Origin: Punctularia strigosozonata HHB-11173 SS5
Lineage: Eukaryota > Basidiomycota > Agaricomycetes > Corticiales > Punctulariaceae
Assembly: GCF_000264995.1 (NCBI RefSeq)
Contig: NW_006767442.1
Location: forward strand, 1,564,552 to 1,628,551
DNA length: 64,000 nucleotides
Reading direction: 5' to 3'
Below, piece after piece: positions 1-64,000 of the stretch (positions are counted from its first letter, which is position 1; the number at the start of each line of letters is the position of its first letter). Below the pieces are notes generated by a model. The model searched no databases and was not told where the DNA came from. It saw nothing but the letters and a program-made list of their open reading frames with translations. Made by a program: the position numbers and the translations under genes.

Positions 1-830
1 CTCGGACATCAAGCAAAACGCGATCCCGGCTCGATCACTGCAGTATCGGACACCGGCGGCCAGCATCACCACCCCGACGACGTTCTGCGCCCTTCTGTGA
101 CTATTCGACGGCTTACGAGGCGTGCGCGCATTGGCGCGTCCTCAGGACCGGCATCCGCCAAACGATCGGAGGACGAGGATTGGACGGGAGCGGAAGGACT
201 GGAGGGTATAAGAGGCCCAAAGTACGTAGTCTCGAAAGGAAGGGAATTACTGTAACATTCGATATCGTCCGATCTTAGCCAGTAGTCTCGACGCATACCC
301 ACCCCGCTCGCAACTCAGTAGCTCTCTCGAAGCGATCCCGAACCCGCCTTGTCGTTCCTATATCACGTCCATACTACATCCTTTTACCTACCGCCTCGGC
401 AGCCTCTGATCTTGCCTCGGCCCTCGCATCTATCTTGCATTTGATAGGCCTAGCCCTACCTTCGCACTACAGTATGGCTCTCACCCCCTCCACGAATGCA
501 ATTCGCTGCTTCTCTATAATACCCCATCTATATGAGCGAACAAAATCATACGCCTTGTAAGCTTCTCTCTGAGTCCCACCACTGGCTGCACCGATCCTTT
601 GCACGCGGTCGGCACTGTCTCGTGGTTTGTATGCTGTTTGATGGTCAGGTCCCGCCACGCCACCACCAACTCCGAGGCTCATAGCTATAGGTTGTCGCAT
701 CAACGAATTCGTCGCCTCTTCCTCGATGACGACCCTGTGCGAATGGAAGTCTTTCGTCCTCCTCCTAGCATTGTCTTGTCATATAGGCTGCATACGTGCC
801 GTGATACCGAGACCGCGTACGCGTTTTGAC
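1..830. other. Gene-poor start of window
   Basis: No exon could be supported here. The 5' exon or exons of the FAD oxidase that follows, including any signal peptide, should lie in this stretch, but no convincing start codon plus hydrophobic leader joined to the first recognised exon was found. Short open frames on both strands show no family resemblance. Confidence 0.4.
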
Positions 831-2764
831 GCGACTTGTGATAAAATAGCAGCAGCAATAGGCCCGAAGTCTGCCGTGTATCATGCAGGTTAGCGGCAGA
901 CTCTTGCATCACGCACATACGCTCTCTGATTCTCAACAGGTTCGCAGAACTATAGCGACGATATATCGCATTGGAGCTTGAAAAGCATCGAGCAAGCGGC
1001 TTGCTCCGTGGAGCCGGGTACAGCAGAGGACGTCGGTACTATTGTACGAGACGTTTTCGAACGCGACTTGACGCGAGCTCATATTTCACTTCAGCTGAAG
1101 ATTGTCGGCACCCAACGAACTCCCTTTGCCGTACGCTAGTACCACGAAGCTAAGCCCTCTCGAGTTTTTAATGAATCCCATGCGTTAGGTCAAAAGCGGG
1201 GGCCACAGCGTAAACCCTGGATTTTCGTCCACTCTTGGCGTACAAATATCCTTGGCCAGGTTCCACCACGTCGTATACAATCCCGATAGTCAAACCGCTC
1301 AGATCGGTCCTGGTCAAATCTGGGACGACGTGTATGCGGCACTTGCTCCATTCAATGTCACTGTCGTAGGAGGCCGAACTCCTGGGGTTGGTGTAGGAGG
1401 GCTATTGTTGGGCGGAGGTAGGATTCACCGTCATATCTGTGGCGAAGATCTGGTGATGACCCTAGCTCCAGGGTATTCTTGGAAAACGAATCAGCATGGC
1501 TTATCCGTCGACAACATATTGTCCATGACGGTCGTGCTACCCACTGGTGAGATTGTCAATGCGACGGCTCGCGAACATCCGGATCTTTTCTTCGCATTGA
1601 AGGTACGCTCGCCCCATCAGAGTGTCGTCTCATATTTGACTCTGGTTCAGGGCGGAGGGAACAACTTCGTATGCATACATCTTCACCTCCTTTCTCTAGC
1701 TAATGGACGGATATGCCAGGGAGTCATCGTCAACTACGTGCTGAAGACTTATCCTCAAGATGATGTATGGGTAAGCAAGGTTGTTCATCTTCAGATTACG
1801 CTATATTCATATATCATCCAGGGAGGTTTCTTCACATTTGGGATGGACGAGATAGAGAACGTCATTGCCGCGTCGTCGAAGTATCAGATTGAGGTTGACG
1901 ATCCAAAAGCTCAACTGTTGATCATTTTCGGTACCAGCAGTGGCGTAGTGAGTAACATCACGATTTTTCGCGCTCTTGCTGAACCGAGACATCATTTACA
2001 TAGTCGGGTTTGTTTGCACAAGTGCAAATCTTCTATGACGCGCCTTCACCTCCAGCCAGCATCTTCGAAGATTTCCTCCAGCTACCGGCTTTGACGGGAG
2101 CTGCTACCACTCAGTCATTTTTGGAATTCTTCGCAGCAGGTCCTCAGCCTGCGCTGCCGCGGTGGGTGCCGTCTCGTGCTTGTACTGTTTTTACACTCAC
2201 TGACGGCTTGCAGTGTCATACTCGAGTCGACGCCTATCGGCAACTACTCAGACGCTATGCTGCACGTTATGAAAAACGAGACGCTTGTATGTGTTGGCCC
2301 CGCGAACGTGGGCAGTTGTGCTGACCAAGCTGTAGACGACGTCCGCTCTGTTGACGGACGCCGCCAACGCCACCTTCATCGGCTACACCGCGGAATTCTT
2401 CCTTCCATCTATTTACTCCCATGCAATCACGGTCTATGGGTACCCGCCATCGGCATATCCTGCGACGCGCGACGTCGTTCTCATGCCAGGGGCGACCACG
2501 GTGGTCTGGAACAATCCGTCCGCCGATGACCTCGTGCACAGCACGGTCGTAGCGTCTGGTATCCGCCTGAGGGAGCAGGCGGTTGCCCAAGGTCAGGCGC
2601 AAGCGAATCCCAACGATCCCAACTCTTCGAAGTACCCAAATTATGCGACATACGGAACGCCGGTGGGAGATCTGTATGGACAACACCTGCCTTTACTGCA
2701 AAGGACCAAGCGTAGGTACGACCCCGCGAATGTTATGGGGCTTGCAGGTGGTTTCAAGGTATGA
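831..2764 (+). CDS. FAD-linked oxidase (berberine-bridge/6-hydroxynicotine-oxidase type), 5' end unresolved
   Basis: Probably a secreted FAD-dependent oxidase of the PCMH/BBE family; the substrate cannot be told. Proposed exons: 831(or earlier)-888, 940-1043, 1095-1130, 1189-1417, 1472-1602, 1651-1668, 1720-1770, 1822-1947, 2004-2161, 2214-2286, 2336-2764. All junctions are GT/AG and the frame stays open over more than 470 codons. Visible motifs: SACSVEPGT-like ACSVEPGTAEDVG; KSGGHSVNPGFSS, whose histidine is the usual covalent FAD attachment site; GQIWDDVYAAL; LGGGYSWKTNQHGLS; GGGNNFGVIVNYVLKT; and the family ending YDPANVMGLAGGFKV. One exon is only 18 nt. The start codon and signal peptide were not located, so 831 is only the edge of what can be supported. 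The fragment at 5644 is a sister copy of its last exon. Confidence 0.8.
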
Positions 2765-3355
2765 TATTGTGACATTACCCAATGACTGCATCTCCTCGCG
2801 AATATATCAGACAGGCTCCCAGCCAGAGCTGTGTGACGGAGAGACCGAGCAGCGTTGTGACATGAGAGTTGAGTACACCAGATGCTCGCGGGGGCTCGCA
2901 ATCCGTCGCAATTACCCGTAGATCCAGCGACTCCGCTTCGACTGCCATCTTTCATATTAATGGCCGGGTTTCAGCATCGTTCCGTGCCATAGGGCCTCTA
3001 TCAAGATGCTGCGTCAGGGCTATGTCAGTCTGCATTGCCCTGAGGATATCGATAGACCTTTGCCGCTTCATCGGTGCCACAGGCCCCAATCAAGGAATTA
3101 ATTTAAGGCCGGTATCTATCCGCATCACCATGAGGATAACAATAGACCTCTGGCCATCTGCACTCAGGGTCGCTGCCCCGAAAGCGTAATGCTAGGACTT
3201 CGATCAGCGCTTTGGAAAGCAGCATATTTAGCATCACAAGTCGAGGGTGGAATCCCCGACTCAACGCTCCTGAGCTCGCACACCGCCGCGACGACGCAGT
3301 CAAGTCTATATACGACCATACAAATACGTTGGAGAGTGCTCTAACACGATCTCTC
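2765..3355. other. Intergenic stretch between FAD oxidase and DUF6534 gene
   Basis: About 590 bp holding the 3' end of the FAD oxidase and the promoter of the next gene. No gene, RNA or repeat recognised. Confidence 0.5.
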
Positions 3356-5199
3356 ATGGCAAACTTTGACATTGGGGCCACCTATGGTGTCATGCTTATC
3401 GCCGCTATCGCAGCCGCCGCGTACGCATATTGGTTCCAATTCGCATGTCATGGCATCCAATATCTTTGTTGACTCCTATGATGATCAGGTTCTGGGGAGT
3501 GTCCACTGCTCAGATGTACTTCTACTTCATCACGTTCGGCGATCCAGCAGCCGTAAAAGCATATGTAATGTATAATGTTCGAAGTCCTATACTATATACT
3601 AAATTTCTGCAGGTCACCACGCTCTGGTACCCGCCACAATGCAGTAAAATGCTACATGGATTGACAGTCAATGATCTAGGATATGTGATACAGTTAGCAT
3701 CGTCTCGATTGGCTATGCTCTATACTACTATCTGGTCGCGAACTACGCAAATCCTGCCGTTCTCGAAAATCTTGTATGGAGTCTCTCTGTGAGTTGAATC
3801 ATTGCACGTTCTGCCCACCGTGGCTTACACCCTGGTAGCTTGAGAGCTTGTTCACGGTGAGATTCTATCTTAAAGCTCGATGATCGATACTTATATATAT
3901 TCATGTAGTTCACGACTATCGTTGTTTCTCACTGGTAATTATCAAGATGTGGAAAGCCCGTGCAATGTTTACGGATTTTTGATAGCTTCTTTATTCACCG
4001 GATATGGATTTGTATGCTTACTTTGGATTTTCTGCATGAGCTCGTTTATACTGATCATCAACCTGGATCAGTGTCGCGCTCTAGGATAACATGCATCCTC
4101 ATAGTGCGTGATGTCACCTCAGGTCATGTGTTGTTACAGCTTTGACACCCTACATCAAGACTCTCTGTGCTCTTGCCGGATATGGTGAGTCGTTACGATG
4201 AACATCACAAGAAAGCATCATGAACCAGTCTCAGCGTTGGGAGTCTGTGAGTACAACCATGCGCATTGAAAAGCGGCCACCTGACCTGATCGGGTTGATC
4301 TACTTCAGCTATTACAGCATACACGTGCGTTTACCATTGACCCCCTTGTATTCAGTGCCATTAACCATCAAATTATGGTGCCGTGTATCTCAGATTTATT
4401 GTGGGAGAATGGACAGAGACAGATCTACCTGTCATGCTGGTACTTCACTGTACTTTCGTGGCAATGAAGAACATACTGAAAAGATGCAGCATTTGGTGAT
4501 CTCTAATAAATCCATAGAGACTGCCACGGATATCATGATTACATTGATCCTTTCCTTCATTTTGCATCACAAGAAGACATTGTGGACTAAGTGAGTAATG
4601 CTCCTCACCCGATACGGTGTCTAACAAACTGACCTATTGTCGAACAGGACACATTACCGGGTGCGATGGATCGTATTTTTCTTGGCTAACCGTGGCACCT
4701 TTGCAGCGTGAGTTAATATAACTGTCTGCACTCCATCAGCTCACGATCTCGCATTCAGCATGCTGCAGACATGCTACTTAGTATCAGTATGTGTTGAGCC
4801 TGATGGCATACACCCTACTTAGACAGGATGCTTCCAGTTCCTGATTTGGCGAGATTTGCTGATATGGACTGCCTTTCATGCAGTACTTGGAAAAGGTGCG
4901 ATGAACTTGCTTTGTATGTTTGCGAGATTAGGCTCAAGAACAGGTCTTGAGCTAGTTTATACTAACTCTGTCATGGCCGTGTAAGTACCACACCTACCAA
5001 TGATGACCAATGCATTGATAAAATGTGTAGGTTGAATAGTCGTGCCACCTCCCAGGTCACAGAGGAACCATGTACTGTACCCTCGGGAATGACGGCCGAC
5101 AGTGCCACGAGTTCGAACCTCCGATTCCGAAACAATACCACTATGGCAATCACCAATTTAGTATGTCTCGACATACATATATCCTCCGCAGATTGCTGA
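3356..5199 (+). CDS. DUF6534-type multi-pass membrane protein
   Basis: Resembles the DUF6534 family of basidiomycete integral membrane proteins (usually about seven helices, function unknown). First exons: 3356-3420, 3489-3564, 3613-3626, 3680-3788, 3839-3856, 3909-3934; more small exons follow to about 5199. Recognisable pieces in order are IGATYGVMLIAAIAAA, GVSTAQMYFYFITFGDP, ALYYYLVANYANPAVLENL, FFIHRIW, TPYIKTLCALAGYG, SIETATDIMITLILSFILHH, and the near-terminal VYTNSVMAV+LNSR that marks the family (usual form YTNSLLATLNSR). The middle exons (4000-4900) are assigned by resemblance only and exact boundaries are uncertain. The gene sits between an FAD oxidase and an orphan exon of a sister oxidase, so it may have been inserted into an older oxidase pair. 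The last residues could differ if a further intron begins at 5161. Confidence 0.7.
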
Positions 5200-5643
5200 C
5201 GGACAGAACAGTCGTCATCACCTGAAGTTCAGGATTACGAGCTTCACAAAGTGGTGGCAATTGGAGGCAGAGAGTCTCCAATTTGAATCGTCGTGGTTCA
5301 ACACATTTCCACCGAGATCCAAAGCGTGTGCCGTGGAGGAATAATTTAACAATCCATAGCGTGTGGTGGACAAGGTTACCCGCACGTAATGTAGACGGCC
5401 GGTAGCTTTTCCTCACCATTTGGGAGGTTTTTGACGCACCCGAGCCCATGTACCTTTCGGGGCATTGCCCCTTTCTTTGTAATGTACTAAGCAACGCAGA
5501 GCCGCACGTTCGCTCTTGGTCTCGACAACGCCAGTCTACGGCCAACGCTCATTGTATTCCCGCCGCTATACACTCGTTACTGCTACTCTACACTCCCGTC
5601 TCGTCCGTTCCACGTGATGACTAGAATGCTAACAAGTGAACAG
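5200..5643. other. Short intergenic stretch before orphan oxidase exon
   Basis: About 440 bp. It ends in a good splice acceptor (AACAG at 5639-5643) directly before the orphan exon. No earlier oxidase exon was recognised in it. Confidence 0.4.
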
Positions 5644-6072
5644 GTAACCACTGCGCAACTGGGCGACGCCGCAAATGCTTCGTTTATAGGCTATCTCGCA
5701 GAAATCTTCTTACCGACCATCTACTCGCACGCAGAGACCATCCCCGGGTATCCCCCGTCCGCGTATCCCGCCACGCGCGACGTGGTCCTCATGCCCGGGA
5801 ACATCAACGCCATCTGGAGCAACCCATCCGCCGACAAACTCGTCCACGATTCGATGGTATCTTCCGGCATCCGTCTGAGAGAAAAGGCCGTCGCTCTAGG
5901 ACAGACGCAGGCCGACCCGACCGACCCAAACGCATCGAAGTATCCGAATTACGCGGCATACGGAACGCCAGTGGAGCACCTCTACGGGCAGCATCTACCC
6001 TTTTTGCGGCAGATCAAGCGCAAGTATGACCCTGCGGATGTGATGTGCCTGGCGGGCGGCTTCAAGATCTGA
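5644..6072 (+). pseudogene. Orphan terminal exon of a second FAD oxidase
   Basis: An open stretch of 143 codons including the stop, homologous over its whole length to the last exon of the FAD oxidase at 2336-2764. Both exons are exactly 429 nt and both are preceded by a splice acceptor. Shared blocks include SAYPATRDVVLMPG and the family ending (here LAGGFKI in place of LAGGFKV). The FAD-binding half, the attachment histidine and all earlier exons are missing, and no other oxidase exon was seen between 2765 and 5643. The most likely reading is the remnant of a tandem copy whose 5' part was lost or replaced by the DUF6534 gene. It might instead serve as an alternative last exon of the upstream oxidase, but that would need splicing across a whole gene and is unlikely. 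Confidence 0.75.
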
Positions 6073-6119
6073 TGCTGGATATGAATTTTGGCTTGTCAGT
6101 TGTGATTTGGTATAAGAAC

Positions 6120-7298
6120 TCACACTGCGACCGAATCCCAACCTCCAGCTGACCAGTCTTTGATGATTTCACGCACTCTGGCCTCCACCCAGCTGTCGTT
6201 GCCCCAGAAACCCCATCCTGCCATGAAGCGGTACCAGTCGACCAAGGACAGTTCCCAGTCTTTGATGAATCGTTCCCGCTCGTAGATCGCCGACCGATCA
6301 CCTGAGGGACCGGAGGCGAGCCGTTGGCTAAGGATGCCGTAGTAATAGTCGAGAAGGGCCTGCTCGTGCTCTCTACTCTTCAAGAGCGATGAAGAGACGG
6401 TCGTGCCAATGAAGTAAACGAGGTCATGCGTAGGAAGACCGACGCCTACGTATTGGAGGTCGTATAACGCGCATCGCAGGTCGGATAGCTCCTCAGGGCG
6501 TGACCATGGCGAGTGCGTGAAGAGAATATTGGCGCCCTTGACGTCTCCATGCAGTAAAGTTCCGTGCGATCGAGCCCGCGATTTCACTGCGTTGTTGACC
6601 TGCGTAAAATACCCGTTAGTTCTCGGGATTGCTGCACATGTGATCGTTGGCTAGTGGCCGTAACCCACCTTGTCGACCCACGGAAGTAGCCAATCGTGTT
6701 CTTCTTCATCGATCTGCTCAACCTCTTCTTTGCGAGTGTCTAGGTACCAGTAGGTACCCTGAGCCCAAACTCCGGACCTATGAACAGTCTCATCGGCTTG
6801 AAGGGGAGGCGGAATGAGGGGTAGCGAAGGCTCGCGTCGTAGATGGGCGTTCCAGAAGCAGCTATGGAAGTTCGCAAGCCATCGCAAGACGCATCTTGTA
6901 GGCTCGAGGCCGAGACCGCCTCTCGCTGGATACGGAAACTCAAGAGAGAGATCTTCCAGGAGAAGGCTGCCGTCGTCGTCCGCGTTGATCGGAAACGTTC
7001 GCGCGAGACGCGCTTCAGGAGAGCGTTCTTGCAGAGAAGATGAATTATTGCGATAGAACCAGCGTTCTACTCGATACGACAAGAGTTTCCGAAGGTGCGA
7101 TTCGGATGGATGAGGCTCCGAAGGGGGATGGATCGACTTGAGGATAACGGAGGATGACGCGTTGGTCGATGCTGAACGAACTCGGAGCCGGTAGATGTAT
7201 CCATAGGATGACCACAGCGTCGCAATCCGTTCAGGGTTATCAATCAAGAGCAGATCTTCTGGGAGAAGAGCTTGGATGGAATTCTTCGTCGGGGCCAT
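6120..7298 (-). CDS. Kinase-like phosphotransferase (APH/ecdysteroid-kinase-like fold)
   Basis: Two exons, 7298-6669 and 6599-6120, joined across a 69-nt intron (369 aa). The protein resembles the APH/choline-kinase-like family of small-molecule kinases. Motifs: SVILKSI near residue 50 (candidate ATP-binding lysine), HGDVKGANILF in exon 2 (Brenner-type catalytic loop H-G-D-x-x-x-x-N) and YDLQYVGVG (metal-binding aspartate equivalent to DFG). No signal peptide is seen, so it is probably cytosolic. The substrate is unknown. It is transcribed convergently with the orphan oxidase exon (47 bp between stop codons) and divergently from the secreted two-domain protein, with which it shares a 644-bp upstream region. 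The start is the first ATG of the long open frame; the motif order matches the family. Confidence 0.75.
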
Positions 7299-7701
7299 CG
7301 CGAGATTTGGAAAACAAGGCCAGCGGTTCCGACGCGATCTATTCGTGGCCTCGGACAGGATCCATCCATGTACATCATGACAACTTACGATAGATCATGT
7401 ACTGTACCGTGCAGAACGCTACTCCTTCTGGATACAACGTGGACAGTTCAGGACAGCGCGCACACGTATCGTAATAGATGGTGGCGCGTACCATTCGATG
7501 GGACCGCTCACAGGGCAAAATGAACATGAACAGCGCTGACACTGCCAGATTAAGCAGGTAAACGTGGTCCCTTCACGACCAGTGCGCGCTCTTGCTCCGT
7601 TATCAAGGCAACCCGGCGCAAGTTGGCTCCCAAGCTTGTCCTTTCCGAGCCGGAGATGTAGCAGCAGAATGAAGCGGCCGGCGATGCATTCAGTTCTACA
7701 A

Positions 7702-7719
7702 ACCGGTCACATGACCGGT
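7702..7719. promoter_or_regulatory. 18-bp near-perfect palindrome in divergent promoter
   Basis: ACCGGTCA and TGACCGGT are perfect inverted 8-bp arms around a 2-bp centre, about 35 bp before a TATA-like box and 224 bp before the secreted-protein start. It is a candidate site for a dimeric transcription factor; the factor is unknown. Confidence 0.4.
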
Positions 7720-7736
7720 GCTAATTGTAGACGCGT

Positions 7737-7743
7737 TATATAG
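7737..7743 (+). promoter_or_regulatory. TATA-like box of secreted two-domain protein gene
   Basis: TATATAG lies 200 bp before the start codon at 7943 and is followed by a C/T-rich stretch typical of fungal transcription starts. Confidence 0.4.
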
Positions 7744-7942
7744 AGCCGCGTTCTCCGTCCCTTGTTCCAGCTTGTTCCTCCATTCCCTGCTCTCTCCCAC
7801 CCAACAACACCGACTGTGTCGGCCCCGTCTTTCTTTTTCTGTGCTTAGCTCACGAATCGGCTCGACGCTTTACTTTACTTTGTGCTATCGGATCTACTCC
7901 AGATAACAACCACTCTCGTTACAAGCTTTAACTGAAGAAACA

Positions 7943-9193
7943 ATGAAGTCCTTCGCCATCGCGATTACTTTCTTAGCCGCTTCAGTCTCCATTTCTGCGT
8001 TCCCGCTGCAGAAGCTCCGCAGAGCGGACGTCGACGCTGCGACGATCGCGGCGCTTGCGCCTCCTCTCGGCTTTACTGCAGGCTTAAACCCCGACGGTAC
8101 CGGGTCCTGCGATGGAGCAGTGGTATGTGCCATTTCGAGCTGATCCGGACTCCGCAACTGACCTTGATACGCGCAGAACGGAGCAGACGGGAAGCCTATC
8201 AAGATCCCATGCGACTGCCCTCCGGACAACGCGACATATATCGCGGTCGGTTCTTTTTGCATCGCGTTGGACTTTTCCGCGTAAACTCAACCCTATAACC
8301 ACAGGCGCTCACTACCAACGTCCAAGCCGGTCATCAGGTCAACAACACCGGTGTGCTGGTGAACTTCCCGACCGACAACTCCATCTCGTCGGAGCAGGCG
8401 CGCATCACGACCGCCCTCGAGACCCTGCAGAACCTCGTCGGGTTCGTTTCATCCTTTGTTTATCGCACACACCTTTGTTCACCCACCCTGTCTTCCTGTC
8501 ATAGGCCTGGCAAGGGTTGCCCTGCTGTATCCACCACCCTTCAAGCGCTCTCCAAGAGCCTGGACGCGCAGGCCTCAGCCGGCGCCTCCACCGTGGCCGC
8601 AGTGACCGCTGCCCCCGCCACGAGCGCCGCTGCTGCGCCTGCCACTTCGGCGGCCACTGTAACCTCCGCTGCCGACGACGCGACCGCCACATCCTCGAGC
8701 GGGCTTACGCTCGAGCAGGTCGACCAACTCGCCCCCGACCTCGGCTTTTCCTCCGGTGTGAACCCTACCGGTGAGTTGCCTCGACGTCCTGCCTGAGCAA
8801 ATGCATGTGCTCATGCGCGGAAAACGCAAGGTACTGGTGACTGCGACGGCGCCGTCAACGGTGCGGACGGCAAGCCCATCAAGATCCCATGCAGCTGCCC
8901 TCCTCCGCGCAGCCTGTTCATCGCTGTAAGTACTTCACACCGACGCCGTGTCCAGAAACATAGTTATTGATCGATCTCCGGTTCAGGACCTCTTCGCCAA
9001 CATCCAAGCCGGGCACCAGGTCAACAACACCGGCGTCGCTGTCAACTTCCCCACGGACGACAGCGTCGCGTCGCAGCAGGCTCGCATTACCGCCTCGCTC
9101 GAGACGCTCCAGAACCTTGAAGGCCCCGGCAAGGGCTGCCCTGCCGTCTCCACCACCCTGCAGGCGCAATCCAAGGCCCTCGGACGTAAGTAG
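7943..9193 (+). CDS. Secreted protein with two copies of one domain
   Basis: Six exons: 7943-8122, 8177-8245, 8305-8441, 8505-8770, 8831-8925, 8987-9193. It begins with a signal peptide (MKSFAIAITFLAASVSISAF) and a probable KLRR processing site. Two homologous units of about 110 aa follow. Each runs LAPxLGF..G.NP.GTG.CDGAVNGADGKPIKIPC.CPP, then an AGHQVNNTGV..NFPTD segment, then ETLQNL.GPGKGCPAVSTTLQA. They are joined by an Ala/Thr/Ser-rich linker that is probably O-glycosylated. Cysteines fall at the same places in both units. Even the intron after DGAV in unit 1 and the intron before the AGHQVNN segment are kept in both, so the gene arose by internal duplication. I recall similar uncharacterised secreted proteins in Agaricomycetes but know no function. 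The stop at 9193 lies in a GTAAGT-like sequence, so a further intron there cannot be excluded. Confidence 0.8.
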
Positions 9194-9651
9194 ACGTTCA
9201 CGGTGGTCAGCAATTCGTCAAGATTGTTTTCTTCAGTTTTTACTGTGTGGTTATAAAGGCGCTATGTAGTGCACATTCGCCTTCTGCATCCGATGTAGCA
9301 TACGTTTGTCGGCGCTTTGGTCGCTGATTGTTTTCCTGCTTTTCTGCAATATCACTCCTTCACTTCGCACAATGCATCGTCTAGATTCGGGATCGTGCAT
9401 GACGTGCTCGTAAGCATTCGCGCAGCGTGTCGAGGGTCAAGCCAAAAGTGATCGTGCTTGCTCGAAATGCCGATGTGCCATATGAACTGTGCACGGTAAT
9501 GATCCAAGGGTAACACTGTGTGTTACTGTACATATCCTATCCACTGATGAACCTTTATATATATATATATACGGAAGAAAAGCCAACGAATGCAAGTATT
9601 GCCGAAGCGGCAAATGCAAGGCACGGACTCGCTGAACCACAACAACACCGG
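9194..9651. other. Shared 3' intergenic stretch
   Basis: About 460 bp between the convergent secreted-protein and DyP genes. It contains a short (TA)n run near 9556 and nothing else recognisable. Confidence 0.5.
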
Positions 9652-11401
9652 CTAAGCCAAGATGGTGTTTTGTAGCGCCGAGATTGAAGGGGAGAAGAAG
9701 TACTCGCCGCCGTTGGAAACGACGGTCGGGGTCTGGACGATGACCTTGTTGAAGTTGGTCGGGTCCAAGCCGGTGTTGTTGCGCGTGAGGCCGGGGCCGG
9801 CCTGGCCGATGACGAGATCGAGACCCACGGAAGTGATGTTCTTGCCGAAAATGAAGTTGGCGTTGCTGGACCACTTCGTCTGCTGGAAGCGGAAACCGTT
9901 CTCAATGTTCGATTGGTACATGACTGTGGGGAAAGGCGCCGGTGAGCATCGCGGAAAACCTGCGCTTGCGGGAGAAATTGTGAGTGCTCACCGAAGGCGA
10001 GGCCGCGGTCGATCGACGACGTATTCGAAGCGGCCTCCTCGGCCGTCACTTCGGGGCCATAAGGCAGGCCGGCGCGGATCGCCTGGTTGATGACGTTCGT
10101 GTCATTCAGGTCGGCGCGCGGGCGCACCTTGCGGAGGTGCGCGGTGAACGGGCAGTGCGACTGGTCGCTCGTGATGTTCGAGTCGGGGTGGGTGTAGTCG
10201 AAGTTGTTGTTGCGGGTGGCGTCCGCGCCGAGCTCGGGGTCGTCGGCCATCGGGGTAAGGTCGACGGGGGCGCCGCTGGGCCAGCGTCCGATCAGGCGGG
10301 CACCGAGGAGATCGGCGCCCTGCTGCTGGGTGAGATTGCCGGCGGGGCTCTGAACGGCGTTGTCGAGGAGGAACTTGTTGTACTCGGGCACGAACTGTCT
10401 GAGCTTGCGGAAGGCGAGGAAGGAGCCGTCGACGGCCCATGCCGGGCGCGTGATCGTGTCGCCGTCCTCTCCGAGGAGAAGGATGCCGTTTTGAACGACG
10501 GATTGGCCCGGGAAGGGATTCGTGGTGAAGTCTGTGATACCCGGGTTGGAGATGCCGTCCAAGTACCCGAAGTCTGGATCGCGGACGTCAGCTGGGCATT
10601 CCATGGTCCGAGCAGCAAAATACTCACGCTCGTGGCCAGCCTGATCACCGGGGCGAGCAGCGCCATCGAGTTGGAACACGATGGAGGTGGAATTCATCAA
10701 GACCTGAATCGAGCTGTTGAATACGCTCTCGATGTTCGTACCGACGTCGCTGCAGACGAGGAAGACGCCGTGAATGTTGGTACCCTTAAACTCGGACTGC
10801 CATTGCGTGATGTCGTCATTCAAGTTCTCAGCGTCCGCGAATTGACCGGTGGTGAAGGCGGCGTCACCGAGGTCATCTGTGATCCCGAGCGTGGTCAGGC
10901 CGCTCTGAGAAAACGCAACATTGACATATGCGGCAGGCTGCTGAGCGGGGGGAGAGATCAAGGTGGCCACCGAGGCAATGACCGAAAGCTGGTTCTTCAT
11001 ATCGGTCTTGAACTGAGCAGGATCGTTGATGTGGAAGAAGAAAAAACTTTCAACGGGCTTCTTCATGCCGACCCTGGAAGAAGTACGGTCAGTGTACTGG
11101 TGTTGTATGCTGTGGAAGCACGTACAGGATATCGCCCTGGATATTTGTGAGATCCAAGGTTCCGTTTGCAGCCTCAACCGACGCAAGAGTCGGCAACGGA
11201 GGCTGTCCCTTAAAATCTGAATGCGAGAGATTGGTCAGTGGAGCATGGTGACATGGTCGAATGCCTACCCTTGAGCAGGGGTGTCGTCCTCCCGCTGGCA
11301 GCGCGAGCATGGACAGCTCGCTCAGCGACGGCGGCGCTGAGTACGCCGCCAACATTGTTGACGGCGAGTATAGCGAAAGCGAGCAAGCGCGGATACTGCA
11401 T
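9652..11401 (-). CDS. Secreted dye-decolorizing (DyP-type) haem peroxidase
   Basis: Five exons: 11401-11269, 11216-11126, 11073-10628, 10573-9992, 9923-9652, giving 507 aa. DyP peroxidases use H2O2 to oxidise dyes and lignin-like phenolics outside the cell. A signal peptide (MQYPRLLAFAILAVNNVGG) is followed by a likely propeptide and then NIQGDIL, the normal start of the mature domain. Splicing exon 3 to exon 4 creates EHFGYLDGIS, carrying the GxxDG motif with the distal aspartate. SHCPFTAHLRKVRPR holds the proximal haem-ligand histidine, and IRAGLPYGPE carries the distal arginine position. FVMYQSNIENGFRFQQ is the usual C-terminal block. Length and motifs match complete fungal DyPs, so it looks functional. 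It has its own TATA box and is convergent with the secreted two-domain protein. Confidence 0.93.
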
Positions 11402-11474
11402 GACCGGCCGATATGTGGAAAGGGTTATTTAGCGAAGAGACGAGTTCGCTGCAGTACTGGCTCTTGTCTGGCCG

Positions 11475-11482
11475 TTTTTATA
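11475..11482 (-). promoter_or_regulatory. TATA box of DyP gene
   Basis: Read on the minus strand the sequence is TATAAAAA, about 75 bp before the DyP start codon at 11401, a normal fungal spacing. Confidence 0.6.
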
Positions 11483-13609
11483 GGCGTTTGCATTATTCAC
11501 CCCTGAATATTGCGCCACTGTGACAAGGTTGATCATCGCGCCGAGCCGGACGATGCGACGTGCTTTGCGACCACGGTATGCCGAAGATGTGAGAGAGGAT
11601 CCCATGGCGTAGCACGCGTTAGGTGGTGGATGGAGGGTCGGCCGCCCATGAATGTAGTTTCGTGAACGTCCCGTACGCCAGGCGCGGGTAAAAACTCCCG
11701 ACGTGCTGGGCCGGGCAGGATGATCCAGTGACAACACTTGATTGGCCAGGAGGGGAGGCAGGTGGCGATGAGCGGCGGGCTCGCACGCTTCTTGCGCCGC
11801 TGCACAGCGTTCAGCCAACCTTATATTTCATCCCGAGAAGCTCGGGAAGGGCGTGAGATCCGGATAGCTGGCCGAGGAAGCGGCGTTCTTGGTATTGCCC
11901 AAGGCCTACTGGGCACATTGCATGAGCTGGCGCAGTGTAGAAGACGCCATGAGTCGCGCGGCAACACGACTACCATGGTCGGATAGCGTTCGCGATATTC
12001 TTGTATGGCCGATGAGCATTCCAAAGCCTGCACACCAAGGCCGGCGGGACGGGGAAGCGTGTGGGCCATCGTCACTTGGATGACGGCAACATCTTGGACC
12101 TTCTTGCGGCTTCCCAGGAGTAACCACTAAATACCTAAGGTCCAGGCACCGACTCAGGACCAATTTGTTATAGTTTTGGAATTTCCGAGGGAACATGGCA
12201 TCTCCCAGTTGAATCTCGACGATCGGTCGCGGGCGCCGAAGGAAGCACCAGACCACTGCTCCTTGTGCACCCTTGGTTGGAGATGTACGCGAGGCTGTGA
12301 GAGCGAGCACGGATGTGTAAGTTATTGACCAGTGTACTCCCAAACAAGGGGTGATGCCACGTCTGTCCGAAACAGGCTCGCCAGAACGGTTCGGATCAGT
12401 CACAGTCGCTGCAGCACCCAGGCTTTCATCCTAGGTTGCAATTTTGCACCACGACTTTCCAGAATAAGATCGACAGAGCACCATCGGTATGGTCCATTGC
12501 GCGAGCAGCCATTCGCCGGTGTGAGACTGGGTGGATTGACGATTCTCATGGATGCAGGCCCGAGACCGAGTAGGCTTTCGTCCTAGGTTGAAATTTTGCA
12601 CCACGACTTTCTAGAATAAGATCGACAGAGCACCATCGGTATGGTCCATTGCGCGAGCAGCCATTCGCCGGTGTGAGACTGGGTGGATTGACGATTCTCA
12701 TGGATGCGGGCCCGAGACCGAGTAGGCTTTCATCCTAGGTTGAAATTTTGCACCACGACTTTCTAGAATAAGATCGACAGAGCACCATCGGTATGGTCCA
12801 TTGCGCGAGCAGCCATTCGCCGGTGTGAGACTGGGTGGATTGACGATTCTCATGGATGCGGGCCCGAGACCGAGTAGAGCGCGTTGCAGCGCGTACGCGG
12901 CGCGTGGTCTGAGCATGCCGTGCGGCAGGCCCGCCTTTGAGAATGATCGCCGCCGCGAACGGTGCCGTCCAGGGAACCGTCATCCACAGCGACGGCGCGC
13001 TTTGAGGCAGCTCTCAGGCAAAGAAGGGCAGAGAGTCAGTCGCCACCCACATGAAGCGCATCTGTGCCTTGAACCGCACAATATATTTCGGCAAAAATCA
13101 GCCTTGAACCGGAAATGTAGACATTTCCTCGCACACGACGGTCGGACACACCTCATGAGCCGGTTTCGGAGAGCAGGGGATGCCGATGATAGGATCGGGT
13201 TGAGCAGATGCCGGGGGCAAAGAGCGACCATACAAACGGCCATCTCAACGAGCTGGTATATCCATGGCAGTAGGCCGTCATTCGGAGGAATGAATGGGAT
13301 CAAGCAAATGGGCGCCGCCGCGTGTGCTCCTTAACAGAGGGGGGAGCTTCGCGGCGTTCCAAGGAGCAGTACGATTCGCAAAGTTTGCGACTCCCGTCGG
13401 CTTGCTGGCCGACGCGGGATATCCTGAGGTCATACGAGGATGTGATGGTGGAAGGAAAGTGCACGCTCACAAATGTTGGAGGTAAGCTATTTGAGTTAGA
13501 CGCCGCACAACCCTTGGCGCTTAACTACTTTAGCCACCGTCGCTTCTGTGTGCAACCTCAGCCGTGTACCCAACCCTACAGAACAGCCAAACCGCCCGGG
13601 GTTATATAA
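11483..13609. other. Gene-poor 2.1 kb stretch
   Basis: No gene could be supported on either strand. It holds the three 152-bp tandem repeats listed separately. The rest consists of short open frames without family resemblance. The part next to 13609 is the promoter of the zinc-finger gene. Confidence 0.5.
12421..12877. repeat. Three tandem copies of a 152-bp unit
   Basis: Copies lie at 12421-12572, 12573-12724 and 12725-12877 and are nearly identical, with only a few substitutions (for example TTTCATCC against TTTCGTCC at the unit start). Each unit contains GACCGAGTAGGCTTTC-like junctions. 152 is not a multiple of three and the frame changes between copies, so it is not a repeated protein domain. 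It is best called a minisatellite made by recent tandem duplication. Confidence 0.9.
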
Positions 13610-15014
13610 ATGGCTCGCAGCTTACGCCAACGAACACTTTCACCTTCACCGTCACTCGGGTCGCTCTCTAATCACTCCGTGTCCTCCTCGTCCGATGACA
13701 ACTTCGACCATGCTTCTGTCACCGAGTCGATATCACGACCAGGCTCTCCGTCTGCCTCTACGCATAATGCAGGGCCAAGTGTCGCAGGATCGGCGGCGCA
13801 GGCCGGAGAAGGAGGTGGTACGGTACTAGGACAGGACGTGATGGAGCTTGACACTGTCACCTGCCTTTGGGAGAACTGCGGGAGCGTTTTCAGCCATCTT
13901 CCGACGCTCATTGAGCATATTCATAACGGTATTCTAACCTGACTTGTACTTGCAGGCTGCGTCACAGAACTCACGTTCGTTCGTATCTCAGAACACATTG
14001 GGGTGCACAAGAGCAACTACACGTGCGAGTGGGCAACATGTAATAGAAGGGGCATGGCGCAGACGTCGCGATTCGCCTTGATATCGCATATACGATCCCA
14101 TACAGGAGAGAAGCCATTTACCTGTCCGCGACCAGGTACGTGTCCCTCTCACCCAACGACTACCCTTGAACCAGTTTAATTCAATATCGATTCATCAGAA
14201 TGTGACAAATCGTTCACGCGTTCGGATGCTCTTGCAAAGCACATGCGACTACAACACAATATCTCGCCTCCCCTACCCGGCCGCGGTGGGAACCGTAAAC
14301 GGAAACGAAACGACGACGCAGAGCATCCGCCAGCGTCCACCTCGAACGCGGACGCGAGCTCGGGCTACAACACGTTCAAGGTCGATCAGTCGAATTCAGG
14401 ATCCGGCACCGTCGGGGGAAGTGGTGCAGGTGCGGCGGAGGTGCCGAGCATATACGACGAAGACGTCAGCCCGCTCGACGGCCTGCTGCTCGCGAACGGG
14501 CAGCTCGCCGGTGTGGATTACTTCAACTACCCCGATGCGCGGTCCCCATCTCCTTCGTCGGAAGAGGAATCCGTCAACGGGAACGGAGACGCGGCGACGA
14601 ACGGAGATGGGGAGTTCGAGATCGAGGGCATCCCGCGACACTTGATGGCCGCTTACGATTCGCAGACCGGACTCATACACGGGCGGAGCGTGCAGATGGT
14701 GCGGTACCTGCTTATGAAGGCGAAGTACAGGTACGCGCTGGAGGTGCACGGGGAGGCGGTAGAGGAGCTGCGCGTGGTGAGGAAGGAGGAGCAGGCTGCG
14801 CGGTTAGAGAAGGAGGCCGTGCTGAACGAGACGTTGAGGGCGACGTTTGGGTGGGTGTCCCTGAACAAGGAGGCCTCTGGATTTGGGCGTCTCGCTGACC
14901 ACCGTCTATGTTTTCTTGGTTAGACCACAAGCCGATCCGTTATTGGTGCCGATCGAGGTTCTTGGTCCACCCCCTCCTCGGACCAGACCGAAGGATGGTC
15001 ACGACATGGAATAA
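13610..15014 (+). CDS. C2H2 zinc-finger nuclear protein, Iec1/YY1-like
   Basis: Four exons (13610-13928, 13992-14135, 14199-14850, 14924-15014) give 401 aa. A serine-rich N-terminus (about residues 1-75) precedes three C2H2 fingers: CLWENCGSVFSHLPTLIEH..., then CEWATCNRRGMAQTSR..., joined by HTGEKPF to CPRPECDKSFTRSDALAKH. The TGEKPF linker and finger spacing are of the GLI/YY1/ZIC type. The basic stretch RKRKRND after the fingers is a likely nuclear-localisation signal. A conserved region near residues 260-330 (GIPRHLMAAYDSQTGLIHGR, VRYLLMKAKYRYALE) follows. Fungal proteins of this layout are often annotated as Iec1, a subunit of the INO80 chromatin remodeller; this is recalled resemblance, not a proven assignment. 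The proline-rich ending depends on the last intron. Confidence 0.8.
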
Positions 15015-15241
15015 TGACACGCTATCGTTCTTGTATAACGAGACCTCTCCTAGTAGGGCTCGCTCATTGCTTGGAGTCGAGAATCCCCGAAGACATGACG
15101 GAATGGACGCAATGTTGTAATTGATAACGCTGATCTCATGGTATTATGTATACATCGGAAACGCTTCAGCATACTAAACCTTTCCATTCATCGATTTGCG
15201 TGAGGGAAGTATACCTCAGGCCCGTTTAATGCATGTACAGG

Positions 15242-15249
15242 CCACGTGG
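15242..15249 (+). promoter_or_regulatory. CCACGTGG box upstream of A1
   Basis: This E-box-like palindrome sits 376 bp before the A1 start in a conserved block (CCACGTGGCTTCCGAGAG) that recurs before A2 to A5 at 381-390 bp. An intron probably ends just before the A1 start codon (acceptor GATCACAG at 15605-15612). Confidence 0.5.
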
Positions 15250-15617
15250 CTTCCGAGAGCCGTTGTACTTGGTTCGCTCTCTACCAGCTGCAAGTATGAG
15301 GAAACATCGCCTGAATCTTTGTCTCTTGTTCTGGTTCTCGGTACCTTGAAAATCCCTTATACGTCCAGCATGTCGCTGTGATCTGCTGCAGACCCAGGAG
15401 TTGTCTCACCCCCGAACGGCCCACCAAGCGTCTCACAAGTCTCCGCAAGACCTCCCGAAAGATATTTTCTCCAACACCGTAGTCAAGCATCGATAAGTGA
15501 GCCAGACTGTAAGGAACTTACAGGCTTGATCTAATCTGCACGCCGTAAGTCTTGAATTGATGGCTCAAACGGTCGACGCTCGTGGCTCACATTAACAGTC
15601 TGTTGATCACAGGCGAC

Positions 15618-17166
15618 ATGACGCATACATACAACCTCCGCGCTCGGCGATCGCCTTCTCACTTACCTCCTCCTCCGCCAACTACAGAGACTGCGAGGAC
15701 TCGCAGATCGAAAGCCACCCAAAAGGAGCTCGCACCTTCGAATCATCAGAAGAAGGTCGCTACGCAAATCAACCCCCGTCAGCCTACGCGACAAAGCAAA
15801 CGAAGTCGCCCCGCCGAACCCAGTGAAGAACGCGCTCGGAAACGGCATCGAGCGACTGAAGGGCCCGCGTCTTCGAATACCCAGAAGAAGGCCGTTGCTC
15901 GAACAGATCTCCCTCCCCCTACACGACAGACCAAACGAAGTCGACCTATCGAACCCGTCGAAGAGCGCTCTCGCAAACGACATCGTGCTGATGTTGATCC
16001 AATATTCTTGGATGTTGGTTCGCAGACGAGTTTACCAGAAGACAGGAACAACTTCAAGCGTCCCGCGGTGAAGCTGAACCGTCTACGAAGAAACACGTCA
16101 TCTGTTTGGAGGATAGTGGCTCAGACGGAGGAGGTTATAGCGCGCGCCAGTGCCAGCGCCAGGTGTTTGCTGAAGGATGTTATGCATCTGGACGCTCAGC
16201 GCGGAGAGCCTTCAGTGGAACGCGATGAACACGAAGGAAGACCCGGTCAACGCGAGCCGTATGTCACGTTATCGTTATCCCATTGCATCTTCTTTGCTCA
16301 CATCGCTCGAACACAGTCCGGTGGAGAACGACGATATCGTGCCCTCGAAGGACGAACGGCGAAAGGCTGACGCGCGCAAGGTCGCCGAGGAAGATTTCGA
16401 AACTTTCCTTGAAATGTTCCAAACCTTCCGCTCTGAGATCAGCGGCGACCCCGAGATGGCCTTCTCGAGTAAGAACATGCGCACTCTATCTACGTTCTGC
16501 GAAGATTGGGGCAAGGAGAATTCCGCTTGGCACGACTGCCGACGCACCAAGAGCCAGCAGGGCTTCGTTGACGCGGAAACATCTTCGCAGCCTAGACCTC
16601 GCGTAGGCGTGGACGAGCAGGGCCATCCCTTCCACGACTGGAGCGCTTGTCAACGGCAGTCGTGGCCGCCGCGGAGGCTGGGGAAGGAACGCATCATCAT
16701 GAGCTTGGTCGGCATCACGTTCAATCAAGCTGCAGAGACGGACGAGCTTGTTCTCCCGGCTCCGCTCCGTCCCCGGCGACCCCGAGTGTTTGCCGACCAG
16801 TATCGACTCCAGTTCCACGATATACCGAAGCCTATATATCGTCTGATGGAACGCTGGCACCGCATCTACGGGCGATGCGCGGAATGTGTCCTTCGGGCGA
16901 TCAAAACATTTCCGACCTGGATGCTGGAGGTGAACGACAAAGATCAATTCGTGGACGGCAATCCTGTCTTCGTCAATCTCTTGGACGACGAGCTGGCGGA
17001 GTGGGACGAGACGGGAAGACGATGGCGCCTTCTCGTGCTAGATCATTATCGCTGGATCCCAGTCCAGGAGTTAGAAGAGAGGTTAAGCGATAGCAATGCG
17101 GATCCCGCAATTGTCAACGGAACGATCAATACCGAGGTTCCGTACGATCACTGGTATTGGACTTGA
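15618..17166 (+). CDS. Array module 1, gene A: basic nuclear-type protein of unknown family
   Basis: Exons 15618-16258 and 16317-17166, 496 aa. The protein starts MTHTYNLRARRSP and has two copies of a basic module of about 23 aa (TRQSKRSRPAEPSEERARKR followed by HRA). Each holds two basic clusters like a bipartite nuclear-localisation signal. A helical segment (WRIVAQTEEVIARASASARC) precedes the intron. The C-terminal domain, about residues 215-490, contains SAWHDCRR, PRPRVGVDEQGHPFHDWSAC, RPRRPRVFADQ, ERWHRIYGRCAECVLRAIKT, VDGNPVFVNLL and RRWRLLVLDHYRWIPVQELE. The conserved cysteines (HDC, SAC, GRCxxC) could bind metal. I recognise no named family. The ATG is chosen because all six copies begin alike there and because in copies 4 and 5 an in-frame TAA precedes it across a leader intron. 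Confidence 0.85.
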
Positions 17167-17778
17167 ATGGTTCATATTCTCATTCGCATACATAATCGAT
17201 GGCATCCCCGCGTTGTGATTTTCTCTGCGTGCTTGACTAGTCCCCGGTCAAATTATGGGTTAAGGAGGGTGATGGTCTACCGTGACGTCACTCTCATAAC
17301 TCACGTACTTATGAGGCACGCTGTCACACCTCACTATTGGCTTTGCACAATGCAATTGCTCTCGCGCTCGTCGTGCTCCGCTCGCCATCGCAACGCGCCG
17401 TAATATCGTTAGACTCGGGCGTACCTATGAATTGCTAGATTCCAGTCTACTGCAAAGAAGCCGATTGAGCAACTCCAGTCGCCAGACCTGCCTTGCATCG
17501 GTGGCATATGCAGGTCCGTTGAGGAACCATCGAGTAGCAAGCGCTGGGTCAACGACGAACTCTCACTGTGTGGAACATGCTGCGCACACCCCCGAATGCA
17601 GCATTCGTGGCCTCCACCCGTCTCACCTTGCGATCGGATCTGGGTGGCCGGAACCGTCGCTAATCCTGCTAGAGCCACACCCTGCGGGCCATTTGCGTTG
17701 CGTTTCCCTATAAATCATGGCCGTTCTCGGTACTCCGCCTAGCCTCTCGATTCTTTCAACCACACACCGTTCTCGGGT
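17167..17778. other. A1-B1 spacer with B1 promoter
   Basis: About 610 bp. It holds a conserved upstream block (TCACCTTGCGATC...GGTGGCCG) also seen before B2, a GGGCCATTTGCGTTGC-like stretch, and TATAAAT at 17709-17715, 64 bp before the B1 start. No gene seen. Confidence 0.5.
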
Positions 17779-20675
17779 ATGGCGCAACCGGCAAGACCGC
17801 CATCCCAGGGGTTGACAAACCCCGCAGTATTCGCGAAGCGGGCATCCCTCAAATACGAGCTGCGACGGACATCGACCGCCTGGGGTTTTTTCCAGTCTGC
17901 TAAGGCGGTAATTCCGCATCTAATCTTCAAGGCTCCATCGGGATCGGATGCACCACCCGAAACCAACGCCGAGAGCTCCAGCGCCGTGCAGGAGTGGCGT
18001 ATCTGGCGTGATGGATCCGGGTGCCTATTCGCCAGTACACCGAAAATGAGTGAGTGGCGTCGCGTTCCTCTCTCGGAAAACAGCCGCTCATGTCCGTCGC
18101 GCATAGCGGATACGTCATCCAGGGCGCTGGCGATGATTGTCAAAGGCCGATCTGAAGGAGGGGAAAGAGAGGTGGTCGGCATCTTACGAATGGGCGGGGC
18201 TACATCTCTGACTGTGAGCGTGACTCTCTATGCGTCCCGATATTCTACTGATACACGTACAGATCAATGACGAATACGTGGTACCCGGGAAATTATACAC
18301 GTTATCGCCGGACGATATCGTATGCATCGATAACAATGGTGCGTATTTACGCCATGCTTTTAGGATCACGCTCTCAACCGATTACCCAGAGTACATATAT
18401 CGCTACATTATGGACCTCGGTGAAGCTCCCACACACTGTAGCCGCTACAGTGTCGATGCACTGCTCGGGGAAGGGGCAGAAGGAGGTTAGTCGCGGACTA
18501 TTTGCGATTGAACGTTCCGTCCTGCGTGCTGAATCAGCTCCCCGTTCTTAGCCGTCGAACTTGCTACCTGCAACGCAACGCAACGCGCAGTTGCTATCAA
18601 AACCGTAAAACTGGACTTCCGAACCTTCAGGAAAGTGGCCGACGAAATACGCCAATGGGAAAGATTTACCCATCCAAATGTCGCTTCGTTGATCGACTGG
18701 TGCACAGACCCAGAAAGGCCCACGGTGTTGTGTAAGTACGCGTTCATAAAGGACATTGTGCACGCTGCTGATTCATGTTTTTGCTCTCTAAAATAGTTAT
18801 GGTTCTTCATCTGGCACCCCATCAATCTCTGCTCCATTACATCGCACGCAACGGAAAGCTACGTGAGTCTAATCCTCGAGGTCCGTTTACCGAGTTCATG
18901 GCTTATTGTGCGGACGTCAGCCGAGCAACTTGCCAAGCCCGTCATAGCCCAAGTTATCAACGGTCTCATGGTTAGCTCCAAAAGGTTCACTTTGTAGTCT
19001 CTCTTCTAACCTCTCGTCGATAGTACATGCATGAGGAGGGGTTTCTTCACCGTGACATCAAACCCGAGGTTCGTATCTTTGGGAGTTCCTCTTTGAACCG
19101 TCCTTGGATTAATCGAAGTGTCTCCAGAACATCCTCGTCTTCCACAAGGACAAATCAGGTGTCCTCACCGTCAAAATTGGAGACTTCGGGACGTGTATCC
19201 CGAAAAACGAGGATCCTAACGCGGTAGTGGTCAGTGGGTCCAATCTGATCGGATTTTCGCCGGAATTGATTTCGAATTTAGGACCGTGCGGGAACCGCCA
19301 CTTGGGCTGCACCCGAAGTAGCGATCAAGCGGAACACCGAGATTAGCGATGTCTTCTGTGTTGGCGGGGTGATGTACTTCATGTGGGTCGTATTCTATGG
19401 CTTCAGAGGGCTTTCGGTTTATGCGTTTGTCAGACTGTTCAAGAAACGACCGTTTCTCCTCAAAGAAGGAGAGAAGGATATGGCAGCACTGATCACGACA
19501 AGGCGATCGCAACTTGTGGAAATTAGCGAGGCCGCTCCGAACGCAGGTCATGAAGACAGCACCGAGGAGCAAGTTGGCGACAAGCGCCGTGATGATAACA
19601 ATAAGGACAAAGGGACCGCGAACAATGCAGGCAAGAAGGATCGGAAGAAGCCCAAGCTCAGCGACGACGGTGAGCCTACCTCGTGTCTTGTATATATACC
19701 CGTGGCTAAAGTCGCATCAACCTGATAGCTCGAGACTTGCTTCGCGGACTATTGAATGAAAATCCTTCTGAACGCTGGGGTTTGCGGAAGGCTCTGAACT
19801 CTCCGTGGCTGCAAGGATGTACAACGCCGAAGGGCCGCGTTCCGCCTCTCACCCCTCGCGATCCTCTGGTCCACAACCTCGTCGCATTGGTTCGAAGCCC
19901 CGCCTTGGCTCCCCCTTATATCCCCGAGTGGTACAGACCCGAAGACGCGCCGGCACCGGCGGAGGAAGTTGTGTCTCAGATGCAGCCTGGGCCAGCCGAC
20001 AAGTATGTTCGATGCGGTACAAAATCCCTTACCCCACCGCCGCCGCCGCTAGCTATCGATTTGCCAGCCAGTAACAGACCAAGGCCTGCTCGTTCACCTG
20101 CTGTACCCGCACCCGTGACCGAAGCAGCACCGGTTTACAAGCGAGTCTGGACAAAACGCACGATCCAACTTCCAGCATCGTCGCCGCGGACCGTTATGGC
20201 CGCGTCCTCGGGATCCGTAAGTAACATGCCAGTCGCCGGTCCTAGTCGCGAAGCATATGGTCCAGGGCCTTCCATGAAAAGGCCGCTCGTTATGCCCGAA
20301 GCAGAGCCCTCGGAGCGTGTACCCGTACCCCCGCAGGACGCTGTTATGGACGTCGATCTTGGCCTCGAGGCAGCCGAAGAGGCGGGAGCTACGGGTGCTG
20401 ACACCGTGCGAGCTGCAGCTACCTTGAAGGCTCCTCTACTTCCGCGTACTGGGGCTCGTGCTCGCGCAAGGAAAAACGTTGCCTCCTCCCTGGAACCACC
20501 TGTCAGGCGCTCGGCTCGCATCCGCAATAAGGCCGCCGGTACTGTTGACGGCACAGATGCCACACCCCGTGGAGCGCAGGCTGCATCCGGAGTCAAGGTG
20601 CAGGTTGCGACCGGTGAGAAGAGGAAGGCGGGTGCGCGATCTGAAAGGAGCAGCAAGAAACGCAGGACCGACTGA
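17779..20675 (+). CDS. Array module 1, gene B: CHK2-like kinase with degenerate FHA-like N-terminus
   Basis: Twelve exons: 17779-18049, 18107-18213, 18263-18338, 18390-18485, 18552-18731, 18797-18862, 18921-18970, 19024-19068, 19128-19229, 19282-19382, 19434-19669, 19729-20675, giving 758 aa in one frame. Residues 1-155 look like an FHA beta-sandwich (STAWGFFQSA..., then INDEYVVPGKLYTLSPDDIV) but lack the usual GR and SxxH residues. Kinase motifs: glycine loop GEGAEGAV near residue 179, VAIK lysine near 199, FLHRDIKPENIL near 290, KIGDFGT near 314, WAAPEVA, and the CHK2-like end LLNENPSERW...SPWLQGC. A charged linker interrupts the late kinase lobe before the last exon. The tail of about 300 aa ends in VRRSARIRNK and SKKRRTD, a likely nuclear signal. 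It should be an active nuclear Ser/Thr kinase; targets are unknown, and its partner gene A is the obvious candidate. Confidence 0.88.
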
Positions 20676-21405
20676 GCAATTTCTGCGTCTTCCGATATGA
20701 AGCGCTACAAGTGTCTCCTATATGTCGCAGAACTTATGTCACTTATGATCTATAAGCTTTGTTCACGCAATGAAATATCGCCATAACGATGGACGGCTTG
20801 TGCGAGGTTGAAACTTGAGACCTGCGCAGCTCATGCGCTACCTCTTGGTCGTACACGCACCTTTGCTCGCTGTCATAAGCAATCTGCACGGCGTTATATC
20901 TCCTTACGAATTGTGGTCTTTGGAAAGTTGTCGGAGAGAATGGAATAGGTTTCTGGTGTGGCAACGTCATGAAGCAGATGATGGACTGATCATGATCACC
21001 GTTTGTTCGTTGAACACTTACGGACCACGTGGCTTCCGAGAGACGTTGTAATTCTACCAGCTGCGAATATGACTTTGAGGCAACACCGCCTGAATCTATA
21101 CGTCTTGTTCTGGTTCTCTGTACTCTGGACATCAGATATACGCACAGCGCAGCGCTGTGATCTAGTGCAGACCCGAAAACTGTCTCACCCCTGAGCGGAA
21201 GGCCCATCAAACGTCTGACCGGTCTGCAAGATCTCCCTAAGGACATAACCTTCGACGCCTTTAGCTCAAGCATTGGCAGTTCCCTCGCGGAAGACTGTCC
21301 CAAACCCACCGTTCATAAGCATAAACGAATCCCAACGCGGTGAGTTCTGGATCCGTGGCACAAATGGTCGACTCCGTGGCTCACAGTCTGTTGATCACAG
21401 GCAAC
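20676..21405. other. Spacer between modules 1 and 2, leader of A2
   Basis: About 730 bp. CCACGTGG lies at 21025-21032, 381 bp before the A2 start. A coding-like open stretch follows at about 21184-21342 (SGRPIKRLTGLQDLPKD) and ends in a good donor, GTGAGT, at 21341. The leader intron would end with GATCACAG at 21393-21400. Confidence 0.5.
21025..21032 (+). promoter_or_regulatory. CCACGTGG box upstream of A2
   Basis: Same conserved block (GACCACGTGGCTTCCGAGAG) as before the other A genes, 381 bp before the A2 start. Confidence 0.5.
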
Positions 21406-22956
21406 ATGACCCATACATATAACCTCCGTGCTCGGCAGTCGCCTCCTCATTTCTCTCCGCAACCAACTATACAGACCGGGACAACTCGTAGACTGAAAGA
21501 CGCCCGAAAAGAGCCCGCACCTTCGAATCCTCAGAAGAAGGTCGCTGCTCAATCCAACACCCCTCAGCTGACGCGACAAAGTAAACGAACGCGACCCGCC
21601 GAACCCAGTGAAGAGCGCGCTCGAAAGCGACGTCGGCCGAGTGCCGAACCAGCAGTCTTAGGCGCTGGTTCGCAGACGAGATTGACAGAAGAGAAAGTCG
21701 ACCTCCCTTCTCCTACGCGAAAAACAAAACGATGTCGACCTCCCGAACCCAGCGAAGAGGGCGCTCGAAAACGTCATCGGCCGGATGCTGTGTCTGTCAT
21801 ATTGGACGTCGATTCTGAAACGAAATTACCAGAAGAGAGGAGAAACCTCAAACGTTCCGCGGTGAAGCTGAGCCGCCTACGAAGAGATGCGACGAATGTT
21901 TGGAGGATAGTAGCTCAGACGGAAGAGCTCATAGCGCGTGCCATCACTAGCGCTAGGGGTTTGCTCTCTGATGTTATCCATCTGGACTCTCGCGATGAAT
22001 CTTCAGTGGAGCATGGCGCGCCCGAGGACAGATCTGTACAACCCGAGCCGTATGTAACGCTATTCTATTGCACTTCCTTTGCTCATGATGCGCGACGCAG
22101 CCTGAGGGAGAGGCTTGATACCGTGTCCTCGATAGCCGAACCCCCGCCGGCTGACGCACGAGAGGTCACTGAGGGAGAATTCAAGACCTTCATTCAATGG
22201 TTCAAGTACATCCGGTCCGATATCAGTGGTAATACCGCGAAGGCCTTCTCGAGTGATGATAAGCGCACCTTATCTACGCTCTGCGACAAATGGAGCGAGG
22301 AGAATCCGGCTTGGCACGATTGTCGATGCCGCGCGAGGCAGCGGAACCCTTCCGACGGGTGGTTTCCAACACCGAGACCTCGAATAGGCGTGGATCAGCA
22401 GGGCATTGCCTTCCACGACTGGAGCGCTTGCAAGAACCAAGCATCGCCACCACTGAGGCTGGGGCACGAACGACTTCTCATGATTGAAATTGGGATCATG
22501 TTCAATCACTCCGTTGAGACGGACGTGCTTGTACTTCCTGTGCCTATTCGTCCCCGACGACCACGAGTGTTTGCGGAACAGTACCGACCCCAGCTCCAGG
22601 ACATCAAGAAGCCCATCTATAGCGAACTCGAAGACTGGCACCGTAATTACGGACGGTGTATGCAATGTATCATTCGGGCGATACGGACGTTCCCCACCTG
22701 GATTGTCGAGGAGACCGATATGGATGGTTACGTGGATGGCAACCCCGTTTTCGTCAACATTCTGGGCGATGAGCGCGTAGAGTGGGATGAGACGAGAAGG
22801 CGATGGAGGCTTCTCGTGCGGGATCATTATTGCTGGATACCTGTCCAGGAGTTAGAGACGAGGCCCAGCGATAGCGCCGCGGATCCCAAGATCGTCAACG
22901 GGACGGCTAACACCGAGGTTCCGTTTGATCCCTGGACTTGGGTGTTACTTCGGTAA
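21406..22956 (+). CDS. Array module 2, gene A
   Basis: Exons 21406-22049 and 22101-22956, 499 aa. Layout as in A1: MTHTYNLRARQSP, two bipartite basic modules (TRQSKRTRPAEPSEERARKR; TRKTKRCRPPEPSEEGARKR), a helical segment, and the conserved C-terminal domain with PRPRIGVDQQGIAFHDWSAC and NYGRCMQCIIRAIRTFPTW. The intron is 51 nt, divisible by three and without an in-frame stop, so an unspliced message would encode a protein 17 residues longer. This is the only copy where I saw that. The HDC, SAC and GRCxxC cysteines are all kept. No sign of decay. Confidence 0.85.
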   Translation: MTHTYNLRARQSPPHFSPQPTIQTGTTRRLKDARKEPAPSNPQKKVAAQSNTPQLTRQSKRTRPAEPSEERARKRRRPSAEPAVLGAGSQTRLTEEKVDLPSPTRKTKRCRPPEPSEEGARKRHRPDAVSVILDVDSETKLPEERRNLKRSAVKLSRLRRDATNVWRIVAQTEELIARAITSARGLLSDVIHLDSRDESSVEHGAPEDRSVQPEPYVTLFYCTSFAHDARRSLRERLDTVSSIAEPPPADAREVTEGEFKTFIQWFKYIRSDISGNTAKAFSSDDKRTLSTLCDKWSEENPAWHDCRCRARQRNPSDGWFPTPRPRIGVDQQGIAFHDWSACKNQASPPLRLGHERLLMIEIGIMFNHSVETDVLVLPVPIRPRRPRVFAEQYRPQLQDIKKPIYSELEDWHRNYGRCMQCIIRAIRTFPTWIVEETDMDGYVDGNPVFVNILGDERVEWDETRRRWRLLVRDHYCWIPVQELETRPSDSAADPKIVNGTANTEVPFDPWTWVLLR

Positions 22957-23645
22957 TAACATAGTTGCGCTCTCTTGCTCTCTTTATGCACTTGAGGCAA
23001 CACTGGGATTCACGCTGTAGTATAAGCCTTAGTTCATCTGTCTGTCAAGAGCACAACGTAACTTGCTGCTGAACGGCTAATAAGTACTCCTGCTTGACTG
23101 TGCCGTCACGTGATTGCTACTGCTCGCGGACTCGGAGTCGCAGCGCCTTGCCGATGGATGGGCATGCTCGTCGAAAGTTCGCGGTTGTGGCCCAGCAAGC
23201 GCTCACCGATTTTCAGTCAAGACGAATGCTAAAATACATGGAGATCCAGTTCTCAAATATCGTATGTGATCTCGTATGTTATCTCCATACCTCATCTCGA
23301 AATCACTAGGAGCTGACCATCGGAATTGCCAGATGTGTTGTCCGGTGCACCAGTGAAGTAATGCGAACTGGCCGAGCGATTAGACGGTCACCAGCCTGTT
23401 TGAACAGGATAATCACTTGCCTCCTCAATTAATTTATTGTTCGCACCCTTCCGGAGCGACGGTTTTCGTGGCCTCGCATGTGTCACCTTGCGATCACGGT
23501 GCCGGTGGCCGGGCTCAGAACAAACACTGTGGGGGCCCCGTCCTCTTTGTGGCACTTGCGTTGCATCGACATATAAATAAGGGCTGTTCATCAAGAATCG
23601 CCCTTTATCACTATCACACCTGCTTGAACCACCTACTATCCGCAG
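22957..23645. other. A2-B2 spacer with B2 promoter
   Basis: About 690 bp. It includes the TCACCTTGCGATCACGGTGC-like block near 23482 and TATAAATA at 23572-23579, 74 bp before the B2 start. No gene seen. Confidence 0.5.
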
Positions 23646-26600
23646 ATGGCGCAATCGCAGGGATTGGCAAATCCCGTCGTATTTGCCCGACGTGCTTCCT
23701 ATCAACATGAACTGCGGCAGACTTCGACCGCCTGGGCCTTCCTTCAGTCTGCTAGGGCAGCTTTTCCGCATGTCATTCTCGAAGAATCGTCGCAGTCCCG
23801 TGCCCAAGTCGCCACCGGTCTGCAGGCGTGGCATGTCTGGCGTGACAAATTCGGATCTCTACACGCGAGTACGAAGGAGACATGTGAGTCACGCTTTGTG
23901 TAAGACCGGCAGTTGCTGAATTTTCTATCGTACGCAGCAGATGTACCATGCATGGCAGTAGCGTTGGTTCTCAAAGGCCCAGCTCAAGGAGGGCACGGAG
24001 ACGAAGTTTGTATGTTACGGATGAGCGAGTCCGTCCAGATGAGCGTGAGCATGACCTAACGTGCATCGTAATAATCGACCCACTCACAACTACCAGATCA
24101 ATGACAAGGACATGGCGGCCGGGAAACCATATGTACTGTCACCGGACGACATGGTACGCATCGAAGGCAATGGTACGTGCTCTTTGTTATATTCACTCAA
24201 GGACAGACTCTCACCCTGAATCAGAATACGCGTATCGCTACCTTGTAAATGTCGGCGATGCTCCCACGCACAGGGGACGCTACAATGGCAACGCGTTCCT
24301 CGGGCGGGGAGGGGAAGGAGGTCAGTCGTAAACAAATATCACACGCACTATCAGGCCTGACTAGAGCTATTGTCGGTAGAGGTCATTCTAGCCACGTGCA
24401 CCGCGACCGGGCGTGCAGTTGCCGTCAAGACTGTGAAGACGACTTACGATAACTTTGAGAAGGTTGCCCGCGAGCTCCGCATCTGGGCAGGTTTTCTGCA
24501 TCCAAACGTATTAGAATTGCTTGATTGGTGCACAAATCCAGACAAACCCACGGAGTTATGTAAGTAGTCGCTCACAAATTATACTGTATGGTGACACTCA
24601 TTCACGTTATCGTTGTGATATGAAGCAATGATCACCTCTTTAGCAGCTCATCAATCTCTGCTGCATTATGTCTTACGTCATGGAAAGCTACGTGAGTGGC
24701 ACCCTTGACTCCCGCAATTCCCAAAATTTGATTTCTTCACCATTGTTAGCTGAATATATCGCGCAGCCCGTCGTAGCTCAAGTGATCGACGGTCTCACGG
24801 TGAGCTTCAAAATTTCAACGTGAGGACATCCTTGAACTTTTCTCGGTAGTACATACACGAACAGGGTTTCCTTCACCGGGATATCAAACCTGAGGTCTGT
24901 GCCTTGTGGTATCATCTGTCCAATCGTCCTTGGACTAATAAAAAACAACTTCAGAATATCCTGGTCTTTCGCCAGGACGAATTTGGCGTCCTTACCGTCA
25001 AAATTGGCGATTTCGGAACGTGTATCCGGAAAAAGGAGGATCCTAACGCACCAGTAGTGAGAAGCTCCCATTCCGTCCAATTTTTCGCTGGAGCTCATGT
25101 TCCAACTCAGGATCGTGCGGGAACTACGAATTACGCCGCGCCTGAAGTAGCGATGAGGCGCAACAACGAGCTAAGCGACGCATTTTGTGTCGGAGGCGTG
25201 ATGTACTTCATGTCGGTCCTATCTTCACATCTCAAAGCGCTTTGGCTGATTCGTGATCAAGATTGTTCAAGAAACGGCCGTTTCTTGTCCGAGAAGGAGC
25301 GAACAATGTTGTAGATGAAATCACAACCAGGCAATCGCAACTTGTGGAACTTGACGAGGTTGCTCCGAATGAAACCGAAGAGAACGCCGCCGAGGAGAAC
25401 GATGCTAAGGAGAAAGACTCTGAAGCGAATGACGCCGGAGCGAACGACGCCAACGGTGACAGTGGCAACAGCAATGCCCCCACCGAGGATGCCCAAGGCA
25501 CAGGCAACGATGACGTGAAAAAAGGCTCGCTCAGCAAACATGGTGAGCTGACCTTGTATCCTTCAGGGGACTCCTGTGATTGAAGTCGCTTTCACCTTCA
25601 CAGCTCGAGCTTTACTCCGCGGATTGTTGCAGGAGAACCCTAAAGATCGTATGGATCTCCGGCGAGCTCGGCAGTCTCTTTGGCTGCAAGGTTGCGTAGT
25701 TCCGCAAGGGCGCGTTCCGCTTCTGACCTCCGGCGATCCGCTGTTCCATAACCTTGTCGCTCTCGCGAAGTTCGCGTCCTTGGCTCCTCCTCATATCCCC
25801 GATCGCTACCGACCTGGAGATGCGCCGGCACCGGCAGAGGAAGTAGTGTCACGGATGCAGCTGAATCCCGCCGACAACTATACTCGAGGCGGTACAGAAC
25901 CCCTCGTCACTCCAGAGCAAACCGTCGTCGCGTCACCCGCTAGGCAGGGTGTTGTAGGGTTTCCTCGTCCGTATCCCGTGCAGGAAGACGGTCCGAGGCG
26001 TACGCCAGGTCCTTCGGGACCACTCTCCGCACATAATTCGTCAACCCCGACACCGGTCGTCGTGAAGATCGAGACAGTTTCTGACATTGATTTGTCCACC
26101 GCTTCACCACCCTTCGCGACGCCTGGCAGTAACAGAGCGAGCCTTGCTGCTGCTCCAGCGCCAGTAGCCGTAGCCCGGACACAACGTTCAACTCAAACTC
26201 GATCGTCGTCGTCGTCGCCGTCGCCTGGCGCTTCCGCCTATGGAGAAAGCGCTGCTCTAGCCCCGAATTCAGCGCAAGTCGCCGGACCAAGTCGCGCAGC
26301 TCATGGTCAGGAGTCGACGAATCCGCTGTTGACGTATCGGCCATTCTATCCCCAGCCGTTGCAGCCCATAGCGGAGGACCTGGAGCGCGCAGAGACTGCT
26401 TCCCAAGTGCTAAACGCGGCCCTGGAGCATGTGCCCGTGCCCCCGCAGAACGCTGCTATGGACGTCAACCTTGTCCCTGAGCCAGCCGAAGAGCCAGGAG
26501 CCGCGGTGACCGACACCGTACCAGCTGCATCTACCTTGAAGGCCCCTCCTCCACGCACGCGGGCTCGTACTCGCGCAAGGAAAAACGCTGGATCTTCCCC

Positions 26601-26793
26601 GGCAGTGCCTGTCAGACGATCGACTCGCATCCACGACAAGCGCGCTGGTACTACCAGCGGTGCGATCGCCGCGACTCATGATGCGCAGGTCGCGCCAGCG
26701 GTCGGGAAGAAGGGGACGTTGGCGGCGACCGGAGAGAAGAGAAAACTGTGTGCACGAGCGGAGAAGGCTAGCAAGAAACAGAAGACGGGATAA
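23646..26793 (+). CDS. Array module 2, gene B: CHK2-like kinase
   Basis: Same exon plan as B1. Exon 1 is 23646-23883, exon 2 starts at 23938 and the last exon carries the tail to 26793. N-terminal FHA-like part: QTSTAWAFLQSA and INDKDMAAGKPYVLSPDDMV. Kinase motifs: LGRGGEGEV loop, VAVK, YIHEQGFLHRDIKPENIL (about 24850-24970), KIGDFGTC (about 25003), YAAPEVA, and RALLRGLLQENPKDRMDL. All catalytic residues are present, so it looks active. The linker in the late kinase lobe is rich in Glu, Asn, Ala and Asp repeats. The tail carries VVVKIETVSDIDLST and ends VRRSTRIHDK...SKKQKTG. About 25,875-26,790 is almost identical to B3, far closer than the rest of the two genes. Confidence 0.87.
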
Positions 26794-27512
26794 ACGGTCT
26801 TCCCCTGTCGCCTGAAATGACAAACCATTACTTTCCCCGTTGGAGCGCAGTTTGCATGTACCTATGATCTATGGTCTATGTAATGAAATGGTTCAAACCC
26901 AGAGACAATGTGCGAGATCGAAGCTAATCTGTAACATGGACGTTCGCATATCGTCCTATGGCTTGTAACTCAGAATGCGATTCGTCAGATTGAATGGAAT
27001 AGGTTTCGCTGTGGTGAAATATATGTCACGGTGATGAAGGGGATGGAAAGTGGAAGCTTAAGGTTCGAGGTTCGAGCAAATTCAGCAACTCAAGCCCGTT
27101 GGATATGTTTTGTTTGTATGGACCACGTGGCTTCCGAGAGACGTTGTACTTCTGCTCTACCGGCTGCCAGTATGAGGGAACATCGCCCGAATCTTAACAT
27201 CTCGTTCTGGTTTTCTGTACCTTGACCATCAATTATACGTCCAGCGTATCGCTGTGATCGTGCCGACCCGGGAGCTGTCTCACCTCTGAGCGGAAGGCCC
27301 ACCAAAACGTCTCACCGGTCTCTCCAAGATCTCCCTAAGGATACACTCTCCGACGCGTTTAGCTCAAGCATCGGCAGCTAGCTTAAGGAAGGTTGCCCTA
27401 AACTCAGAGATAATAAGCATCATCGAATCCCGACGCGGTGAGTCTGGACTCCGTGGCTCAAACGGTCGACGTGCCCGTGGCTCACATTATCAGTCTGTTG
27501 ATCACAGGGAAC
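26794..27512. other. Spacer between modules 2 and 3, leader of A3
   Basis: About 720 bp with CCACGTGG at 27123-27130 (390 bp before the A3 start) and a leader homologous to that of A2. The coding-like stretch seen there is interrupted here. The leader intron would run from GTGAGT near 27439 to GATCACAG just before GGAACATG. Confidence 0.5.
27123..27130 (+). promoter_or_regulatory. CCACGTGG box upstream of A3
   Basis: Same conserved block, 390 bp before the A3 start. Confidence 0.5.
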
Positions 27513-29063
27513 ATGACACATACATACAACCTCCGCGCTCAGCAGTCGCATCGTCATTCCTCTCCTCAACCAACTACACAGACCGCGACAACTCGTAGAG
27601 CGAAAACCGCCCAAAAAGAGCTTGCCCCTTCGAATCCTCAGAAGAAGGTCACTGCTCAAGGCCACCCCCGTCGGCCTACGCGACAAAGCAAACGAAGTCG
27701 ACCTGCAGAATCCAGTGAAGAGCGCGCTCGAAAGCGATGCCGGCCGAATGTCGAACCATCAGTCTTGGCCTCTGGTTCGCATACGAGATTGCCGAAAGAG
27801 ACATTCGACCTTCCTCCCCCTCCTACCCGACACGCGAAACGAGACCGACCGGCGGAACCCAGCGAAGGGCGCGTTCGGAAACGACGTCGGCCGAATGCCG
27901 AGTCTGCAAATTTGGACGTCAGTTCTCAGACGAAATTACCGGAACAGAGGAGTAGCTTCAAACGATCCGCGGCGAAGCTAAACCACCTACGAAGAGATGC
28001 GACGGATGTTTGGAGGATAGTGGTTCAGACGGAGGAGCTTATAGCGCGTGCCAGCACTAGCGCCAGGTGTTTGCTTTCGGACGTTATGCATCTGGACGCT
28101 CGGTGCGAAGAATCTCCAGTGCAGCGTGGTGCACATGAGGCCAGATCCGTACAAATCGAGTCGTATGTCACGTTATTCCATTGCACTTTCTTTGCTCACG
28201 TCTCTTGATGCAGCTCGACGGAGAAGGTTGATACCGTGTCCTCGATGGACGAACAGCAGCCCGATGACGCACGAAAGGTCGCTGAGGGAGAACTCAAGAC
28301 CCTCATCGCATCTTTCAAGTCTGTCCGGTCCAAGATCAGTGGCAATACCGCGAAGGCCTTCTCGAGCGATGACCTGCGCACCTTATCCACGCTCTGCGAC
28401 GACTGGGGCGAGGAGAATCCGGCTTGGCACGATTGCCGATGCAGCGCGAAGCAGCGCAACCGTACCACCGCAGAGTCGTTTCCAAAACCCAGGCCTCGAG
28501 TGGGCGTGGACCAACAGGGTCTTCCCTTCCATGACTGGAGCGCTTGCCCGCACGAAACATGGCCACCGCGGAGGATGGGGAAGGAACGAATCGTTATGGG
28601 CGAGGTTGGCATTCTATTCAATCGTACCGTTGTCACGGACGCGCTTGTCCTTCCAGCACCGCTCCGTCCCCGACGACCACGAGCGTTTGACGAACAGTAC
28701 CGACCCCAATTCCACGACATAACAAGGCCGATCTATCGCATACTTGAACGCTGGCACCGTGTCTATGGACGATGTTTGCAATGCATCCTTCGGGCAATCC
28801 GGTCGTTCCCCACGTGGATGATCGAGGTGGACGATACGGATGGTTTCGTGGATGGGAACCCCGTCTTTATCAACCTTCTGAACGACGAACTCGCGGAGTG
28901 GGATGAGACGAGCAGGCGATGGAGAATTCTTGTGCAGGATCATTATTCCTGGATACCTGTCCAGGAGTTAGAGACGAAGCCAAGCGATAGCGCCGCGGAT
29001 CCCAAGGTCGTCAATGGGACGGCCACCACCCAGGTTCCCTACAACCACTGGTCTTGGGCCTGA
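27513..29063 (+). CDS. Array module 3, gene A
   Basis: Exons 27513-28162 and 28214-29063, 499 aa. It starts MTHTYNLRAQQSH (the shared RAR is RAQ here). Two basic modules: TRQSKRSRPAESSEERARKR and TRHAKRDRPAEPSEGRVRKR. The C-terminal domain keeps PRPRVGVDQQGLPFHDWSAC, VYGRCLQCILRAIRSFPTW, VDGNPVFINLLNDELAEWDE and the ending YNHWSWA. The intron sits exactly where it does in the other copies, after the second base of a codon. Reading through it would meet a stop, unlike A2. It is the closest relative of A2 along its length. Confidence 0.85.
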
Positions 29064-29726
29064 ATGTGTTACTTGCATAGCGCAATGACATGCCTGCGCC
29101 TACTTGTTTTCCATGTGCACTTGAATCAATACTCGGCCCTACGCCGCAGGATACTAATAGGCTAACATTGACAACGCAAGTTGCGTGCGTTTGATTGTGT
29201 CGTCACGTGTTCGCCAAATGCTGCGCTCACGGCTGCTCTCGGACCAGCGCCTTGTCATGCTCGTCGAGTCCGAACTTCGCTGTTGCGGCACATGAAGTGT
29301 TTATCGAGACTTATTCAACAAGATCATGAACATATGGGGATTCAGCTCTCGGATATCGTGTACTATTCCACTCCTCATCCCTGAATTAGACAAAGCTGAC
29401 CTTCCGATTTACCAGATGCATTGTCCGGTGCACTGGTAGAGCAATGCGACATCGCTGAGCTACCAAGAGGTCACTTTATGAATACGAATGAAAATTATAT
29501 CCCGGTGTCGCTGCAATGACCCCTTTTTCTTCACCCTTCCGGAATGTTGGTTTTCGTGGCCTTGCATGTGTCACCTGCGCGATCGAGAGGTGTTTGTGGC
29601 CAGGCTCTCAACTATGGGGGCCATGCCTTCCTTGGGCCCATTGTGTTGCATCGGTATATGAATCATGGCCGTTCACGCAATATCGCCCTTTGCCGCTCTT
29701 GCTTGACTCCTCTACAGCCCGCGGAT
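29064..29726. other. A3-B3 spacer with B3 promoter
   Basis: About 660 bp with a GTCACCTGCGCGATC block near 29570, GGGCCCATTGTGTTGCATC near 29633, and a weak TATA-like TATATGAAT at 29655-29663, 72 bp before the B3 start. No gene seen. Confidence 0.5.
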
Positions 29727-32700
29727 ATGGCGCAATCTCAAGGATTGGCAAATCCCGCAGTATTTGCCCGACGTGCTTCTTATAAACATGAACTGCGGCA
29801 GACTTCCACTGCCTGGGCATTTCTCCAGTCTGCTAGGACAGCGTTACCACATGTCATTTTCGAAGCGCCAACGCAGTCCCGTACCCAAAACGCTATCGGC
29901 ATACAAACGTGGCACGTCTGTCGTGACAAATCAGGCTCTCTGCATGCGAATACGAAGAAGACTGGTGAGTCACGCTCGCCGCAAGAATCGCAGTTCCTAA
30001 AATTACCGTTCACAGCGGACGTATCATACGACGCTGTAGCGTTAATTCTCAAGGGTCCAGCTCAAGGAGGGCAAGCAGAGGAGGTATGCATGTTACGGAT
30101 GAGCGAGGCCGTACAGATGAGCGTGAGCATAACCTCACATCTATCGAAATGATCGAGCCACTCACAAATATTTAGATCAACGGCAAGGACATGGCAGCCG
30201 GGAAACCATATGTACTGTCACCGAATGACATCGTACTCATAGAAGACAATGGTACTGCCGTCAAATTCACACAGAGATAACCGCTCACTCCTTATATCAG
30301 AATATGCGTATCGCTACCTTGCGAACGTCAGTGAAGCTCCCACACACCTGGGACGCTACGATCTCGATCTGCTCATCGGGTCCGGAGCGGAAGGAGGTCA
30401 ATCGTGGATAACTATTATACCCACTCTCAGGCCTAACTTGTGTCATTGTCTGTAGAAGTTCAGCTCGCTACGTGCACCGCAACCAAGCGCGCAGTCGCTG
30501 TCAAAACTGTGAACATGACATACGAAACTTTTGGCAAATTCGCCCATGAGATCCGCCTGTGGGAAGGTTTCTGTCACCCTAATGTGCTAGAGCTGCTGGA
30601 TTGGTGCACCAATCCAAAGAGGCCCACGGAGTTATGTGAGTACTCACTTAAAATTTGCTCCAGGCGATATCCATTCCCGTTTTCATTGTGTATCTCAGCG
30701 ATGATCACCTCTGTGGCACCCGAACAATCTTTATTACACTATGTCGCGCGTTATGGAAAGCTGCGTAAGCCGCACTCTCGACGTCCGTGATTTCCCGAGC
30801 TTATGATCTGTTTACCCCATGTCAGCCGAATATCTCGCGCAGCCCGTCGTCGCTCAAGTTATAGACGGCCTTATGGTAGGCTTTCAAGGGTTTCAATGCG
30901 AGGTCTTCTCTGAACATTTGTCGGTAGTACATACACGAACAGGGTTTCCTTCACCGGGACATCAAACCTGAGGTCCGTACCTTGTGATATCGCCTGTCCA
31001 ATTGTCCTTGGTCTAACAACATTGCCTTCAGAACATCCTGGTTTTCCACCAGGACGAATCTGGCGTTCTCACCGTCAAAATTGGCGATTTCGGGACGTGT
31101 ATCCGGAAAAAGGAGGATCCTAACGCACCGGTGGTGAGGGGCTCCCATTCCGTTCGATTTTCGCTGGAGCTCATGTTCCGATGCAGGACCGTGCGGGAAG
31201 TACGAACTACGCCGCGCCTGAAGTGGCGATGAAGCGCAACAACGAGCTAAGCGACGCATTCTGTGTCGGAGGCGTGATGTACTTCATGTGGGTCCTATCT
31301 TTACAACTCAAAGCGCTTTGGCTGATTCGGGATTCAGATTGTTCAAGAAACGGCCGTTCCTGGTCCGAGAAGGAGCAAAAGACGTTGTAGATCAAATCAC
31401 AACCAGGCGATCGCAACTTGTGGAACTTGACGAGGTCGCTCCGAATGCAACGGAAGAGAATGCCGCCGAAGAAAGTGCTCGCGGAGTGAATGCCGGCGGA
31501 GCGAATGCCGCCGAAGAGAACGGAGCTAAGGGGGAAAATACCGGAGCGAATGACGCCGGAGCGGACGACGCCAACGGTGGCAGTGGTAACAGCAATGCAC
31601 CCACCGAGGAGGCCCAAGCCACAGGCAACGATGACGTGAAGAAAGGCTCGCTCAGCAAACATGGTGAGCTGAGGTTATATCCTTCGAAATATTCCTGTGA
31701 TTGAATCACTCTTACAGCTCGCGCTTTACTCCGCGGATTGTTGCAGGAGAAACCCGAAGATCGCATGGATCTCAGGAGAGCTCGGGAGTCTCCTTGGCTC
31801 CAAGATTGCGTAGTTCCACAAGGGCGCGTTCCGCCTCTGACCTGCGGCGACCCGCTGGTCCAAAACCTTGCCGCTCTCGCTGAGTTCACGTCCGCGGCTC
31901 TTCCTTATATCCCCAGCCGCTACCGACCTGGAGACGAGCCGGCACCGGCGGAGGAAGTCGTGTCACGGATGCAGCTGCATCCCGCCGACAACTATACTCG
32001 AGGCGGTACAGAACCCCTCGTCACTCCGGGGAAAACCGTCGTCGCGTCACCCGCTAGGCAGGGTGTTGTAGGGTTTCCTCGTCCGTATCCCGTGCAGGAA
32101 GACGGTCCGAGGCGTACGCCAGGTCCTTCGGGACCACTCTCCGCACATAATTCGTCAACCCCGACACCGGTCGTCGTGAAGATCGAGACAGTTTCTGACA
32201 TTGATTTGTCCATCGCTTCACCACCCTTCGCGACGCCTGGCAGGAACAGAGCGAGCCTTGCTGCTGCTCCAGCGCCAGTAGCCGTAGCGTCATCACATTA
32301 CATCCGTCAAGCCCGGACACAACGTTCAATCCATCTTCGATCGTCGTCGTCCTCGCCGTCGCCTGGCGCTTCCGCCTATGGAGAAAGCGCTGCTCTAGCC
32401 CCGAATTCAGTGCAAGTCGCCGGACCAAGTCGCGCAGCTCATGGTCAGGAGTCGACGAATCCGCTGTTGACGTATCGTCCATTCTATCCGCAGCCGTTGC
32501 AGCCCATAGCGGAGGACCTGGAGCGCGCAGAGACTGCTTCCCAAGTGCTAAACGCGATTCTGGAGCATGTGCCCGTTCCCCCGCAGAACGCTGCTATGGA
32601 CGTCGACCTTGTCCCTGAGCCAGCCGAAGAGCCAGGAGCTGCAATGACCGACACCGTGCCAGCTGCATCTACCTTGAAGGCCCCTCCTCCACGCACGCGG

Positions 32701-32931
32701 GCTCGTACTCGCGCAAGGAAAAACGCTGGATCCTCTCCGGCAGTGCCTGTCAGACGATCGACTCGCATCCACGACAAGCGCGCTGGTACTGCAGTCGGTG
32801 CAATTGCCGCGACTCATGATGCGCAGGTCGCGCCAGCGGTCGGGAAGAAGGGGATGTTGGCCACGACCGGACAGAAGAGGAAGCTGGGCGCACAAGTGGA
32901 GAAGGCCAGCAAGAGACAGAAGATGGTATAA
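29727..32931 (+). CDS. Array module 3, gene B: CHK2-like kinase
   Basis: Same twelve-exon plan. FHA-like end: INGKDMAAGKPYVLSPNDIV. This copy shows the most CHK2-like glycine loop, LIGSGAEGEVQLAT (after the splice near 30396-30456), followed by VAVK, QSLLHYVARYGKL, YIHEQGFLHRDIKPE (about 30929-30973), NILVF, KIGDFGTC, YAAPEVA and RALLRGLLQEKPEDRMDL...SPWLQDC. All catalytic residues are kept. The linker in the late lobe is an expanded Ala/Gly/Asn/Glu repeat (about 31,440-31,640). The tail is nearly identical to that of B2 but carries eight extra residues (24 nt near 32290) and ends VRRSTRIHDK...SKRQKMV. Confidence 0.87.
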
Positions 32932-33663
32932 ACGGTCTTCCCTTTCGTCTCTGATATGAAGCGCCACGATTCTCCCAAATGTAACGCAGTTTATATGTAC
33001 CCTATGATCTATGGTCTATGTCATAAATGTATTGAATACGATGGGCGACTATGTCAATGCATCGTTGGACGCAGACTTTGGTAAGAGCCACGTGGTTTCT
33101 GACCGGTGTGCGTCCCAATGATGGGACAGTCGACGCCTTACACGCCCCTTTGCAAGTCCTCTTGTGATCTGGACGTCGATATCTTGCTTCTTCATCTACT
33201 CTTTTCACCTCTTTGGCTTGCCATCGCGTTCGGGTTGCGATCAACTTAGAGCTCCGGTTTATTCAACGCGTGGTGTGGACCACGTGGCTTCCGGGAGACG
33301 TTGTACTCGATCTGCTCGGTCCCAACCGGCAATATGAAGAAACATCGCCTGAATATTGTCAACTTGCTTCATAGCACGGTATGCTAACTCTTGATGCGCA
33401 TTCAGGATATCATACTAAGTCGACGTTGTAGTCACAGGGGCTGTCTCACTCGTGAACGCACCGAACGGCACTTAGTCTCTTTTCGCAACGGCTACCGTAC
33501 CTACCGAAGAACGATTGCTTGTACACTTCGACAGCGACGTCGAAAAACAACCGGGGTTGAATATTGTAACATTCGGAAGCGGGTGAGTTCAAGCCGGTGA
33601 CTCGCATGGCCATTGGTTCGATCGTGGCTCACGGTACTATAAAATCTGTTGAATGCAGGTAGC
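32932..33663. other. Spacer between modules 3 and 4, leader of A4
   Basis: About 730 bp. CCACGTGG lies at 33280-33287, 384 bp before the A4 start. The leader intron runs from GTGAGT near 33585 to GAATGCAG before GTAGCATG. In the spliced leader an in-frame TAA precedes the ATG, which supports the chosen start. Confidence 0.5.
33280..33287 (+). promoter_or_regulatory. CCACGTGG box upstream of A4
   Basis: Conserved block GACCACGTGGCTTCCGGGAG, 384 bp before the A4 start. A second CCACGTGG lies nearby at about 33088. Confidence 0.5.
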
Positions 33664-35219
33664 ATGGCGCATACGTACAACTTCCGCACTCGGAAATCAC
33701 CTGTTCAACCTTCCCCACCAACTATACAAACTGCGACAACTCGCAGATCGAAAGCTACCCAGAGAGAGCCAGCGTCTTCGAAAAACCAGAAGAAGGCCGT
33801 TGCTCAAGTCAAGGTCACGCCTGCTTCTACCCGACGATCTAAGCGAGGTCGTGCTGCGGAAACGAGCGAAGAGCGACCCAGAAAACGAGGTCGGTCGAAC
33901 GATGAACTACTACGCTTAGACGTTTGGCCGCAGCCCCTCCCTACGCGACAGTCTAAGCGAGGTCGGCCTATCGGACCAAGCGAAGAGAGCATACGAAAAC
34001 GCCGTCGGGCAAATGCCGAACCACCAACATCAGACACCAGGCCAGGAACTAGGTTTCAGGGCAAGATGGGGGATCACGAACGCTGGCAAGGGTTGCAGGA
34101 GATGCGAGGGGACGCAGATCATGTTAGGAGGCTCGTCGCTGAAATGGAAGATGCTCTGTTACGTACGATCCCACTCGTCAGGGATGTACTTGTGGACATT
34201 GAACGCCGAGACGCTCGACGCGGAGAAACTCTGGAGGAGCTCCTTGGATATAAGGATGCTGCCGTACAAATCGATCCGTATGTTATCCTGTTCTTGCTGC
34301 ATCTCCTACGACCGCTCACGCGGCTCGACACAGTTCAGCTGAAAAGGAGCATAGTATGCCCTTCGTAGGCGGCCGACGGCCAGACGAAACACGAAAAGTC
34401 AAGAGGGAGGAGTTGAAGGCCTTTATCGAGTCATTCCAGCACATTTACGCCGAGATCAGTGGCGAAGCCACAATGACATATCCGCGCGAGGACTTACGCG
34501 CAGTGACCACGCTCTGTCAAAAGTGGAGCGAGGTTAACCCATCTTTACACGATTGTGGACGCAGCGTGGACCAGCAGGCCCGCTACGACTCGGACAAGGT
34601 TTTGCGACCTAGACCTCGCATCGGCGCGGACGAGCAAGGCTATCCCTATCACGACTGGAGTGCTTGCCAGCCCGAGACTTGGCCTTTCACATGGCTGCAG
34701 AGGGAACGTCTTGTGATGCAGCAGCTCGGGATGAGATTCGATAACATCGCCATTGACGCCGACATTCGTCTTCTCCCAGCGCCCCTATGCCCGCGGCGAC
34801 CCAGAGTGTTTGCTAGGCAGCACGAAATTCAGTTCTCCGATATCCCGCAGACAATCCATTCCGCGCTTGAACGCTGGTACCGGATCTACGGACGATGTTC
34901 GGAGTGCATCGTCCGGGCGATGCGAACCTTTCCCCCTTGGATCATTAAAGTCTTCAAGGAAGATGAACTTGTGGATGGTAATCCTGTATTTGCCAACACC
35001 CTAGACGACGAGCTGGTGGAATGGGACGAGACATGCAGGCGGTGGCGTCATCTCGTCTTAGATCACTATCGCTGGATACCAGTTCAGGACTTGGAGGAGA
35101 GATCTAGTGACAGCGCTGCTAATCTCGAGATACTCAACGGAACGGTCGATACACCGGTCCCTTACGATCGCTGGGCTTGGACTCGTATCGACGTGCGGAC
35201 ACTCCTTAACGCACAATGA
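33664..35219 (+). CDS. Array module 4, gene A
   Basis: Exons 33664-34277 and 34334-35219, 499 aa. It begins MAHTYNFRTRKSP, so the NLRAR of copies 1-2 is NFRTR here, as in copy 5. Basic modules: TRRSKRGRAAETSEERPRKR and TRQSKRGRPIGPSEESIRKR. The C-terminal domain keeps PRPRIGADEQGYPYHDWSAC, IYGRCSECIVRAMRTFPPW, VDGNPVFANTLDDELVEWDE and RRWRHLVLDHYRWIPVQDLE. Leader and first half of exon 1 are nearly identical to copy 5. Conserved cysteines are present. It looks intact. Confidence 0.85.
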
Positions 35220-36349
35220 ATGTTGCGTAATCGCGTGTCCGTCCACACTATGGCTATTTGTTGTATCAGTACTATCATCAATTCTCTTTTCAGCAATCGA
35301 CCTTCCATCTCCCTGATTACGGTGCTAACACCTTCTTGTCAAACTTCCGATGCACTGTGTGCGCCAATATTGGCGTGCGGTGCGCTATCGGGACCGCGCC
35401 GGAAATATATACCTACTACATAAGGCTAAGCATCCGGGAACATCACGTGAGCTACGTCACATTACCGTCACAGTCCTAATTTGGTAAAAACGACTGTCCC
35501 TCCGCGACGACGAGCTGCGTTCAATCCGCCCAACGTACATCCGACTATATTAGACTACCAGCCTACAAAAACAGTGAATTGCTTCACCTCCGATGATGCA
35601 GCTGCATTGGCATCAGCTGCATTTCCCCGATGAGACCACTCTGACTTTGTCCGAATTCTCATTTCACAGCTAGTTCGGTGTTGATATTGGGAAATCCGTA
35701 GGTGGCAGTATCAAAGACAACGCTCAGGAGTCCCGGAGAGTGCACAGTGAGCAACGAGGACGACGACGAGGCGACACGTCAAACCAAGCAGCCGTAAATT
35801 GCCTTTTTCGGAATGTCACGCTAATCATGTGATGTTCCCGGATCGTGCATGAGCTTAGCCTTAAGTACTGACGAAGGTCGGCCGGGCAGCAGCCCCGGGC
35901 TGTACATCGTACAGCAGCCAGTGTTGCACTGAATGTTGATGACGACACGTGCTGCGGGCGTCAGCGCGGGATCGTCGACGATCATCTTCAACAGTGGCAT
36001 TGACTGGACCCTCACACCCGACAATGCTAATCTTAGTATTGGCTCACCGTCTGAAATACATTCATCTAGGCACGCCTCTGTATCGCGCACCACCGAAACA
36101 TCCAGTTCAGCAGTCGCCGGTCGCAACGTTGGGCTACGGGACGGGAGCATGTAAAACCCTGTTTTGTGCTCTTCAATCGCCATTTTGTGGCCTGCCGTTT
36201 ATATTACCTGGAACCGGACGTGGTGGCCGTGATCACAATGGCTGCTGTTTAAGCCACAACGCTCTTGGGCCATCTGGTATCACTGTATATATTCTGGTCG
36301 CTCCCGCATATCTCCTCCCTTCCTTTTGGACTTTATCTCATCCGCATTT
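35220..36349. other. A4-B4 spacer, enlarged by a MITE-like insertion
   Basis: About 1,130 bp against 570-690 bp in the other modules. Subtracting the 439-bp element at 35423-35861 restores the usual length. The B4 promoter shows GTGGCCGTGATCACAATGGC near 36222 and TATATA at 36286-36291, about 64 bp before the start. Confidence 0.6.
35423..35861. mobile_element. MITE-like DNA element with TA target duplication
   Basis: Terminal inverted repeats of about 40 bp. The left end reads AGGCTAAGC then ATCCGGGAACATCACGTGA; the right end read in reverse complement is AGGCTAAGC, nine extra bases, then ATCCGGGAACATCACATGA. TA flanks both ends (35421-35422 and 35862-35863), which suggests a Tc1/mariner-type target duplication. 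The 439-bp interior has no transposase frame, so it is non-autonomous. Confidence 0.7.
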
Positions 36350-39202
36350 ATGGCGCCAACGCTACGGCCTTCGTCACAGGGGTTGGCGAACTACAAACTA
36401 TTCGCTCAACGCGCGTCCCTGAGGTATGAACTGCGACATACTTCCACCGCTTGGGGCTTCCTGCAATCTGCTACGAGGGCCGTGCCGCATTTGGTTTTCA
36501 AGGCTCCGTCTAGGTCTAGCGCCCAAAGCTCTGACGATGTTCAAGCTTGGCGTATCTGGCGTGACATATCCGGAACTCTGCACGCTAGTGCACAAGAAAT
36601 TCGTGAGTGGCGCATGGTACAGGGTGAACAGCGACTTATATACGGCTTGCAGCGGACTCGTCATCCACTGCTGTCGCCTTGATCCTCAAGGGCCCGGGAG
36701 AAGGAGCGCACAAAAAAGAGGTGGTTTGCATATCCCCGAGGAGCAAGGCCGCTCATATCAGCGTGAGTGTGAACCTATATACGTTACTCAGATCTGACCG
36801 CCCGACATCACAGATTAACAACGAAGAGATTGAGGCCGGGAAACTACGTACATTGTGCCCTGACGACACTGTACGCATCGATGGAAACGGTGCGTGTTCT
36901 GCGCTCTTGTTGCTGGAGTTTCACTCTTATCCCGCTCTAGAGTATGTTTATCGTGATCTCGTGAATGTCGGAGACTATCCAACGCACCGAGAACGGTACG
37001 ATATTGGACTTTCTATAGGACGTGGAGCTGAAGGATGTAGGTCATAAACAGTGGTTCATCGCACGGTCAGCCTGACTCCTGAATGTCTCCTTGTATCAGT
37101 TGTCGACCTCGCCACCTGCATCACAACCGGACGTATGGTCGCCATCAAGACTGTCCAGATGGATTTCAAAACGTTCAATAAACACGCCAACGAGGTTCGC
37201 CTTTGGGAAGGGCTTCATCATCCGAACGTGAATGAGATGGTTGATTGGTATCGAGATCCCGAGAAACCCACGCTTCTATGTGAGTCCACCTCCATTGCAC
37301 CATCCTTCAGGATGCTCACTTCCTAGCATGAACGTGAATTCAGGCACTGTATCCCTTTTGGCCGGTCACCAGTCTTTGTACCATTACGTTGCACGTTGGG
37401 GAAGACTTCGTGAGCCTCCCTGATGAACACGATATGCTCAATCACTAACCTCTCGATGAATATCAGCCGAGAAAAACGCCAAGCCCGTCGTAGCTCAAGT
37501 TATTGAAGGTTTAATGGCGAGTCTCCTATGTGCGTTGATCGCGGTCACATTCGTCTGACAGTTATCGGCAGTACATCCATTCGGAAGGGTTTCTCCACCG
37601 CGACATCAAAGCCGAGGTTCGTTCACACTTTCCTTGCCCGCACGTTAATAACCGGACTCACAAAGCTACTGCCCAGAACATCCTCGTCTTCCACAAAGAT
37701 GATTCAGGCGTCCTGACCGTCAAGATCAGCGATTTTGGAACGTGCATTCCGATTGACAAGAACCCGGATGCGATAGTGGTCGGTGACGATCTCATGTGAA
37801 CTCTTCATAAGCTCATGCGCCGACATCCAGGATCACGCGGGTAGCGGAAATTGGGCCGCACCTGAAGTGGCATTCGGGCGTAACAACGAGATCAGCGAGG
37901 CCTTTTGTGTGGGAGGTGTTATGTTCTTTTGGTAGGCCATGGTACTGCATTTCCCACTCCATGCTGACGCGTCTGCCAGCTTATACAGAAGACGGCCATT
38001 CCACGTTCAAGAAGGAGCGACCGACATAGTCGCCCAGATCACGACCAGGCAGTCGCAACTTGCGATCATAGGAAATGAGGACGAGGACGATGAGATAAGC
38101 GAAGAGGACGATGATAATAAACGACCCGGCGGTGACGGTGAGTCAAAAAGTTGTACTTCACATTATATCATTAACGTTGATTTTCCGCAACTCTACAGCT
38201 CGGCGCTTGCTTCGTGGGCTGCTCAAGGAGGATCCTGACGAGCGTTGGGATTTAATGACTGCAAAGGCATCCCCTTGGCTACAAGGGTGCACAATCCCAA
38301 AAGGGCGCGTCACGCCTCTCGCTCCCAACCATCCGCTTGCCCACAACCTCGTCGCTTACATCCACTGCCGCGCCTTGGACCCTGCTTCTATCCCCGAGCA
38401 ATACCAGCCTGGACAACAGCCGGCGCCGGTGGAGGAAGTTACGCCACAGATACAGCCGGGAGCCGCTGACAACTATACTCGAGGCTCTACGGAATCCCTG
38501 TCTACCCATGCGCTGTCCTCAGTCACGTTACGCATCCAGGAGAGTATGAGGTCTGCTACTCCACCTGCTACTCCAGGACCAACTGCCGCCGCACCTAACG
38601 ATGTCCGAAGACACCGCTCAATCCATCGTCGGTCGTTGTCGCCGTTGCCTGGCCCGTCCGCCTATGAGATTCCTTCCGGAGGCAGCCCTGCTCCAGCCCT
38701 GGGTTCAGCGCAAAACGCCGGACCGAGCCGCCTAGCTCGTGAACACGAGTCGACGGAGCCGCTTTTCACGCCCGTCGTAGAGGACGTCGAGCATGTCGAG
38801 ATTGTCCCAGTATCAGTGTCAAAAGCGGTGTTTGAGCACGTACCGGTCCCTACGCTGGACGCCGCTATGGACGTTGATCGTGTCCCGGGGGCAGCCGAAG
38901 AGCTGGGATTTGCGGGCGCCGACATCTTGCCAGCCGCAGTGACCTTGCACGCGGCCCCTCGTCCTACAGGTACTCGGACACGTGCTCGCGCAGGGAAAGG
39001 CGTCTCCTCCTCTTCCCCGAAACCACCTGTCAGGCGCTCGGCTCGCATTCGTGATCAGTGCGCTGGTATTGTTGGGGGGAAAACTGCCGCACCTCGCGGT
39101 GCGCAGGCCGCGTCCGGGGGGAAGGTGAAGGTTGCGACCGGCGAGAAGAGGAAGCTGGGCGCGAGGGTTGAGAAGATCAGCAAGAAACGTAAGACGGATT
39201 AA
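36350..39202 (+). CDS. Array module 4, gene B: CHK2-like kinase
   Basis: Same exon plan. It starts MAPTLRPSSQGLANYKLF. FHA-like part: HTSTAWGFLQSA and INNEEIEAGKLRTLCPDDTV. Kinase motifs: IGRGAEG loop, VAIK, YIHSEGFLHRDIKAE (about 37571-37616; the usual KPE is KAE), NILVF, KISDFGTC (about 37723), NWAAPEVA, RRLLRGLLKEDPDERWDL...SPWLQGC. The donor of the intron inside the late lobe has moved by a few bases (GTAGGC at about 37932) and yields FFCLYRRRPF in place of the FILFKKRPF-type junction; the frame is kept. The linker is shorter and acidic (NEDEDDEISEEDDDN). The tail ends VRRSARIRDQ...SKKRKTD. Catalytic lysine and aspartates are kept. Confidence 0.85.
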
Positions 39203-39869
39203 GCACCGTATCACAGACTGTATGTACCTTATGATGTGGTCCATATGTATTATGCAATATCTTCGACGACGACGAGCTTGAACGAGGCCTGGTGATCGTG
39301 ACATGAAGGTGAATTCATCGCTGTATGAATCAGATCTGGTAAACTGAACCAAAGGATGAGTTACGGAGCCTTTTTTTCGTGACAGGTGATGAGCGGGACG
39401 GATGCTCTGACTCTTTCCATCCCGTTCGGGGTGCAATCAACGATTCAACTCAGGATGTCCGGTTTGTTCAACGCGTGTTTTAGACCACGTGGCTTCCGAG
39501 AGACATTGTACTCGATCTGCTCAGACCCAACCGGCAATATGAGGAAGCATCGCCTGAATATTGTCAACTTGCTTCTTAGCATGGCATGATAACTGTTTGA
39601 TACGCATTCTGGATATCGTATCGACTCGGTGTTGTAGTCGCAGGGGCTGTCTCACTCGTGAACACATCGAACGGCACTTCGTCTCTTTTCGCAACGGCTA
39701 CCGTACCTACCGAAGAACGATTGCTTGTACACTTCGACAGTTACGTCGAAAAATAACCGGAGTTGGATCTTGTAACATTCGGAAGCGGGTGAGTTCAAGC
39801 CGGCGACACGCATGGCCATTGGTGCGATCGTGGCTCACGGTACTATAAACTCTGTTGAATGCAGGTAGC
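39203..39869. other. Spacer between modules 4 and 5, leader of A5
   Basis: About 670 bp, nearly identical to the A4 leader from about 39480 on. The leader intron runs from GTGAGT near 39789 to GAATGCAG. An in-frame TAA precedes the ATG in the spliced leader. Confidence 0.5.
39485..39492 (+). promoter_or_regulatory. CCACGTGG box upstream of A5
   Basis: Conserved block GACCACGTGGCTTCCGAGAG, 385 bp before the A5 start. Confidence 0.5.
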
Positions 39870-41419
39870 ATGGCGCATACGTACAACTTCCGCACTCGGA
39901 AATCACCTGTTCAACCTTCCCCACCAACTACGCAAACTGCGACAACTCGCAGATCAAAAGCTACCCAGAGAGAGCCAGCGTCTTCGAAAACCCAGAAGAA
40001 GGCCGTTGCTCAAGTTAAAATCACGTCTGCTTCTACCCGACGATCCAAGCGAGGTCGTGCTGCTGAAACAAGTGACGAGCGACCCAGAAAACGACGTCGG
40101 TCGAACGATGAACCACCACACTCGGACGTCAGGCCGCAGCCTCTCCCTACGCGACGACCTAAGCGAGGTCGGCCTTTCGAACCAACCGAAGAGCGCGTAC
40201 GAAAGCGACGTCGGGCGAATGACGAACCGCCTAGATCAGACTCCAGGTCGAGAACTAGGCGTCAAGAAAAGCGGAGAAATGGACGCTTGTTAGAAATGCG
40301 GAAGATGCGAGGGGACGCAGATCGCGTCAGGAGGCTCGTCGCCGAAACGGAGGATTCTCTGGCTCGTATGATCCTCCTCGTCCGGCATGTGCCGGTGGAC
40401 ATTGAACGCTGGGATGCTCGGCACGGAGATCCTCCGGGGGTGCCCCTTGGACATAAGGATGCCGCCGTCCAAATCGATCCGTACGTGGTCCTCATCTGAA
40501 TTTACCTGCATCTTTTCACGCGGCTCGACACAGTTCGACCGAGAAGGAGGATAGTATACCTCTCGAGGACGACCAAGGGCTGGATGACACTCGAGAGGTC
40601 ACAACGGAGGAGTTGAAGGCCTTTGTCCAGTCATTTCGACGTATTCGCTCCAGGGTCAATGAGGAAGCTGCGACGGCGTTCTCGCGCGAAGACGTGCGGG
40701 CAGTGACCACGCTCTCGGAAGACTGGAGCGAGGAGCACCCAGCTCTGCACGACTGTCGACGCAGCGCGGATCAGCAGGCGCGCTTCGACACGCACAAAAT
40801 ATTGCAACCCAGACCCCGCATCGGCGTGGACGAGCAGGGCCATCCCTACAACGACTGGAGTGCTTGCCAACCCGAACCACGGCCACGCAAGCGGCTGCAG
40901 CGGGAACGAGTCGTAATGAGCCAACTCTGGATGCGATTCGATCACCTCGTCCCTGAAACCGACGTTCGCCTTCACCCAGCACCCATTTGCCCGCGGCAAC
41001 CCAGAATCTTCGCCGACCAGCATCAAGTCCGATTCTCGGATGTGCCACAGACAGTCCATTATGTACTGGAACGCTGGCACCGCACCTACGGACGATGCTG
41101 CGATTGCATTGTCAGAGCGATGCGGACCTTCCCCCCCTGGATCATGAAGACACACGAGGCAGACGAATCTATGGATGGTAACCCCGTTTTTACAAATAAC
41201 TTGGACGACGAGTTGGTGGAATGGGATGAGACAAGAAGACGCTGGCGTCATCTCGTGCTGGACCACTATCGCTGGATACCGGTTCATGACTTGGAGGAGA
41301 GGACGAACGATAGCACCGCTGATCCGGAGATCCTCAATGGAACGACTGATGTCCCTGTTCCTGAAGATGACTGGGCTTGGACTCGTGTAGACTTGAGTAC
41401 ACTCCGCGGTGTCTATTAG
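39870..41419 (+). CDS. Array module 5, gene A
   Basis: Exons 39870-40480 and 40534-41419, 498 aa. It starts MAHTYNFRTRKSP. Basic modules: TRRSKRGRAAETSDERPRKR and TRRPKRGRPFEPTEERVRKR. The C-terminal domain has PRPRIGVDEQGHPYNDWSAC (the H of FHDW is N), TYGRCCDCIVRAMRTFPPW, MDGNPVFTNNLDDELVEWDE and RRWRHLVLDHYRWIPVHDLE. Close to A4 in the leader and N-terminal half, less so in the C-terminal half. It looks intact. Confidence 0.85.
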
Positions 41420-41990
41420 AATAAGTATACGACATCGTGTGATCTTCCGTTCCGCGTACACATAGCAAGAGGCCAATGATCTTATGGAGTAATTCGCCGG
41501 CCCGCGTAGTTGTTGCTCGGGCCACTAGTTGGGCACGTGGATCCAATATGTTTCCTCGGCGGCGCCACCACTGGTTCAAGTAGGGCGTTCTCTACTTCCT
41601 ACAATAACATTATGCACATATCTTCAATAACTCGACAACCCGATGCGCGACCGAGACTCCGGATGAGGGCATGTAGATCCACTGGCATGCAGAAAGGACT
41701 AAAGTCAGACGGAGTCGTCTAGGCGCAGGCTGCAGCACTTGCATTGCACCATCCAACCTTGGTCACATACCACAGACCCTCTGGTTTGGAACATCCCCTA
41801 AATACCGGACTGTGGCCTTCCATAGACGTCAGCTCGTGATCGGATGTTGGTTGGTGGCCGCGATCACAATGACTGCTACTGAAGCCACACGTCTTGTGGG
41901 CCATTTGCTTTGCAGCGCCGTACATATATACCCGTCGTCTCCGAAAGGTTCGTCCCCTTTTCTCTCCTTTCAACCTTACCCCCTCAAATT
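41420..41990. other. A5-B5 spacer with B5 promoter
   Basis: About 570 bp, with GTGGCCGCGATCACAATGAC near 41853, GGGCCATTTGCTTTGC near 41898 and a TATATA box at 41925-41930, about 66 bp before the B5 start. No gene seen. Confidence 0.5.
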
Positions 41991-44810
41991 ATGACGCGGA
42001 CATTACGATCATCGTTTCAGGGGCTAGCGAACCTCAAAGTATTCGCTCAACGCGCTTCCCTCAGATACGAACTGCGGCACACGTCAACCGCCTGGGGCTT
42101 CTTCCAGTCGTCTGCGAAAGCCATGCCGCATGTTCTGCTGAACACTTCGTCCCACACTAGCCCTACCGACATTCAGGATTGGCTGATTTGGCGTGACAAA
42201 TCCGGGACTTTGCAAGCTAGCACGCCGACAACTCGTGAGTGGCACACTTTCTCCGATGAATAGCAGTTCATCTCTTCGGAATGCAGCGAATAGATCATCA
42301 ACTGCTCTAGCTGTAATTCTGAAGGGTCCGGGCGAAAGGGAAGGCACAGTGGCAATCTGTATGTCAAGAAGGAGCGAAACCGCGACCATGAGTGTGAGCG
42401 CGACCACAATCACACCATATAGTTCGATCTAACAAATGGCAGATCAACGGCGAAGAAATGGTGCTCGGACGTCTGTACACGCTGTCGCCGGACGACAGTG
42501 TCCACATCGATGGCAACGGTATGCGTTTCTCGTTAAACTTAGAAGAATCGCTCTCATTCAACTGCACAGATTTTGTATATCGGCTGCTTACACATCTCGG
42601 GGATGATCCGAGGAACAAAAACAACTACGTCAAGCAACTGCAAATCGGGAGCGGGGCAGAAGGAGGTTGGTCATGAATAGTCGTTAGCCGCGCCTCAATC
42701 GCGTCCTGAATGTCTGCTTTGTTTCAGTCGTCTCCATGGCCAGATGTACCACGACCGGATGTATGGTTGCCATCAAGAAGGTGCAGATGCGCCATGGTTC
42801 TTTCGAGAAATATGCCAATGAAATCCGTCTTTGGGAGGGACTTCATCATCGTAATGTGAACTCCATGGTCGATTGGTATAGAGATCCCGACAAGCCTGCG
42901 CTCCTATGTGAGTTCACTTACATGCCGCACTCCGTGCTGAATCTCACTCCCACCTCGATCTCTCATAAAAGATATTGTCTCTCACTTGGCTCCCCATCAG
43001 TCTCTGTACCATTACATTGAACGTTTCGGCGGACTTGGTGAGTCTCCTGCCCCCGCGGAGTTCGCGCTGTGTTAGTCTGATGGCCTGCCAGCGGAGGAAC
43101 TTGCCAAACCTGTACTAGCTCAAATTATTGATGGTCTTACGGTAGTCTCGCGATAGACGCTTTTTTTCCAGGCTCGCTGACGACTTTTTTGCAGTACATG
43201 CATGCGCAAGGGTTCCTCCATCGCGACATCAAACCTGAGGTTAGTGTGTTGTTGTCGTCCCCGTTTCGAGTCTGGGTCTCATGAGACAGTAGAATATCCT
43301 CGTCTTCCACATAGATGAATCGGGCGTGCTCACCGTTAAGATAACCGATTTTGGGACGTGCATCCCGATCAACGAGAATCCCGACGCCAATGTGGTTAGT
43401 GGGCGTTCATCTGATACTGTTATATCTCACGTTCTCGGATTCCAGGACCGTGCGGGTACTGCCAATTGGGCTGCGCCTGAGGTGGCAATATCGCGGAATA
43501 ATGAGATCAGCGAGGCTTTCTGTGTAGGAGGCGTCATGTTTTTCATGTGGGTTGAACAATCACATTCTATAAGATCTTGACTGACGTAAATGAACCAGTC
43601 TGTTTGCCGAACGCCCGTTTCTTGTCAGCGACCAAGCGAACGATATGGCCGAGATGATCAGGACCAGGCTTTCACAACTCGATCGCATAGGACCAGATGA
43701 AGATGACGAGGAAATGGATCATGAGGATACGGACCACCACCGCCCTACTCGGGGGGACGCCGACCGCGAAGACGACCCGCTCACCCGCAGCGGTATGTCA
43801 ACACTCCTGTGATTAAAGATGTGTCCTCATCGGCGTCGAATTTGTTAGCTCGACGCTTACTTCACGGGTTACTCAAGGAAAACCCTGCGGAGCGCATGAA
43901 CCTGATTCAAGCACGGCAGTCCTCTTGGTTGCAAGGTTGCGCAGTTCCACAAGCGCGCGTCCAACCTCTGTTCTCTCGCCACCCTCTAGCTCATAACCTT
44001 TTCGCCATTCTTCAATGCCACTCCTTGGATCCGCCACCTATCCCGAGGCTATACACACCTGGAGTCCCTGTGGTTCGCGTTCTGCGGCGGCTCCGCACGC
44101 CGATTTCGAACTACCTCCGAGGCTCGACGGAGCCCCTCGCCTCTCCCGGGTCGCCCATTTCCGACGCCGTGGGTGCTATAGGTTTTCCTCGATCGAATCG
44201 CACGCCAGGTTCCACTGGCCTGCTCTCCGCACATCATTCGTCAACTACGATGCCGGTACACGTGAAGACCGAAACAGTTTATGATATCGACTTGGCCACC
44301 CCTCCAACATCTCTCGCGCTCCCAGGTATTAATAGAGCGGGACCTGCAACTCCATGCTCAACTCTACGCGCGACTCCTGCGCTGCCTATCGGCCAGGAGC
44401 ACGTCGAGCGTGCTGCGGGTGCCAAGCCAGTGCCAAGCGCGGTCTTGGAACATGAACCCATCTCCGCGCCGGACGCCGCTGTGACCGTTGACGGCGTTCG
44501 TGATGCAGCCGAAGAACCAGAAGTTGCGGACGCCGACGCTTTGCCAACTGCAGTTGTCTTGGAGGCTTCTCGCCCTCGACGTACTCGGGCTCGTGCTCGC
44601 GCAGAGAAAGGCGCCTCCTTCTCTATCCCGAAACTACCTGTCAGGCGCTCGTCTCGCATTCGCGACAGGCGCGCCGGTACGGCTGGTGAGAAGTTCGCCG
44701 CATCTTACGGCGCGCAGGCTGCGTCCGGGGTCAAGGTGGAGGTGACCGGCGAGAAGAGGAAGCTGGGCACGCGGGTAGAGGAGATCAGCAAGAAACGCAA
44801 GACTGATTGA
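41991..44810 (+). CDS. Array module 5, gene B: CHK2-like kinase
   Basis: Same exon plan. It starts MTRTLRSSFQGLANLKVF. FHA-like part: HTSTAWGFFQSS and INGEEMVLGRLYTLSPDDSV. Kinase motifs: IGSGAEG loop, VAIKKVQM, QSLYHYIERFGGL, YMHAQGFLHRDIKPE (about 43195-43240), NILVF, KITDFGTC, DRAGTANWAAPEVA, and a clear AT/T splice giving LFAERPFLV. The end of the kinase domain is RRLLHGLLKENPAERMNL...SSWLQGC. The linker is acidic (DEDDEEMDHEDTD). The tail carries VKTETVYDIDLAT, related to the motif in B2 and B3, and ends VRRSSRIRDR...SKKRKTD. Catalytic residues are intact. Confidence 0.87.
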
Positions 44811-45420
44811 GCAATCTCTGTGTCTTCCGATATGATGTACCACAATTTGTTCTAATGTATCGCAGAATGTATGTACCTTATGATCCATGGTCTATGTGAG
44901 GCAATATCTTCGACGACGATGAGCGATTGGGACGAGGGTGCTCAAGGCAAGAGGGTGACATGACGGTCAACTTACCACTATATGAATCAAGATTGGTAAA
45001 ATGAGCGGACGGAGTGCATGGACTATGGATCCGTTGTTTCTGAAATCCATGACAGAGCTGAGAGTGATAAGGGGGACGGAACCGTACGCGTCAAATCCAT
45101 CCTTTTTGTCTGCGCCAGTGTACGTCCCCATGGCGCGGTCGTACGTTGGAATCCAACTATGAGGGCACAGATCATCCTCTCTTGTCGTAGCCTGGCCTCT
45201 CGGATCATCTTCATGGATTCAGCGCGTCGCTGTTACCCGTTGTAGAGGCAGAGTGTGTCTCACTCGTGAACCAAACGATCATCGAGGTCGAAAGGGCACA
45301 TCCATCAAGTATCAGTTAGTGTTGAACCTTTCCGTGCCCTATTTCGCCGTGAGCGCAACCATTTGCCAGTGGCTCTTACAGACGGCTGGAGCTCACTACT
45401 TCATCAGTTGCATAATCGAC
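44811..45420. other. Spacer between modules 5 and 6
   Basis: About 610 bp. It lacks the CCACGTGG block found before A1 to A5. A GTGTCTCACTCGTGAACC stretch near 45253 still resembles the A4/A5 leader, so the leader is diverged rather than absent. Confidence 0.45.
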
Positions 45421-46811
45421 ATGGCTCCCACCCTTCGATCTCAAACACGGTCAGCCACTCAGCATGCACCTCCGGCCCCGAAAACGAGAGCCACTCCTCA
45501 GAAACCTGCACCTGCGAGAATATCAAAGAAGTTCGCTGCCCTCAACAGTCTTGCTTCCCATTACACGCGCAACCCGAAACGAAGCCGACCTTCAGTCGAA
45601 ATTGGAGAGCGCCCTCAAAAACGACGTCGACGCGACGATGAACCACGAAGTGCAGGTGATGGATCATGGGCGAAGTTGGAGGGTCGAAGTAGGGCCTTCG
45701 AACGCGCTGCATCAGAGTTCAAGAGGATGAGATCGGGGACGAAGGACGTCAGGAGGCAGGTGGTTGAGACGGAGGGTGCTTTAGCACGCGCTATCAGCAA
45801 CGCCAGGGAACTGTTGACGAACATAAAGCTTTTGGACATCCACCATGAAGTACCACTGGAAGAGTCCCATAGACACGTCACCACCCGAGTCGCATCGTAT
45901 GTCATCGTCATCTCAGTGCACCCTTTGCGTTGGCTGACGCTGCTTGACGCAGCCCAGCCGAGAAGGACGACCCGACAACGTCCGCGCGCAAACCTCCCTC
46001 GCCAGACCACGCATCCAAAACCCCACCTCGAGACTTCAAGGCTTTCATCGCAGCGATTAAAGATGCGTTCAACGACATTCGCCCGAAGATCAGAGACGCA
46101 ACCTCCTCGGCGCTTCCGAACGAAGACTTAAGCAACATGTGCGAGCTGTGCGAGGACTGCGCCCAGGAGACCGCGTTATGGCATCGTTGTCGCCGAGACT
46201 TCGGCCACAAGAATCGCCTCGACGCAGAGAGATTCTTACAGCCAAGGCCTCGTATAGGCGTAGACGAGCAGGGACATGCGTTTCACGACCGGAGCGCATG
46301 CCAATCGGAGATATACCCACCGAAACGGACGGTAAAGGAGGCCACCGTAATGGGTCACCTCGGCCTCCATTTCTTCGAAGAGGTTGAAAGCGATGTGCTG
46401 GTCCTTCCGGTGCCCCTCTATCCTCGGCGACCTCGGGTGTTCGCCGAGCAATGCAAACTCCAGTTTCATCATATTCCGCAGACAGTCTATAATGTGCTGG
46501 AACGTTGGCATCTCGGCTATGGAAGGTGTCTCGATTGCATCATGAGGGCCATGCGAACGTTTCCCCCTTGGATTGTGAAAGCTTTCACCGAGGAACGATT
46601 CAACGACGGTGACCCCGTCTTCGCGAACAGCGCGGACGACGAGGTGGCGGAGTGGGACGAGGTACGAAGACGATGGCGACTTCTTGTACTCGATCACTAC
46701 CGCTGGGTGCCGGTCCATGACTTGGAGGAACGACCTAGCGATGCCACTGCTAACCCCAAGATTCTCAACGGAACTATCGATACCCCTCTACCCATCAGAT
46801 GCTGGGGTTAA
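45421..46811 (+). CDS. Array module 6, gene A, shortest and most diverged copy
   Basis: Exons 45421-45896 and 45953-46811, 444 aa, about 50 aa shorter than its sisters. It starts MAPTLRSQTRSAT and has only one basic module (TRNPKRSRPSVEIGERPQKR). The C-terminal domain is kept: PRPRIGVDEQGHAFHDRSAC (W of HDWSAC is R), GYGRCLDCIMRAMRTFPPW, NDGDPVFANSADDEVAEWDE, RRWRLLVLDHYRWVPVHDLE. The intron is in the same place and phase. The HDC motif is HRC here, but the GRCxxC pair remains. It has no CACGTG leader, so it may be regulated differently from A1 to A5. Confidence 0.83.
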
Positions 46812-47487
46812 GCAAGCATTCGCATGTCGTCACCACCACCGATGAACTGTACATTGTTCGTATCTCTATATAGCTCTCAAACAAGGCTAATGTGGGATAG
46901 TGATGTTGACTCCGAGATCGCTGGGCGGTAGTGGTTCGAATGATGCTGGCCCGCATGGCCACGGTTCCTCATCCAAATCGGACCGGACCGGCATGGTCTA
47001 GAGTACATTGCGCGTGGGGATGCCTTTGCGTTTACCTCTTCTCATAGACTGGCGTTGTCCGCGAATGAAACATACGATCAGGCCACGCTACTTATGTGGT
47101 CGTGGCACATGTCTCACTCATGCCCTATATCCTATCGGCAGCCCTTGTTGGTGGATGTTATAATGCCTAGGCGTGCCACCAGAATCGCGAAGCTTGCTTC
47201 ACGCAGTGCTCTGCTCATTTCAATGATAACGACCCTCTTTAGGCCTTGTAAAACTTGGAATCTAACGACGACGTATTGCTCTTTTCTTTCGGATGAAACA
47301 TTTGTCCCGTCGGTGGCCCTAGTTCCAGCTCCATCCAGGGCAAATGATAGTTGCTGAAAACACGATGGTGGCATCGGAAGTCACAGGCATCGGGCCACTG
47401 TATTTGTGGAGCGGGAACATATAAGGCGCTGTGCGTGTATCGATCATGAACTCTTTTCTTCCTTCAACTTGCTTCCCATTCACGGAT
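46812..47487. other. A6-B6 spacer with B6 promoter
   Basis: About 675 bp; TATAAGG at 47420-47426 lies 68 bp before the B6 start. No gene seen. Confidence 0.45.
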
Positions 47488-50461
47488 ATGGCGCAGCGAT
47501 CCTCTGGGTTCACGGACATCGCGGTATTCGCTCGACGCGCATCCTTCAAGCACAGACTGCGACAAACCTCCAGGGCCTGGGGGTTCCTTCAGTCTGCTAC
47601 CAAAAGCAGGTCGCATGTCATCTTCGAGGAACCGGGCCCGGTTCCTCAGAATCGATCAGGTGTGAACACTCGGGACGATATTGAATCTCTTGAGTGGTGC
47701 ATCTATCGCAACGAAGGTGGTTTGTTGTACGCCGCTGCACGAAAAACAGGTGAGTGGTGTCGAAGAATCGACATGATCTACATTGATTCCTTGCAGCAGA
47801 CGTTTCGTCGGACATCATTTTAGTGGTCAAGCGGATAAAAAATGCAACCAAAGGGGACTACGCAAAGGAAATTTCCCTTGTTAGAGCAAGTGAAGCTGTC
47901 GCAGTGATTGTAAGCGCTCTCTTTGAGATATATTATGTCTTTGTCGCCCACAATATAACGCAGATCAACGGCGAACGAGCGGCCCTCGAACGGGAATATA
48001 AACTCTCGCCTGATGAAAGTATAAATATCGATGGCACTGGTGCGTACTACTCTCCCCTTATATTCATCACATGCGCGCTGAGTCGATGATATAGATTACG
48101 TCTTCCGTTCCATGCAGGATGTCGAGAGTGCTCCTATGCATGCCTCGCGCTACATCCCTGATAAGATCATTGGAAGCGGTGCTGAAGGGGGTACGTCAAG
48201 GATTTAGTTATTGATGGCCGAAAACTGAGTTTCATGGTCAGAGGTGTTTATCGCCCATACTGTTGCCGGGCGTGCGGTGGCAGTCAAAAGTATCAGGATG
48301 AAGCAGCCAGAATTCGGCAAATTTTGCTTTGAGGTTAGCCTGTGGGAACAATTGCAACATCCAAATGTCCTCCCTTTGGTCGACTGGTGCAGGGATCCCG
48401 AGCAACCCAGAACGCTGTGTAATTATAATCCACACCGCTTTTATCCACATACTCATTTTTTTCCCCGAAGTACTGATCACACCGTTGGCCGCTTACGAGA
48501 CAGCCGAGCGCTACATTGAATATCATGGGAGTCTTTGTAAGTTCGCTCCTCATTCTCCGCATAAACATGGTCTTCTAACATTTCTGACATATGTTAGCGG
48601 ATCAACTTGCCCGACCTGTTGTAGCGCAGCTGATGGAAGGCTTGTTGGTAAGCTCCTCCACGACGCATAGATTGATGATCATCTGACAGATGACTCTTAG
48701 TACATCCACGCTCAAGGTTTCCTTCATCGCGACATCAAACCCGAGGCTCGTGTTTCTCACTTCACCTCTTACGCACCGCATTGACCTGTGAATGGTGTAG
48801 AATATCCTCATTTTTCATAAAGACAGTCAAGGCGTACTCACTATTAGAATCTGCGATCTTGGTATATCCATCCCAATCAACAAGGACCGCGATGCGATTG
48901 TAGTAAGTGCGATTCCAAAACCCCGTTCTTGTCAAAGTCACGGAATTTGGTCCAGAAACGAGCAGGCACCTCAAACTGGGCTGCACCCGAAGTATCCGAA
49001 AGGCGATATACTGAGAAGAGTGATGCATTTTGCGTAGGAGGCGTCATGTTCTTCCTGTGAGTCACGATAGGCTGCCTCCACTACTCGCTTGACTCAACTA
49101 TGGTATAGCATATTCGGCAGGCGGCCGTACCTCGTTGCAGAAGGCGCAGATGACATGATCACCCAGATGTCCACTAGGCTTTCTCAGCTGAAGGCCCTGG
49201 AAGCGCCATGGCTCCACGAGGACGGTAAGCGCTTCTGGGCACAAGTAAACGGGATGAGATGCTGACCTCGAACGCTATCTATAGCTCGAGACTTGCTCAA
49301 CGGATTACTCTTGGGAGATGCCGACAAGCGTTGGGACTTGCCCAAGGCACGAAGATTCAAGTGGCTCCAAGGACATCAGGAAAAATCGGACTATCGAAAG
49401 AGTCGCTTATTGAGTACCGAAACCCTCTAAAGCTACTAAATGAGCACGTTTTAGTACGTTTTAGGAGGTTTTTAGCAAATCCGGTTTTTCCTGATGGATG
49501 CACCCTGCCTACGTCCCGGATATCGTCTCTATATTATGACGACCCGTTGGTTCAGAATCTATTAGCCCTTGCTGATATCCGTGAGAGGATTCCTCCCAAG
49601 AGAAGAATTGCTGAACGTTACGTGCCGGGAGCTCCACAAGAGTCGCTTGAAAACGTTCAAGCGCTTCCCCCACTCAGACCAGAACCTACCCAGGGTGACA
49701 CCGAAGACGCGACGCAACCCCTCTCTACCCGCGAGCCATCAAACACGGAATTGCCAGCCCCCAACAGCGCCGAACACGCTCAACAGGCATCTACCATGAT
49801 GCCGGTCGCCGGGGCCGCATCGAGTAACGACCAAGACTCGAGACAGCTCTCCAAGCGCGTACCTTCGGCCGCACCTCTGGTGCCCGTCGTTAACGGCGCA
49901 GGCCCCGTCACTGGTGCTGGACCCGTTGCTTTGCTTCCTGGACTCCCGAACAACTCCCGTTCGATCGACGCGCAGGACTCAGCGCAACGGCGACAATCGT
50001 CGACTGCGACGCTGGTGCCACTTGTCGCGGAGAGCGAGGCAAATCCAGCTACGTACACGGAATATGCTGTGGGCGCGCCAGTCGCCGGACCGGAGCCGTC
50101 CACCTCCACCAGGGCGCAACGTGCCGAGGAGGGTTCACCCACCGCGCCTCCGCCGTTCGAGAAAACCACGGCGCACGTCCCGATGGACGTTGACCCTGAC
50201 GGGCCTGCGGAAGTCGTCGTTCCACCGGCTCCAGAGCCTGCCCGGCCTTCGCGTACGCGAGCTCATGCTCGTGTTCCGGAAAGTGCCTCCTCCCCGAAGA
50301 AGCCCGTCAGACGCTCGACTCGCATTCGCGACAACCACGCCGCACGCGTCAAAGCGCAGGAAGTACAGGCCGGGAACAGGGCGGCCGTGAACGACGGGAA
50401 GAAGAGGAAATCCGATGGTCAAGTTGCGATGAGGTCGAACAAGAAGCACAAGACTAGATGA
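47488..50461 (+). CDS. Array module 6, gene B: CHK2-like kinase interrupted by a MITE-like insertion
   Basis: Same exon plan; start at MAQRSSGFTDIAVF (an in-frame ATG 42 bp earlier is possible). FHA-like part: QTSRAWGFLQSA and INGERAALEREYKLSPDESI. Kinase motifs: IGSGAEG loop, VAVKSIRM, YIHAQGFLHRDIKPE (about 48702-48747), NILIF, then CDLGIS where the others have DFGTC, NWAAPEVS and RDLLNGLLLGDADKRWDL. The DFG phenylalanine is Leu, which still permits activity. Just after the WLQG motif the last coding exon holds a 122-bp element (49374-49495). Read straight through it brings an in-frame stop; spliced at 49414-49475 the frame is restored into DGCTLPTSRISSLY and the tail, ending VRRSTRIRDN...NKKHKTR. 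So B6 is either broken or has gained an intron. Confidence 0.78.
49374..49495. mobile_element. 122-bp MITE-like insertion in B6 coding exon
   Basis: The ends are inverted repeats: ATCAGGAAAAATCGGA at the left, TCCGGTTTTTCCTGAT at the right, one mismatch over 16 bp. GGA stands on both sides (49371-49373 and 49496-49498), and removing the element plus one GGA restores the CAAGGATGCACC context seen in the sister genes. It contains GTACCG (49414), CTACTAA (about 49433) and TTTTTAG (ending 49475), a complete set of intron signals. Confidence 0.75.
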
Positions 50462-50711
50462 GTAGCTGCGCTTGTCGTCTGGTTTGAAGCACGATAGTTG
50501 TATCCGAATGTATTCCAAACTCATGTATGCTATGCTCTATGCTATGTAATGAAATCGTATGAAACCCATCCAACTGGATTGAAGACGGGGTGCTCTGATC
50601 GTATCTTGTTCGTACAGGCAGGATAAACTGTCAGCGATACAAATAGATCTAGCATTGTCCAAGTAGATGGACATACACACACACAGTGAAATCAAGGTCG
50701 TTGATAGCTTA

Positions 50712-52701
50712 CTACGCGTTATCGCCCTTCACGATACCTTGTATCTCTAGCGAGCGATCCTTTCTAATCATGGAGTCCCGTTCTGGTGCGTTATCAACGC
50801 TTTTCCCGTCCTCCTCATCGTCTTCGCCGTCGGAAGCAGCGGCGTTGTGCAAAAGCCCTTCCTCGAGCTCGGTCGGAACCGCGGATTGCGCGGTCGTCCG
50901 ACTTCGGTGTCCGCTGGCGGTGGACGAGGTATTGTTGGCCGGATCTTTCTCTTTCGTGACCTGTGTGGGGTGAAGTGGACCAAGTTGGTCAGCCAGAGAC
51001 GGCGGAAGAGGAAAGGGAGCGTTGCGCACCGCAACGTAGAAGGCGGCGCCCATGATGATGACCGTGCCCAGCACGGAGAGGAAGGAGGGTTTGCCGTGGA
51101 AGAAGATCCGGTCGAAGGCCGACGCGAAGATCAACTGAGCACCAGAAGGTAACGTCAGCTGCCTGATCCGTCGGCTCGTAGAGAGTGCGTACCTGGGCGT
51201 AAGTGCCCATACTCGCGCGCCCGACGTTCTCGCGCTGCACGCCGAGCGTGAGGAGGAACTGGGCGACGAAGCCGGAGACGCCAATGAGGAGGAGGAAGAG
51301 AAGGAAGGCGGGGGATGTTGGGACCACGACGTGCGTTCCGGTAGCAAGCATCCTGGAAAGAAGATGCGTTGGTCAGATCAAACAGCAAAAACAGAGGATA
51401 AATGGGAGGGACGAACCCGATGGAGGACGCGATGACGGATTGGAGGGAGAAAGATGTCAGCGAGTGGAGAGCGTGTGCGCGTTTGCCGACCGCGCGAATG
51501 GATAGGACTGGAAGGAGATGATGGAGGTCAGTGTCGCAGAGCGGGGAGAGAAATTGCTTTTTGGTAACGTACACGCCACGGTCGTGCCCACGACTCCCAA
51601 CATCATGAATCTGTGATGATACCATCAGAACGGGGCTGAGTGAATAAGGGCGGGTTGCGTACCCGACGGCGTGAAGGCGGTCTGCGGGCGTCCCTCGCTC
51701 ATCACCAACACCTGCGACGGGGTCGAGGGTTGCTGGTTCTTCCGGCGCCGCGTTGGTGGAGGAGGAGGAGTGGAAGAGGAAGGTCGGACGTGCAATGAGG
51801 AGCACGCCGAACAGACTGACCACTGCAGGATTCAATACGTATAAAAGACCCGAACTGCGTTTGGGGAGGCGAGGACTGAACTTACGGGCTGCCCAAACCT
51901 CTTTCAGTCGCATCTTCTCGCTGAGAATGAAGTGCGCAGCGACCGCGGTGGTAAAGGGTGAGAGGAAGGAGAGGACGGTGGTGTCGGCAAGGGAGAGGTA
52001 TTGTAGCGAGAAGTAGGTACCGAACAGGCCGATAAAGCTGCAAGGGGATGGTCAGCATTGAGATAGGCCTAAAGCGAGATATCCCGAAGAAAACGTACCC
52101 CGATAGACCTCGTAGGATTAGCAGTATTCGTACAGTGTAGGGTCCGGGTCCAATGAAAGGGTGCTCGATGCCTCTAGTCGTCATGTAGGTGATGCAGCAA
52201 ACATATGTAATACCCTGCGTATTCCTATGTCAGACACGAATCCTTCAGAGCATACGAGCAAGAAACTCACCATCCGAACAGAAACAAGCTATGAGCAACA
52301 TGAGCTATGATACCAACAACGAAGCTTGGGTCATTGGGACGTACCTCTAATGGCGGCACCGGCGGATCCAGCGCATTCAGCTTCTTCACCATCACGTTCA
52401 TAAGTGCGAAGAAAAGCTGGCTAAGAGCAACCAATAGCAATCCCGCATTATCCTCCACGAACTCCCGCACTACGTCAATGCAATGCGATATCCGACGAGG
52501 CGGGTGGAACGTCCGCCATCGTTCCAGTAGATTCGTCCAGTCGAGCTTCGAGCGATGATTCGTGCCGCTATGGGGTGTCCACGACTGGATGTCGTCCTCG
52601 TCTCCTACGTCGTCTGCCGACGAGGCGAGTGGCTCCAGCGATATCGGGAAATGAGGCGTGGACGGTGTCGCTTTGACATAGCCTGCGCGCGAGCTAGACA
52701 T
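50712..52701 (-). CDS. EamA/DMT-superfamily membrane transporter
   Basis: About nine exons from the start at 52701 to the TAG at 50712-50714. A hydrophilic N-terminus of about 90 aa precedes ten expected helices. Recognisable blocks: GLLLVALSQLFFALMNVMVKKL (given here in part), a small exon giving LVSVRM, GITYVCCITYMTTRGIEHPF, LLILRGLSG+FIGLFGTYFSLQYL, SLADTTVLSFLSPFTTAVAA, HFILSEKM, LFGVLLIARPTFLF, FLLLIGVSGFVAQFLLTLGV, NVGRASMGTYAQ+LIFASAFDRIF and VIIMGAAFYVAV. The RG..G..G...YF.L.YL..AD..VL.FL.P order is that of the drug/metabolite transporter superfamily, near SLC35G and yeast YPL264c-like proteins. The substrate is unknown. The C-terminus of about 100 aa is acidic and cytosolic. Exact intron ends in the middle were not all worked out. 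It is divergent from the WD40 gene. Confidence 0.82.
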
Positions 52702-53033
52702 GTCGCCGTCGTCGTGGCGAACGTCGGTCTAATATACAGGTAATATTGCCCCGAGCGGATCGAGGAGAACAAGGAGAAGATGCTGTACGGTGTATTCTGA
52801 GCTCATTGCGGCTCACGCTCGTGTGCTCCATGATGTCGGCGGCTGGTTATGGAAAATCTGCCAATTCGGGCGCCTGCATGCTATATCGGGAAGTGTGCGT
52901 GGGAATACCGCCTTTTGTAGAGAGCACGTGCTCGCGTCCCTTGGCCGTCGGCCTCTCGAGTCTCTTGTCGGACGCTTGAGTTCATCGTTCTGGTCAACAA
53001 ACTTACTATCTCTCGACGATTGACCACCATGAT
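52702..53033. other. Divergent promoter between transporter and WD40 gene
   Basis: 330 bp shared by two genes pointing away from each other; no clear TATA box was picked out. Confidence 0.5.
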
Positions 53034-56000
53034 ATGATGTCTTCGGACCCTGCGACTGCCGCAGCCGGCCCTGCGAACCGCCGCGCGTCGCTTGCGTTCT
53101 CGGGTAGACTCAGCCTTGGCGCCAACACGATCGCGGCGGTCGCCAGTACCACCACTAACGCAGCTTTCGGTGGTCACAACCCTACGAAGGATGTCGACGA
53201 CATCGTGGAAATGTACTCGGACATGCGTGAGCATGGATACAAGGGCCCTACCAGGACCGTACGGCTTCCCCGCGTGTCGAGCGTGGGCGGAGGCTCGATC
53301 GCGCGCGCACAGGGCGACGATGGGCGTTGTGTCGTAGCCGGAAGGGAATGTGCGTCTTTCTCATCGCCTTGTCTCTCCTTCCCCATCTTGCGTGGCGCAT
53401 ATATGCGTGACTTTGTGGACGCATGTATGCGTCCTGTGACTATATGCGACTCTTCGTGGCGATACTGATATGCGATAATCGTGACGCTGACACGTTTGCT
53501 CGTGCAGCGCTGAGGATCGTGCGCGTCGTGCCACCAACTGGCCCTACATCCTACTCGTCAGCGGCATCGGGAGGGCTTGAGCATGTCGCGCGTTCGGCGG
53601 TGGGTCGGGGCGGACACCGCATCGACGCGGGGCGTAACATGTGGGACGGCTCCGGGCTTAAGGTGGATGGCGGCGCGAGCGCAGTGACGGACGTTGCATG
53701 GGGATATGGATGTAAGCATCACTCTGACTATATGCACGAGGAAGGAGATCAGAGAACTCATGAGACCTTTTGTGACAGCGTTTAGCAACAAGATATTGAC
53801 GAGCGCGCGGAACGGCGAGCTCGTCATGTGGGACATCAACAAATCGGGCTCGTCCAAGCATGGTGCGCCTATATGCATGTTCCATACTCAGCGTCTTTAC
53901 TCATCATGCGCTAGAACGCAGGACGCGCGACCACATGCGCGCCATCCACCGCCTCTCCTACTCGCGCCAGGTGCACTACTACTGCGTGACTGGCTCCGCG
54001 GACTGTGACATGCGCGTATGGGTGAGCACATACCCCAGATACCCGGTCGACCCGGACAGCTAATTCTCGAACGACCCTCAGGATCTAAGAAACCTCTCGC
54101 AATCCCGGCTGAAGATTCACCACCCCGCGCCGGTCCGCGCCGTCCTATTCTCGCCCGATGTGCAGAACCCGCTCCAGGCGATCGCCGGGCTTGAGAACGG
54201 GAGTCTGTACCGGTGAGCCTCATGCGCTCACCCATCCTTCCTCCTTCTCTCCTTCTCCCCTGTTCCGTCGGTGGCCGCAAGCGCTCACCTCCGCTTTCAT
54301 AGATGGGACCTCCGCATGGGCCAGCGCGGCCAGCTAGACCGCGTCCCGGTCGCGCATGCAGGTGCGATCCTCGCGCTCGATTGGTGCGTTCCCGCATCTC
54401 AAATCGTTGCCGGTTCGAGCAACAGCTCCAAGAGGCCCGCGACGGGCAGCGCGCCCGCGGTAGCTGCTGCGGATGGCACGGGAGACGGTGCCGGTGGTAA
54501 TGGGTGGATCGCGACGGGCGGCATGGATCGGACGGTTCAGGTACGTGTGACGTTGCGGTATCGCAGGGCTGGTGGGTGCTGATGCTTTGCTTGATACCAG
54601 GTGTGGGATCTGAGGGCGGGACATATACCGCTCGCGCCGACCTACACACTTCACCCGTCGTTCCCTGTGCGCACCGTGAGGTGGCGGCCCGAGTACGAAT
54701 GCGAGCTCGCAATCGTGTCGCACGCGACGGCGGGGACGGGAAGCGGGAGCGATGGTGTCGAGAGCCCCCCGGAAAGTGTAGTGCCTGGCGTCGCCACGAA
54801 GGACATCAGCGGGACAAGCGTCGGTGGAGGTACGGGCGATGCGGTGGAGATCTGGGACGTGCGACGAGGGTGGATCGCGAAGTGGCGCGTCAATGGGTCC
54901 GCGGCCGAGGGCGGAGTAGCCGGTACGCGAGGTGTTTGTCTGGCGCGCTTAGCAGCACCATGCTCATCGTTGCCATCTTGCTCTTGGGTGCAGATGCCGT
55001 ATGGGCGGATTCGCACGCGCTATGGGCGTCGCACGCGTCCGGCGCATTCTCGCAGCTGGACGTGCGCCAGTCCGCGACCGTGGTCGACGCCGTACCAAGG
55101 AACGCGATGGCGTTCGATCCGGCGGGCAACGTCGTATTCGTAGCGGACAAGCCCGAGCGGTGGGAGGTGCCGTACGATGATGTGTGAGTGCTTTCACTAC
55201 CTTCTCCATATTCTATGGAATTGACGTCCCGACCTACCTATACAGCGATCCCGAACTGCGGCCCGTCGTGGCGAGGCAGCGCGGGAAGCTGAAGGCCCTT
55301 GGCGACCCTGCCTACCGCTGCGAGACGCAGGACCTAGGCATCGTCGCCGACACGTCTGCCGTACACGAGTCTACCACGTTTGCCGCCTTGGCTCGCGGGT
55401 ACAGCCTCGACGTCGCCAACGCGGGCGCAGACCGTCGTCCGTTGTGCGAGCGCAATGCACAGGTAGCGCTTGAAGCTGGGCACGAGTCCGCCGCACAGCT
55501 GTGGGCTCTCGTAGGGGCTCTTCTCATGGACATCGTGCCGCCTTCGCCGCCGTCGCCTCCCTTGCCGACTCCTCTGCAACCTGAGCTCCTCCCCGGGGGC
55601 ACGCCGGCGCTGGCGCACTCGCTGTCCGCGCCTGCCGCGTTCCCGCACCTCCAGTCACCGCGCCCCTCCGTGCCGCCCCCCACGGCGGGCAGAGGCACAC
55701 CGATGCGGTCCGTGTCTACGGATCCCACCCTAGTTGCCGCCGCCGGGCGTGCGAAACGGAGCCCGGGCAAGAAGAGCGTCGAGTCGATGTCCGCGTCGTC
55801 CTCGCGCGGCGGCGCCGTGCCGAAGCCGCTGACGCCCGTCGGTTCCCCGAGCCCAATGCGGAGCGCGAGCGCGCTGAGTTCGCCGTCGCCTACGTCGGTA
55901 ACGTCGACACGCTCGCCGCTATTGCTCCGGCGCGAGAGCCATTCCGCCGCGCGACATTTCCCGAGGGGATTCGATCCCGCCTCGCGCCGGCCAAGCTTGA

Positions 56001-57344
56001 CGCCGAGCGGGCGGAGCGCTAGCCCCAGCGAAAGCGCGAGGGGAAGCTTACATCACGTTGGCGAGGGCGCTCTTTCGGATGGGGAGGGTAGCGAGGGGGA
56101 CTGCGGGGACGGGGAGGAGGAGCAGAGCGAAGGGGAGGAGAGCGATCTAAGGCCGCTCATGTCGCCACTGACCTCGCCGCATTTGCATCCGCGCGCCGTC
56201 CCGCCGAATCCCAGCCCGTTGTCGCACGTGGCCAACCCGGACGACGATGATTCCTCGCCGTCTCCCGCGTCTACCGAGTCCGAATCGGAGGATGCTGGAT
56301 CGGATTCGCCTCCGAGGATGCGCCACGACCGTCTGCGGTCCAAGTCGGGCTCGGCATCGGGCGGCCGATCCTTGTCGGGTTCCGGGTCGGGCAGCCGGAC
56401 GAGGAGGATGGTTCAGGCCCGGAGCCGAAGCTCGACTCTCGCCAGTCTGCCCGCGCAATCGAAGCTGCCGATGCAGACGAAGGCGCTCGCGAGAAACGAC
56501 TCGTCGAGCAGCGTGCAAACCGTGATTGCCGCGGAACCGCGCTTGCGTGAGCGGAGGACGCGCAAGGGGCTCGGTGGCCTGGACAGGGAGGAGACGATCA
56601 GGGATATGCGCCATACATCGAGCCGGGGTTCGGCGCGGATGCGGAGATCGCGCTCGCAGAGTCGACTCGGGTCAGATACGGTTTCGGTCGAGTTGAGGTT
56701 GGATGGATCAGAGATCGCGATGTCGGAGTCGAACGGGGCGCTCGAGCACAAACGGTCGAAGGCGTTGACGGGCGATCGGAGGCGCGCGATCGTGGAGGAT
56801 GAACGGAGGATGCGTGAGCTGGGATGGGCGGCTCTGCGGGATTCGCTGGACGACTTGGCCAACGACGTGAGTTCTCCAAGACCTGTCTCTGCTTGTAAGA
56901 GGGGGCTGATATTGTTATAGGGAGATGTCCAAACGTGCGCTTCTCTGGCGATTGTCGTTCGGAGCGAATTGGGAATCAGTAAGAACCGCGCTGCTCGGTT
57001 TATCGAGTCGTATCTAGGTGAGTGTCGGTGTCGTCTTCGGCAATATCGCCCCCATTTCCGTTAAACTGATTATTGTGATCGTCGCTCCAGACAAACTTTC
57101 TCGTTTGAAACTCGACGCGGCTGCTGCGTACGTTCGAGAGTGTGCACAAGGGGGCTCCACGCACGACGCGCCTGCGGTAAGAGGTGTATGTAGTCTGCTT
57201 CACGCTCTTGCTGATAGTCAATGCAAGGTTCATACCGTGGTCTATACATCCTGCGGTCGTTGCAGGAAACCGATTGTACAGACCACCACAAACCCATCAC
57301 ATGGCCAACCCACCGGAGTCTCGTATTGCTCAGAATGCCAGTGA
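53034..57344 (+). CDS. RTC1: Rtc1/WDR24-like WD40 protein of the SEA/GATOR2 complex
   Basis: Rtc1 (WDR24 in animals) is a subunit of the vacuolar/lysosomal SEA or GATOR2 complex that controls TORC1. Exon 1 from 53034 ends near 53347; a later exon begins CGTTTAGCAAC near 53782 and gives FSNKILTSARNGELVMWDIN. WD40 repeats follow: AIHRLSYS..VTGSADCDMRVW, VRAVLFSPDVQNPLQAIAGL, LYRWDLRMGQRGQLDRVPVA, WIATGGMDRTVQ+VWDLRAGH, VRTVRWRPEYECELAIVSHA and VEIWDVRRGWIAKWRVNGSA. A long low-complexity Ser/Pro/Asp/Glu region (55,500-56,500) is typical of basidiomycete versions. The C-terminal part has GDVQTCASLAIVVRSELGIS and then TSCGRCRKPI...YCSEC, the first half of the C-terminal zinc module. I could not find the second half (CxxCH...HGGH...), so the gene may be truncated or have unrecognised exons after 57344. 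Confidence 0.82.
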
Positions 57345-57823
57345 CCCATTGAGCGTTGGTTTGAATGAGCACAGGATACCTTCCGCATTCGAAGGCTGAC
57401 CTTCCATCGCTCTTCGTTTCCGGAAGCCTCTCATTGCGCTCATCTTGTTGCCACACGGATCGCGCTACTGCCGCGGGTAACCCCAGCATCCTAATGGCAA
57501 GGCTCCATTGCCAGCCAGCAACGCGCACACACAATATAGAATGTGTCGCCGCACCACGGATTCTCCGGCCGCTATGAACCAGCTCATCGCTACCAAGAGC
57601 AAAGCCGTTTTAGTACGATTCGCATATCAAGTCCACGACGGCGATGCGCCAACAAGTCCGTCGTTGGACCTTGAACCGAGACTCGATCAATGCCACGACA
57701 ATCATGATTGGCCCTACTTCATCAAAGCGAAGTATATATAAACAATATGAAGACTGCATACCCCAACAACCTCGTAGTCTTCGCCGATCGGTCTATCCAG
57801 AGGAAAACGGGGTATGCTAAGCC
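57345..57823. other. Stretch after the WD40 gene
   Basis: About 480 bp. No RING-type half-module or other coding resemblance was found in any plus-strand frame. The right end is the 3' side of the GNAT gene. Confidence 0.4.
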
Positions 57824-58471
57824 TCATGTCTGTTGCGCCCTCGCCAGCCACTCTTCCTCTAGTATTCCCATAAATACCATGTCTTGCCATTTTCCATCCT
57901 GCCAATTGCACTTCCTCTTGCGTCCTTCCTCGACAAATCCTCTGGATATATCAGACGAGCTCAGAAAACCGACCACCGCAGCAATACATGAGTGTACTCA
58001 CACTTTCTTGTATACGCTGATCGCAGCCGCGTTCCATTCGAGGACCCCTAGCGATATCCTATGGACCGCAAGTTGCTCGAACGCGTAGCCAACGATCCAC
58101 TCCGTCATCTCCGTCCCATACCCCTTCCCACGCCATTTGTCCACCAGCGCGATCCCGAACTGGGCATCCCGATTCTTGGGGATTCGAATGGAAAGCGTCA
58201 TCATGCCGACGAAAAGCGCGTCTCCTCGCTCCTTCTGACTCGCGTCGGCGGGGATCGACCCCCCCTCGAGCGGCGCCTTTGCCTCCACCATCACCGTGAT
58301 CAGGGTGTGATCCGGCAGAGCCTCCAGCTGCTTGCGGTATGTAGGCCCTTTCGGAACGGGGTAGGCCGGCCCGCTGCGCATGATCGTCGGGTCGTGCTGC
58401 AGGGTGACCAAACGGTCGAGGTCGGACTCGCGCAGTTCGCGTATGTGCAGGTTTTTGGTAGAGGCGATCAT
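57824..58471 (-). CDS. GNAT-family N-acetyltransferase
   Basis: Two exons, 58471-58002 and 57941-57824, with a 60-nt intron, 195 aa. The protein uses acetyl-CoA to acetylate an amine; it looks like the RimJ/RimL-type acetyltransferase_3 group, substrate unknown. It starts LHIRELRESDLDRLVTLQHD (beta 1-alpha 1). FGIALVDKWRGKGYGTEMTE includes the acetyl-CoA pyrophosphate loop (R-G-K-G-Y-G), followed by VHRISLGVLEWNAAAISVYK and, across the splice, KV+GFVEEGRKR with the usual closing strand DMVFMGIL. Both splice ends are good (GTGAGT, TATCCAG), and the joined frame ends EEEWLARAQQT. It is complete for the family and probably cytosolic. Confidence 0.9.
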
Positions 58472-58514
58472 CGTCCTGAGTGGTCGTGAAGAGAATTAAC
58501 TTGATGCCGAGACG

Positions 58515-58761
58515 GGAGTAGCAGCTTTTAACAGCACTCTCGACTGACTCGCGTCGATCGCTATCAAAAATTTTGACTCCTTACGCCTGCGGTGCCGAGA
58601 CGGTAGGTAGGTAGGTAGGTAGGCGGCGCGATCCCCATAGCGGAACAACCGGTTTGCCGCACCGCCCACCAATACGTAGGAGTAGCAGCTTTCAGCAGCG
58701 CTCTCGACTGACTCGCGTTGATCGCCATCAGAATTTCTGACTCCTTACGCCTGCAGCGCCG
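58515..58761. repeat. Two diverged direct repeats of about 82 bp
   Basis: Copies at about 58515-58596 and 58679-58761, 164 bp apart, share GAGTAGCAGCTTT, CTCTCGACTGACTCGCGT and GACTCCTTACGCCTGC with about ten differences. Between them lies a (GGTA)n tract. Confidence 0.8.
58602..58623. repeat. (GGTA)n microsatellite
   Basis: Five to six units in a row. A shorter related tract (GGTAGGTGGGTAGGTAGGTA) lies near 59100. Confidence 0.9.
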
Positions 58762-58798
58762 CTGTAACGGAGTAATACGATTAGACTACGATTGTACC

Positions 58799-58810
58799 GG
58801 GCCGCGGCCC
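58799..58810. repeat. GC-only 12-bp palindrome
   Basis: GGGCCGCGGCCC is a perfect palindrome and is followed by GGCCGCGGC. It is a possible strong hairpin; role unknown. Confidence 0.6.
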
Positions 58811-61800
58811 GGCCGCGGCAAGCAATTAATGCAAGATCTGCCGCGTCCTATTGGGCGTGTCTAGGCTAATCATGCGTGCACATCCACCCAGGGCGTCTGA
58901 GGCCCTCGAATATGATTTATCTAGGGCCCCTAAGACGTCTCGAAACTCTATATATTGCACGCCGTATCGCCTGTATCTACAGTTCTTTTGCTATACTACC
59001 GGATCCCACTCATTGGCGCCCGACGCGTGTCGTGCCACTGCCACCGCCCGCGTCATCCCCAAGCTCGAAGCATCATATCGTTGCATGCGGTCGTGACTGG
59101 TAGGTGGGTAGGTAGGTAGATTGCCGACGGCCCGACGAGGTCCTGGCTGCCGGTTGCTGCGCTTCACGTACGTCACTCGTGCAGTCGACAGCGAGCGTGC
59201 CAAGCAGCTCAATGGTTTTCGTGAGCTGATGAAGCCGACCACACCGTCTCACCACCGGCACCAAAAAGCCCTAGGTACGTGTGTACATACAGTGCTATGT
59301 AAAGTATCATAGGCAAGCCATCTTCAGCTCCCTGGTCGAAGTCAGGTTCCTCGTCAGTGCGTTAAAAACCCCCGACCGAAGAGGCTTTTTCGAGCGCGAC
59401 TTCGTGTGCATCGCCACAGAATCGACGTCGACCGCAAGATAGCCTTGTCCGACCGTGTCGCCGCACATATACTCATCATCTCCATCTCTGAATACGGCAT
59501 ATCTTGGCACAGCACAATCGGTCAATGGACCGAAGGATCCGGCCAAGTTTCCAGCACGGGAATGAGACAACGTATCACACGTATGCCTTGGTATAATCAA
59601 ACCGTCCTCCAGCGTCTTCCATAGGCACGATGTACGTGTCATACGTCTATGTATGGTATTGCACGAACATCAATAATCTGTTCCTAATTGTCATTCCTTC
59701 TGCCAGCCAATGAGGTGCATATGATGGTGGAACTGCTCATTCGTTGAAGAAGACCTGCTCAAACACTCACGACACTCTTACGGCGATCCAATGCCACGTC
59801 TGCCGCTGCCTATTGGAAGCACCGGAAGATGTCGCTCGCGTGCTGCCTTCCGGGCGCGAGCTCCGGACTCCGACGATGCAGTGGGAAGACGTTTCGGGGT
59901 GAGCATTTGTCAAGACGATCCATTTGCGCGAGCCAAAAGACTACTCGATATTTTCGCCTGAACTTTCCGTTCATGAAACAGCTACCATCACGGATCGTGC
60001 ACACCGACGATGACAATACATCGTTACCTAACCTGTGTTCGGTTTGTCCGTTCGCCGTCTGGCCAGCGCTCGACCATCACGGATAGCAGTATTTGCCGCA
60101 TATTCTCGGAAAAGATTGCAAGTCAGTTGGAGTGACACAAAGATGCTTTGGAAGAACATGACCGGCATGCAGCTTTGGCTTTTGAGTTGTGAACTGTATT
60201 GCTCTGGTCTGATTCACCCATAGATATAACATTGGAGCTGGAAAGAAGCCCAGATCGCGATCACGCTGCGTGTGGTGGTCAAGTGATGAACGAGGCACAG
60301 GACAAGGCAAAAAATGTGCGCCATCCACACTCCTTCAATTGGTGTCGAGATTGATCAAGGAGGATGCCGTTGGTACATAACCGATGTATCAGGTACATCG
60401 TTGGTTTGTCGCTCAAACTCACCGAAGGTGGTTCTGTTGCTGGTTTTGCGTCGCTAAACACGGATCCACTCTATAGAAGCGAGGGGCCGGGGTGAGTACA
60501 GGAAAATGGTAATCGCGTGATGGTATTCTTGCTCCATACCCGTCGGGCTGTCTTCCGGCGTGCTTCATCCAGCCTAATGCATCGACAGTGAACACGGGGC
60601 GGAATTTGTCCGTGCGCATTAAATAAAGCCACCGACTCCGCACGTTCGATGAAGCGCGGATTTTGAATCCCAGCAGCATGCAAGCCTAAGGGGCATTGAA
60701 GCGCTTCTCATGAACGAGACTCGTCTAGATTATATGCAGACACACGTCTGTGAGATGAAATGAATGCTTACAACGAGACGTCGCGAACGACTCACTAGCC
60801 AGAGCGTTCACGGCCAGCCTTGGAAATCTGCGAAGTTCTTACATCGGGCTCAGCGCCCTGCGTGGGTCTAGGACACACGGCCTGGGTACCGTTTTGCAAC
60901 CCGATTGGCTCCGATGACAAAAATCTGGGGCAGAAATTTGAGTGGTCCTCGTTCTGATACACTGCAGACGGCATCTTCAGGCGGAGACGTGCGGGCGGGA
61001 GCAACGGCTGGGTCTACGCTGATTCGACATTAGTCAATGCCGTCGACAGCGGCAAAAAATGAAGATGTAGATCAGGAGAAGGCATGTCGAGGTTGCACAT
61101 GTTTTCCCATGTTTTCCGAACTGATGAACTGAGGTCTGGAGAGAGCGCCGAGAGCAGAAGCGCGGTCCAAATTAACCCGCACAGGAGCAGCTCCGGCGAT
61201 TGAATCTCACTTAGCCCAGCTCTTCATCGTAGATATTCCGACGCACTGAACAAGTTAACGGAGGGCCATACAACTTCTCAATTTGGTGGCTCTGCGTCAG
61301 AGATGACCTAGCACCGATGCTCCCAATGGAATATGACCGTCGTTACATGCGGTAGTGGGCCGGTTTCCGTACGTTCTCCTGAGATACCAGGATCCTTTTG
61401 GGTACAGTGCGGCGTCTGGGAGAGTAGAATAAGGTGATTATCCCGATCGCAGTGTCGGAGCATGTTTGTGAGAAGAGCTTTTATTCGCGTGGGAGTATAT
61501 GAGCAGCCGACCTCGTACTTGTTTTTCCACGGCAACGCGCTCGGCCTTTCGCTAACTGCTCCATCGTCGAATGCCATTCACAGAACCGCAAAAACTCGTC
61601 CTATCACCGCATTGACTCGTGGTTGCATCCGCGTTCAATCTAATGTGTTTCGCATATGGCCCTTGTTTCTGGTGCCTCCACGCTGCCGTCCAGGATCTTG
61701 CCGATCGGATCGAATTCTGTTAGACCCAATGGTAGTCACTCGACCCTTGGAACTTTGCTGCCATCGTGTAGGGAAATCAAACGAGACTCGATCGTGAGCG

Positions 61801-62293
61801 TGTATTTTTATGCTGATTAATTGTGCGAAAGTATGGTCTCTGACTCAGGATTTTGCGCAGCGCACTCAACCAAGAGGCGCAGTATGACCGCCGCACCATC
61901 GCATGACCCTGAGCAGACTCGCTTTCAATCCTTCCAACCCTACCGAACAGACAAGAGAGCTCCACTTTCTCGGGAGCAACAGTGAGAGCTGCGACGAGAC
62001 AAGCGCGTCATGGATTAGCATTTCGCGCTGCATCAAGTTGATCATGGGCAGCAGCCAGCCCGGCAGCGCACCGACGCCGCGTGGGACAGGTGGGCACCCT
62101 CGTTCTCCGCCGTGCTTCTCGCAGTACAGCTTGCTTACGGCCTATGCTGGCAGCCAGATCCAGACTTATGGGATGGCGGCAAACTTTGCCGGCCTTTCCT
62201 TGCTGCCATTCCGGGCCTTCCCTACCTGGAGCCAGTGCCAGGGCTAGCTGGCTGTTGACGGGTGCAAAAAGTCTGGGGAGGTGAAAAAACGCG

Positions 62294-62300
62294 TATAAAA
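62294..62300 (+). promoter_or_regulatory. TATA box of hydrophobin gene
   Basis: TATAAAA lies about 100 bp before the hydrophobin ATG at 62396, within GCGTATAAAAGGAG. Confidence 0.7.
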
Positions 62301-62395
62301 GGAGAAGACGTTCAGCGGTCCAAACTTCAGCGAACCACTCGAGTTCACTGCAGCGTCAACCAGCCTCTCGATCCCCGCCCAGTAATTCTTTCAGC

Positions 62396-62948
62396 ATGTT
62401 CGCTCGTCTTCCGACCTTCTTCGTTGCGCTCTTCGCGCTCTTCCTCCTTGCAGCCGCCGCGCCCGGTGGGGCTCCCCCTACCGTGACCGTCACGGTCGTA
62501 CGTGTTTTATGTTGGAGGCGCCTGGGACGGCAGCGCTGACAGGTCCTTCTTTGCCTACTAGACCCCGGCTCCAACCCCGACTACAGTCAGTCAGTGCAAC
62601 ACCGGCTCCCTGCAGTGCTGCAACTCCGTTGAGAGCGTCAGCAATACCTCCTTCGGGACTGCATAGCTAGCTCACCACGTATCTTTCTCTAGGCGTCCTC
62701 CGCGTCGGCGAGCCTGCTCCTCGGGCTCCTCGGCATTGTTCTTGACGCCGTGGACGTCCTCATTGGTGTCACTTGCAGCCCCATCTCCGTCATCGGCCTG
62801 GGCGGTAGCAGCTGCAGCGCCAACCCCGTATGCTGCGAGAACAATTCCTTCGTAAGTGTTCCGTTTGACCTTCGTCGTGATGAACAAGACTGATTCTGCC
62901 ACACAGGGTGGCTTGATCTCCATTGGCTGCGTCCCCATCACCTTGTAG
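62396..62948 (+). CDS. Class I hydrophobin
   Basis: Four exons: 62396-62497, 62562-62636, 62693-62851, 62907-62948, giving 125 aa. Hydrophobins are small secreted proteins that assemble into amphipathic films on hyphae and fruit bodies. The signal peptide is [20 protein letters not shown]. The eight cysteines are in hydrophobin order: [14 protein letters not shown] gives C then CC; a long hydrophobic loop [19 protein letters not shown] leads to TCSPISVIG; then [14 protein letters not shown] gives C and CC; and the last cysteine is in [10 protein letters not shown]. The C(6)CC spacing and the two-residue-plus ending after the last Cys fit class I basidiomycete hydrophobins. Each intron falls at a usual place for this family. 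Complete and probably highly expressed given its clear TATA box. Confidence 0.95.
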
Positions 62949-63519
62949 GTATCAGTACGACCCACGCTAGTTTCATGAACAGAGCGTTGGCACGTCGGGC
63001 GGCCCGTTCGTATACGACGGTGTATTGTCCTGAAGTTGTCGAGTAGCTACGTTTGGTATTGCAATTGACAAGTGTTGCATCCATGATCTGTTAAATGTCG
63101 GGCGGCATGTCGGGCGCGGAGCGCGCTTGACCCGTCTGCAATGCGAGGGGTAAGATTGCTGGGCAAGCGCGTAAGGTACATCGGATGCGAGCGCGAGTAG
63201 ATATATGTGTACAGCGATCAGATAATAGTGAGCACTGAACGCGCACTGAATTCTCATATTCCAACATGATCCTCATATGTCTGCGAGCAATTTCGCCTTC
63301 GGTTCTTAGCGCTAAGTAGCGGAATTACACCGTGGCCTTGTGTGGCGTGGGATACTTGCTTTGTCTCGCGACGGCGACGGCGACGACGACGACAGGCACA
63401 ATGACAATAACAAGGCCACAAAGCTCAACGATGCCGGGCACAATATTTATACAGGAAACACAGAATTCTGTTCCTCCAATACCCATCCACGAACATCATC
63501 GAGCCTCGGTCCGGTCTAC
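62949..63519. other. Intergenic stretch after hydrophobin
   Basis: About 570 bp with a short GACGGC/GACGAC simple repeat near 63370. No gene supported. Confidence 0.5.
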
Positions 63520-64000
63520 ATGCACAAAACATCGAGAAAGAAGACGATGAAAACGGACTTCGGTACCTTCGTACCCCTGTCCCGGACGGCAGACGTGCAC
63601 TTGCTATTAGAAACTCAGGAGGAAGTGTAAGTTCGCTGCTCTCAGATATTGTGCAGCGCGGATCATTAAAGCGCCGCGATTGATAGTGAGCTTCGAGCTC
63701 CAGCGCCCGCAGGCGACTCTGACTCCGAATTTGAGTTCGAGGAATTAGATTGGGACGCGCTTCTTGGTGAAGGTGAGGGACGCAGTCGACTTCGCTGTTC
63801 GGAATATGAAGATAAGTGCTCATACTGTGGTTTAGATTCGCCATCGAGCACGCCATGTAACATATCCGATTCCCCTATAATTGCGAACCACGAATCCGTC
63901 CGCTCTTCATCCCCGTCCCCATCCCCATGTCTTCCCTTCGATGTCCGGACGGCTTCGCCTTGGTCGACCTCTACAACACTCTGCGGGGCCGATGAGCTAC
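63520..64000 (+). CDS. Unrecognised protein gene, partial at window end
   Basis: Start at 63520 or 63547 (both in-frame ATGs). A likely intron runs from GTAAGT near 63628 to GATTGATAG near 63690; after it the frame stays open to the last base. The predicted chain reads MKTDFGTFVPLSRTADVHLL, then QEEV+ELRAPAPAGDSDSE, an acidic stretch FEFEELDWDALLGEGEG, then EYEDKCSYCGLDSPSSTPC and a Ser/Pro-rich part. Two CxxC-like cysteines suggest a possible metal site. I recognise no family and the 3' end is outside the window. Confidence 0.4.

Follow-up and report, generated by a model that had tools for sequence, protein, structure and literature searches.

Protein kinases of the CHK2 type (CHK2, RAD53, Cds1 and Mek1) combine an FHA domain, a kinase domain of the CAMK group and a basic tail, and the phosphothreonine-binding residues of the FHA domain reside in the motifs GR, SxxH and NG. 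Another group that bears on the locus described here is FunK1, which we take to be the Pkinase_fungal family (PF17667). The fungal array that we analysed occupies positions 15242 to 50461 of the window (the whole stretch of DNA under analysis, 64,000 nt) and consists of 12 genes, in which a gene designated A, for a basic protein, and a gene designated B, for a kinase, alternate six times on the forward strand (Table 1).

The start codons of the A genes are spaced 5.55-6.21 kb apart. All six A genes have two exons separated by a single phase-2 intron of 51-58 nt, and the B genes have 11 introns in common, whose phases are 1,0,1,1,1,1,0,0,0,2,1 in all six. The sixfold alternation on one strand and the shared intron positions, both claimed in an earlier note on this DNA, are thus borne out by the gene models. 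The reading frames of all 12 genes are open, that of B6 only with one additional intron in the tail. This twelfth intron has one donor and two acceptors that keep both the frame open and the kinase end WLQG, and without it a stop codon follows soon after the kinase domain. The modelled introns are GT-AG with the exception of intron 8 of B6, which is GC-AG. Intron 7 of B4, as read from the sequence, is probably also GC-AG, in which case exon 7 would reach 37516 and add six residues to the modelled protein. The A2 intron is in frame and free of stop codons, and a form retaining it would also be open (516 aa). A6 is the most divergent A, and B6, which lacks the acidic insert described below and has DLG in place of DFG, is the most divergent B. 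No remnants of A or B were detected by tblastn (E up to 1e-3) in the window beyond the array or on its reverse strand.

Table 1. Positions of genes, conversion-like tracts and the upstream element in the window
Feature	Position	Strand	Details
CCACGTGGCTTCC element, E-box core CACGTG	15242..15254	+	upstream of A1; exact scan, alignment of A upstream regions
A1	15618..17166	+	496 aa; exons 15618-16258, 16317-17166
B1 kinase	17779..20675	+	757 aa, 12 exons; Pfam Pkinase E 1.5e-50
A2	21406..22956	+	499 aa; intron 22050-22100 (51 nt)
B2 kinase	23646..26793	+	842 aa, 12 exons
Conversion-like tract, B2/B3 tails	25855..26730	+	block identity, dS
A3	27513..29063	+	499 aa; exons 27513-28162, 28214-29063
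B3 kinase	29727..32931	+	865 aa, 12 exons
Conversion-like tract, modules 4/5 (A promoter and A N-terminus)	33242..34031	+	block identity, dS
A4	33664..35219	+	499 aa; exons 33664-34277, 34334-35219
B4 kinase	36350..39202	+	744 aa as modelled, 12 exons
A5	39870..41419	+	498 aa; exons 39870-40480, 40534-41419
B5 kinase	41991..44810	+	739 aa, 12 exons; Pfam Pkinase E 3.3e-46
A6	45421..46811	+	444 aa; exons 45421-45896, 45953-46811
B6 kinase	47488..50461	+	756 aa (first model), 771 aa (last model); Pfam Pkinase E 2.3e-43

Judged by its motifs, B is apparently an active Ser/Thr kinase of the CAMK group. The three B proteins scanned whole (B1, B5 and B6) matched Pfam Pkinase, and the Gly loop, VAIK or VAVK, HRDIKxEN, DFG or DLG, and APE are present in all six. 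The best PDB sequence matches of the kinase domain were CDPK and CaMK1. Within the kinase domain of B1 to B5 lies a variable acidic insert. The last 120 residues of the B proteins have a pI of 9.97-11.22, and all six tails carry RRSxRI(R/H) and a lysine-rich end. The B kinase profile picked out 191 relatives in prokaryote genomes; the best 80 of the 191 were all titled bacterial or archaeal, with 23-36% identity over the best segment.

Pfam FHA was not matched by any of the six B N-termini at E up to 10. Nevertheless, alignment of the B N-terminus with an FHA profile by hhalign gave a probability of 74.1 and a score of 34.0, the profile being composed of 14 distinct regions from three bacterial genomes (the 19 rows picked by HMM gave an equal score of 34.0). 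Column shuffles reached at most 19.8 in 150 trials and at most 20.3 in 150 more, the reversed comparison scored 10.6, and four control alignments, A1, A3 and A4 (A proteins) and A5 (kinase), scored 10.7-14.8. With poorer FHA sets, the score was 25.8 for one mixed with wrong-frame rows and 17.9 for one of six regex-picked rows (one of them wrong), the latter not clearly above 100 shuffles (to 17.3). The N-terminus of B may therefore be described as diverged and FHA-like. An Arg (R77 of B1) and an Asn (N128 of B1) of the aligned segment are invariant in all six proteins. The His of SxxH is replaced in this segment, and SxxH strings occur only before it, in B2, B3 and B6.

B had been called CHK2-like in the earlier note. 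The layout agrees with this description by way of the FHA-like N-terminus, but family membership does not follow: in addition to the Pfam result, neither CHK2 nor RAD53 was among the best 60 of 554 PDB sequences found with the B kinase profile (E up to 1e-20), RAD53 ranked 42nd for B1 with 74 bits as compared with 102 bits for the best match, and no SQ/TQ cluster is present in the six B proteins, each having 0-3 SQ/TQ among its first 60 residues. CHK2 family membership of B is thus unproven.

The A proteins are built of basic N-terminal repeats, a variable linker and a conserved C-terminal region with invariant His and Cys. The repeat, TR..KR.R, occurs twice in A1 to A5 and once in A6, and the N-terminal 130 residues have a pI of 11.45-11.95. 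Basic segments in both partners, as the earlier note had it, are therefore evident from the repeats of A, the tails of B and the pI values. Five residues of A are invariant potential metal ligands (H286, C288, C325, C401 and C404 of A1). A belongs to no known family, and Pfam scans of all six A proteins gave no recognisable DNA-binding domain and no AT-hook among the matches; the string KRGRP, which we take to be the AT-hook core, is found only in A4 and A5. Two AlphaFold2 predictions from six-row alignments had mean pLDDT values of 44.7 and 43.8 and are unusable as structures; the first of these low-confidence models had no match in the PDB with Foldseek at E up to 0.001. A scan of viral contigs with the A core gave 86 pattern matches, none of which encodes a relative.

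The protein trees of A and B, with branch support computed by different methods for the two, have identical topologies, and this identity indicates that whole units were duplicated, as had been proposed from the arrangement of the genes. We also determined dN/dS across copies, a check that had been suggested with the first reading. All 30 pairs gave values of 0.10-0.50; among the A pairs (n=15) the ratio was 0.20-0.50 and among the B pairs (n=15) 0.10-0.36. A dS of at least 1 was reached by 11 of these A pairs and by 12 of these B pairs. When six B pairs were examined by region, dN/dS was 0.12-0.21 in the kinase region and 0.67-0.96 in the tail (residues 601-720). No computable regional value exceeded 1, the maximum being 0.96 with three values for the insert undefined. 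The cores of A and B are under purifying selection.

The duplication of whole units was apparently followed by local gene conversion between copies. In modules 4 and 5, a tract covering the A promoter and the A N-terminus shows 84-97% identity in 100-column blocks, the values being 45-65% over the three preceding blocks and 70-78% over the four that follow; dS between A4 and A5 is 0.043 in the first region (48 codons) and 1.377 in the last (107 codons). The tails of B2 and B3 are 91-100% identical in such blocks, while the blocks from position 25000 onwards show 84-93% and the one beyond the tract 76%, with a dS between the two genes of 0.052-0.076 for residues 501-720 versus 0.537 for the kinase region. 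Because A is involved in one tract (modules 4 and 5) and B in the other (modules 2 and 3), no joint homogenisation of the partners is visible.

The spacers from A to B are 571-1130 nt long (n=6) and those from B to A 610-732 nt (n=5). The spacers had been described as conserved, which holds for their similar lengths but not for the A-to-B sequences, among which those of modules 2 and 3 are the only pair alignable over their length (461 nt), the two remaining matches covering 31 and 56 nt. The A promoters of modules 1-5 and the stretch directly 3' of B are better conserved than these spacers. Exact copies of CCACGTGGCTTCC are located at 21025, 27123, 33280 and 39485, upstream of A2 to A5, and an exact scan found none upstream of A6. 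The first reading had the array begin at 15242, which is where the CCACGTGGCTTCC site preceding A1 lies. As judged by eye, B has its own TATA-like box and no promoter element is common to A and B. With the CACGTG element at A in modules 1-5 and a separate TATA-like box at B, co-regulation of the two is not evident, and bicistronic transcription of A and B is not favoured, given that box of B. A transposon origin was rejected, since blastn of the array edges (1250 and 1520 nt) gave only two 11-nt matches; scans of 20 flank sequences, which extend to 58.5 kb and exclude some of the smaller ORFs, yielded nothing named as a transposase.

That both genes are intact in every copy suggests that A and B cooperate. 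Our best, though tentative, reading is that the array is a locally amplified nuclear kinase-partner module. In the module that we infer, a two-gene nuclear signalling unit would have undergone lineage-specific tandem amplification. B would be an active CAMK-group Ser/Thr kinase, with the FHA-like N-terminus probably serving as a docking domain and the basic tail directing the protein into the nucleus. A would be a basic protein associated with DNA or chromatin, whose N-terminal repeats could provide for nuclear entry and nucleic-acid contact and whose conserved C-terminal His/Cys region would be the functional core. B would bind and phosphorylate A, or A would hold B at DNA, and each module would constitute a matched A-B pair with its own specificity. 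It is unlikely, though worth stating, that this is a previously undescribed basidiomycete pair, in which a nuclear protein without a family but with a His/Cys core has a dedicated FHA-like CAMK kinase. The pair would have been amplified into parallel matched channels, A1-B1 to A6-B6, with fixed cores and with divergence in the segments for docking and in the tails; nuclear identity or control of the dikaryon is a possible purpose.

It is possible, though doubtful, that the two genes are unrelated and merely adjacent, were co-copied by unequal crossing-over and are kept each for a reason of its own, without interacting. A single ancestral adjacency accounts for all six pairs, and since the pairs are copies of that adjacency and not six independent associations, cooperation is not provable from joint duplication; the argument of the earlier note, that genes duplicated as a unit act together, keeps its premises (unit duplication and intact genes) but is weak as an inference. 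The separate promoters and separate conversion-like tracts of A and B also fit, as does the nearly free B tail, which is expected if there is no fixed partner surface in it. However, not one module has lost either partner despite the high dS, which argues for joint function, and basic segments are found in A and B alike. A dead or decaying repeat array is hardly credible with 12 open frames, catalytic motifs in all six kinases and dN/dS far below 1, even though B6 has a GC-AG intron and is open only via the additional tail intron and the insert and tail of B vary freely.

Two further explanations assign the pair a more specific role. An additional checkpoint branch for DNA damage or meiosis, with B as a CHK2/Cds1/Mek1-type kinase and A as its chromatin substrate, would account for the layout of B and the basic repeats of A, but it is rendered rather improbable by the Pfam, SQ/TQ and PDB results given above and by the loss of SxxH in the aligned segment. 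Distinctly improbable is a diversified self/non-self or nuclear-identity system (allorecognition, dikaryon control or genome defence) whose paired copies vary between strains. The six diverged copies, the rapid change in linkers, insert and tails, and the conversion-like tracts between copies are in its favour, whereas the regional dN/dS values and the purifying selection on the cores are not; moreover, no Pfam domain of such a system was found in the six A proteins, the six B N-termini or the three B proteins scanned whole.

Should A and B function pairwise, a single genome would offer six diverged sets of kinase and partner, a natural series useful for studying how new signalling channels originate and remain insulated, and A, a nuclear-type protein without a family, would gain a function. 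Without an A-B interaction, the locus is still a clean example of a duplicated unit that has persisted for long, with conversion acting locally between its copies.

Among known proteins, the A core resembles the fission yeast DNA-binding protein Sap1 over 50 ungapped residues, a profile match to the PDB that is not significant (E 0.02). The Pfam match to Sap1_N was confined to one of the six A proteins, A2, and reached 14.7 bits against a cut-off of 27, so that the Sap1 resemblance counts for no more than a lead; according to PMC6053445, the domain of Sap1 folds as a Myb-type bundle of four helices. B shares the CAMK-group kinase domain with CDPK and CaMK1 but differs from CDPK in its FHA-like N-terminus and in that none of the three proteins scanned whole matched an EF-hand (E up to 10). 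Like FunK1, B belongs to kinase genes that are multiplied in some fungi (for fungal kinomes, see PMC2838846), but the same three proteins score 14.9, 15.3 and 18.9 bits with PF17667, for which the cut-off is 24.1, and match Pkinase far better. In the literature listed for tandem arrays, for kinases and for mushroom fungi, no title or abstract opening describes a counterpart of the array. Closest in layout are CHK2, RAD53, Cds1 and Mek1, with which B appears to share the order of an FHA-like region, a CAMK-group kinase domain and a basic tail. B departs from them in an FHA region below Pfam detection and in the variable acidic insert of B1 to B5, and the array departs from them in having six tandem kinase copies, each adjoining an A gene.

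Judging by its short introns and a gene for a DyP-type peroxidase, the window probably comes from the genome of a filamentous basidiomycete. Twelve gene models on the plus strand follow one another in the order A1 B1 A2 B2 A3 B3 A4 B4 A5 B5 A6 B6 (A, basic proteins; B, CAMK-group kinases; numbers denote the modules), which bears out the alternating pairs and conserved intron positions described in the earlier note. The direct-repeat family that was found first comprises six copies by itself, spaced 5431–6200 nt apart. The models were obtained with a splice-aware Viterbi finder, with B2 built by hand, and with spliced profile alignment of each of the six B genes against the other copies. Every A gene has a single phase 2 intron, and all six B genes have 11 introns with identical phases, 46–73 nt long as modelled. 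GC-AG borders are present at intron 8 of B6 and, as read from the sequence, very likely at intron 7 of B4. B6 requires a twelfth intron, in the tail, to avoid an end just after the kinase domain, and two acceptors each preserve the conserved WLQG end of that domain together with an open frame. The 51-nt intron of A2 (22050–22100) is in frame and stop-free, and its spliced and retained forms would both be open.

A and B look like separate transcription units, because A has upstream elements of its own and B has its own TATA-like box, seen by eye in the alignment. Exact copies of CCACGTGGCTTCC lie 5′ of A1 to A5 (at 15242, 21025, 27123, 33280 and 39485), and TGTCTCAC was found 5′ of A in all six modules, with one additional copy at 47110. 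No element common to the A and B promoters was seen on inspection by eye. A stretch around CTATGATCTATGGTCTATG directly follows the B stop codons, in five of the six by a loose pattern and in B1 by eye.

Unrooted trees built from the A proteins and from the B proteins share the topology (1,(2,3)),((4,5),6), and this agreement indicates that whole units were duplicated. Support is 98–100 in the A tree and weaker in B for the (4,5) branch (SH-aLRT/ultrafast bootstrap 96.7/95 on protein, 48.1/60 on DNA) and for the split of 4–6 from 1–3 (82.1/74 and 97.6/96, respectively); the trees, like the dN/dS values below and the pI values of B, were computed with an earlier B6 model and a B4 model six residues short. 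Two conversion-like tracts are listed in the table with the flanking genes. The predicted protein at 7943–9193 has a hydrophobic N-terminus and two similar halves with a repeated segment, LGFxxGxNPxGTGxCDGAVNGADGKPIKIPCxCPP; a Pfam search with an E limit of 0.01 recognised nothing in it. The same Pfam search found nothing in the 232-aa protein, where tblastn with A and B also gave no match.

Conversion-like tracts within the array and predicted genes beside it
Feature	Position	Strand	Evidence
Tract, modules 4 and 5 (promoter and N-terminus of A)	33242 to ~34031		84–97% identity
Tract, B2 and B3 tails	~25855–26730		91–100% identity; kinase part just before also similar (84–93%)
Berberine-bridge-type oxidase, one or two genes	1189–6069	+	FAD_binding_4, E 4.6e-14; BBE piece, weak and under the cut-off (E 0.0058)
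EcKL-like phosphotransferase, two adjacent ORFs	6123–7394	-	E 2e-12, 5.7e-06
Predicted protein with two similar halves	7943–9193	+	
Dye-decolourising peroxidase (DyP-type)	9652–11401	-	DyP_N, E 1.5e-44; Dyp_perox_C, E 3.9e-07
Predicted 232-aa protein, directly upstream of array	14243–15014	+	
EamA-like transporter piece, downstream of array	51158–52051	-	E 9.9e-05, below curated cut-off

The three B proteins scanned whole matched Pkinase (E 1.5e-50 for B1, 3.3e-46 for B5 and 2.3e-43 for B6), and all six carry the Gly loop, catalytic Lys, HRDIKxEN, DFG (DLG in B6) and APE. An acidic low-complexity insert of variable length (residues ~385–445 in B2) lies inside the kinase domain of B1 to B5, and B6 is without it. 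Pfam FHA was absent from the N-terminal ~160 residues of all six at E up to 10, and the sole PDB match of the N-terminal profile at the same limit was homoserine dehydrogenase (0.86). Profile-profile comparison with FHA (14 distinct regions from three bacterial genomes) aligned 83 columns with a probability of 74.1 and a score of 34.0, against at most 20.3 for 300 column shuffles, 10.6 for the reversed profile and 10.7–14.8 for four other alignments; two earlier, poorer FHA sets scored 25.8 and 17.9. The FHA Arg and Asn positions align to invariant residues R77 and N128 (B1 numbering), and the His of SxxH is substituted. Taken together, the profile likeness, the retained Arg and Asn and the replaced His point to a CHK2-type layout with a diverged FHA domain, perhaps one blind to phosphothreonine. 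The CHK2-like label of the earlier note fits the layout but not for the nearest kinase structures: PDB matches were CAMK-group kinases headed by CDPK and CaMK1, RAD53 stood at rank 42 among the 60 matches listed for B1, and neither RAD53 nor CHK2 was among the best 60 listed for the six-sequence profile.

By its sequence, A appears to belong to no family; Pfam returned only weak hits to five families, every one of them confined to a single member of the six (best E 0.0096, YlbD_coat). The first 130 residues have a pI of 11.45–11.95, and the N-terminal part carries the TR..KR.R repeat twice, or once in A6. From residue 246 on lie 73 of the 98 invariant columns; H286, C288, C325, C401 and C404 are invariant and could form a metal site. 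A Sap1-like stretch (E 0.02 against PDB) is a lead only, because Pfam matched Sap1 in one of six members, ribosomal protein S7e scored nearly equally in the same PDB search (0.023), and Sap1 is described as a Myb-type helical bundle (PMC6053445). Structure prediction yielded no usable model of A, probably owing to missing homologues.

dN/dS was 0.20–0.50 for A and 0.10–0.36 for B (Nei-Gojobori, 15 pairs each), individual ratios being rough because dS was at least 1 in 11 of 15 A pairs and 12 of 15 B pairs. By region, the B kinase part is under tight constraint (0.12–0.21, six pairs) and tail residues 601–720 are the least constrained (0.67–0.96); three values for the insert were undefined. The last region is the tightest in A (0.12–0.36, four pairs), and residues 1–245 are the loosest (0.37–0.68).

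Constant pairing had been taken as a sign that A and B act together. All six pairs go back to a single pair by copying, so that their adjacency counts only once. Plain bystander duplication ranks closely behind the leading reading, as a somewhat less probable account. On the other hand, A and B have both stayed intact in all six modules, and their retention after divergence is a better argument for joint function than the pairing. It is this retention that places a putative nuclear kinase-partner module first, as a tentative choice.

In literature about kinases, mushroom fungi and tandem arrays, drawn from a library with a minority of the subscription papers, no title or abstract opening that we covered describes such an A-B array. 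We regard the array as a variation on a known theme, the tandem lineage-specific expansion of a kinase gene, and as unusual in that each unit includes an orphan nuclear-type gene.
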